Assembly (NCBI RefSeq): GCF_008520305.1
Contig: NZ_ML703255.1
Span: 1-40,407, forward strand
Direction: 5' to 3'
Length of the DNA: 40,407 nt
DNA from: Mesorhizobium sp. SARCC-RB16n
GTDB taxonomy: Bacteria; Pseudomonadota; Alphaproteobacteria; Rhizobiales; Rhizobiaceae
In this document: piece by piece, positions 1 through 40,407 of the stretch
Position numbering within the stretch: the stretch's first letter is position 1
Layout of the letters: the number at the start of each line of letters is the position of its first letter
Notes under the pieces: model-generated
The model's input: only the letters and a program-made list of their open reading frames with translations
The model's database searches: none
Told to the model about the DNA's origin: nothing
Made by a program: the position numbers and the translations under genes

Positions 1-114
1 CCTGTTTAGTGAACGAGTATCTTGTCCAGGACCCGCGTGTCCGCTCATTCTTTGGACGATCAAAGAACTCGTCAGGGACGTTTTGTTCGACGATCTGACC
101 GCACTCCCAGAAAT

Positions 115-640
115 TCACCCTCTCGGCCACCTTTCGGCAAATTCCATTTCATGCGTGTGCCGCCTCGCTTTTGTTAGACCTGCTTGGCAGCGCGGGCGCA
201 ATGCCGGACTTGAGCACCATTCGATCATGAAGAGGGACCGCTCGATGCGACCGAGTTCTCGCAGCGCCCTGGCGAGTTGGCTCTCCTTTGGCGATGCCGA
301 GAGCTTCTTCAGGATGGTCGACGGCACGACTGATCGCGTCGTGATCGATACTGCCAGGTGAAGCAGATCGTCCCAGTGGTCGAGAACGAGCGTGCTGCGT
401 TTGAGAAGGGCGACGCATACCCGGCACTGTCGAACCACAGTGGAGCACCGATGAACCGGTTACGCAATCTCAAAGATCGGAAGTTCCACACGCTTGCTGA
501 TCAAGGCGAACAATCCGAAGACGTGATCGCTGACGCCGTCGGTGTAGGTGAAGTGCTTGCCGGTGGCATGAGCGACGGCCGCCGCCATGCGATTGAACGC
601 TTGTTCCATGAGATGGGACTCAAGGGGGCGTGACTGCAAC
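115..640 (-). pseudogene. Tn3-family transposase remnant (C-terminal part)
   Basis: The minus strand from about 438 to 115 reads a stretch typical of the Tn3 transposase C-terminus, including LVLDHWDDLLHLAVSI and ALRELGRIERSLFMIEW, then RCQAGL. Further upstream on the same strand (about 561-499) the reading KHFTYTDGVSDHVFGLFALI matches the 'YTD..G.(S/T)DHVFGL' block that precedes it in the family. The roughly 100 bases between these two blocks do not read as Tn3 on the minus strand; instead the plus strand (400-501) gives the missing Tn3-like pieces FEKGDAYPALSNHSGAPMN and RLRNLKDRKFHT. No complete frame survives, the catalytic N-terminal part is absent and no terminal inverted repeat was recognised. 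It is a dead fragment. Confidence 0.75.
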
Positions 641-711
641 GAGCCCCGGCAACCTGCCAGGGCTCGGCGGATCGTGGACCGAGGGAAGATCCAGCCGTCC
701 GCTGACCGCCG

Positions 712-1224
712 CTATGCGGCCTCGGCCGCTATATTGACAGCGGATTCGGCAAGCTCGGTGAGCGCAACGTCCGTTTCCTTTTCCTCGCCCAATGTCTGGT
801 CGAGCAGGTTGACTGCCTCGGTCAAGCCGAGTTCGGAAGCCCACGTCCGGAGCGTGCCATAGCGTGAGATTTCATAATGCTCGACGGCTTGGGCGGCGGC
901 CAGCAGGCCGGCGTCAAGCGAGGGGGAGCCCTTGTACTCCTCCATGATCTCGGCGCCTTCTTCGGTGATGCCCATGATGGCGGCGCAGGTCTTGCCGACG
1001 GGCTTCTTGTCGATCACCTCGAACACTTCCTCGAGCCGCGCGACGTGCTCCTCGGTCTGGACGCGATGCTTCTCGAAGGCCGCTTTCAGGTCACCGCTCT
1101 GCGCGGCCTTTGCCATCTTGGGCAACGTGACGAGAATCTTCTTCTCGGCGAAATAGATGTCTTTCAGCGTTTCGTAGAAAAGTTCGTTGAGGCCTTTCTT
1201 CGAGGCCGCCCTCGTCGTCGCCAT
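712..1224 (-). CDS. DUF892 ferritin-like protein (YciE/YciF family)
   Basis: A 170-residue, mostly helical protein of the DUF892 ferritin-like family, whose members form four-helix bundles and are usually stress-induced. Visible family marks are LNELFYETLKDIYFAEKKIL near the N-terminus, the HRVQTEEHVARLEEVF helix, and AVEHYEISRYGTLRTWA followed by LLDQTLGEEKETD, which carry the Glu and His residues expected of a di-iron site. The start at 1224 (MATTRAAS) is chosen because AGGAGA lies about 8 bases upstream; the frame stays open further upstream but without family similarity. The gene stands alone between two remnants. Iron binding or oxidation is inferred from the fold, not shown. Confidence 0.9.
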   Translation of the reverse strand: MATTRAASKKGLNELFYETLKDIYFAEKKILVTLPKMAKAAQSGDLKAAFEKHRVQTEEHVARLEEVFEVIDKKPVGKTCAAIMGITEEGAEIMEEYKGSPSLDAGLLAAAQAVEHYEISRYGTLRTWASELGLTEAVNLLDQTLGEEKETDVALTELAESAVNIAAEAA

Positions 1225-1323
1225 GTGCGCATCTCCTGTTGGGGTCGTATCATTCTCAACACGGTCGCCCGCAAGTTGTTCCGAGCAGATTTTTGGCCGG
1301 CGAGGGCCGTGAACGATCATTTG

Positions 1324-1815
1324 TTATTGACGAGGTCCGCTGGCGCTTCGACTAGGCCCAGAATTGCAGAATTTCGTCCACCGGAGCGACTCGACATGGT
1401 GGAATATCTTTTGGTGAAGAGCCACGATGCTGTCATAGGCTTGGTCGGAGGTGCTGCAGATCGCATCCTCGGCCAGCACCGTCCGAAAGCCGAAATCGAT
1501 GGCTCCAAGCAGGGTCTCCAGAACGCACGTGTCGGCCTCGCCTCCACTGACGACAATGGTGTCGACATCCCCCGCGGTGAGCGCGCGTTTTAACCTGCCT
1601 CCGAACCAGGGCGAATAGACCGGTTTGTCGAACTTTCGGGCCGGCGGAATGGAATCCTTCAGCTCCGGCGCCAGCTCGATGACGTCCGTCCCCGCTTTAT
1701 TCGAGTATTATCTCTGCCCAGTGTTCATAATACCCGCGCCACTGGCCATGCCCGTCTCCTGCCCGTAGCGCCGGAATGAAGCGGGTGAAGATGGTTCGCC
1801 CCGGCCGCCTCAAAA
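1324..1815 (-). pseudogene. Isochorismatase-family cysteine hydrolase, frameshifted and lacking its N-terminus
   Basis: Reading the minus strand and changing frame gives a continuous cysteine-hydrolase C-terminal half: TIFTRFIPALRAGDGHGQW and YYEHWAEIILE (about 1790-1697), then after a frame change KAGTDVIELAPELKDSIPPA and VYSPWFGGRL, then TIVVSGGEADTCVLETLLGA with the nucleophile-type cysteine, and IDFGFRTVLAEDAICSTSDQ, ending at a TAA at 1326-1324. The break near 1697 (a stop straight after ILE) is a small indel. A second frame change lies near 1800, where AFEAAGA in another frame runs into the sequence. The N-terminal half carrying the catalytic Asp is missing; a DUF3072 gene on the other strand starts just beyond. 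Confidence 0.8.
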
Positions 1816-1880
1816 GCCAAGTTCGATGAGGAACAAAACGGGATCAAAGGGGTTTCCCCCTGCGACGACAGGAGATTGCC

Positions 1881-2096
1881 ATGGAAGACCCACGCGCGAA
1901 AACCGATGCCTCGGCCAACGTAGACAAAGACCCTGACGAATGGGTGAGCGGTGACGACCCGATGACTCCGTCCCAAGCATCCTATCTGAAAACGCTGTGT
2001 GAGCAGGCGGACGATCAGGAAAACTTTGCAGAGAACCTCAGTAAGGCAGAGGCTTCCAAGCGCATCGACGCGTTAAGGGCAAAGCTGAAACTTTAG
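1881..2096 (+). CDS. DUF3072 domain protein
   Basis: A 71-residue acidic protein whose C-terminal half, MTPSQASYLKTLCEQA followed by LSKAEASKRIDALRAK, is the DUF3072 signature. Function is unknown; members are small, soluble and common in rhizobia and actinobacteria. The start is well defined by AGGAGA seven bases before the ATG. It is monocistronic, running away from the isochorismatase pseudogene on the opposite strand, so the region 1815-1880 should hold its promoter. Confidence 0.88.
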   Translation: MEDPRAKTDASANVDKDPDEWVSGDDPMTPSQASYLKTLCEQADDQENFAENLSKAEASKRIDALRAKLKL

Positions 2097-2175
2097 GGCA
2101 CCTGCGCAATGCACTGTCTACCCCGCACTGACCTGCCGTATCGTCGGTCCCGTGTTTCTGACGGGAAGGCCTGAC

Positions 2176-2862
2176 TTACGGTCGGGCGAGCGGAGAAGAC
2201 GCAATCTGTCCCCGAGCGATGTTCCAGGCGGATTCGACGTGCTGCCTTGCCGCGACTTCCGCTTCGTCAGGCTTGCGCGATCGGATGGCATCCATGATTT
2301 TATTCATTTCGGCGATCGCCGGCTCGCGCCTATTTGCGGAGGCGATCGTCATTGACCGCAGTTGATTGATTCGCACATTCAGTCCGCTCACGATCTCCCA
2401 GGCGACGCGCTTGTCCGCCGCCTCGAATAGCGCTTCGTAGAATTTCGTTGTCGCCCGCATCACCGCCGGGGGCTTGCCTGACGCCCACGCCTCGAACAGA
2501 TCGGCCAGGGCATGCTCTAACGTGGCCAGTTGCTCGTCGGTAGCCGACAGAGCGCAGGCGCGCGCGGCGATACCTTCGAGCAGCGCCCGGAGTTCATAGA
2601 TCTCGTCGGTGCGGCCGAGATCGGGCTTTGCCACTGCCGGCCCATGGCCCGGTATCATCTGCACCAGGCCCTCGGCCTCCAACTGGCGCAAAACTTCGCG
2701 CACGACAGAGCGGCTGACGCCGAGCTGATCGCAAAGCGGCCGCTCGACTAGCCTTTCGCCCGGCTGGAAATGGAAATCCATGATCGCCTCTCGCATGCGC
2801 TCCAGTGCCAGTGTTCTCAAGGTCTTGGCGCTGCGGTCGATGCGAAGCGTGTCGTCCGACAT
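2176..2862 (-). CDS. GntR-family transcriptional regulator, FCD (FadR-like) subfamily
   Basis: A 228-residue one-component regulator. Residues about 10-75 form the winged-helix DNA-binding domain (ERMREAIMDFHFQPGERLVE, LGVSRSVVREVLRQLEAEGL). Residues about 85-210 form the helical FCD ligand-binding domain, with the typical ELRALLEGIAARACA opening and the HVESAW histidine at the end. FCD regulators usually repress catabolic or uptake genes for organic acids or sugars until a metabolite binds. It is divergent from an ABC-transporter ATPase remnant starting at about 2877, so it probably once controlled that transporter, which is now gone; its current target is unknown. Confidence 0.92.
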   Translation of the reverse strand: MSDDTLRIDRSAKTLRTLALERMREAIMDFHFQPGERLVERPLCDQLGVSRSVVREVLRQLEAEGLVQMIPGHGPAVAKPDLGRTDEIYELRALLEGIAARACALSATDEQLATLEHALADLFEAWASGKPPAVMRATTKFYEALFEAADKRVAWEIVSGLNVRINQLRSMTIASANRREPAIAEMNKIMDAIRSRKPDEAEVAARQHVESAWNIARGQIASSPLARP

Positions 2863-2876
2863 GTGAGGTCTCCTGC

Positions 2877-3260
2877 CTCGCCTTCATTGGCAACTCGAAT
2901 TTCTTGGTCGCCGAGCATCTGGAGACCGTCAATGGCGCTTCCACCGTGCGCCTGGCCGACGGTTCGGTCGTGACCGGCGTGAAGACGACACAGGCCTTCG
3001 ATCGCGGCCAGAAGACCCGCCTGATGGTGCGCCCCGAAGCCTTCCGGCTTACGCCCGGACCGGCATGCGCCGCGCTCGCCGTCGAGATCATCGATACCGC
3101 CTTCTTCGGTGACCGCAAGCGCGTCGTGGCGCGAACCGCCGGCGGCGACGAAATCGATGTCAGGCCAACGTCGGATGCGGCCGAACCGGAAGGCATCAAT
3201 GCAGCCTCGCGAAGGCAGGTCTTCTTCGATCCCGCCTCTGCTTTCCTGTTTCCGGCCTGA
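2877..3260 (+). pseudogene. C-terminal remnant of a carbohydrate ABC transporter ATP-binding protein
   Basis: The plus frame from about 2877 begins abruptly with FIGNSNFLVAEHLETVNGAS and continues VRLADGSVV, RLMVRPEAFRL and EIIDTAFFGDRKRVVART. This is the TOBE-type C-terminal domain found after the nucleotide-binding domain in UgpC/PotA-type ATPases. Walker A, signature and Walker B motifs are all missing, and no family-like start exists: the frame upstream overlaps the first codons of the divergent GntR gene. It ends at a normal TGA. This is the tail left by a deletion that removed about two thirds of the gene. Confidence 0.8.
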
Positions 3261-3577
3261 AGGCTCCGACCGGCGATCATGTCCGGCCCGGGCCAAGTCT
3301 AAGCAAGTACGGCGGCAAGTCGCTAAGCTCGTGAAAACAATGGTCCCGATCTTTTCCGTTCGTCAGACCATACGGGATCGTACAAAAGTGCCCTCTGCCC
3401 AAAACATGTGGGCTCATTATGGCTTGGCGAAGTGGATGTACAAATTCGCTGAAGCTTTTCACCCAAATCGGCTTCAGGGCGGGATTCACTTCGGCGGTTA
3501 GCCGAGCTTTCGATCAGCCGGAGCGTCGCCGGCAAGATTTCTACACTCCGCCTCGGAGGCTTTCGTCGTTGTCCAAC
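3261..3577. other. Intergenic stretch without a recognised gene
   Basis: About 320 bases between the ABC ATPase remnant and the 3' end of the Cache-PAS kinase. Short frames exist on both strands but none has a ribosome-binding site, a family-like sequence or coding-like composition. No inverted repeat strong enough to be a terminator was noticed. Confidence 0.5.
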
Positions 3578-5629
3578 TCAGGATTGACTCTGGGACGCGG
3601 AATTCACTCGCATGGTGCAGACCAGTCCCGATTTCTGGAACTTCAGAGTGACGCGTCCTGACGTGCCGGACGCAAACACGCGCTCGAGGAGCTGCGTGCC
3701 GAAGCCTTTTCGCTCGATCGGTTCAACAGGTGGACCTCCGCGTTCGCGCCATTCCAGATTGAGCCAGCGATGCTGTTTTTGACCGAGAAGCTTCCACTGA
3801 ATCGACACCGTGCCTGTTTCGTTCGACAGTGCTCCGTACTTTAGCGCATTCGTCGTAAGCTCATGAAAGGCCAGAGCGGCTGAAAGAGCGACGTTCGGTG
3901 GAAGCCACACAGACTCGCCGCTAATCTTGAAGCGGTCGATCGGTGCGTGTGAGCTAACTGATGTGGCAATCAGATCCTTGACGTCGGCGCCACTCCAGTT
4001 CTGCTGGATAAGCAGGTCGTTGGCCTTGGCCAGCGAGACGAGACGGCTGGAGAGGGTGCGTCCAGCTTCGGGCAAACTTGTGGCGTTGCGCAGTGTCTGG
4101 GACGCAATGGACTGAACCACGGCAAGGATATTCTTCACGCGATGGTTCAGCTCATTGGTCAACAATGTGAGCTGCTCCTCGCCGCGTTTGCGGTCCGTGA
4201 TGTCGAGACTGATTTGTACGGCGCCGATAATGCTGCCGGCCGGGTTGCGAATTGGACGTGCGCTGGAAAGTAGAAAGCGCTCGACACCTGACGGCAGCGT
4301 GTAGGCGAACTCTTCATGATCCGTCAGCTGCCCGCGCATGGCGCGGCTCAGGGGGCGGTCCTCGCGGCTCACTATGTGGCCGTCCTTGACGGCCACGGTG
4401 TCGATGACGAGCTCGGGCCTGCCGAAGGACTTGTGGGCATCCGTCGGCAGGCCCATGAGTTCGGCCGCGAAGCGGTTGCGGATCACCTGAAGAGCTTTCG
4501 GATCGTATGTAAACCAGACCGCCGCCGGCGCTGTCTCCAACACCGCCTCCAGCTCGTAGCGCCGTTCGGCGATCGCACGCTCTGCGTCCACCATCGCCTG
4601 GGCAATGGCGGAAAACTCCATAACCGAAGTCGACAGGGGTTCGACGCCGCGGCCATGACCGAGCGCCTCGGCCCGTGTCGCCAGATCAGCGGTGGCCTGG
4701 GTAAATCTCTTGCCGACGAAATATCCGAGAGCAACGGAAACTAGAAGCGACAGGAGACCTATCCCGCAAATCGCGGCAAGCGAGCGCCAAAGCGGCGCCT
4801 GCGCAGCTGAAAGAGGGACGTTTGCGGTGTAGAACCAGTCAGAGTACGGGGATCTGTAGTAGCCTGCCAGCAGCGTCAGCCCTTCGAAGTTGCGGGACGT
4901 AAACGAGCCGGAGCGCCCAACTATCTTTTCCACGTACTCCGCCAATCCGCGCTTTCCGGTCCATTCGTCGTGCAACTTGGAACGTGCCACGTAGTTTCCG
5001 TCGCGATCCCCGACGCCCACGATCCATCCTTCCGGTACGGCCGGCATCAAAACATCGCGGATCCGGGCAGTCGGTACAGAAAGCGAAAGAAGCAGGTCCT
5101 CCCCCTTCGGGGCGGGCACCCGAATGGCGACAGCAACCCGGTATTCGCTTGACCCTTTGCCGGTGAAGACATCGCTGACGAAAACACCGGAACGGTTGAG
5201 TTTCTCGCGGTCAACAACAGCCATCGGTTCGACGGACGGCAAAGCGGCGCCGTAGCCGATTTCGGTGTTCACCAGCTGATTGCGGCCAAGATCGCGCAGG
5301 ACAATGATCCGATCCGTCCCTTGGACAAGATTAAGAGCCTCGCGGTGGAAGGCTTGCAGATCGCCATTGGCGAGCGCGGCAGACTTGGAAAGGCCGTCGA
5401 GGATGGTTTGGAGATTTGCAAGCTCGCCTTCTACAACGAGCGACACCTGTCGAGCCGTTTGCACGGCATCCTGTTCAAAACGATATCGTTCATGCAGGGC
5501 ATATTGGCCCAGCAAATAGCCGGCAAACAGCCAGACCGGGACTACGGCGGCGGCGATCAAACCAAGCAGGTGCGATCGAACTGATCGACGAGGCAAGTCC
5601 ATATCCCGTGCCGCCTCAGGAATGCTCAA
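3578..5629 (-). CDS. HWE-family sensor histidine kinase with periplasmic Cache-like sensor and PAS domain
   Basis: A 683-residue membrane sensor kinase. A first membrane helix (about 18-41) is followed by an extracytoplasmic region of about 230 residues resembling dCache sensors, a second helix (about 284-309, LAAICGIGLLSLLVSVALGY), a linker, a PAS domain (about 355-480, ending VQISLDITDRKRGEEQ), and the kinase. The phosphoacceptor box reads LLTNELNHRVKNILAVVQ, with His at about 496, the N-box FHELTTNALKYG, and the end GFGTQLLERVFA: this is HisKA_2/HWE type, as in rhizobial general-stress and light kinases. No response regulator is adjacent. A later Met at 5602 is an alternative start; neither start has a clear ribosome-binding site. 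The ligand is unknown. Confidence 0.92.
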   Translation of the reverse strand: MSIPEAARDMDLPRRSVRSHLLGLIAAAVVPVWLFAGYLLGQYALHERYRFEQDAVQTARQVSLVVEGELANLQTILDGLSKSAALANGDLQAFHREALNLVQGTDRIIVLRDLGRNQLVNTEIGYGAALPSVEPMAVVDREKLNRSGVFVSDVFTGKGSSEYRVAVAIRVPAPKGEDLLLSLSVPTARIRDVLMPAVPEGWIVGVGDRDGNYVARSKLHDEWTGKRGLAEYVEKIVGRSGSFTSRNFEGLTLLAGYYRSPYSDWFYTANVPLSAAQAPLWRSLAAICGIGLLSLLVSVALGYFVGKRFTQATADLATRAEALGHGRGVEPLSTSVMEFSAIAQAMVDAERAIAERRYELEAVLETAPAAVWFTYDPKALQVIRNRFAAELMGLPTDAHKSFGRPELVIDTVAVKDGHIVSREDRPLSRAMRGQLTDHEEFAYTLPSGVERFLLSSARPIRNPAGSIIGAVQISLDITDRKRGEEQLTLLTNELNHRVKNILAVVQSIASQTLRNATSLPEAGRTLSSRLVSLAKANDLLIQQNWSGADVKDLIATSVSSHAPIDRFKISGESVWLPPNVALSAALAFHELTTNALKYGALSNETGTVSIQWKLLGQKQHRWLNLEWRERGGPPVEPIERKGFGTQLLERVFASGTSGRVTLKFQKSGLVCTMRVNSASQSQS

Positions 5630-5903
5630 CCATAGTCAGCGGGCCAGGAACAGCAAGCGTTAGTTCGAGCGAATATAGTGCCGTTGCACCTTGTTGACCT
5701 CGTTGGCGAAGCGGGCGCTGCCGGCTCGTTTGCCCTTTTGCACGGGACCATCGCGGTCCAGCCCGGAACCGGTCCGCCTTTGCTCTTCGTTTCGGAAAGC
5801 CCGGATTGCGGTAGTCGAGTTGTCGCTGCCGAACCAGGCCGGAAGGAAGGGCGGTGCCGTTGATCAGGCGCTGACACATTGCCCGGTGTAGGACCCGGGT
5901 TCT

Positions 5904-6937
5904 TCATCGCGAGAGCGCGACGTTGGGCACTTCAGCTACGATCCTTACCCCTTGATCGGACCACTCGCGGCGTAGTGAACCCTGAAGCTGTCGCCGGATC
6001 GTAGCTTCGGTCATAGCGTCCCAAATCCTTTGCGCCGAGCCGTCAGTGGGGGTGGTCCCCCGGTCTCCTCCCAAACGAGGACGAAGCCACCGTTTTGCGG
6101 GCTGAGCTGCCAACTGATTTGTACCTGACCCGTCTCTTTTGAGAGCGAGCCGTGGGAAGCCGCATTGACTGCCAGTTCGTGAATGAACAGCGCCAATGGC
6201 TGAACAGAATGTGCTGCCAGCAGGACTTCGGGACCGGCCAGCAGAGCGCGAGCCGCTCCATATGGCTCAATCTGAGATGAGATTGTTTCCCGCAATGGAA
6301 TCTCGTGCCAGGCCCGCTTTGACAATAAGCCATGCGCCCGAGCCAGGACCTGTATGCGCCTCTGGACAGAGGCGGCATATAGCGCGGCATCGTCAGAGAT
6401 CGTCAATCGTACGATGCTGTCGACAAGCGCAAGTACATTGTTGGCCCGATGGTCCACCTCCAGAAGCAGCCTATGCTCTGACGCTTCCAGGCTCTCGATC
6501 CTGCGATAATCCGTGCGATCAATCTGCGAGGCGAAATGGTAAACCAGACGGCCATCGTCGTCGTGGATTGGACTGAGGTGCAGCTGATTCCAGAACGCCG
6601 ATCCGTCCTTTCGGTAGTTTAGCAACTCGACATTGACCGCACGGTCCTCCCGCAATCCTGCTCGGATTTCGGCGATCGCCGCAGGGGCGGTCGCGGCGCC
6701 TTGAAGAAACCGGCAGTTCCGTCCGAGAACTTCATTTGCCTCGTAGCCCGTGAGGTTCAGAAAAGCTTGGTTCGCTAGCACGATCGGAAAATCTTTCTGC
6801 GTGGCGTCAGTCACCACCATTGGCATTCGGGTTCGTTGGAAGGCTATGGCAGCTAATTCCTTGAGATCAGGCATAGCACGATCGGTGACGGCGGCCGGGG
6901 TATCACCGTGGAGACCGGATGTGCCTTCGTTGTCCAT
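5904..6937 (-). pseudogene. LOV-domain HWE histidine kinase with a frameshift near the C-terminus
   Basis: From ATG 6937 (AGGA 9 bases upstream) the frame encodes a LOV blue-light sensor: IVLANQAFLNLTGY and GRNCRFLQG, with the flavin-adduct cysteine at residue 75, then NVELLNYRKDGSAFWNQLHL. An HWE kinase follows, with His at about 163 in EVDHRANNVLALVDSIVRL and the N-box FIHELAVNAASHGSLS. Just after the GFGT of the last ATP-lid motif the frame ends at 6011. The next frame continues in a family-like way (MTEATIRRQLQGSLRREW ... VRIVAEVP) to a stop at 5904, so one base seems to be missing near 6014. The product would lose only the last strands and might still fold. The usual Lys after the H-box Arg is replaced by Asn. 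Confidence 0.85.
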
Positions 6938-7124
6938 CGATGGTTTCCTGAGCTGAGATAAGCCGAGGAACAACGTCGATGAGACTAAAACGTTTCCCTT
7001 CGAGATATTCAGTATACGTCCGCCTCCAATCATAGCCAAATACCTCGATGTGGTCCCGTCCGGGAGACACCCCAACCAGCAATAGCAATTCGAATGCACC
7101 AATCAAACGGTTGTGAGCAGGCAT
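6903..7124 (-). CDS. Possible small ORF overlapping the LOV kinase start
   Basis: A 73-residue frame starting MPAHNRLIGAFELLLLVGVS, with GGAG about 9 bases before the ATG, runs 35 bases into the LOV kinase gene. It contains charged and aromatic residues in a protein-like mix but no family that I recognise. It may be spurious or a translational leader for the kinase. Confidence 0.25.
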   Translation of the reverse strand: MPAHNRLIGAFELLLLVGVSPGRDHIEVFGYDWRRTYTEYLEGKRFSLIDVVPRLISAQETIDGQRRHIRSPR

Positions 7125-7234
7125 GGCGACTTCTCCGAAGCCGGCCTTCTGCGCGCAGCGAGGAACTATAAATGGAGCTGCAGGTTTGGCTGAGATGCGG
7201 ACATCGGTCCGACCATCCGTTAAAGGAGAGCAAG

Positions 7235-7756
7235 ATGAAGAGAGCGATAAAAGCAACGGCAATCGCCGGGCTCCTGGTCATATGCGCATTGCCAGCAGTG
7301 GCCCAGTCAAGCGGTACGCCGGTGCCCGCAATCAAGGCACAGGATCATAGCCCCGAACGGCCGTCCGACAGCACAGGACAGTCCCAGGATTCGATGAGGG
7401 CAATGATGCGCCAGATGATGAACGAGATGATGCAGGAAAGGTCGCACGCAGATGGGTCCCAAGCCGAACGTGACGGTGGCGACCGCGGGGGCCGGGACTA
7501 CAGAATGGGCCCGCGTGACCGAGACCGGATGGTCGAAGATCGCAGCCGCATTGGACCCAGAATGATGCATGGCGCAGCGATGCGAATGATGTTTGCTATC
7601 GTGGATGCCAATGGCGATGGATCGGTCTCACAGAGCGAAATCGAGGACTTTGTAGATCGCATTTTCAATGCAATAGACGAAAACGGTGACGGCCGCGTCG
7701 ACATGGAGGAAATCCAAACCTTCTTCCATGGACCCGGCAATCGGGAGGCGGATTAA
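7235..7756 (+). CDS. Secreted EF-hand calcium-binding protein
   Basis: A 173-residue exported protein. An N-terminal signal peptide ([20 protein letters not shown], cleavage probably after AVAQ at residue 24) is followed by a Met-rich segment ([16 protein letters not shown]) and an Arg/Asp/Gly-rich linker. Two EF-hand loops follow: [12 protein letters not shown] at 124-135 and [12 protein letters not shown] at 148-159, both with full calcium-ligand patterns and separated by a short helix. The start is set by AAAGGAGAG just upstream of the ATG. It is likely a periplasmic Ca2+-binding protein; the Met-rich stretch could also bind copper, which is a guess. It is divergent from the LOV kinase. 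Confidence 0.88.
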
Positions 7757-8016
7757 TCTTGGGCGCTGGCCGGTTGCCAGCGGTCAGCCAAGCCTCACGC
7801 CGGAACAGGGAGGTGAACAGGGAGGTTGGCCATGCAGGCCGGGCTTGCGGTGCGTAAGTGTAAACAAAAGATAGCCCGCCCTAGTTAGCGCCCTTTTCGA
7901 TCCGCCCGCAAGGAATCCGCAGGTGAGTGCGGCTCCAATCTCGGCGGTTGCGCGCTAGCACCGGCCGAACGAACATCGCGCCCGCTCCAGCCGTTGAGAG
8001 ATTTTGGGGAACGAGC

Positions 8017-8310
8017 ATGCAACTGGTCCAGATACTCCTTCCTCGCACCGACAACGCGGGAAAGCCCTTCGCCAGGGAAGATTTCGACCGTGTAAAGGAC
8101 GAGCTCGCGCTTCGCTTCGACGGAGTCACGGCGTATTTGCGGACGCCCGCGGAAGGAGTCTGGAGGCAGGGCGAGGACGAGATCGTCATCTTTGAGGTTA
8201 TGACGGAAGAAGTTGATCTGCCCGAGTGGCGAAGACGACGTTCGGAGTTGGAGCGGCGATTCCGTCAGGACCAGGTTGTCATCCGCTATCTACCCATGGC
8301 TTTGGTCTAG
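8017..8310 (+). CDS. Conserved hypothetical protein, 97 residues
   Basis: Starting MQLVQILLPRTDNAGKPF with GGGGAA upstream, the protein has an alternating strand-helix pattern (VKDELALRFDGVTAYLRTPA, EDEIVIFEVM, then a charged helix ELERRFRQDQ and VVIRYLPM). No signal peptide or membrane segment is seen. It reads like a small ferredoxin-fold cytosolic protein, but I do not recognise a named family. The upstream 260 bases (7757-8016) hold no other gene. Confidence 0.7.
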   Translation: MQLVQILLPRTDNAGKPFAREDFDRVKDELALRFDGVTAYLRTPAEGVWRQGEDEIVIFEVMTEEVDLPEWRRRRSELERRFRQDQVVIRYLPMALV

Positions 8311-8504
8311 CTTCGATTCCTCGGTCTGCGGAAAGGGTGCGGATGCCCCGCGATAGACGAGCCGACGACGCTAGGGGCGATTCCTCGGTCAGGTCTGGGG
8401 TACATTGCAAGGCAGCTGCACCAGATGACCAGGCCGACGACCGGCTGTTTCAGCGCGCCGCCGGCCCGAAAAGGCAGAGCGTTATCCACGAGCGCGGATC
8501 GTAG

Positions 8505-8890
8505 TCGGTGTCGGCAATGCGCCTTGGTCCGGCCGCCGTCTCTCCGGGAGTTTCCACCCTATAGACCGGCCAAGCCCGTCATAGAAGGAGCGGGTAAAAT
8601 CCTCGCCCGCCCCATTGGGCAGCGGTGTGTACTTGACCAGCGCCTGTGTCGCCGGATTGCCTTCATTCTCGAAGCGCATCTTGGCATAGGCGCCCGTCAC
8701 GCTCAGCGAGGCCTGGTAGGGCCGGCAGAAGGGATCTAGGTGAACGTCTTCACGATGCCGTTGACGTCGGTCTTCGGCGCGGGAAGGCCACACTGGATGC
8801 CAGAAGCGTTTACAGCCACCGTCTTGCTTTCGATCCGGATTGCAACACACTCGATGATGAAGACCAGCATTGATCATCTGCCGGAGAAGA
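8505..8890 (-). pseudogene. Unidentified decayed coding region
   Basis: Two minus-strand frames join into one protein-like text: KTVAVNASGIQCGLPAPKTD and VNGIVKTFT (about 8835-8740), then after a one-base shift LDPFCRPYQASLSVTGAY, FENEGNPATQALVKYTPLP and DFTRSFYDGLGRSIGWKLPE (to about 8540). No start or ribosome-binding site is visible and the 5' part cannot be traced. The family is not recognised; the break suggests a pseudogene of a longer protein. Confidence 0.4.
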
Positions 8891-9012
8891 AGCAGCGAGA
8901 GACCATCGGGAATTTGGCGAACCAAGAAGCGTTGGGACAAGAACCGAACCGACGGCAAACATGAATGCCACGCGTGGCTGATATCCTTGGGGAGAAACGT
9001 GGCGCGGCAGCG

Positions 9013-9185
9013 ATGAGCTACTGGAAGCAGACCATTGCGACCATTGCCGGGCAGATGCAGCGCGCCGGCATCGACCGAGCATCAGCCAGGAACTGCGATC
9101 GTTCCAGGATGCGCCGTGCAGCAGGAACTTTGGCGCCGAGCCGGTCAGGCCCAGCGGCCGCGAGGCAACGCGGCATTACACCGGC
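9013..9185 (+). pseudogene. Unidentified small gene with two frameshifts
   Basis: The ATG at 9013 opens MSYWKQTIATIAGQMQRAGI, then two successive frame changes (near 9089 and 9113) are needed to read on as SQELRSFQD and AVQQELWRRAGQAQ. The stitched product is strongly helical and protein-like, whereas each single frame becomes noise after the breaks. The family is unknown. The following 230 bases up to 9415 contain nothing I can assign. Confidence 0.4.
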
Positions 9186-9415
9186 CTATCGCTGCGCCGC
9201 GACATGCATCGGTCAGGCCTTTGGCTGCCTGTCCGAGGCCGTCGAGCGGATGCCCGACGATCGCTTCTTGGCCGAGCACCAGGCCGCGCATGATGCGCCG
9301 CGTCCGGCGATATTGAGCGTGAGTGGTGGAAGCGCTGGCCGGAAGGTCGCGAGGATAATACAGCGTGACCCGGTTCTCGATGGTTGCCCTTGAGAACCGG
9401 GCCGCGTGGTTGCGA

Positions 9416-9724
9416 TCAATAGTCGTTATCGCTGTCGCCATTGTCGATGACGACCGCACGGTGGTGGTGGCGGTGGATAGAACTCGTCACCACCACGGCG
9501 TCAGAACGGTGGCGGTGGCGCCAGTCACGATGGCCGTTATCGTAAAAAGCGACCTGGCCGTGATGCCGGTGGTGAAGACGCCCACCTTCGTCGTCATACA
9601 TGACAACGGGACGATGGTGATAATGCCTGTGATGTGCGGAGATCACCACGTTAGCCTCGGCGGCCGAAGCGACGCTCGGAGCCCCCAGCGAAAGCGCCAA
9701 GGCGCCCAAGATCAAAGCCTTCAT
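9416..9724 (-). CDS. Small secreted histidine-rich protein
   Basis: A 102-residue protein with a clear signal peptide (MKALILGALALSLGAPSVAS, cleavage near AAEA) and a mature region of about 80 residues containing about 16 histidines in clusters such as HHRHYHHR, HHRHHG and HRHHHR, alternating with short hydrophobic strands (PVVMYDD, VAFYDNG, AVVVTS, AVVIDNG). AGGAG lies 8 bases before the chosen ATG. The spaced His clusters suggest binding of Ni, Zn or Cu in the periplasm. The function is inferred from composition only. It has no operon partner. Confidence 0.8.
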   Translation of the reverse strand: MKALILGALALSLGAPSVASAAEANVVISAHHRHYHHRPVVMYDDEGGRLHHRHHGQVAFYDNGHRDWRHRHRSDAVVVTSSIHRHHHRAVVIDNGDSDNDY

Positions 9725-9838
9725 TTTGATGCTCCTATTATTTGCCTGAAACTCGTCCCTTCCCAAAAGAAACGACCAGCGGTTGTCTTTGTTCCTGTCT
9801 TGAGGCGGCGATCCATGGCAGCTCGCCTAGAGCCGAAG

Positions 9839-10102
9839 TCACATTCCGAGCGTTTGACCTGCATCCAGGTGAAGGAAAGCCGCCGAGGAATTGCTGCGAA
9901 CTGCGTCCTGGAAGGCGTCGACGGCCGAGCCGTGCGTCACATCGACCAAGAGGGCCGCGGCGCGCTCAACCTCGTCGGCGGCGCGTTCAATGCGCTCAAG
10001 ACGCTTCGCCAGGCTCTCATGCAGCGTCGCAAGCCGGGCGGCTCGGTGGAGATCGGCGCGCTCTTCGTAGTTCGAGTCAAGTGGTTCGAACAGCATCGTC
10101 AT
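9839..10102 (-). CDS. Small hypothetical helical protein
   Basis: An 87-residue cytosolic protein starting MTMLFEPLDSNYEERADLHR with GAGGAG about 10 bases upstream. Its middle is a probable amphipathic helix or coiled coil (LATLHESLAKRLERIERAAD). No family is recognised. The ATG lies inside the 3' end of the next gene upstream on the same strand (26-base overlap), so the two may be co-translated. Confidence 0.6.
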   Translation of the reverse strand: MTMLFEPLDSNYEERADLHRAARLATLHESLAKRLERIERAADEVERAAALLVDVTHGSAVDAFQDAVRSNSSAAFLHLDAGQTLGM

Positions 10103-10325
10103 GGTAGCGGCTCCTCAACGCACGATTGTGGGTGGAGCGATTTTCAGCAGACGCCGATGGGCGGCTTTCGCGCGCCTGCCCGGCTCGTATGCGGCTGCAA
10201 AGGGCAAGGCTGATCGCAATCCCGTGATTGTCGTCGAGCATCGTCTTTGCCTGCTTGACGGAGAGCTCGGCTCGCTTGACGCGCTGCCTGGCCGCCGCCA
10301 TTTCCAGAACTATAAGGTCAACCAT
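10077..10325 (-). CDS. Small hypothetical protein upstream of the helical protein
   Basis: An 82-residue frame starting MVDLIVLEMAAARQRVKRAE, with AAGGG upstream of the ATG. The first half is helical and heptad-like (QRVKRAELSVKQAKTMLDDN); the second half is Arg/Ser-rich and poorly structured. It overlaps the next gene by 26 bases in another frame. It is supported by its N-terminal composition and overlap only; a longer upstream extension looks non-coding. Confidence 0.4.
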   Translation of the reverse strand: MVDLIVLEMAAARQRVKRAELSVKQAKTMLDDNHGIAISLALCSRIRAGQARESRPSASAENRSTHNRALRSRYHDDAVRTT

Positions 10326-10646
10326 TTTTCGGCACCCTTTCGGTTTGCCGTCCCTTCGCAGGATCAACAAGTGCCGGCAGCATTGGTTCCTGCGGCGCTG
10401 CCACGGCGGAGCGGTCGAGAGCCACCAGGAGCACTTGCATCCTTGCGGGGTTCCCGCAGAATTAGTTTGGGTAAGGTGCCTATGATCATCGGCCAATCTG
10501 GAACTGCGCACTGCGCGATAGACTGGTCGAAGCTGCCAAGGGCGACGACGCTGCGCTCGAGGCAGGTGGTGGCGTTGAGCAACCGGGCAACCTCGTCGGC
10601 TCAGCACCAAGGGCAGGATACGCCGTGTCCGGTGAACGCCCAAGGA

Positions 10647-10925
10647 ATGTCGAAGACCATCGTTCTACTGCATGGTTTCGGCGGTTGCCAGCATGTCTGG
10701 CGCGAGGTGATTTCCTCCCTTTCGACTTCCGCTCGCACGCTGGCCTATGATCTTCCGGGGCACGGGCTGTCGCTCGATTTCACCGGTGCCGGCCCGGCCA
10801 AGGTGGCGGCAAGGGCCGTCCTGGCCGATCTCACCGCGCGATCGGTGAAACGCGTTCATCTGGTCGGCCATTCGATGGGCGGCGCGGTGGCGGCCAAAGA
10901 GCACCTTGGCCCGGCTTCCCTCTAA
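10647..10925 (+). pseudogene. Alpha/beta hydrolase, truncated after the nucleophile elbow
   Basis: The frame starting MSKTIVLLHGFGGCQHVW is a standard alpha/beta-hydrolase opening (oxyanion HGFGG). It continues LAYDLPGHGLS and reaches the nucleophile elbow VHLVGHSMGGAVA, with Ser in GHSMG. It then breaks into unrelated sequence and stops at 10925. At 92 residues it lacks the remaining core, the lid, and the acidic and His catalytic residues, so no active enzyme can result. It is a 5' remnant of a gene of about 270 codons. Confidence 0.8.
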
Positions 10926-11031
10926 GAATGAAGCAGCCGAAGGAGCCACAAGGGCAACCCTCAACGTCAAGACCCAAGGAGAGTTCTCGCTCATCTGGTC
11001 ACGCCGCACCGCCGAGTGAAATCAGCACTAA

Positions 11032-11060
11032 GAAGCCCCGGCGCGCCGCGCCGGGGCTTC
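11032..11060. terminator. Perfect GC-rich inverted repeat, probable terminator
   Basis: Arms of 14 bases (GAAGCCCCGGCGCG and its exact complement) surround a single C. As RNA it forms a strong GC hairpin with a loop of a few bases. No long T-run follows on either strand. It lies 48 bases past the stop of mucR and about 100 bases past the truncated hydrolase, so it could terminate both. Confidence 0.6.
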
Positions 11061-11107
11061 ACCATGCTCAGTCCGCCGTCCGATCGTAATCAGTCCGATG
11101 AGGCATT

Positions 11108-11626
11108 CTAGGCCTTAACAGCAGCTTTGCGCGTTTTCTTGACCGGCGACTTTGCAGCCGCCGAGGTTACGGTCGCGGCAGCAGCGCGAGGTGCCCCGTT
11201 GGCTGCTTCTGGCGCCGCAGCCTTGCGTCCGAGCCCGGATGCTTTTGCCAGAACTGAGCGTGCGGCCGCGTAGTTCGGCGCCACCATCGGATAGTCTGCC
11301 GGCAGGCTCCACTTCTGCCGATATTCCTCGGGGCTCAGATTGTAGTGGACTCCGATATGGCGTTTCAGAGATTTGAACTTTTTTCCGTCTTCCAGGCAGA
11401 TGATGTAATCCGGCGTCACCGACTTCCTGATCGACACCGCCGGCTCCTGCTTGACCACGGATACCGCCACTGGCCTGCCTATCCCTTGCAGAGCGGCATG
11501 AATATCGCTGATCAGCTTCGGCAACTCGCCGACCGGCAGTGGATTGTTCGACACATAGGCGGAGACGATATCGGCAGCGATCGATACCATATCCGTTTGG
11601 CCGCCTTGTTCGGCTGAAATGGTCAT
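11108..11626 (-). CDS. mucR: MucR/Ros family zinc-finger transcriptional regulator
   Basis: A 172-residue protein of the alphaproteobacterial Ros/MucR family, which acts as an H-NS-like regulator of exopolysaccharide, motility and cell-cycle genes. Visible are the N-terminal helical region ([20 protein letters not shown]), the conserved [20 protein letters not shown], and the prokaryotic zinc finger with Cys, Asp and two His ([20 protein letters not shown]), followed by [10 protein letters not shown]. The C-terminal tail is Ala/Lys-rich and unusually long ([14 protein letters not shown]), which may add nonspecific DNA binding. The start at 11626 follows AAGGAAAA. It stands alone; its targets cannot be deduced here. 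Confidence 0.93.
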
Positions 11627-11686
11627 GCAGTTTTCCTTTTTGTCTTTTCGGACGCCTAAAGACGTGTGATTTACCCGTTCCGCCAA

Positions 11687-12567
11687 TTTGGCAAATAGTC
11701 CGTTTCCTTTCTACAATCCACTCCTCTCGCCAATATTATACGTCTAGCTTCGCTTTCATCGCTCTGATCGACTGCGGATAACCTTGCCGATCCATTGGGA
11801 AGCGAGGAACTTCCCCTCGCTTCCCCGCCATTGCCGCCTGTGCAGAGCAAGGCCGCCGGCTCGCAAAGCGGCCGACCAATCGGCAAACATCGCAATCAAT
11901 CCCATCCGCTCCGCTCGACCGTGCAGCCTGGCTCCGCGCGCCGGCAATGGCCCCCATCACTCCCGCGCGCTCACGCGCCCCCGGAAGGCATGCCGCAGGA
12001 ATGCATTCGCGAAGCTGTAATGGTCGAAGGGCGAAATAGCGCGAAAGAAGAACTGCTGGTCGACATCGCACATGAGCTTGCCAAGGCGCGCCCTGACCTG
12101 CTCGATCCCAAGCGGCTCGAGGTTCACCGGAGTCGAGGCGCGAACCGCGCTTGAGGAGGATGTGGGCGAAGCCAGATTTCGAAGCGTCGGCCGATTTCCT
12201 GCCTCGGCCTTGGTCGCCGGGAGCCGATCGCGCCTGGATAGTCGGCTGGCTACCTTGGGATGAACTGATCGCCGGATTGCTCGCCTATGTGCCCGCCCTG
12301 GGTGCGGCGCGAGAACCGCCCAGTGCCGAAGGCTATGCGAAGTATTGGGGTGAAATCACGTGCTTGGAAGTTGAGGCCAGGACAGGCAATCCAGACGGCA
12401 CGATGGCCAGCAAAACTGCGTTTCCCTAGCCGAGCGCTGCGCGCTTCCGCCGCTCACGGGTTGTTGAAGCCGCGATTGGAACAGAGCGGCTGGGTCAAGG
12501 TTAGCGCAGTGCTCCGTCCCGCAGACGCCGCTTGGCGCTCGCTTGAAGAAAAGTTGCAGGAATGATC
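11687..12567. other. Stretch of about 880 bases without an assignable gene
   Basis: Both strands have short open frames. Two plus-strand pieces look somewhat protein-like: KEELLVDIAHELAKARPDLL (about 12047-12106) and KPRLEQSGWVKVSAVLRPAD (about 12468-12530), the latter running to a stop just before the membrane-anchor gene. Neither has a family match I recognise or a good start. They may be decayed genes. The promoter of the quinoprotein/bo3 operon should lie in the 3' part. Confidence 0.4.
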
Positions 12568-12933
12568 ATGAGGACTCCGAACGTCACCCATCGTGGCCCG
12601 CTCGTCGTCATCACGGCAGCGGTGCTGGCGTGCGCAATCGCCTTCTACTACTTCGCGGCCCCGCTGACTGGGGTAACCGGAACCTCCGGAGCCATGCTTG
12701 TGCTCATCGCCAGCTTGGCGCTTGCGCTGGATGGACTCCTGTTGCGCTTCAAAGGCAATGGTGCCGTCTTCATCCTGGCCTGGGTCTTGGGCCTTCTGGG
12801 AGCACTCGGCACCTTCACCGCCGCCGCCTTTCTCCACGCTTGGTGGCTGGTGGCGGCCGTTGCCGTTGTGCTGGCCGGGCTGCTGATCACGCTGGGTTTC
12901 CGACAGACCAAGACTCAGGATACGTCACAATGA
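12568..12933 (+). CDS. Four-helix membrane anchor subunit of a PQQ dehydrogenase (SldB-like)
   Basis: A 121-residue integral membrane protein with four hydrophobic helices (for example LVVITAAVLACAIAFYYFAA, MLVLIASLALALDGLLL, and one ending in FTAAAFLHAWWLV). Its size, helix count and position directly before a PQQ dehydrogenase match SldB, the small subunit of the split polyol dehydrogenase of acetic acid bacteria. SldB corresponds to the N-terminal membrane part of single-chain glucose dehydrogenase. Its likely job is to anchor the catalytic subunit and provide the ubiquinone site. The start at 12568 is preferred over 12562 because AGGA then has proper spacing. Its TGA overlaps the ATG of the next gene (ATGA). 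The assignment rests on architecture, not on clear sequence identity. Confidence 0.75.
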   Translation: MRTPNVTHRGPLVVITAAVLACAIAFYYFAAPLTGVTGTSGAMLVLIASLALALDGLLLRFKGNGAVFILAWVLGLLGALGTFTAAAFLHAWWLVAAVAVVLAGLLITLGFRQTKTQDTSQ

Positions 12934-15017
12934 GAACTGCTATCTTGCGCCCGGCCCTGGGCTTGATCGTGTTTCTGTCGCTGGCGTTTGGCCTTCATTC
13001 CGTATCTGCCCAAAATTACAAGAATTCACCCGAGTCACAGCCGGGCGGCATAGTTAAACAGCCGAACGAGGCGAGCGGGGGCACCAGCCCTTCGACCGGG
13101 GACGCAGGCTCGCCGAAGGAAGCGACAACAGCCCCGCTACCTGCACCCAAGCCAATCCCACTGATCCCGCCACAGCCGACCTGGAACAGCTTTCACGGCC
13201 AGCTCAATGGCCAGAAGTACTCGCCGCTCACTCAGATAACCGCGGCAAACGTCGGTTCGCTGCGTAAAGCATGGGAGTTGCACACCGGCGATATGTCGGA
13301 TGGTTCAGGCGAATTGCCCGCATCCGTCTGGTCCGCAACCCCCATTTTCGCCAATGATACGCTTTATATCGGGACCCCCTTCTACGGGGTGCTGGCGCTC
13401 GATCCCGGCACAGGGGCGATCAAGTGGAAGTTCGAGTCCAAAACCACCCTGAAAGCCTTGACACAGCCAGCCCTGAAGAACCGTGGCGTCGCTTACTGGG
13501 AGAGCAAGAAGCCCGTTGCGGGCGAGGGCTGTCAGAAGATCGTCTATCTCGGCACCATGGACGCGCACCTCTTCGCGCTGGACGCCGACACCGGACAGCT
13601 CTGCAAAAAATTCGGCTCGGGTGGGGTGCTCGATGTAAACCAATGGAACGACATCAACGCCAAGTACCCGCTATCGCTTTTGCAGCCTCCCACCGTGGCG
13701 GGAAACCATGTCATCATCGGCTGGGCCGGTAAGGATTGGGCCTATGCCGAGGCTCCTCCCGGCACGGTCTTCTCGCTGGATCCGCAGACGGGCGCGCGAC
13801 AGTGGACGTTTTCGTCGCTGCCGGCGCAGATCGCAAAACGTACCGGCACCGCCAATGTCTGGACGGCAATGTCCGTGGACGAAGGGCTCGGCCTTGTGTA
13901 CCTGCCCGTCTCCAGCCCATCGCCGAATTACTGGGGCGGCAACCGTGCCAGCCCGATACCGCTGGCGACGTCCACCACCGCACTGGATCTCGAAACTGGC
14001 AAGGTCGTCTGGTCGCGACAGTGGGTCCATCACGACATCTGGGATTACGACATCAACTCGGCGCCCACGCTTATGGACATCACGGTGGCAGGCAAACAAG
14101 TTCCTGCCCTGATGCAGGCGACGAAGATGGGCTTTCTGTTCGTGGTTGACCGGCGCACCGGAAAAGACGTCTGGCCGATCGATGAACGCCCTGTACCTGG
14201 CGGCGACGGCACCGTCCAGGGGGAGGTCTACGCTCCCACGCAACCGTTCCCGACCAAACCCGCACCGCTGCTGGACCAGTCCAAAAAGCCAGCAATCTGG
14301 CGAATAGCTGATGTCGTCGGGCTGGGCGAGTGCTCTCGGTTATGGGACAACCTCTCCTACCGTGGCATGTACAGTCCGCCAACGCACAAAGGCGACGGCG
14401 TGCTGGCTTACCCGGACTCGGCTGGCGGAGTGCAATGGGGTGGTGTCGGTTTCGATCCAAGCACCCAAACGGCGGTGGTCAACTTCTCGCATGTTGTCCA
14501 ATCCATCAAGCTCTTTCCGCGCGACGAATACCAGCGGCTCGCCGGCAATTCCGGCAATGAACAGGGCTACTATCCGCAAGAGGGCGCGCCGTACGGCATG
14601 TCGCTGCGCAACGCTCTCAACTGGCTCGGCATGCCCTGCTGGGCCCCGCCCTTCGGAGAAATCGCCGCCATCGATATGACCACCGGCGGCATCAAATGGC
14701 GCCGGCCGATGGGTGCATCGCAGAAGTGGGGCTTCTATATGCCAGAATCCCTTGGGTCCGTGACGATTGGTGGCCCCGCCGTGACGGCAGGTGGTTTGAT
14801 ATTCATCGGGGGTTCGATGGACGCCAAGGTGCGAGCCTATTCGCTCGCCAACGGACAGGAATTGTGGTCCGACATCGTCCAGGCGCCTGCGGTGGCCAAT
14901 CCTGCGGTGTACGAGTATCGCGGCCGCGAGTACGTGGTGTTCGTCGCTGGCGGAAACACCATTCTGAAAGACCAGGTCGGCGATCAGGTTGCCGCTTATG
15001 CCCTTCCCGGGCCCTAA
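12930..15017 (+). CDS. PQQ-dependent membrane-associated dehydrogenase, glucose/quinate/polyol family (SldA-like)
   Basis: A 695-residue quinoprotein. A signal or anchor helix (1-28) and a Pro/Ser-rich linker (31-82) precede an eight-bladed beta-propeller starting WNSFHGQLNGQKYSPLTQIT. The active-site pattern of membrane glucose dehydrogenases is present: HHDIWDYD with the catalytic Asp at about 372, and ATKMGFLFVVDRRTG with Lys at about 399. The 27-residue spacing equals Asp466 to Lys493 in E. coli Gcd. The end reads VGDQVAAYALPGP. Single-chain Gcd has five N-terminal helices; here these are replaced by the separate upstream gene, as in SldBA. It should oxidise a sugar or polyol in the periplasm and reduce ubiquinone, which the downstream cyo oxidase would reoxidise. 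The substrate is unknown. Confidence 0.9.
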   Translation: MRTAILRPALGLIVFLSLAFGLHSVSAQNYKNSPESQPGGIVKQPNEASGGTSPSTGDAGSPKEATTAPLPAPKPIPLIPPQPTWNSFHGQLNGQKYSPLTQITAANVGSLRKAWELHTGDMSDGSGELPASVWSATPIFANDTLYIGTPFYGVLALDPGTGAIKWKFESKTTLKALTQPALKNRGVAYWESKKPVAGEGCQKIVYLGTMDAHLFALDADTGQLCKKFGSGGVLDVNQWNDINAKYPLSLLQPPTVAGNHVIIGWAGKDWAYAEAPPGTVFSLDPQTGARQWTFSSLPAQIAKRTGTANVWTAMSVDEGLGLVYLPVSSPSPNYWGGNRASPIPLATSTTALDLETGKVVWSRQWVHHDIWDYDINSAPTLMDITVAGKQVPALMQATKMGFLFVVDRRTGKDVWPIDERPVPGGDGTVQGEVYAPTQPFPTKPAPLLDQSKKPAIWRIADVVGLGECSRLWDNLSYRGMYSPPTHKGDGVLAYPDSAGGVQWGGVGFDPSTQTAVVNFSHVVQSIKLFPRDEYQRLAGNSGNEQGYYPQEGAPYGMSLRNALNWLGMPCWAPPFGEIAAIDMTTGGIKWRRPMGASQKWGFYMPESLGSVTIGGPAVTAGGLIFIGGSMDAKVRAYSLANGQELWSDIVQAPAVANPAVYEYRGREYVVFVAGGNTILKDQVGDQVAAYALPGP

Positions 15018-15127
15018 CGACGAAACCCCACGACCGGTGAAGGACTGGTCGTGCGTCCGGTTGCTGCCGCTGTCTTGCTCCGGATTCACCATCGCCACAT
15101 CCAGGACGCTACGAAGGGCTACTTCGA

Positions 15128-16183
15128 ATGAGAATTGGGGACCGCCAAGGCGCAAACACGGCGTCGTGCATGCTGGGCAAGGGCAAAGTCGAAAGAGGTG
15201 CCTTGCAAAGATCCAATTACGCTGCGCCGGTCGTCGCCCGAGCCGCAGCCACCCTGTTCGCCGTTGCCGCCGTTCTGACCGGGTGTTCGGGAGGCGTGTT
15301 CGACCCGCAGGGACCAATCGCGGCCGGCAATACAAAGATCCTGCTCAATTCGCTGGCCGTGATGCTGGTCATCGTGATCCCCACATTGGTCGCGTTGCTC
15401 CTCATCGCCTGGAAATATCGAGCCACAAACAGTCAAGCCCGCTACGATCCCGAGTTTGTCTATTCCGGTCGCATAGAGCTGATCGTCTGGGGAATCCCGA
15501 CGCTGACGATCCTCTTCCTCGGCGGGCTCATCTACTACGGATCACAACGCCTAGATCCGCGGATGCCGATAATCTCGGATAAGCCGCAGCTGAATGTGCA
15601 AGTCGTGGCGCTCGACTGGAAGTGGCTCTTCATTTATCCCGACCAGCAAGTCGCCACCGTCAACAAGCTCGTCATCCCGGCTGGCGTGCCTGTACATTTC
15701 ACATTGACTTCGGCCAGCGTCATGAACGCGTTCTTCGTACCGCAGCTCGGCAGCATGATCTACGTCATGAATGGCATGCAGACGGACCTGCACCTGCAGG
15801 CTGATCATGCGGGTACCTACTATGGGCAATCGGCCCATTTCAGCGGCGACGGCTTTTCGGACATGCACTTCCAGGTGCACGCCATCCCGGCCCAGGAATT
15901 TGGCGCCTTCCTGTCCGGCTTGAAAGCAGGAACCGGCGTCTTGAACGCTGACGCCTACCTCAAGCTGGCGCAACAGGGCAGCGATGTTTCGGCGGCCACG
16001 TTTGGTCATGCACAATCAGGCCTGTTTGATGCCATAGTGCATCAGGCGCTGCCTCCCGGCCTCGGTCCAACCAGGAACAAATCCGTCAGTGAGCCGGGCA
16101 TCAGGCCCAAGGCGAACCCGTCCCCCACCGGCTCGGCGAACCCAGCGCCGCAGCATCGAGAGGAGGCGCACGATGCTCGGTAA
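15128..16183 (+). CDS. cyoA: Cytochrome bo3 ubiquinol oxidase subunit II
   Basis: Subunit II of a quinol-oxidising heme-copper oxidase. A lipoprotein-type signal ends in VLTGCSGG; two membrane helices follow ([20 protein letters not shown] and [20 protein letters not shown]), then a cupredoxin-like domain ([20 protein letters not shown]). The CuA ligands of cytochrome c oxidases are absent: the region reads [18 protein letters not shown], as in CyoA, so the electron donor is quinol. The C-terminal tail of about 60 residues is Pro-rich. The annotated ATG has only a weak ribosome-binding site; an in-frame TTG at 15203 preceded by AGAGG gives a more usual signal length. It overlaps cyoB by 11 bases. 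Confidence 0.93.
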
Positions 16184-18176
16184 GCTCGACTGGTCCGCCA
16201 TCCCGTTTGACCAGCCGATCCCGCTTGGAGCTGCATTGATCGTGTTTATTGCCGGGCTCGGTGTGCTGGGCTGGATCACGGTAAAGGGGTATTGGCCTTA
16301 TCTATGGCATGACTGGATAACTTCCGTCGATCACAAGCGCATCGGCGTCATGTACATCGTGCTTGCGATGCTGATGTTACTGCGCGGCTTCGTTGACGCA
16401 ATCATGATGCGTACCCAGCAGCTGCTTGCGATCCACGGACCGGGTTACCTGCCGCCCGAGCACTTCGATCAGATATTCTCGGCTCACGGGACCATCATGA
16501 TCTTCTTCGCCTCGATGCCGTTCATGATCGGCCTGATGAACTTCGTTGTGCCGCTGCAGTTGGGGATCCGTGATGTCGCGTTCCCCACGCTCAACTCGGT
16601 CAGTTTCTGGCTGACGGCGACCGGCGCCCTGCTGGTCAACATTTCCTTGGTGGTCGGGGAATTCGCGCGCACCGGCTGGCTACCCTATGCACCGCTTTCG
16701 GAACTTGCATATTCGCCCGGTGTCGGTGTGGACTACTATTTATGGGCGATCCAGATATCCGGCGTCGGAACGCTTCTGACCGGCGTGAACTTGGTAACCA
16801 CCATTTTGAAAATGCGTGCCCCTGGAATGGGCTATCTGCGCATGCCCATGTTCTGCTGGACATCGCTGGCCTCGAATCTCCTTATCGTGGCTGCCTTCCC
16901 GATCCTTACCGCAACGCTGGCAATGCTGACGCTCGACCGCTACCTTGGCTTTCACTTCTTCACCAATGAAGCCGGTGGGAACCAGATGATGTTCGTCAAC
17001 CTCATCTGGGCCTGGGGCCATCCAGAAGTCTACATCCTGGTACTTCCGGCCTTTGGAGTATTCTCCGAAATATTCTCCACGTTCTCGTCCAAGCCGCTGT
17101 TCGGCTACCGCTCCATGGTAGCAGCGACGATGTTCATCTGTCTCGTGTCTTTCATGGTGTGGCTGCACCATTTCTTCACGATGGGCGCAGGTGCAAATGT
17201 AAATACGGCCTTCGGCATAGCCACCTCGGTTATCGCTGTCGGAACAGGGGTGAAGATCTACAACTGGCTCTTCACCATGTATGGCGGCAGAGTTCGCTTC
17301 GAAACGCCAATGCTGTGGGCGCTCGGCTTCGTCACCACTTTCACCATTGGGGGAATGACCGGCGTCCTGCTTGCCGTCCCGCCGGCCGACTACGTTCTTC
17401 ACAATTCGCTGTTCCTGGTAGCGCATTTCCACAACGTGATCATCTCAGGTGTTCTCTTCGGCGCTTTCGCCGGCTTTACGTTCTGGTTCCCAAAGGCATT
17501 CGGCTTTCGCCTGTACGAGGGCTGGGGCAAGGCGGCGTTCTGGTTAACGCTCCTCGGCTTCATCCTCGTCTTCGCACCGCTTTACGCGGTTGGTCTGGAG
17601 GGCATGACGCGCCGGCTGCAGCACATTGAAGTGGATGCCTGGGTGCCCTGGATCGTCATCGCGGCGAGCGGTATTGCGGTGATGCTGGTGGGTGCGGCGT
17701 GCCAGATTGCGCAGCTCTTCCTCTCAATCAGGGACCGTGACCAGCTTCGCGACGACACTGGTGACCCCTGGGACGGGCGCTCGCTGGAGTGGTCGACACC
17801 GTCGCCACCGCCTCCGTTCAATTTTGCGCACCAGCCCCATGTCGAAAACGAAGAGCCCTATTGGAGCATGAAACAACGCGTCATCGACGGCCAAGACCCA
17901 AGGACGGACAGGCATTACGAGCCGATCGACATGCCCAAGAACACCCCAACGGGATTCGTGACGGCCTTCTTCGCGACGGTCATCGGGTTTGCACTCATCT
18001 GGCACATCTGGTGGCTGTCAATTCTCGGGTTCCTCGGCGCCTACGCCACCTTCGTGGTGTTCGCTTGGCGCGACCAGGCCGAAATCGTGATCCCCGCCGA
18101 GGAGGTAGAGCGGATCGATTGCGACCGCACGGCCGCGCAAATGGCCTGGCTGCGGCGCGGGGAGCAAGTAAGATGA
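16173..18176 (+). CDS. cyoB: Cytochrome bo3 ubiquinol oxidase subunit I
   Basis: The 667-residue catalytic subunit, with about fifteen membrane helices, that reduces O2 at a heme-CuB centre while pumping protons. Key motifs are all present: [16 protein letters not shown] near the N-terminus, the heme-ligand helix [16 protein letters not shown], the CuB/cross-linked Tyr motif [17 protein letters not shown], the CuB histidines [11 protein letters not shown], and the heme ligands [11 protein letters not shown]. The sequence following [19 protein letters not shown] is CyoB-like. The start has AGGAGG 7 bases upstream and lies within the end of cyoA. Its stop overlaps the start of cyoC. Confidence 0.96.
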
Positions 18177-18880
18177 ATGACCACTTCGACACGATGCCCA
18201 GCGACATCACCGCTGGAAGTGCCAGACGCGATCCCTACATGCTGGGCCGTTCGAGCGGGCTGCGAGACGGTCGCTCACGACAAGAGGGGGCCACCGGACG
18301 CGGCGAGGGCGGTCCCGCGCCGAAATTTGTAACCGTCACCTACGGATTTTGGATCTTTCTCCTGTCCGACATCATTATGTTCTCGGCATTTTTCGCCTCA
18401 TACGCAGTGCTCGTCAATGCAACCGATAGCGGGCCGACAGGCAAGCAACTGTTCGACCTCACGCGCGTTGCCGTTCAGACCGGGCTTTTGTTGACCTCGA
18501 CTTTCACCGCAGGCATGGCCTCACTTGCGATCGAAAGACGTTCGATGCCCGGCGCACAGGCGTGGCTGGTCGTCACGGGCGTGCTTGGAGCATTGTTCCT
18601 GCTCCTCGAGGGGCAGGAATTTATTACGATGATCGGGGAGAATGCCGGTCCCACACGAAGCGCGTTCCTGTCGGCCTTCTTCGGATTGGTCGGCTGCCAT
18701 GGCGTCCATGTGGGGCTTGGCGTCCTGTGGCTTGGAACCATGATGGCCCAGCTGTGGGTGAAGGGCTTTCGCGCCGACATCTTGCGCAGACTTCACTGCT
18801 TCGGCCTCTTCTGGCATGCCCTAGACATCATTTGGGTCGCGATTTTCAGCCTGGTTTACTTGCTGGGAGCATCGCAGTGA
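18173..18880 (+). CDS. cyoC: Cytochrome bo3 ubiquinol oxidase subunit III
   Basis: A 235-residue membrane protein of the heme-copper oxidase subunit III family with five helices. Marks include the opening [50 protein letters not shown] and the C-terminal [18 protein letters not shown]. The first 50 residues are a hydrophilic Gly/Arg-rich extension, longer than in E. coli CyoC. ATGA overlaps join it to cyoB, and GTGA overlaps join it to cyoD, so translation is coupled. Confidence 0.95.
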
Positions 18881-19341
18881 CAGATAAGACCGCACCATCC
18901 GACGCGTCCACCGACACCCGCGATGCCGCCCCCGGCGAGGAGACGATCGCGCGCAACGAGCCCGCGGCTGGAGTGCCGGGATATCTGCTCGGCTACGGCC
19001 TCGCGATCCTGTTGACGGCGGGATCCTTCGTCGCCGCCAGGACGGGGCTGATCTATCAGCCCGCCGTGATTTCCGCGCTGGTCGTGCTGGCCCTCGCACA
19101 GATTGGCGTGCACCTGGTTTTCTTTTTGCATCTGACGACCGGACCAGACAACACAAACAACATTCTGGCCCTCGCCTTCGGAGTGCTGATCGTCGCCCTG
19201 ATCGTGCTCGGTTCCGTTTGGATAATGGATCATCTCGACCAGAACATGCCGCCGATGAAGCCGCAACAGCTTGCCCTGCTGGCCCGTTGTCCCGCCGAAC
19301 GCCTTCCGGGTGGCGTCGGCGACGGACCGTGCGGGGCCTGA
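18877..19341 (+). CDS. cyoD: Cytochrome bo3 ubiquinol oxidase subunit IV
   Basis: A 154-residue small subunit with three membrane helices (LLGYGLAILLTAGSFVAA, VISALVVLALAQIGVHLVFF, ILALAFGVLIVALIVLGSVW) and the CyoD-type HLVFFLHL. It starts at a GTG that overlaps the cyoC stop. The C-terminal 25 residues after MDHLDQNMPP are atypical for the family and may result from a shifted end or a local change. It completes the bo3 operon begun by the quinoprotein genes. Confidence 0.9.
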   Translation: MTDKTAPSDASTDTRDAAPGEETIARNEPAAGVPGYLLGYGLAILLTAGSFVAARTGLIYQPAVISALVVLALAQIGVHLVFFLHLTTGPDNTNNILALAFGVLIVALIVLGSVWIMDHLDQNMPPMKPQQLALLARCPAERLPGGVGDGPCGA

Positions 19342-19453
19342 TGAGCGCAAGGCAGCGCCGCTGAGGCTGAAACGCTATGGGCATGCGGCGGACCCAAGGA
19401 CGACAGGACGCCTCGACAGTTCGACCCGAAGAATTGCGATGAAGGAGGAACTG

Positions 19454-20188
19454 ATGATCCCCGAATGGTTGCGTTGGGTGGCCCTGCTGTCGTTGCTAGC
19501 CGGCATCCTGTCTTCGATCTGGATTGCATTCGACGAATTCCGAAGTCCGCAGAAGATGTGGATCATGAACCTCGTTTGGCCCGTGTGTGCTCTCTTCGGA
19601 TACAGCTTCGTTCTTTTCCTTTATCTGCACTCCGGCCGGCCAAGTTCGAAGGGCACGGTCGAGCGGCCAAGCGGAGGCGCAAGGAATTCAGGCTCTCACA
19701 AGCCAGTTCTTTCGCCGACCGCGATCGCAAAGGCGGCGTTACATTGCGGAGCCGGCTGCACCGTGGGCGATGTCATTGCCGAGACGCTGGCACTTGCGTT
19801 CCCAACTGTTCTTTTGTGGCTGGGCTGGAAAACCCTGTTCGGCGAGAGAACGATTTCGGTCTGGATGCTGGACTACATCTTTGCCTTCGTGCTGGGCATT
19901 GCTTTCCAATATTTCACCATCAAGCCGATGCGACAGCTGTCCGCGAAACAAGGGTTGATACAAGCGCTCAAGGCCGATGCTCTGTCGCTGACGGCATGGC
20001 AGGTCGGTATGTATGGCCTGATGGGAGTCGGGCAGTTCTTGATTTTCAAACCGGTCTTCGGGACGAAACTGGAAGCCAACACGCCTGAGTTCTGGTTCTT
20101 GATGCAACTGGCCATGCTAGCCGGCTTTGCAACCGGTTATCCCGTAAACTGGTGGCTCCTCAGAAAAGGCATAAAGGAACTGATGTAG
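19454..20188 (+). CDS. DUF4396 membrane protein
   Basis: A 244-residue integral membrane protein of the DUF4396 family, with about seven helices. The diagnostic segment HCGAGCTVGDVIAE, with its Cys-Gly-Ala-Gly-Cys pair, lies after a hydrophilic loop and is followed by FPTVLLWLGWKTLFGE and a helix-rich C-terminus (TGYPVNWWLLRKGIKELM). DUF4396 proteins often sit near copper or heme-copper oxidase genes; the paired Cys/His suggests metal handling, which is inference. MIPEWLRW at 19454 is taken as the start because AAGGAGG lies just before it; an ATG 15 bases upstream is less likely. It lies 112 bases after cyoD. Confidence 0.88.
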   Translation: MIPEWLRWVALLSLLAGILSSIWIAFDEFRSPQKMWIMNLVWPVCALFGYSFVLFLYLHSGRPSSKGTVERPSGGARNSGSHKPVLSPTAIAKAALHCGAGCTVGDVIAETLALAFPTVLLWLGWKTLFGERTISVWMLDYIFAFVLGIAFQYFTIKPMRQLSAKQGLIQALKADALSLTAWQVGMYGLMGVGQFLIFKPVFGTKLEANTPEFWFLMQLAMLAGFATGYPVNWWLLRKGIKELM

Positions 20189-20229
20189 GCGAGCGCAAGC
20201 TGCGCCCCGCACACCAAACTGAGGTGGCC

Positions 20230-21450
20230 ATGAACGATCTCTCGATCGTCACACTGGGGATGATCCTGCTCACCGCTTCTTTGGTGGCGATGATCTCTAG
20301 ACGGCTGCAACTTCCTTACAGCGTCGGGCTTGTCGCGGCAGGTGTCGCCCTTGGCTTCATGCCTGGCGTTGCCGAACTTCCCCTTAGTCGGGATCTGATT
20401 TTCACGGTATTTTTGCCACCGCTGATTTTCCAGGCGGCACTTGCGATCGAATGGCGTCATTTTCGCCTGAACCTGCCGGTCACGATCTTGCTCGCATTTC
20501 CCGGGGTCGCGATTGCGGCCGTAGTGGTTGCGGCTGGCATGCATGTGCTGCTCGGATGGACTTGGATGGGAGCCGGGTTGTTCGGCGTGTTGATAGCGGC
20601 GACCGATCCGGTGTCGGTTATCGCGGCCTTCAGGGAAATGAAGGTTCAGCCCCGCCTCGCTCTGCTTGTCGAATCGGAAAGTCTGCTCAATGACGGCGCA
20701 GCCGCGGTTGGTTTCGGCATCCTGGCCGCAATCGCGGCAGGCGCCGAAGCGACGCCCCTGAGCATTGCGGGGTCACTGTTCTGGACGGTCGCGGGTGGGA
20801 CTGCTTCCGGTGCGGCCGTGGCAGCTGTGCTCCTTCTGATCGCCGGCCGGACCGAAGACCATCTTGTTGAAATAACCCTCACGACCATCGCGGCCTATGG
20901 TTCGTTTCTGCTTGCGGAGGATCTTGGCATGTCGGGCGTGCTGGCTACTCTCACCGCAGGCTTGATTGTCGGCAACGTCGGCTGGAAAGGCGCTATTTCC
21001 GCCAATGCCAGAAGTCACGTTCTGGCGTTCTGGGAGTATGCGGCTTTCCTGGCAAATTCGATCGTGTTCATCTTGATCGGCGGCCATGAAGCCCATCAGC
21101 CACTTGGGATATTCGCGGGCACCTCGGCGGTCGCTGTCATACTCGTGCTGGTTGGCCGGATATTGGCCATTTATCCTTTCTGTGCCGTGCTTGCGGCGAC
21201 ATCCCTGAAGGTGGATGCCAGCTACCAGCATATCTTGGTCTGGGGCGGGCTGCGCGGCGCGCTTGCTCTGGCCCTGGCGCTCGCCCTTCCTCAAACGGTC
21301 GCCGAGCGCAGCCAAATAATCGTCGTCGCATTCGCAGTCGTTGCCTTTTCCATCTTTGTCCAGGGCTTGACCATGCCGTGGCTCATCAGACGGATGGGTC
21401 TGACCGCCGAAAGCTCGGGTTCCGCAACACGCGATTCCAGCAGCCTGTAA
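20230..21450 (+). CDS. CPA1-family Na+/H+ antiporter
   Basis: A 406-residue transporter with 12 or so membrane helices of the monovalent cation:proton antiporter-1 family (NhaP type). The ion-binding core reads IAATDPVSVIAAFREM followed by ESLLNDGAAAVGFGI, with the conserved Asp-Pro and Asn-Asp pairs. Later blocks include WGGLRGALALALALALP, the family's conserved Arg motif. GAGGTG precedes the ATG. It follows the DUF4396 gene by 41 bases in the same direction and may share its transcript. A role in balancing ion or pH stress from high respiratory flux is a guess from position. Confidence 0.93.
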   Translation: MNDLSIVTLGMILLTASLVAMISRRLQLPYSVGLVAAGVALGFMPGVAELPLSRDLIFTVFLPPLIFQAALAIEWRHFRLNLPVTILLAFPGVAIAAVVVAAGMHVLLGWTWMGAGLFGVLIAATDPVSVIAAFREMKVQPRLALLVESESLLNDGAAAVGFGILAAIAAGAEATPLSIAGSLFWTVAGGTASGAAVAAVLLLIAGRTEDHLVEITLTTIAAYGSFLLAEDLGMSGVLATLTAGLIVGNVGWKGAISANARSHVLAFWEYAAFLANSIVFILIGGHEAHQPLGIFAGTSAVAVILVLVGRILAIYPFCAVLAATSLKVDASYQHILVWGGLRGALALALALALPQTVAERSQIIVVAFAVVAFSIFVQGLTMPWLIRRMGLTAESSGSATRDSSSL

Positions 21451-21885
21451 AGGACGGGGTCTCGGGTTGTCGACTGCTAAGCGCTATCATTTCACCAGGT
21501 CTGCAAGACGGCAGCGTGCGGGGGCGCATGCCTGTCCACCATGCCGGCCTGACCAGCTCTCCTGCCGAGCAGCGGCTCGGAGGGAGGTTTTCCAGCCGCA
21601 CACCCGCGGTCGCGGGACGGCCGGCTTCTAAACACCGATTTAGCGTTGCAGGAGTTCAGGCTGCGCCTTGAACGCGGCCATGTCCGGCAGGTACGAACGA
21701 GCTTTTGAACGATGACAGGTGCAAGGCCCAGGTGCCCGCAGAGCGAATGTGGTGTCACCCCTCTTGCCCTGGCGCCTAGACACTCCAGCTTTCAAGCGTT
21801 GGCCGTTGGTTAACAATACCCATACGATCACCAGCCTGCGGCTCATTGCCGACGGCCTACCAGAGACGCCCAGGGAGGGGACACC
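21451..21885. other. Intergenic stretch without a recognised gene
   Basis: About 435 bases after the antiporter. Short frames on both strands show no family similarity and no ribosome-binding sites. No clear terminator hairpin was recognised. Confidence 0.4.
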
Positions 21886-22074
21886 ATGTCAAACAGAATG
21901 CTTCATCTGGCCGGCGCTTTGCTGGTCGGCGCGGCCTTCGCATTTTCATCAGGCGCGGCATGCTTGCGCTGCAGACGTTTCTCGACCTTGTGGCCGCTGA
22001 CGCTCCCCGTCTTTGGACCGCCCCGGGCCAGAACTTCCGGGGTGTCTGGCTCCGGTGGCGGAAGCCGCCGATGA
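21886..22074 (+). pseudogene. Signal-peptide stump of an exported protein
   Basis: An ATG with GGGAGGGG upstream opens a good signal peptide (MSNRMLHLAGALLVGAAFAF, then SSGAA), after which the frame becomes Arg/Pro/Ser-rich noise. That later part coincides with an IS3-type transposase fragment on the opposite strand, so the gene was probably interrupted by that element right after its signal peptide. Confidence 0.45.
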
Positions 22075-22195
22075 GCCTTTCATGAGCGATATCGGCGGCT
22101 TGTTGCCGATGGCGCTAGGGGGGCGGACGGTATTGTAGTCCTTACCCCATTCCTCCATTTTCAGGCGGGCGTCGTCAAGCGTCAGGAACCAGTAG
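21949..22195 (-). mobile_element. IS3-family transposase fragment (3' end of orfB)
   Basis: The minus strand reads YAYWFLTLDDARLKMEEW, KDYNTVRPPSAIGNKPP and ISLMKGSSAAS. This is the C-terminal end of the DDE transposase of IS3-group elements ('WFLTL.DAR..LE.WR.DYN..RPHSAIG'). The catalytic DDE residues upstream are missing and no complete element or terminal repeats were found. Replacement of the usual RPHS His by Pro fits decay. Confidence 0.8.
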
Positions 22196-22727
22196 GCGTA
22201 GAAGCATTAGCCGATCTCGTCCCTCGACGCGCGTGTGGTCGCAGCGCCTAGAATGCCCGAAAACTGCTTAGCGTCAGGTCGCCTGTTCTTGAACAGGGTC
22301 CGTACGTGGGGCCATCTTGTGGCGTTTCTGTCGATTGCCACCGTCGTGGTGGTGAATACGTGATGGCCCGCTATAACCAGGTGGAGGAAAAACTTGGCCA
22401 TTCGTCCTCCGCCGGGGACCGGCCAACAGAGGGCGTGCCGAAACTGGCCGAACAGATGTGTCTCGGGCTTACGAAGGGCCCCACGAGGACCGAGGTCGTC
22501 AGCAGTCATATGCATGATTGACTGGTTTTGGCCAAAAGAGGCATTCCTTGCCCGGATGGAAAGCTGCCCGTTGATCTCGCCTGAGAGGACTGAGCTCGCC
22601 CCATTTGTGGAGGGACGAAAGTCGTCAAGCGACTGGCGGCCTAGGCGTAACCGATAGGCCCACGATTGAGGAACATTCCTGGCGGCATAACGTTAGGAGA
22701 ACTCTGCCACCCGGTGCACTCGTGCTA
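22196..22727. other. Stretch without an assignable gene upstream of the Ped-like operon
   Basis: About 530 bases. One minus-strand frame (22515-22207) runs into the transposase fragment but its sequence is not recognised. A plus-strand frame, around EEKLGHSSSAGDRPTEGVPK, is equally unassigned. The promoter for the operon starting at 22728 should lie near its end. Confidence 0.35.
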
Positions 22728-23200
22728 ATGTCGAACTTGCAACGTGAATGGCTCTACCGGGCCGATTGGCGCCATGTATCGCGGCGCGCGGTTCTTGCAG
22801 CTATTTCCTCCTTGGTCGCGGGTAGTGCGGCCGCAGCCGCCCCCTGGCAATCGCCCACTGTACGGTCTGGCGTGCTGGGATTTGGCGCAGCCGCGTGGAA
22901 CTCGACATGATCCAGCGACATGGGCTGAACATTTCACACGGCGTGTTTCGCGAGAAGCGGCATCTTGCCGGCAAGCAGGCGGGCAAGACCGCACTGCTGG
23001 CGGGCAGCGTCGAAGGCATTATATCGGAATGGCTCTGCGGGACGCGCCCGCCCGGGGAAGGCGCCGGCCTCGTTTTTGTTGGGTATTCGAGGGCGGTTGG
23101 TGCACTTGAGGCTCCCGCCGCTCTCCCCGTCCGACGGCTGGCGGATTTCAATGGCAAACGGCTCGCCAATTTGGGCCAGGTCTCACTGCTGGTGGACCGC
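22728..23200 (+). pseudogene. NMT1/SsuA-like ABC substrate-binding protein, frameshifted and truncated
   Basis: The ATG at 22728 opens MSNLQREWLYRADWRHVSRR, a long Arg-containing signal region (RRAVLAAISSLVAGSAAAAA), then VRSGVLGFGAAAW. Loss of one G near 22895 ends this frame; the next frame continues naturally as ELDMIQRHGLNISHG, QAGKTALLAGSVEGIISEWL, LVFVGYSRAVGALEAPA and VRRLADFNGKRLANLG, the order seen in SsuA/TauA/NMT1-type binding proteins. Similarity then ceases about 23190, roughly half-way through a normal protein. The remaining 120 bases before the next ATG are unassigned. In related quinoprotein clusters a protein of this kind heads the ABC operon, so the loss may alter its function. 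Confidence 0.7.
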
Positions 23201-23313
23201 ATCGTCGATCTGGAGGGCTCGTCAGCAGATCTTGTGCGCGATGCCCGCATTGCCCGGGATGACGGATCGGCTTCACTGGGTGGACCGGCTGGAGCGCAGG
23301 CAGGCGGAGCGGG

Positions 23314-24489
23314 ATGAAGCTGGCGCTGTCGATCGTGCTGCTCCTGTTGGTCGCTGCCCCCGGCTCCGCGGCACCCCAGACGATAGTGGTCGGCTATATC
23401 GGCCAGACGCGCACGCCACCCTTGCCTTTGGGACCGCTCGATCAGCCCGTCAGCGATGACGGACTGCAGGGCGCGCGGCTGGGCATCGCCGACGACGGCG
23501 GGACGGGGCGCTTCCTGGGCCAGCATTTCGAGCTCGATCAACGCGTGCTGAAGCCAGGCGAAGCGCCCACGGTCGCAATCGCCAGCCTTGCTGCCAGAGG
23601 CGTCGCTTTCGTCGTGGCGGATCTCGATGCGGCCACGCTGAGCCAGGCAGTTGCAGCCCCCGCAGCGGACAAGATGCTGTTCTTCAACAGCCGCGCGCGC
23701 GACGATGCGCTCCGCCAGCAGGACTGTCGCAAGAACCTCCTGCATACCGTTCCAAGCCGTTCCATGCTCGCGGACGGCCTGGCGCAATATCTCGTCTGGA
23801 AGCGCTGGCAGCGCTGGTTCCTGCTCGTCGGCCCGCATCCTGCGGACCAGGCGATGGCGGCAGCCTTACGCCGTGCGGCGACACGCTTCGGCGCCGAGAT
23901 CATCGTTGACAAACCGTGGACGTTCCGCCCGGCCAGTGGCCGTGCCGACACCGGACATGTCACACTGCAGACCGAGATACCGGCCGCCACGCAGGTCGGT
24001 GATTATGACGTGCTGGTCGTCGCCGACGAGGCGGACGAGTTTGGCGCCTATCTCGAAGGCCGAACCGCATTGCCGCGGCCGGTTGCCGGGACGCAGGGGC
24101 TCGTGGCGGACGGCTGGAGCGCGGTCAACGAGGAATGGGGCGCAACCCAACTTCAAGACCGGTTTCGCAAGCAAGCCGGGCGCTGGATGACAGCTTACGA
24201 CTACGCAGCCTGGCTTGCCGTGCGCAGCATCGGTGAAGCGGCAACACGCCTGCGCAGCCTCGATCCTGCTGCGATCACGGCCTATTTGCGCAGCGACGAC
24301 TTCCTTCTCGCCGGCTTCAAGGGACAGGGGCTGAGCTTCCGGCCGTGGGACGGCCAGATGCGACAGCCGATCCTGATAGCGGGACCGCGGCTGCTTGTCT
24401 CCAGCTCGCCGCAGCCAGGCTTCCTGCACCAGCGCACGCCCCTCGACACGCTGGGCATCGACCTGGAGGAAAGCGCATGCAGGTTGTGA
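23314..24489 (+). CDS. ABC substrate-binding protein of the PQQ-dependent alcohol dehydrogenase system
   Basis: A 391-residue periplasmic protein with signal peptide (MKLALSIVLLLLVAAPGSAA) and a two-lobed binding-protein sequence of the branched-chain amino-acid receptor superfamily: TIVVGYIGQTRTPPLPLGPL, GARLGIADDGGTGRFLGQHF, VGDYDVLVVADEADEFGAYL, RWMTAYDYAAWLAVRSIGEA and the end GLSFRPWDGQMRQPILIAGP. These blocks belong to the subfamily found only beside PQQ alcohol dehydrogenases. Homologous genes in Pseudomonas putida (ped cluster) belong to an ABC system reported to be needed for growth at low lanthanide. It overlaps the next gene by 13 bases. Confidence 0.88.
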   Translation: MKLALSIVLLLLVAAPGSAAPQTIVVGYIGQTRTPPLPLGPLDQPVSDDGLQGARLGIADDGGTGRFLGQHFELDQRVLKPGEAPTVAIASLAARGVAFVVADLDAATLSQAVAAPAADKMLFFNSRARDDALRQQDCRKNLLHTVPSRSMLADGLAQYLVWKRWQRWFLLVGPHPADQAMAAALRRAATRFGAEIIVDKPWTFRPASGRADTGHVTLQTEIPAATQVGDYDVLVVADEADEFGAYLEGRTALPRPVAGTQGLVADGWSAVNEEWGATQLQDRFRKQAGRWMTAYDYAAWLAVRSIGEAATRLRSLDPAAITAYLRSDDFLLAGFKGQGLSFRPWDGQMRQPILIAGPRLLVSSSPQPGFLHQRTPLDTLGIDLEESACRL

Positions 24490-25439
24490 TCGCTTTCCTG
24501 CTGTCTCTATTCATCCTGTCCCGCCCTGCCACCGCGGAGACGATCTACGTATCGAACGAGCAGGACAACACGGTTGCGGTGGTGGATGGCGCCAGCATGA
24601 GCCTGTCCACGACCATCGATGTCGGAAGGCGCCCGCGCGGAATGGCGCTTTCGGTAGACAAGAAACGGCTCTTCGTCGCTGTTGGCGACGACAACCGGAT
24701 CGACGTTGTCGATCTCGGCAACCGGCAGGTGACCGGGCAGCTCCCCTCGGGAACCGACCCCGAGTTTTTTGTCGTGCATCCCGACGGCAAACGGTTGTTC
24801 GTCGCCAATGAGAACGACAATCTGGTCTCTGTGGTCGATATCGAGTCCGCCAAAGTTATCGGAACGATCGACGTCGGCGTCGAACCCGAGGGCATGGCGG
24901 TCAGTGCCGACGGCCGCTACGTTGCCTGCACCTCGGAGACCACCAGCATGGTGCATCTCATAGATGCCGGAACGTTTGAACTTGTCGACAACCTCCTGGT
25001 CGACACCCGTCCGCGCGCCGCGGCGTTCTCCCCCGATGGAAAGCAGCTTTGGGTGTCTTCCGAAATACGCGGAACGGTGACCGTCTTCGACACTACGTCT
25101 CGTGCCGAGACTGGTAAGATCCAGTTCGAGGTTCCCGGCATCCGCCGCGAGGGCGTCCAGGCGGTCGGCATGGAAATGGCACGCGACGGCGCCACTGCCT
25201 ATGTGGCGCTGGGTCCGGCCAACCGGGTGGCCGAAGTGGATACCAAGACGCTGGCGGTGCGTCGCCTCTATCTCGTCGGCCAGCGGCCGTGGCACGTGGT
25301 GCTGTCCGATGACCAGAAGCGCCTGGTCAGCGCCAATGGCAATTCCGGCGACATCTCGTTCATCGATCTGGAAAATGAGGAGGTGGTGAAGTCGGTGCCG
25401 GTGGGACGCGGCCCATGGGGAGTGGTGATCGGTCCATGA
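24477..25439 (+). CDS. PQQ-catabolism-associated YVTN beta-propeller protein
   Basis: A 320-residue exported protein: signal peptide MQVVIAFLLSLFILSRPATA, then repeated beta-propeller blades of the YVTN type, such as ETIYVSNEQDNTVAVVDGAS, RLFVANENDNLVSVVDIESA and RLVSANGNSGDISFIDLENE, each with an 'I/V-x-V-G-x-x-P' turn (VGRRPRGMALS, VGVEPEGMAVS, VGRGPWGVVIG). It forms a seven-bladed periplasmic propeller, a constant partner of PQQ alcohol-dehydrogenase clusters. Its biochemical role is unknown; it may be part of the ABC system or interact with the dehydrogenase. The stop overlaps the ATPase start (ATGA). Confidence 0.92.
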   Translation: MQVVIAFLLSLFILSRPATAETIYVSNEQDNTVAVVDGASMSLSTTIDVGRRPRGMALSVDKKRLFVAVGDDNRIDVVDLGNRQVTGQLPSGTDPEFFVVHPDGKRLFVANENDNLVSVVDIESAKVIGTIDVGVEPEGMAVSADGRYVACTSETTSMVHLIDAGTFELVDNLLVDTRPRAAAFSPDGKQLWVSSEIRGTVTVFDTTSRAETGKIQFEVPGIRREGVQAVGMEMARDGATAYVALGPANRVAEVDTKTLAVRRLYLVGQRPWHVVLSDDQKRLVSANGNSGDISFIDLENEEVVKSVPVGRGPWGVVIGP

Positions 25440-26161
25440 AGGCGTTGTCACTCGAAGGCCTCGGACACAGCTTCGGAGAGCGGCGGGTTCTTAATTCCGT
25501 GTCGTTCTCGGTCGCGGAAGGCGGGATGTGCATCCTGCTCGGACGCAACGGCGCCGGCAAGACGACGTTGTTCTCGCTGGTCACTGGCCTGTATCATGCC
25601 CGATCCGGCCAGATTGATGTGTTCGGCCACTCCATGCGGACCGATCCGGCCGCTGCACTTGCCCAGATGGGTGTTGTCTTCCAGCAGCAGACGCTCGACC
25701 TCGATCTCACCGCCGCCGAAAATCTGCGCTATCACGCCTCCCTGCATGGGTTGGCGGCCGGCACCAGCGAAACGAGATTGCATGAGGAACTCGAGCGGCT
25801 GGAGGTCCTCGACCGGTGCGATGAGCCGGTACGTTCGCTATCGGGCGGTCAGCGGCGACGTGTCGAGATCGCTCGAGCCCTGATGCACCGGCCGCGCATT
25901 CTGTTGCTCGACGAGCCGACGACCGGGCTCGACGTGCCTGGGCGCCGGGCGATCGAGCAGCACGTACGCGCGCTCTGCCGGGAACGAGGTATTGCTGTTG
26001 TCTGGGCGACGCATTTCCTGGAAGAGGTGTCGGCCGACGACGATCTGGTGGTGCTGCACAAGGGCAGGCTGCGCTGGGCCGGTGGTGCCGGCCGGGTGGC
26101 AACGGACCTTGCGGTCGCCAGCGTGGCCGATGCGTTCGATGTGCTGACGGATGCGGTATGA
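25436..26161 (+). CDS. ABC transporter ATP-binding protein (PQQ-associated, PedA-like)
   Basis: A 241-residue nucleotide-binding protein with all motifs: Walker A GRNGAGKTTLF, Q-loop VVFQQQTLDLDLTAAENL, signature LSGGQRRRVEIARAL, Walker B ILLLDEPTTGLD and switch His in VVWATHFLEE. The pattern is that of export-type (ABC-2) ATPases rather than importers. It is translationally coupled on both sides, to the YVTN gene and to the permease. Confidence 0.94.
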   Translation: MKALSLEGLGHSFGERRVLNSVSFSVAEGGMCILLGRNGAGKTTLFSLVTGLYHARSGQIDVFGHSMRTDPAAALAQMGVVFQQQTLDLDLTAAENLRYHASLHGLAAGTSETRLHEELERLEVLDRCDEPVRSLSGGQRRRVEIARALMHRPRILLLDEPTTGLDVPGRRAIEQHVRALCRERGIAVVWATHFLEEVSADDDLVVLHKGRLRWAGGAGRVATDLAVASVADAFDVLTDAV

Positions 26162-26964
26162 GAAAACGTCACGCGATGCGGGCACTTACAGGCATCCTGC
26201 ACCGGGAGATGTTGCGAACGCTTCGGCAGCGCGGCCGGCTGCTCTCGGCGATCGTACGGCCTTTGGTCTGGCTCGCCATCTTCGCCGCCGGCTTCCGCTC
26301 GGTGCTTGGCCTGTCGATCACGCCGCCCTATCAGACCTACGTGCTCTATGAGGTCTATGTCGTCCCGGGGTTGGCCGCCATGATGCTGCTATTCCATGCC
26401 ATGGCGAGCTCGCTGGCGATGGTCTACGACCGTGAGATGGGCAGCATGCGGCTGTTGCTGACGGCACCACTACCACGCTGGTACCTGCTGGCCGCGCGGC
26501 TGCTGGCGAGCGTCATAGTCGGTCTGCCGCTGGTCTATCTGTTTCTGCTGATCGCACGTCATTGGGACGTGCGGCCGCCGGTTCTAGGTTATCTCGCAGT
26601 GTTTCCGGCGCTTGTCTTGTCAGGCCTGATGCTCGGCGCGTTCGGGTTGCTGGTATCGTCCATTTCGACGCAGATGGAGAACTTCGCCGGCGTGATGAAC
26701 TTTGTCATCTTCCCCACCTTCTTCGCCTCGACGGCGCTTTATCCGATATGGCGGCTCGCCGAGGCGGGGCCGGTGCTGGCAATGATTGCCGCATGGAACC
26801 CGTTCAGTTCGGCGGTCGAACTGATACGCTTCACGCTATACCTGAACTTCGATCCCGTTTCCGCTCTTGTCGTTCTCGCCTGTTTCGTCGTGTTTTTCCT
26901 CGCCGCGGTGGTCGGCTACGACCCCGGGCGTGGCCTATGGTCCCGGCGCGGCGGCGACGGCTAA
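26158..26964 (+). CDS. ABC-2 type permease (PQQ-associated, PedC-like)
   Basis: A 268-residue membrane protein with six helices of the ABC-2 permease family: an N-terminal cytosolic helix (ILHREMLRTLRQRGRLLSAI), then RPLVWLAIFAAGFRSVLGLS, MVYDREMGSMRLLLTAPLPR (the family's coupling helix), SGLMLGAFGLLVSSISTQME and FPTFFASTALYPIWRLAE. It pairs with the preceding ATPase to move an unknown substrate across the inner membrane. ATGA overlap with the ATPase gene. Its stop is one base from the stop of the convergent cytochrome c gene. Confidence 0.93.
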   Translation: MRKRHAMRALTGILHREMLRTLRQRGRLLSAIVRPLVWLAIFAAGFRSVLGLSITPPYQTYVLYEVYVVPGLAAMMLLFHAMASSLAMVYDREMGSMRLLLTAPLPRWYLLAARLLASVIVGLPLVYLFLLIARHWDVRPPVLGYLAVFPALVLSGLMLGAFGLLVSSISTQMENFAGVMNFVIFPTFFASTALYPIWRLAEAGPVLAMIAAWNPFSSAVELIRFTLYLNFDPVSALVVLACFVVFFLAAVVGYDPGRGLWSRRGGDG

Positions 26965-26965
26965 A

Positions 26966-27547
26966 TCATCTCAGAGCATAAAGGTAAGCGGCAATGTCGC
27001 GCGCCTGCTGCTCTGTGATCCTCGTCGACGGCATGGCCGTGTGCGGATTGATCTCCCTGGCCTCCCGTATCCAGCGGATCAGGTTCTCCGGATTGTTCGC
27101 CAGCACGCCGCCGATAAAGACCCGGTCGGCAAGGCTGGCGTCGAGGCGCGGACCAACCTGGCCTTGTGCCCCCGGCACGCCTGGGATTGTATGGCATCCG
27201 GAGCAGCCATTCGCCGTCATGATCGGAATGGCGCGCGCGCCCACGCCGCCGGTCGCCATCTCGGACTCGTGGAGAACACGATCGCGTCGGTCGGACCACA
27301 AGGTCGCCGCGGCGACTGCCGCGGTCAGCAGCAGGATCGCGGCGAGCGCGCCGCCGATCTTTCTGACCAGGCTGGAGCGCGCGCGTTTCCCCCCTGGGTG
27401 GCGCGCGTCCACGCCGGTAGCCACGTCCGAGTCGTGGCAAACACGATCGCGCCGGTCGGACCACAAGGTTGCTGCGGCGACTGCCGCGGTCAGCAGCAGG
27501 ATCGCGGCGAGCGCGCCGCCCACCATCCTAGCCAGGCCGGAGCGCAT
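26966..27547 (-). CDS. Membrane-anchored cytochrome c with duplicated N-terminal anchor
   Basis: A 193-residue c-type cytochrome, last gene of the caa3 operon. The heme site is CSGCH at residues 115-119 with a likely Met ligand in HTAMPSTRI. The N-terminus is present twice: GGALAAILLLTAAVAAATLW followed by SDRRDRV occurs at about 10-36 and again at about 65-91, an exact 55-codon offset, giving two membrane helices where one is normal. A repeat this clean points to a recent tandem duplication. The protein probably shuttles electrons between the alcohol dehydrogenase and the caa3 oxidase. Its start lies 20 bases inside ctaG. Confidence 0.88.
   Translation of the reverse strand: MRSGLARMVGGALAAILLLTAAVAAATLWSDRRDRVCHDSDVATGVDARHPGGKRARSSLVRKIGGALAAILLLTAAVAAATLWSDRRDRVLHESEMATGGVGARAIPIMTANGCSGCHTIPGVPGAQGQVGPRLDASLADRVFIGGVLANNPENLIRWIREAREINPHTAMPSTRITEQQARDIAAYLYALR
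27248..27547 (-). repeat. Direct tandem repeat, period 165 bases, within the cytochrome c gene
   Basis: The segments 27248-27382 and 27413-27547 are near-identical in the same orientation and are displaced by 165 bases (for example GGTCGGACCACAAGG at about 27289 and 27454). The period is a multiple of three, so the frame is kept and the encoded membrane anchor is doubled. The linking 30 bases are less similar. Confidence 0.85.
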
Positions 27548-28406
27548 GGCTTGCCTCCCTGATTCCGCTCTTGCTTATCCAAAGGCCGGCAAGCAGCAAG
27601 GCGGCCCCGCCATAGATCAGGCCGGCGGGAATCCACATCACCAGGCCGGCGAGCTGCTGGTCCTCGATCGGAGTCAGACCCCAGAGTGCCGCGCCAGCGG
27701 CATTCTGGGGGTACCAGAGTTTGGGCGAGAACAGCAGCAGCACACCAAGGAGACCGGTGTGCAGCGACGTTAAGAAGAGATGCATGACCGCGCTGCCATA
27801 AGCCCGCTGGCGGCCGGCACGCGGCAGAATCACCCACCAGAATAGCAAGGCCGTGCCGAGGAAGCTCGCATGCTGGGCATAGTGCAGCACGCCCTGCTGA
27901 AGTGCTGCCTCGAAGAGGACGGGGACGTGCCAGATCCAGATCGCGATACCGTGGATGACGGTTGCGTTGAGGGGGCGGCTGACAACGGACCAGACCATCC
28001 GGAAAATGTTGCCGTGCGTGAGCCTTCCCGTCCCTTGGCGGAGCGCGGCCGGCAATGCCCATATCAAGGCTGCGCCGGGGCAGGCGGCGACAAGGAGCGG
28101 CGCAGCGACCGCCATCAGCAGTTCATGCTCGATCATGTGAGCGGCAAACACCCGTTCGCCAAGCGCATGGACTGGGCTGACCAGCGCTCCGGTCAGCACG
28201 CCCCAGCCGGCGGCGAACAACAGCGCCTGTCGCGTCCGCTCGGGGCGGCCCCTGCTGCTGCGGCGCCACAGCCGGCGTGCTCCGACCGCATAGGTGAGCG
28301 CGATTGCCGCCAAAGGGACCGTGATGGGAAACGCAAGCGTCCATCCCGCTTCGGGCGCGCCGGCGCCATAGCAGACCGAAGTTGAGAAGAAGGCCTCGAA
28401 GCTCAT
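27528..28406 (-). CDS. ctaG: Cytochrome c oxidase assembly protein, CtaG (caa3 type)
   Basis: A 292-residue polytopic membrane protein of the CtaG/caa3 assembly family, thought to help insert copper or assemble the caa3 oxidase. Marks are VHALGERVFAAHMIEHELLM (conserved His in AHMIEHELLM), IHGIAIWIWHVPVLFEAALQ, VLHYAQHASFLGTALLFWW and the C-terminal PIEDQQLAGLVMWIPAGLIY. The start at 28406 shares ATGA with the preceding gene's stop. Position between oxidase subunits and cytochrome c supports the role. Confidence 0.93.
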   Translation of the reverse strand: MSFEAFFSTSVCYGAGAPEAGWTLAFPITVPLAAIALTYAVGARRLWRRSSRGRPERTRQALLFAAGWGVLTGALVSPVHALGERVFAAHMIEHELLMAVAAPLLVAACPGAALIWALPAALRQGTGRLTHGNIFRMVWSVVSRPLNATVIHGIAIWIWHVPVLFEAALQQGVLHYAQHASFLGTALLFWWVILPRAGRQRAYGSAVMHLFLTSLHTGLLGVLLLFSPKLWYPQNAAGAALWGLTPIEDQQLAGLVMWIPAGLIYGGAALLLAGLWISKSGIREASHALRPG

Positions 28407-28744
28407 CGCAGGCACTCGTCGAGAATGAGCGCGGCGCTGCCTTGCATGACGATGACGAGGGCAAAAAGCAAAGCCGCAAGAATGCCGAGATCGGCGACGA
28501 ATTGCTCCGTGGTGCGCGCGCGCTCCGCCTTGAAAGCCGCGCCCCCCTGCCGCCTTGCCCGCCAAGAAAGCATACCGCCGAGAAGCGAAAGCAAGGCCAG
28601 CAGCAATGTGATCGGAAGCACGACTGGAACCTGGCGATTGCACTGCCAAGGAACAAGCGCGTAATTCAGCTGCGTGGAGATCGCCCAAGCCAAAGGCCCC
28701 GATAGAAGGCCACCCCAGGACGTTCCCAATCGGAGCGCGCGCAT
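28403..28744 (-). CDS. Small membrane protein in the caa3 operon
   Basis: A 113-residue protein with three to four hydrophobic segments (SGPLAWAISTQLNYALVPW, VVLPITLLLALLSLLGGML, LGILAALLFALVIVMQGSAA) and a charged middle (ARRQGGAAFKAERARTTEQF). No named family is recognised, but similar-sized membrane proteins occur at this position, between subunit III and ctaG, in other caa3 clusters. It overlaps both neighbours by start/stop codons, so it is almost certainly translated. Confidence 0.8.
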   Translation of the reverse strand: MRALRLGTSWGGLLSGPLAWAISTQLNYALVPWQCNRQVPVVLPITLLLALLSLLGGMLSWRARRQGGAAFKAERARTTEQFVADLGILAALLFALVIVMQGSAALILDECLR

Positions 28745-29349
28745 CAGCCCAGCCTCGGTACCCAGTAGATGAGCAGGTAGATCGGGATCCAGGTGAGCAC
28801 CACGAAATCCCAGTAGAAGACGTTATCGCCCACGTCGCCGAAACGCCGGCCGCTATATCCATGGCGTGTGAACATCAGCACAGTCAGCACGATCGTGTCG
28901 CCCACATCGGTGATCAGATGGGTGGTGTGCAGCCCAAGCAGCACCCAAAGCAGCGAGCCGTATGCGTTTGTGTCCCAATAGATATGCAACGCCGGGAACT
29001 CGAACCAGCGCACCACGAGCGGAGCGAGGCCGAACAACGACATCACAATCATGCCGATCCGCACCGGTACGATTGCGCAATGCTCGGCGTAGCGATTGAG
29101 GATGTGGTTTGGCACAAGGCTGGCGACCAGCAACAAGGTGACGACCGTTCCTGGCCAATGGTTTGGTTCCGGGGCGCTCAGACGCCAGTTGGGCCATGAC
29201 ATCGCAAGGTAGAGATAGGCGCCGGCGGCCAGCGCAAAGCCCGTCCCTTCTAACGCCATGAAGCCGAGCGTACCCCACCAGGTCGGGCTGCGAGGACCAC
29301 GGCCAAACGTAGGGAGGGCGGAAAGGTCGGTGACGGGCCGCTGGTTCAT
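28744..29349 (-). CDS. Cytochrome c oxidase subunit III (caa3 type)
   Basis: A 201-residue membrane protein of the heme-copper oxidase subunit III family. Helices include WGTLGFMALEGTGFALAAGA, VVTLLLVASLVPNHILNRYA and SLLWVLLGLHTTHLITDVGD; the HTTHLITDV helix and the ending VFYWDFVVLTWIPIYLLIYW are typical. The start shares ATGA with the stop of subunit I. Confidence 0.9.
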   Translation of the reverse strand: MNQRPVTDLSALPTFGRGPRSPTWWGTLGFMALEGTGFALAAGAYLYLAMSWPNWRLSAPEPNHWPGTVVTLLLVASLVPNHILNRYAEHCAIVPVRIGMIVMSLFGLAPLVVRWFEFPALHIYWDTNAYGSLLWVLLGLHTTHLITDVGDTIVLTVLMFTRHGYSGRRFGDVGDNVFYWDFVVLTWIPIYLLIYWVPRLG

Positions 29350-31322
29350 TCCTCGTCCTCCGGATCGCCCTTGGGCCAGAACCAGCCGACCAGCGTGAGC
29401 GCGATCGGCACGGCGCCCCACACGATCGCCCACGGCGTGAAGATCGAGTAGAGGAAAGTGGCGCCCACGGCGATCGCCGCCAACAGTGGCCAGATCGATG
29501 GCGTCGCCGATTTCTCGCGGATGTCGGGATGGGCCTCGGCCACGGTCGAGATGAGCAACTCGCGGACATCGACGCGTAGGCCGGTAGCGACCGGAAGCGT
29601 CTCTCGTTCGGCCCACAGCGGCTCGACGTTCGTCACGATTGGAATGCGCGTGAAATTATAGCTCGGAGGCGGCGAGGACGTGGCCCATTCCAGGGTGCCC
29701 GCGTCCCAGGGATTGTCCCCGGCCGGTGCCCCTTTCAATGCGCCATGGATAAGGTTGAAGGTGAACAGCACGAAGCTCAGGAAGAACAGCATCGCGCCAG
29801 CGCTGATGAACAGGTTGATGTTGCCCCAGCCAAGCTCCGCCGAATAGGTGTAGACCCTGCGCGGCATGCCCCACAGACCGACAAGATGCATCGGGAAGAA
29901 GGCCGCGTTGAAGCCGATGAAGGCCAGCCCGAAATGCCAGCGTCCTAGACGTTCGCTCATCATGCGTCCGGTTATCTTGGGGAACCAGAAATAGGCCGCG
30001 CCCAGCAGCGGGAATACCGATCCGCCGATCAGCACGTAGTGGAAGTGGGCGACGACGAAATAGGTGTCGTGCACCTGGAGGTCGAGCGGCACAGAGGCGA
30101 GCATGACGCCGGTAAGCCCGCCGATGACGAAGATGAAGAAGAAGCCGAAGACGAACAGCAGCGGCGTGCGGATCACCGGTCTGCCATCCCACAAGGTCGC
30201 CAGCCAGCAGAAGATCTGCACGCCATTGGGGATGGCGATCAGCATGCTGGACGCCGTGAAGAAGCTCGCCCCGAGCTTCGGCAATCCCGTCGCAAACATA
30301 TGGTGCACCCAGAGGCCGAACGACAGGAAACCCACCGAGATCAGCGACAGGACCAGCCCGAGGTGGCCAAACGTTGGTCGCCGGGCAAAAGCAGGAATGA
30401 TCGAAGAGACCATGCCTGTCGCCGGCAGGAAGATGATGTAGACCTCGGGATGGCCAAAGAACCAGAACAGATGCTGGAACAGCAGGGCGTCGCCGCCCTC
30501 GGCTGGATTGAAAATGTGGGTTCCGACAAGCCGGTCGAGGATGAGGAAGGTCGAGGTAATCATAACGGCCGGCATGGCGAAGACGACGACGAAGGAAGTG
30601 ACCAGCAGTGCCCATACATAAAGCGGTATCTTGTCCAGCGACATGCCGGGCGCACGTTGCTTGAACACGGTGACGATGGTGGCGACGGCCACCGCAAGCG
30701 ACGATACTTCAGTATAGGTGATCATTTGCGCCCAGACATCGGCGCGCTTGCCGGGGGAAAATTCCGGTCCGGATAGGGGCACATAGGCGAACCAGCCGAC
30801 ATCCGGCGCCATGTTGAGGAGGAATGAGATCCAGGCAAAGGCCCCGCCCGAGACGTAGATCCAGTAGCCGAATGCATTGAGTCGCGGGAATGCGATGTTG
30901 CGGGTGCCGACCATCAGCGGCACCAAATAGATTCCCGTTGCCTGCACGATGGGCACAGCGAACAGGAACATCATGGTGACGCCATGCATCGTGAACAGCT
31001 GGTTGTAGAGGTCCGGTCCGATCAGCCCGCGCTGCGGCCCCGAGAGTTGGACACGCATCGCGACAGCGTTCAGCCCACCAAGGCACAGAAAGATGAAGGC
31101 CGTGATCAGATAGCGCCTTGCGATGACCTTATGGTCGACGCTCGACAGGGCGCCGATGATGCCGGGCGGCGTGCGCCATGCCCGGGTGAGCCAGCGGTGG
31201 AGGCTGGCATCGTCCATGCCGGTATCGCGCGGTCCGTCAGGCTCGGGAGCCAGATCGCCTTTGCTGGCGGTCTCGCGTTTCGGCGGCAGGTCGCGTTCGC
31301 TGGTCAGATCCGCGCTGCTCAT
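29346..31322 (-). CDS. coxA: Cytochrome c oxidase subunit I (caa3 type)
   Basis: The 658-residue catalytic oxidase subunit. After a charged N-terminal tail come GALSSVDHKVIARRYLITAF, the heme-ligand helix FTMHGVTMMFLFAVPI, the CuB/Tyr motif WFFGHPEVYIIFLPATGM, the CuB His pair LWVHHMFATGLP, and VAHFHYVLIGGSVFPLLGAA with the low-spin and high-spin heme ligands. The Tyr of YVLIGG after HFH is as in cytochrome c oxidases; the CyoB of this window has Asn-Val-Ile there. The start is set by ATGA overlap with subunit II. It reduces O2 with electrons from cytochrome c. Confidence 0.96.
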   Translation of the reverse strand: MSSADLTSERDLPPKRETASKGDLAPEPDGPRDTGMDDASLHRWLTRAWRTPPGIIGALSSVDHKVIARRYLITAFIFLCLGGLNAVAMRVQLSGPQRGLIGPDLYNQLFTMHGVTMMFLFAVPIVQATGIYLVPLMVGTRNIAFPRLNAFGYWIYVSGGAFAWISFLLNMAPDVGWFAYVPLSGPEFSPGKRADVWAQMITYTEVSSLAVAVATIVTVFKQRAPGMSLDKIPLYVWALLVTSFVVVFAMPAVMITSTFLILDRLVGTHIFNPAEGGDALLFQHLFWFFGHPEVYIIFLPATGMVSSIIPAFARRPTFGHLGLVLSLISVGFLSFGLWVHHMFATGLPKLGASFFTASSMLIAIPNGVQIFCWLATLWDGRPVIRTPLLFVFGFFFIFVIGGLTGVMLASVPLDLQVHDTYFVVAHFHYVLIGGSVFPLLGAAYFWFPKITGRMMSERLGRWHFGLAFIGFNAAFFPMHLVGLWGMPRRVYTYSAELGWGNINLFISAGAMLFFLSFVLFTFNLIHGALKGAPAGDNPWDAGTLEWATSSPPPSYNFTRIPIVTNVEPLWAERETLPVATGLRVDVRELLISTVAEAHPDIREKSATPSIWPLLAAIAVGATFLYSIFTPWAIVWGAVPIALTLVGWFWPKGDPEDEE

Positions 31323-32329
31323 TTCAGACCCTCGAGATAGGCGACGATGGCGTTGAGTTCGTCGCCGTTGAGCTCCACCACAGGCATATGGGAACCGGGC
31401 TTCACGCCTTGCGGATCCGCTATCCAGGCGGCGAGATTGCCTCGGCTCATCGTCAAGGTGCCGGCGGCGAGCGTTCGCCGGCTGGCAATATGCGTCAGAT
31501 CCGGCGCGACGGTTCCTCCCGCTGGAGTGCCCCCGATCCTGTGGCACATCACGCAGGGGCGACTGAGGAACAGGTCCTCGCCAGCCTTGGCCTCGTCGCT
31601 CGCTGGAGGGCCAGCCGGCTGCAACTGGTCGTTCCACCAGGCGTCGAACTTTGCCCTCGGTTCGGCGATGATGAAGGTGCCCATGTTCGCATGCTGCGCA
31701 CCGCAGAACTCGGCGCACTGGCCCCGATATACGCCGGGCTTGTCGGCTTTGATGTCCAGCACATTAATATGGCCTGGGATGAGGTCGAGCTTGCCGGAAA
31801 GGCTCGGGACCCAGAAGGAATGGATCACGTCCGTCGAGGTCAGCAGAAGCCGTACCGGCTCCCCGGCGGGAATGTGGATCTCGTTCGCCGTGGTCAGGAT
31901 GCGGCTTGGCGTGGCGTCTTCGTAGCGCACCTCCCACCACCATTGGTGGCCGGTGACGCGAATGGTGAGCGCAGCGTCGGAGCCGATCGCCGCAAGCGTC
32001 CTGTTGGCGAAGAAGCTTAGCAAGGTCAGCCCGACCACGATCGCGGCGGTCAGCCCAACGGCGATCACAACAACGCGCAACTTTCGACGATCGGCACCAG
32101 AGTCGAGCGCGAGCGGCTCGGAACGTGCGAGAGGCCGCATCAACAGCGGCGTCGCCAGGGCGATCATAACCAGGACCCAGATCACCGCGCAAAGCGCGGT
32201 GAAAAACCAGATGAGCCATGCCAGTTCGCTGGCAGCGGGGCCTTTCGGGTCGAGCGCCGACTGCCATCCCGAGCATCCCTGCAAAAATACGCAGGCCGTG
32301 CCGAACCCGGTCCACGCAAGGCGCTTCAC
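31319..32329 (-). CDS. coxB: Cytochrome c oxidase subunit II with fused cytochrome c (caa3 type)
   Basis: A 336-residue subunit II. A lipoprotein-like signal (VFLQGCSG) and two helices (about 36-63 and 85-108) precede the cupredoxin domain. CuA ligands are complete: His170 in DVIHSFWVP, and Cys205, Glu207, Cys209, His213 and Met216 in GQCAEFCGAQHANMG. A C-terminal cytochrome c domain follows, with heme motif CVMCH at 259-263 and Met315 as likely axial ligand. This fusion defines caa3 oxidases, which take electrons directly from c-type cytochromes. ATGA overlap with the cytochrome gene upstream. Confidence 0.95.
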   Translation of the reverse strand: MKRLAWTGFGTACVFLQGCSGWQSALDPKGPAASELAWLIWFFTALCAVIWVLVMIALATPLLMRPLARSEPLALDSGADRRKLRVVVIAVGLTAAIVVGLTLLSFFANRTLAAIGSDAALTIRVTGHQWWWEVRYEDATPSRILTTANEIHIPAGEPVRLLLTSTDVIHSFWVPSLSGKLDLIPGHINVLDIKADKPGVYRGQCAEFCGAQHANMGTFIIAEPRAKFDAWWNDQLQPAGPPASDEAKAGEDLFLSRPCVMCHRIGGTPAGGTVAPDLTHIASRRTLAAGTLTMSRGNLAAWIADPQGVKPGSHMPVVELNGDELNAIVAYLEGLK

Positions 32330-32859
32330 GGTGACTTCCCCAAGGTGGCTGCATCCGGCATGCGGTTTTCCGAGGGATGCGGCATCATGTCGTCATTGCG
32401 TTGGGGCGCGGCGGATGAGGGTGCGTTGCCACTCAGCGAGCGGACGAAGGCGGCAAGCTCCCAAATCTGGTCATCGGGGATTTTGTCACGGAAGCTCGGC
32501 ATCCCTTTTGGCCGCCCGTCCCGGATCGTAGCGTGGATGTTCTCAATCGAACTGCCGTAAAGCCATTTCTGGTCCATCAAGGCCGGCCCCATGCCGCCGC
32601 CGCCATTGGCATGACAGCCCGAACAGTTGAACCAGCTGAAGAGGCGCTTGCCCTCGCTGAGGTGGAAAGCATTGGCCTCGAAGCTGGCTGCCTTGTTGTC
32701 GCTGGCGGAAGGCCGCTGTCCACCGGGTTCCAATGTCGTCACAGGCATCGGCTGCTCGCCCGATCCGAGCGAGGACTGCGGGCGTGTGTCCCGCTCCTCG
32801 CGCTGGCATGCCGCAAGAGTCAGCAGCGTAAACAGGAACATAGCGGCGCCGTGCCTCAT
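32326..32859 (-). CDS. c-type cytochrome lipoprotein, probable electron acceptor of the alcohol dehydrogenase
   Basis: A 177-residue single-heme cytochrome. The signal ends in a lipobox (LLTLAAC, Cys18), so it is probably lipid-anchored on the periplasmic side. Heme binding is CSGCH at 79-83 and the likely axial Met is in KGMPSF at 120. Position after the XoxF-like and XoxJ-like genes corresponds to XoxG/PedF, the dedicated cytochrome acceptor, though the sequence is a generic cytochrome c. ATGA overlaps on both sides couple it to the XoxJ-like gene and to coxB, physically linking dehydrogenase and oxidase. Confidence 0.9.
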   Translation of the reverse strand: MRHGAAMFLFTLLTLAACQREERDTRPQSSLGSGEQPMPVTTLEPGGQRPSASDNKAASFEANAFHLSEGKRLFSWFNCSGCHANGGGGMGPALMDQKWLYGSSIENIHATIRDGRPKGMPSFRDKIPDDQIWELAAFVRSLSGNAPSSAAPQRNDDMMPHPSENRMPDAATLGKSP

Positions 32860-33695
32860 CGCACTGGGCTCCCGGGGCCATCGAGGCGCGGCACGCCATA
32901 TTGTGACAGCAATGCGTCGATGTCTGCCTTGTGCCTGGCCAGCGCGCCGTTCACTTCGCCGCGCAGCGCATCGTCCTCGCGCCGAACGCCCATCGAGATG
33001 TCGTAGATCATGGGCAATTGCGGTCCGTCGATGCGAGGCGTGACCGGCGTGATGCGGAGCGGCACTTTCTGCTTGGCGGCGAAATAGCCGGCGAGCGGAC
33101 CCCAGACAACGGCAAGATCGATGTCGCCGGCGGCCACCGCTTCAACGATGCGCGCCGGAGGGTTGGGTGCGGAGTAGTCGCCATAGACGGGATAGCCGAC
33201 GAGATGCCCGACGATGCCGCGGCGGCCGAGCGCCTGGACGGGAGGCGAATTGACACCGTCGTCGCCGATGAGTTGCACGCCGATCCGCATATCGCGCAGC
33301 CGCGGATCGTTGAAGGACGCCACATCCGGGCCGTCCTGGCGGGTGACGAAAACATAGGAGGACCGATAATAGGGTGTGGTGGTGCGCAGCATTTCGAGAT
33401 TGGCCGGCGTGCCGGGCACGAGATCGCAAAGGCCGGCCTTCAGCGTGTTGCGCACGAAGCCGCGGCGCTGTGCCCACCAGGTGTAGGTCAGCTTGGCGCC
33501 GAGATCGGCGGCAACGATCTCGGCGATCTTGTTCTCGAAGCCTTGGCCAGCGGCGTTGGAAAATGGCATGTTGTTCGGGTCGGCGCAGACCCTCAGTTCA
33601 CGGGCATCGGCTCGCGCCGGCAAGAGCAGCAAGGCGAGCGCGGCCATGCCGAGCGCCAGGCGCGCGGCCCAGTGTTCAGGGCAGCCGGAACACAT
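32856..33695 (-). CDS. Quinoprotein-associated periplasmic binding protein (XoxJ/MoxJ-like)
   Basis: A 279-residue exported solute-binding-type protein: ARELRVCADPNNMPFSNAAG, GFENKIAEIVAADLGAKLTY, WWAQRRGFVRNTLKAGLCDL, VPGTPANLEMLRTTTPYYRS and a closing LLSQYGVPRLDGPG. These are the hallmarks of the MoxJ/XoxJ family, which accompanies PQQ alcohol dehydrogenases and is thought to help load or activate them rather than act in transport. GGGAGG lies about 9 bases before the ATG, which overlaps the end of the dehydrogenase gene by 20 bases. Confidence 0.92.
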   Translation of the reverse strand: MCSGCPEHWAARLALGMAALALLLLPARADARELRVCADPNNMPFSNAAGQGFENKIAEIVAADLGAKLTYTWWAQRRGFVRNTLKAGLCDLVPGTPANLEMLRTTTPYYRSSYVFVTRQDGPDVASFNDPRLRDMRIGVQLIGDDGVNSPPVQALGRRGIVGHLVGYPVYGDYSAPNPPARIVEAVAAGDIDLAVVWGPLAGYFAAKQKVPLRITPVTPRIDGPQLPMIYDISMGVRREDDALRGEVNGALARHKADIDALLSQYGVPRLDGPGSPVR

Positions 33696-35553
33696 AAAGC
33701 GTGCCTCCCGCCGTTGTGGCGTCCTTTAAATCCTTCATCGCGTTGACGAAACCGAGGGCGGCGGTGGCGTCGCGCGGATCGAGATCGCCGGATACGATGG
33801 CGCCGGCCCAGCCGCCGACACCCGACAGGATCGCCACATATTGATGTCCGTCGGGACCTCGATATGTGATGGGCTGGCCGATGATGCCGGACCCCGTCTT
33901 GAACTGCCAAAGCAGATCCCCAGTCTTCGCGCTGACCGCCTTGAACCAACCTTCCATTGTCCCGTAGAAGACGACGTCCCCGGCGGTCACGACCGTGCCG
34001 CTCCACACCGGGAAGTTCTCCTTGAGACTCCAGGCGGGTTTCTCCGCCGCGATGTCCCAGGCGGTGAAGGCGCCCCGGTTCCCCCCGGGCCCGGGGATCA
34101 TGCGCACGTTCATGCCGACATAAGGCGTGCCGGCGATGTAGTTCACCTCGACGCCTTCTTCGTCCATGCACAAATTATTATGCGGGATGTAGAGCAGCCT
34201 GGTCTTCGGCGAGAACGCAGAAGGCTGCCAATCCTTGAGTCCCGACGCGGTCGGGCAGATGTCGCGGACGACCTTGCCTGTCCCGGTCTTCTTGTCCGGG
34301 TTTTCGATCAGACGACCGCTCTTGAGATCGACACCCTTGCTGGAATTGACGGACCCGAAAGGCTTCGCCGACAAAACTTCGCCGGTGGTCCGGTCGAGGA
34401 TGTAGAGATAGCCGTTGCGCTCGGGCCGGACCAGCACCTTGCGCGGCTTGCCCTGCCAGTTCATGTCGAGCAGGATCTGCTCGTTTATCCCGTCATAGTC
34501 GTGGAGGTCGTGCGGGCTCCATTGGTAGAACCATTTCGCCGCTCCGGTATCGGGATCGCGCGCGAAGATGCCTGACGTCCATTTGTTGTCGCCCGGCCGC
34601 AGATCGGGGTTCCACGGTCCAGGATTGCCGGTGCCGTGGAAGATCAGGTTGAGATCCGGATCGTAGGAAATCCAGCCCCACATGTTGCCGCCACCGATCC
34701 TCCAGGCCTCCGGGGGCCATGTCGTGACGCCAAGATCCTTGCCCTTGTCCATGTCGTAATGCGGCCTGAAGTCCGGGCCGATAAGCACGTCCTTGTCAGG
34801 CCCGGTGCCGTAGGCCGTCCAGACGACGTGACCGTCTGCGGCGTCGAGCGCCTTGACCCAGCCACGAACACCCATCTCGCCGCCTGAATTGCCGACCAGC
34901 ACTTTGCCTTTCACCACCAAGGGCGCCATGGTGATGGTCTCGCCGATGTTGATGTTGCCGATATGGGCGTTCCAGATCGGCTGGCCGGTGTTCGCGTCGA
35001 GCGCGATGGTGTGCCCGTCCAGTGTGTTGAAGAAGATGCGTCCGCCTGCGAAAGCCGCGCCGCGATTGACGACATCGCAACAGGCAACCCCTTGCGCCGC
35101 AGGCTCAGGGTTGGGTTCGAACTTCCATTTCATCGGCGCACCCGGCTTGGTGAGATCGAGCGCGTAGACGATGTTGGGGAAGGGGGTCACGATGTACATC
35201 ATGCCGCCGACGACCAGCGGTGCCGCTTCCTGGCCCTTATTTATCCCGGTTGAGAAGGTGAAGGCCACCTGCAGGTTCTTGACGTTGCCTTCGTTAATTT
35301 CCGTGAGCTCACTGTAACGGGTCGATGCGTAGTTCTTGGCCGGCATCGTCCATTGCCCGTCGTCGCGCGGAGCGGCGGAAGCAGGCGGCGAAATCGCCGA
35401 CTCTGGCGGAGCTTCCGAAGCAGCCGTCAGCAAGGGAGTGCAAACCAACAGCAACGCCGCAGAGAAGCTCTCAAGACGTTTTCGCAAGGCCGCCGAGCGG
35501 TTGGTGCGTACCGCGTCGACGCAAGGTACTACGGACTGCGCTGTTTGCTTCAT
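33676..35553 (-). CDS. PQQ-dependent alcohol dehydrogenase, lanthanide type (XoxF-like)
   Basis: A 625-residue periplasmic quinoprotein. After a signal region (hydrophobic core about 31-46) the beta-propeller shows the vicinal disulfide CC at 158-159, GGGNMWGWISYDPDLNLIFH (PQQ Trp region), GTGNPGPWNPD with the metal-binding Asn at 310, and HDLHDYDGINEQILLD with the catalytic Asp352 and a second Asp at 354. An Asp two residues after the catalytic one is the mark of lanthanide-dependent enzymes (XoxF, ExaF, PedH); calcium enzymes have Ala or Ser there. It should oxidise a primary alcohol, perhaps methanol or ethanol, and pass electrons to cytochrome c. The substrate cannot be read from sequence. 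The start overlaps the previous stop as ATGA. Confidence 0.92.
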   Translation of the reverse strand: MKQTAQSVVPCVDAVRTNRSAALRKRLESFSAALLLVCTPLLTAASEAPPESAISPPASAAPRDDGQWTMPAKNYASTRYSELTEINEGNVKNLQVAFTFSTGINKGQEAAPLVVGGMMYIVTPFPNIVYALDLTKPGAPMKWKFEPNPEPAAQGVACCDVVNRGAAFAGGRIFFNTLDGHTIALDANTGQPIWNAHIGNINIGETITMAPLVVKGKVLVGNSGGEMGVRGWVKALDAADGHVVWTAYGTGPDKDVLIGPDFRPHYDMDKGKDLGVTTWPPEAWRIGGGNMWGWISYDPDLNLIFHGTGNPGPWNPDLRPGDNKWTSGIFARDPDTGAAKWFYQWSPHDLHDYDGINEQILLDMNWQGKPRKVLVRPERNGYLYILDRTTGEVLSAKPFGSVNSSKGVDLKSGRLIENPDKKTGTGKVVRDICPTASGLKDWQPSAFSPKTRLLYIPHNNLCMDEEGVEVNYIAGTPYVGMNVRMIPGPGGNRGAFTAWDIAAEKPAWSLKENFPVWSGTVVTAGDVVFYGTMEGWFKAVSAKTGDLLWQFKTGSGIIGQPITYRGPDGHQYVAILSGVGGWAGAIVSGDLDPRDATAALGFVNAMKDLKDATTAGGTLYVFRLP

Positions 35554-36332
35554 TTTGGCGTCGAACCTCCGACGCCGGAACCGAGTTCGGCCGCGACGTC
35601 GGCCTCGGTGCCCGCGCATAGCGGGTGCCCCCAGCCAGAGGCGCTTTTCCCACCGGGATCGAGATCATAGATGATGGCATCCTTGCGGTTGGGATTGACG
35701 CCCGCCGGGACCTTGTCCAGGCCGAGGGCCGCGCGAACACGCCAGGCGACATTGTGGTCGGCACAGGAGGAATCGCCACTGACGCCAAGCGCGCCGACGA
35801 TCGTCTTGCCGTCGTAAAGAGCCAGGCCCCCGCCAAACACGACGACGCCGCCGATCGGCTTTCCGATCAGCGGATCGTCGGCGCTGCCGAAAGCCTTGGC
35901 ATCCCCGGCATAGGCTGTCGCCTGATTAACGGGGTTGGTGGCCTGCAGCCCGAACAGCGGCCCACCAGGTTGCACGCCGGCGTAAAGGTTCGCCGTTGAG
36001 AGAGCCATGCTCGCCAGGCTGAGCCCATTAGCCGTATTCGCCTTCTCGGCCGCGATGAGCCGGCTGCCGGGCCATTGTGCATCGACGGTGGGCCCACTGA
36101 AGGCGACGGCGCAGACCGTCCCGTCGCGGGCGACGACGGCCGCCCATTCATTGGTCTCGAGGCCACCATTGGCCGGGCCACCGCTGGCCTTGACATTGGC
36201 CTTCAAGGCGGCGAGCAGCTTGTCGTGATCGGCAGGGCACGGTGCCTGGGCTTGCGCAGCATTTTGTGCCAGCCCAACAACGGTCAGGATCAATAGGCAC
36301 AGCGCTGGTAACGTAAACTGGCGACGGTCCAT
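35550..36332 (-). CDS. Exported GlcG/HbpS-family protein
   Basis: A 260-residue secreted protein, first gene of the operon. The signal peptide (LPALCLLILTVVGLAQNAAQ) precedes a GlcG/HbpS domain: NEWAAVVARDGTVCAVAFSG, SRLIAAEKANTANGLSLASM, GGVVVFGGGLALYDGKTIVG and ALGVSGDSSCADHNVAWRVR. HbpS-type proteins bind heme, and relatives are common beside PQQ dehydrogenases, but their role there is not settled. Four Cys residues in the exported part could form disulfides. GAGGAG sits close to the ATG at 36332. The stop shares ATGA with the dehydrogenase start. Confidence 0.88.
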   Translation of the reverse strand: MDRRQFTLPALCLLILTVVGLAQNAAQAQAPCPADHDKLLAALKANVKASGGPANGGLETNEWAAVVARDGTVCAVAFSGPTVDAQWPGSRLIAAEKANTANGLSLASMALSTANLYAGVQPGGPLFGLQATNPVNQATAYAGDAKAFGSADDPLIGKPIGGVVVFGGGLALYDGKTIVGALGVSGDSSCADHNVAWRVRAALGLDKVPAGVNPNRKDAIIYDLDPGGKSASGWGHPLCAGTEADVAAELGSGVGGSTPK

Positions 36333-36401
36333 GGCTCCTCGAAACACCCTATCCACGCAAGCGATCCGCTCTGTCGCACCGAACAAACGAAGCGCTGCTT
36401 T

Positions 36402-36418
36402 GTTCCTGAAGCAAGAAC
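36402..36418. promoter_or_regulatory. Imperfect dyad upstream of the quinoprotein/caa3 operon
   Basis: GTTCCTG-AAG-CAAGAAC, two 7-base arms with one mismatch around a 3-base centre, lies about 70-86 bases before the first ATG of the ten-gene operon. It could be an operator. No sigma-54 type or clear -35/-10 promoter was recognised. Short dyads arise by chance, so confidence is low. Confidence 0.25.
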
Positions 36419-36476
36419 GAGGGAAGAATTGCAGGGCGGCAGGTGCATGAGGCCGAAGGGGCACAAGGGGTTGCAC

Positions 36477-37512
36477 GTGCGAGCGACCTGCGAATTCAAA
36501 ATCAAACCTCGTGAGCCCAATTCCCCGGGGGCTGCCGCTCTACCTCGGAGCGTAAGACCTGGATGCCGCCAGGCGCTCCGAGATCGCAACCTGGGAACAA
36601 GCTGAACTGCCCTGCGTTGGACAGCCAAATGGAACAGCTTCGATCAGATTTGGCGGCGATGGCGCAACCTGGCTACTGGTTGGCTATGGTGCTTTTGTTT
36701 ATTCCTTACGGAGTGGGCGTGTTCTTGCTGGTCAGGACGTGCAACTGCCTTTGACTTGATCCGCGGGCCGTGAGGTGCCGAGCGCGGCGGCATGGCCGAA
36801 TTCGGCGCAGATCATGTTCGGTATCAGCCACGTCGCATGAACGATCTCGGGTCTTCTTGAGGAGCTACCCGCAGCGCATCCAAGGAGCCCAGCTCCGGTC
36901 TGTTTGCCCTCGGCTGACGGGAAAGGCAGACGCTGGCAATCGGGCTGAACCGTTCGAGCCTGACACACCCACGGGGGGTACTTCAGTTGGCGGGAACAGG
37001 CTAAAACAACGGTATCTGCCAGAACGCCTCTGCTCGACACCGCTTTCATCAATGCCCTCGTGCTCAGGAACGCGCCTGGCCGCGGCGAAGAGGACTCGCT
37101 GCGAGATTTCAGAGAGATGACTTTAAACGACCTCACCGCGGGCGCGGCTCTGCGGTCAGACTGCTACCGCGACCTAGCTGGCAATGGAACCTTGGTTGCT
37201 AGTGTTGAACGGTGACTGGTTGCCCAAGTGGCATGTAGCTGCCGCGAAAAGACAATCTGACGAGTTGGAAAAGACGCGCTGCTCAGGGCAGCATGTCGGA
37301 CGACGTCCGCGGCGCCCGGGCGATTACCGCGCGAGCTTGTGAGTTCCTGAATCGCGGGCGGTCAATCTTGATCAGCGGCGTTGCACTTCCTAACCGGCTT
37401 GTAGCCTCACAGGGGGCGGGTGCTCGGCCTCACCGAGCCGAGAGAGACTTACGATCTCACGCAACCAAGTCAGTTTGCCGGCATTGATATCTGGAAGCGC
37501 CGGAGGAGGCCT
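36477..37512. other. Stretch of about 1 kb without an assignable gene
   Basis: Only weak candidates: a plus frame at 36629-36754 (41 residues) with one membrane helix (YWLAMVLLFIPYGVGVFLLV), and a plus-frame piece around 36985-37215 with protein-like composition (LLDTAFINALVLRNAPGRGE, EMTLNDLTAGAALRSDCYRD) but no proper start. No family is recognised. The region looks like decayed DNA. Confidence 0.35.
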
Positions 37513-37816
37513 ATGCTACACTACAGCGTGCCCCGGGAATTTCGATCGGTGACGAGGTCGCTTTGACGGGTACCGTCACCTCGATACTGCCCAGCGGACG
37601 GGCCCAAGTAAGCATTCCGTCGTATGGCCACCCTATTCGGTTGACCCGCCACCCAAAACCCGCACTGGAGATGACATCGTTCTCGTCGGGGATATCATCC
37701 GCATCGATCGCAAAGCCGACAAGTTGACGGTGCGGATTGACTGCGGGGGCATAATCACTGTCGGACCCTCTGCGATTACCAGGTTGAGAAGGCACCGTCG
37801 GCCCTCGTCGCGCTGA
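37513..37816 (+). pseudogene. Small conserved hypothetical gene with two frameshifts
   Basis: CGGAGGAGG four bases before the ATG gives a near-ideal start. The reading goes MLHYSVPREF, then needs a one-base shift near 37541 to continue SIGDEVALTGTVTSILPSGR, VSIPSYGHPIRLTRHPKPA, and a second shift near 37657 to continue GDDIVLVGDIIRIDRKADKL, TVRIDCGGIITVGPSAI, ending at TGA 37814-37816. The stitched product of about 100 residues is a beta-rich protein with two similar halves (GDEVALTGTVTSI / GDDIVLVGDIIRI). I do not know a named family. A good start with two indels argues for recent decay. Confidence 0.7.
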
Positions 37817-37944
37817 CGCTCACGCGGCTTGCAGAGTGCCCGCACGATGAGTTGCCGGGTGGATCTGTTGGAGCGCCATGCCGCAGTAATTTGTCGTCCA
37901 GCAGTGGCCTGCGGCGGCTCGCAGATGGCCGCAGTTTGCAAGCA

Positions 37945-38112
37945 CTAACTTTGTTGTTCGTGGGGCTCACCGGTTTGTGCGGTACCCCCCTCCGAAAAGG
38001 AGCGGCGTCGCGGTTGGCCTGCTGGTGAAAGACGGCCCTGCTCACGGCCTATTTGCTTGCCGAATTTGTAGGCCAGACAGAGGGCAGCGAATTGAACGAG
38101 TATGCGTATCAT
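37945..38112 (-). CDS. Small protein with one membrane helix, 55 residues
   Basis: AAAGGAGACCTC directly before the ATG is a strong ribosome-binding site. The product begins MIRILVQFAALCLAYKFGKQ, an N-terminal hydrophobic segment, followed by a basic and polar tail (QGRLSPAGQPRRRSFSEGG). No family is recognised. It could be a small membrane protein or the start of a decayed gene. Confidence 0.45.
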   Translation of the reverse strand: MIRILVQFAALCLAYKFGKQIGREQGRLSPAGQPRRRSFSEGGTAQTGEPHEQQS

Positions 38113-38464
38113 GAGGTCTCCTTTCCCACCATCAACCAGCCCTGCGCGTTTATGTTCCAGTTCGGTTTTGCCGGAGGCTGAGTGCTGAGGCGCACGGCAA
38201 CGAGTCCGATCGGGTCATACCGGGAGGAAGTCGACGGCGGCGGGTGCGCCATGCTTGGTCGTCTCGGGTCCGTGTCAGTATTACCAGCGGGATACGCCCG
38301 GCGCTGGCGGCGGGCCCGAAACGACGGTTGGTTTCCAGGGCGCGTGGTGACGTCGATCGATCTGTGCTTGCTCCAGGAACGTCAGTCCCGCACTTAATCG
38401 CGTCTTCTCCTCGCAGGCGGCCCCTCTGCGGCCTTCGCTCAACCCGGTGAAGCTTCACTAAGGG
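38113..38464. other. Intergenic stretch without a recognised gene
   Basis: About 350 bases between the small membrane ORF and the end of the YihY-family gene. Open frames on both strands are Arg-rich and without family similarity or ribosome-binding sites. Confidence 0.4.
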
Positions 38465-39301
38465 TCACCGGCTTCCGTGTTGCAAAGAGTAGGCGTGAGT
38501 GAATTCTGCACCGAGAAGAAAAATCAGCGAAGAGTAGTAGATCCAGAGCAGCACAATGATCAACGCGCTGGCGGCTCCGAATGAAGATCCCATGGCGCTG
38601 CTACCCAGGTACAACCCGATCAGGCTTTTGCCAACCGTGAAAAGCGCGGCTGTGACAAACGCTCCGAACCACACGTCGCGCCATTCCAGATGTCGGTCCG
38701 GCAGGACCTTATATATGGTGGCGAAGAGCACTGCTATCAGCAGGTAGGAAATCAAGACATTCAGCCCTTCAATCAAGATCGATCCAAACGGCAAAAGGCG
38801 ATTGATCGTGTCGCCTAGCGCGGTAATGGCGGCGCTCACAGCAAGCGAAACGATCAGCAGGAAGCCGAGGGCGATCACCAGTCCCAAGCTGGCCGTTCGC
38901 GCACGGATCAAGCGAGAGACCGAGCCTCCTTGGGGTTTTGCTTTCCAGATTTCATTCAAGGCCGTCTGCATCTCACCGAATACGCCCGAGGCTGTCAGCA
39001 ACAGCGTGACTAGGCCTACAATCGTTGCGATGGCACCAGACGATCGGTTGGATGCGCTTCGAAGTGCGCTTTGTATTACGTCCGCGCTTTGACCGCCCAT
39101 CAGGCCTGTCAGTTGACCCGCGACGGCATTGCGCGCCGCGGCCTGTCCAAACACCAGGCCTGCGACGGCCACGACCAACAAGAGAATGGGTCCCAGAGAG
39201 GTCACGGCGAAGAACGCCATTGCGGCGCCATGACTGAAAGCGCTGTCGCCGATGAAGCCGGCCACGCTCGATTTCGTAATTCGCCAGGCCTTGTCCAGCA
39301 T
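38465..39301 (-). CDS. YihY/BrkB family membrane protein
   Basis: A 278-residue inner-membrane protein with six helices, of the YihY (formerly 'ribonuclease BN') / BrkB family. Typical blocks: DSAFSHGAAMAFFAVTSLGP, LLLTASGVFGEMQTALNEIW, ALGFLLIVSLAVSAAITALG, VLFATIYKVLPDRHLEWRDV, WFGAFVTAALFTVGKSLIGL and LLWIYYSSLIFLLGAEFTHA. The biochemical function of the family is not established; a transport or envelope role is assumed. It is monocistronic, with GGGAAAA upstream of the ATG. Confidence 0.93.
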   Translation of the reverse strand: MLDKAWRITKSSVAGFIGDSAFSHGAAMAFFAVTSLGPILLLVVAVAGLVFGQAAARNAVAGQLTGLMGGQSADVIQSALRSASNRSSGAIATIVGLVTLLLTASGVFGEMQTALNEIWKAKPQGGSVSRLIRARTASLGLVIALGFLLIVSLAVSAAITALGDTINRLLPFGSILIEGLNVLISYLLIAVLFATIYKVLPDRHLEWRDVWFGAFVTAALFTVGKSLIGLYLGSSAMGSSFGAASALIIVLLWIYYSSLIFLLGAEFTHAYSLQHGSR

Positions 39302-39408
39302 CTGTTTTTCCCGCTAGCCGCGGCCGCGCAAGGCTCGATGTCAGCCGCCATCGTCGCTAAACAAGACGGTCAGTTAATTGTTCCCGTCGAGTTAGCCTCA
39401 GTGCGGGT

Positions 39409-39640
39409 TCAACGGCGCTGGTGAACCTCGTGTAGGCCGATCCCGCGGCGCGGCTGCGCGTCCTGGGGTTGCCGCATATCGAGCCCCGGGGAAATCGGTA
39501 TCGGTATGTATGTCAGTCCATAGTAAAAATCGCAGATCAAGTCCGCCAGCTTGACGGCTTCGAACTTCTCGCTGGCCACCGTTTCCATGTTGTCCTAGTC
39601 GGCGGCCAGAAGGTCCAAATCCTGGCGAACTGAACTTGAG
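39409..39640 (-). pseudogene. C-terminal fragment of an unidentified protein with an internal stop
   Basis: The minus strand reads VRQDLDLLAAD, a TAG, then DNMETVASEKFEAVKLADLI and CDFYYGLTYIPIPISPGLDM to a stop at 39409. The text on both sides of the TAG is equally protein-like, suggesting an interrupted gene; from the internal ATG (39588) 59 residues remain. The family is not recognised and no ribosome-binding site is seen. Confidence 0.35.
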
Positions 39641-39715
39641 CTCCCGGTCGCCGTCGAATTCATCGAGCGTGATGCAAAACGTTCAGGTTTGCATCGATCG
39701 TGTTTGGATGGGATC

Positions 39716-40407
39716 GGAAGCGGCGCCTATCTGACCAACTCGCTGGTGGTGACGTTCTTCTCGGTTGCGATCGCCGTGGTGGCCGGCGCGTTGGGCGCCT
39801 ATGTGATCGCGCGCTTTCGTCTGCCTTTCGCGATGGAGCGCAAGGTCGGATTGTTCCTGCTGACGCTGCGCATCGTGCCGCCGGTCGTCATCCTTATTCC
39901 GGTCTACCTGCTGATGCTCAAGCTCGGCCTGCTCGACAGCTGGCTGGGTTTGATCGCCACCTACACCGCGTTCAACATCACCTTCTGCGTCTGGATGATG
40001 GAGAGCTTCTTTCGGGAGATCCCCGTGGATCTGGAGGTCGTGTACCAGACTTTGTTCAAGCTGCGTAACGCTGTCGGAGAGACGGTCGGCGCCAACTATG
40101 ATCCCAGTCACCCGCTGTGGATGGGGGCGGATCCGATTGCCGGCGTTCGCACGCTCGGCTCGGCAATCTACTATGTCCATGCCAAGGATACCCGGATCGA
40201 GCCCACCGCCGCGGCCATCGACGGCACGCTGGATCCACGTCCACCAAACCTATATGCCGAACGAGCCTGGAATTACATCACACTCGGTTACGGTCACGGT
40301 GAGACCTGGTGGCGGCAGTTCTGTACCGCGCTCAAGCAGGTCGGCTACGACGACGTCTTGTCAATCGAGCACGAGGACATGATGCTGACCCCGATGGAAG
40401 GAATGCG
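39716..40407 (+). pseudogene. In-frame chimera of ABC sugar permease and TIM-barrel sugar isomerase fragments (continues past the window)
   Basis: From about 39716 one uninterrupted plus frame first encodes part of a MalG-type carbohydrate ABC permease (AYLTNSLVVTFFSVAIAVVA, YVIARFRLPF, LRIVPPVVILIPVYLLMLKL, NITFCVWMMESFFREIPVDL). At about 40035 it passes straight into the C-terminal part of a xylose-isomerase-like TIM-barrel protein (LFKLRNAVGETVGANYDPSH, AGVRTLGSAIYYVHAKDTRI, TLGYGHGETWWRQF, VLSIEHEDMMLTPMEG). The permease loses the end of its EAA loop and last helices; the isomerase loses its N-terminal half. No start codon or ribosome-binding site fits upstream of 39716. The junction looks like an internal deletion between two genes of one sugar operon. 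Confidence 0.75.

Follow-up and report, generated by a model that had tools for sequence, protein, structure and literature searches.

The window, the whole 40,407-nucleotide stretch of DNA analysed here, carries two quinoprotein dehydrogenases with neighbouring terminal oxidases between positions 12568 and 36332. On the plus strand, a gene for a 123-aa protein with four hydrophobic stretches (12562..12933) ends in an overlap with the start of a gene for a 695-aa PQQ dehydrogenase (12930..15017), which has a hydrophobic N-terminus, matches PF01011 (E=6.5e-183) and contains an HHDxWD stretch in a motif scan. The small protein had no match in Pfam, and its best NCBIfam match was at chance level (E=0.54). 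In the SldBA-type layout the gene of a small membrane subunit overlaps that of a larger PQQ subunit, as here, and we take the two products to be SldB-like and SldA-like, names given by architecture rather than by comparison with a named SldA or SldB; a polyol substrate and quinone reduction are putative by analogy. A small gene akin to sldB was detected next to 43 of 80 SldA relatives. A fused membrane PQQ dehydrogenase of the TIGR03074 type was rejected, as the protein scored 527.6 bits against a cut-off of 832.65, covered model positions 153-783 only and lacks the fused N-terminal helices, the membrane part being a separate gene.

Downstream on the same strand lie cyoA (15170..16183; TIGR01433, 277.6 bits, cut-off 266.2), cyoB (16173..18176; TIGR02843, 1039.4 bits, cut-off 1020.35), cyoC (18173..18880) and cyoD (18877..19341; GTG start; TIGR02847, 99.3 bits, cut-off 81.45), encoding subunits II, I, III and IV of a quinol oxidase. 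The CuA cysteines are missing from CyoA in a motif scan, as a bo3 quinol oxidase requires. While CyoA and CyoB exceed their model cut-offs, CyoC stays just under its own (TIGR02842, 211.1 bits against 223.75); its identity is nevertheless hardly in doubt because of gene position and overlap. The spacing between sldA and cyoA is 110-152 nt, an upstream ATG at 15128 being a possible alternative cyoA start, and would permit co-transcription. A pattern scan found no T-tailed terminator between the two genes. The pattern scans, which returned 1 and 3 promoter-like sites (2.7 and 1.6 in shuffles) and 12 and 17 terminator-like sites (8.2, sd 2.8, and 8.2, sd 2.3), were used solely to note that no terminator-like site lies in this gap. 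After the stop of sldA comes a hairpin, in a stretch whose folding is no better than that of shuffled sequences (z -0.77).

The cyo genes are followed on the plus strand by genes for a DUF4396 membrane protein (19439..20188; PF14342) and a CPA1-type Na+/H+ antiporter (20230..21450; PF00999, with TIGR00831 under its cut-off). Further along the same strand are four genes of a PQQ-alcohol-dehydrogenase ABC system, all over the cut-offs of their models: a substrate-binding protein (23314..24489; TIGR03863), a gene matching TIGR03866 (24477..25439), an ABC ATPase (25415..26161; TIGR03864) and a PedC-type permease (26158..26964; TIGR03861).

Ten minus-strand genes run from 36332 to about 26966, and since each, with its assigned start, overlaps the next, they likely form one operon. 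The first encodes an HbpS-like (DUF336) heme-binding protein (35550..36332; PF03928), annotated also at the related loci L081 and L082. It is followed by xoxF, a PQQ alcohol dehydrogenase gene (33676..35553; TIGR03075, 646 bits against a cut-off of 480), xoxJ for a MoxJ-like periplasmic binding protein (32856..33695; TIGR03871, 307.1 bits), and a gene for a lipoprotein-like c-type cytochrome with the motif CSGCH (32326..32859; PF13442 and PF00034). CoxB, subunit II (31319..32329; TIGR02866 over its cut-off, PF00116, PF00034), carries both a CuA motif (CAEFCGAQH) and a fused heme c motif (CVMCH), the combination that defines a caa3 oxidase. CoxA, subunit I (29346..31322; TIGR02891, CtaD_CoxA, 696.4 bits, over the cut-off), has a C-terminal extension with two extra hydrophobic stretches at 606-645 that by hydropathy only resembles a COX4 fusion. 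Subunit III, CoxC (28744..29349), matches PF00510 weakly (E=7.9e-4) and shares 79-86% identity with Mesorhizobium genes annotated as cox3. Between coxC and ctaG (27528..28406; Caa3_CtaG type, PF09678, E=1e-51), lies the gene of a 113-aa two-helix membrane protein (28403..28744), with a counterpart of the same position and size in L081. The last gene encodes a second c-type cytochrome (26966..27547; PF00034, E=1.5e-7), whose translation has a duplicated N-terminal membrane segment and which has a cytochrome c in the matching place in L081 and L082. Family matches and motifs thus agree with the gene content claimed in an earlier note on this DNA, a split membrane PQQ dehydrogenase followed by cyoABCD and, on the other strand, a xoxF operon with a full caa3 oxidase, but the operon extends beyond ctaG to the second cytochrome.

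In an alignment, HDYDG, GGE and GNP of the window XoxF line up with 4mae and 6oc5, giving the D-Y-D lanthanide motif, and DxD is retained in the 11 relatives, of 13 given, whose alignment reached it. We take the extra aspartate (DxD) and the Glu/Asn of XoxF to be lanthanide ligands, so that the protein is probably a lanthanide-dependent alcohol dehydrogenase, with lanthanide use and alcohol turnover as predictions. A tree of XoxF proteins places it with cox-linked proteins, L211 standing at the base of these. The 13-row group that includes it is set apart from 4mae and 6oc5, which carry the clade labels we presume for them, at 100/100 support in a tree built from rows other than named XoxF3 sequences. 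XoxJ, the cytochromes, CoxI-III, CtaG and the small protein between CoxIII and CtaG are all present, as in the available description of XoxF3-type clusters (PMC10875860), and the window XoxF probably belongs to clade 3. A phage origin of xoxF was rejected: the 7 phage records that matched were all less than 60% identical, none spanned 80% of the query, and the best one shown reached 26%. Elsewhere in the window, an EF-hand protein (7172-7756) was considered as lanmodulin and dismissed: it scored 19.8 bits with NF053806 against a cut-off of 135, and its loops are without the proline named for lanmodulin in the consulted portion of PMC10875860.

The linkage of xoxF to the caa3 genes is widely kept. 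Cox genes lie nearby in each of the 18 plasmid records whose XoxF is at least 60% identical (H90-H106, H109), 15 judged by gene positions (for H109, spanning the origin of its circular record) and 3 by separate locus checks, a count that includes near-identical plasmids. The operon is plasmid-borne in other strains. It was found in 7 further genomes (L168-L170, L239-L241, L254); cox genes also lie near the XoxF of H107 (57.9% identity), and none were found within 9 kb of that of H108 (56.1%; L211). Judged by gene order and relatives, xoxF and caa3 are one conserved operon. The lipoprotein-like cytochrome c is proposed as the carrier from XoxF to caa3. Its gene occupies the place expected of XoxG, yet a related gene also lies upstream of coxB in six caa3 loci where xoxF was not detected (L173-L178), pointing to an electron carrier that came with the oxidase itself.

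The association of SldBA with cyo behaves differently. No cyo genes were found near SldA in 80 close loci (flanks of at most 10 kb, with 71 loci reaching 21 kb or more in length) or at 26 places of a family-wide set (roughly 9 kb of flank, in some cases truncated at a contig end; G002, which is L080, included), and on these sets sld-cyo was rejected as a conserved operon. Conversely, SldBA is absent from the three closest M. ciceri-type cyo operons examined (3 of the 5 operons at 85%). The genome sets, with one genome per species, overlap and comprise 297 genomes for the family of G002 (Zhengella), 397 for its order and 398 for its phylum; weak CyoB matches are listed in part, and second CyoB copies in G007 and G032 were covered through SldA flanks only. 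Among 27 cyo loci whose CyoB shows 66-86% identity, a non-random collection of best matches from several searches with short flanks in L181, L185, L259 and L260, one has an adjoining membrane PQQ dehydrogenase and one an adjoining xoxF, while 23 have neither PQQ dehydrogenase nor caa3 in the flanks covered. The earlier note had named, among the results that would speak against it, a lack of co-conservation of the gene pairs in related genomes. The sld-cyo pair was not found co-conserved in the sets searched, nor did the sld-cyo and xoxF-caa3 pairs prove to be kept together within 30 kb there.

Relatives share the region only in blocks. Positions 23307-36251 match Mesorhizobium B1-1-8 as two abutting stretches, the conserved core of the locus spanning about 23.3-36.3 kb, whereas the match to the M. 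ciceri cyo operon is confined to 15276-19258. These separately conserved blocks, one ending at 23.3 kb and one around cyo, point to a composite, and it is very probable that the region from 12568 to 36332 joins a known type of xoxF-caa3 operon to a neighbouring SldBA/bo3 block of different history. The side-by-side position of SldBA and bo3 is real, and the two are plausible but local neighbours. The whole 24 kb was accordingly rejected as a mobile unit, and the "portable" character once claimed for it is not supported, no integrase having been found in the 44 translated stretches given to Pfam (137 ORFs are listed for the window). In the stretches scanned, a Tn3-transposase-like stretch at 155-394 was the sole mobility-type match.

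Three other readings of the neighbourhood were weighed. The best of them, which we regard as possible on balance of its evidence though not as the probable case, is that SldBA and cyo form a genuine operon of recent origin in this lineage, in which a bo3 oxidase transcribed alongside handles the quinol made by SldBA. The shared strand, the short gap and the lack of a detected T-tailed terminator are consistent with this, as are reports that Gluconobacter SLDH feeds quinol oxidases and that added bo3 expression raised product (PMC4869267, in the text available); the hairpin after sldA, despite its unremarkable folding, and the absence of a second case of the pairing from the sets searched argue against it. 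Somewhat more doubtful is that cyo is an accessory oxidase with no special tie to SldBA, which would be a passer-by, and that it sometimes lands near caa3 on plasmids or islands, a case of oxidase clustering. It adjoins caa3 without xoxF in Rhizobium AB2/73, where a molybdopterin oxidoreductase gene leads the caa3 row, and in 11515TR; it lies beside caa3 in G419 too, and the M. ciceri cyo block is conserved without SldBA. Yet the 23 of 27 cyo loci without such neighbours, a few of them with short flanks, and the position of sldA, closely upstream of cyoA and co-oriented with it, speak against it. That two purpose-built portable chains are kept together as one functional unit is very improbable: the window does contain both pairs intact, and looser versions occur in G572, G419 and the M. 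ciceri R30 plasmid, but the SldA and cyo surveys and the integrase search oppose it, no SldA relative above 39% identity was found in 12 genomes with a related caa3 operon (matches at E 1e-80 or better), and 4 other M. ciceri-type plasmids have xoxF about 110-210 kb away from cyoB.

Looser pairings are found elsewhere. In G572, gcd lies 77 bp from cyoA in divergent orientation, with xoxF-caa3 on the same contig and about 47 kb from CoxB to CyoB; in G419, cyo is directly divergent from xoxF-caa3; in G564, gcd follows xoxF-caa3; and in the M. ciceri R30 plasmid, cyoB is 22 kb from xoxF. Counted by locus, a membrane PQQ dehydrogenase adjoins cyo in one genome besides that of the window (L253) and xoxF-caa3 in another (L254), and cyo adjoins xoxF-caa3 in a third (L239). 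These adjacencies count against the composite reading, as the neighbourhood may exceed accident; the matched pairs are not supported as a kept unit, but related pairings recur in other layouts. It could even be, though we consider it unlikely, that matched quinoprotein-oxidase cassettes, with a membrane PQQ dehydrogenase by cyo near XoxF by caa3, are put together in rhizobia again and again, each time independently. The window, G572, G419, G564 and M. ciceri R30 would then each have resulted separately from selection for oxidation in the periplasm that avoids the core respiratory chain. Should such pairings recur beyond chance, rhizobia would add whole respiratory chains as modules. As it stands, the "matched pair of chains" seems chiefly to reflect local placement and not a unit.

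With its expected cofactor motifs, the conserved xoxF-caa3 operon is most naturally read as a dedicated cytochrome-c-linked chain. XoxF, probably of clade 3 and lanthanide-dependent, would act in the periplasm, oxidising methanol or another short alcohol and passing electrons to the lipoprotein-like cytochrome c encoded alongside, then to heme c and CuA of CoxB and through caa3 to oxygen, without use of the bc1 complex. The SldBA-like dehydrogenase, acting on a presumed polyol or sugar, would pass electrons to ubiquinone, whose quinol form bo3 would then oxidise. The idea that each dehydrogenase has its own matching oxidase is supported for xoxF-caa3, one conserved operon, and lacks co-conservation for sld-cyo.

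The putative route from SldBA through quinone to bo3 agrees with accounts of Gluconobacter SldAB, which shares the path from membrane PQQ dehydrogenase to ubiquinone and quinol oxidase; the locus numbers of sldAB (GOX0854-0855) and cyo (GOX1911-1914) are far apart in that organism, while the two are adjacent in the window (PMC4869267, in the part consulted). We found no paper on a PQQ membrane dehydrogenase with cyoABCD in the literature searched. The earlier note knew of no description of the paired layout; its xoxF-caa3 half is a kind of operon already in print (PMC4013037, PMC10875860, as excerpted). COX operon type a-II of alphaproteobacteria, reported from Rhizobium, Sinorhizobium and Mesorhizobium, has an aa3-type oxidase, often with a PQQ dehydrogenase such as methanol dehydrogenase, and a COX1-COX4 fusion (PMC4013037, available portion). 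The window has both the PQQ dehydrogenase in the operon and, by hydropathy only, the COX1/COX4-like tail; unlike the window, the a-II description names neither an SldBA nor a cyo neighbour in the text available (PMC4013037).

XoxF3-based systems were described as without experimental study as of 2024 (PMC10875860, in part). Cerium has since been reported to raise XoxF3 protein in Methylosinus (PMC12482762, 2025, partial text). In Methylocella silvestris, xoxF3 transcription had no significant lanthanide response and the protein was barely expressed (PMC9291206, in the part available), an observation that counts against our best explanation. The xoxF-caa3 operon offers a clean, often plasmid-borne case for asking whether a XoxF3-type enzyme owns a dedicated oxidase. 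XoxF3 clusters hold XoxJ, cytochromes, CoxI-III, CtaG, a 110-130 aa protein between CoxIII and CtaG and a YncE-type beta-propeller, and the window gene set matches them down to the small protein and the beta-propeller (PMC10875860, available portion). In that source they come mainly from Acidobacteria and Gemmatimonadetes, with NRAMP transporters, whereas in the window the first operon gene encodes a DUF336 protein and the PQQ ABC genes run towards the operon, adjoining it as they also do in Mesorhizobium B1-1-8 and G572.

The plus strand of the window carries an SldB-like gene (12562-12933) and an SldA-like PQQ dehydrogenase gene (12930-15017), followed by cyoABCD (15170-19341), genes for a DUF4396 protein and a Na+/H+ antiporter, and a four-gene PQQ-alcohol ABC system (23314-26964). 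Ten minus-strand genes run from 36332 down to 26966 in the order heme-binding protein, xoxF, xoxJ, cytochrome c, coxB, coxA, cox3, 113-aa membrane protein, ctaG and second cytochrome c, and with the start codons assigned here each overlaps the next. The second cytochrome c (approximately 26966-27547, minus strand) has its N-terminal membrane segment doubled in tandem, the copies being nearly identical. Elsewhere, two adjoining HWE-type histidine kinases with PAS domains are encoded at 3578-7102 (minus strand), and an EF-hand protein at 7172-7756 (plus strand) matches lanmodulin very weakly, its loops being of the calcium type and lacking the lanmodulin proline. The stretch 155-394 resembles a Tn3 transposase gene, and no tRNA genes were found in the window using ARAGORN.

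The xoxF-caa3 genes form a genuine, conserved operon, of a type that has been published before. The earlier note had proposed that XoxF and caa3 form one chain, and their co-conservation was borne out, with cox genes close to xoxF in all 18 plasmid records with a XoxF identity of at least 60% (H90-H106 and H109). By position, the xoxF-coxA gap is below 3 kb in 15 of these (in H109 across the origin of the circular record), and cox genes also lie near xoxF in H99, H102 and H103. Likewise, they are found nearby in plasmid record H107 (XoxF identity 57.9%) and are linked to xoxF in seven additional genomes; they are opposed in direction to xoxF in Methylocella and precede it in Bradyrhizobium. 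No cox genes were present within 9 kb of xoxF in plasmid record H108 (56.1%, locus L211) or within 4 kb of that on S. meliloti pSymB (50.6%). The cytochrome c encoded between xoxJ and coxB belongs to the oxidase cluster as much as to the dehydrogenase, since its relatives also lie ahead of coxB in six caa3 loci (L173-L178) where no xoxF was detected. In Rhizobium AB2/73 and 11515TR, caa3 genes in a similar order but lacking XoxF form a cluster a few kb from cyoABCD, headed in AB2/73 by a molybdopterin oxidoreductase gene; different dehydrogenases seem to be combined with caa3 units. On S. meliloti ABS7 pSymA, xoxF, xoxJ, coxB and coxA each match in two pieces and are missing from the (incomplete) gene table, with the rest of the cluster conserved; these four genes are perhaps decaying.

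The best match of the window XoxF was PDB entry 4mae (658.7 bits), which we take to be a XoxF2, and alignment with this protein and with 6oc5, presumably a XoxF5, showed that the D-Y-D, GGE and GNP stretches are kept. Thirteen relatives were entered for the DxD motif, of which 12 yielded a row and 11 spanned the motif, all retaining it. A 16-row tree places the window XoxF within a 13-row group (support 100/100) of cox-linked proteins plus that of L211, which forms its base; 6oc5 pairs with the S. meliloti pSymB XoxF, and 4mae branches outside.

For sld and cyo, no such co-conservation was found. None of 80 SldA loci (best segments 66-80% identical) contained detectable cyo genes, or xox/cox genes at 35% or above, and SldB was detectable beside SldA in 43 of them. 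Among 297 genomes of one family, SldA was found at E 1e-150 or better in 25 genomes (26 places, including G002, the genome of locus L080) and CyoB at 1e-200 or better in 142, with both in 15; no cyo was found around the 26 SldA places, read up to approximately 9 kb on each side. Where both share a contig, the gaps among the matches listed are approximately 35 kb (G137), 58 kb (G032) and 720 kb (G145). Nine of 12 genomes with a related caa3 operon match SldA at 1e-80 or better, all with only 36-39% identity and therefore of the general Gcd kind. Conversely, in 27 cyo loci (CyoB 66-86% identical), a membrane PQQ dehydrogenase adjoins in one (G572), xoxF-caa3 in one (G419) and caa3 without xoxF in two (the Rhizobium strains AB2/73 and 11515TR), and none of these was found within the available flanks of the remaining 23. 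In the three closest M. ciceri plasmid cyo operons examined, a metallo-hydrolase gene lies upstream in place of SldBA.

The earlier note's reading of paired dehydrogenases and oxidases is favored by looser pairings, which are a minority by count. In genome G572, an 806-aa Gcd-like gene (L253:7965-10385) starts 77 bp from cyoA in divergent orientation, an antiporter gene lies on the opposite side of cyo, and xoxF-caa3 and PQQ ABC genes share the contig (CoxB-CyoB approximately 47 kb). A gene for a 799-aa Gcd-like membrane PQQ dehydrogenase (L254:15428-17827) comes after coxBAC-ctaG-HbpS-xoxF-xoxJ-cytC in G564, and cyo and xoxF-caa3 are divergent neighbors in G419. The xoxF-cyoB distance is 22 kb in M. 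ciceri R30 and approximately 110-210 kb on four related plasmids.

The region is a composite structure. By DNA similarity the window points to Mesorhizobium: a plasmid from this genus matches 555-1811 (94.7% identity), plasmid pB1-1-8 matches 23.7-36.3 kb at 83.1%, and five further Mesorhizobium plasmids match 27.5-36.3 kb at approximately 82%. The Mesorhizobium B1-1-8 plasmid matches 23307-36251 as two abutting stretches; the M. ciceri cyo operon matches 15276-19258 alone, as does G572 in two pieces, and neither block reaches SldBA. The G+C content lies at 58-62% up to 22 kb and rises to 62.5-65% between 22 and 36 kb, and this step from approximately 60 to 64% marks the xoxF-caa3 block (22000-36500).

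CoxB contains the CuA motif CAEFCGAQH and the heme c motif CVMCH, neither of which was found in CyoA by motif scan; HPEVY, HH and HFH stretches occur in both subunit I proteins, CoxA and CyoB. As judged from operon and motifs, the most likely path for XoxF electrons would be the lipoprotein-like cytochrome c, then CoxB and the caa3 oxidase. By comparison with Gluconobacter, as described in the available text of PMC4869267, SldBA could plausibly feed bo3 through ubiquinone. The 110-152 nt between sldBA and cyo contain a hairpin, and no T-tailed terminator was found there.

Taken together, xoxF-caa3 is an instance of a known operon type, and the adjoining sld-cyo is a local arrangement. The earlier note knew of no description of the paired layout; for the xoxF-caa3 half, COX operon type a-II, which often includes PQQ methanol dehydrogenases, is already on record in the available text of PMC4013037, with Rhizobium, Sinorhizobium and Mesorhizobium named as holders. 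Type a-II has, according to the same text, a COX1-COX4 fusion, and the window CoxA has two additional C-terminal hydrophobic stretches.
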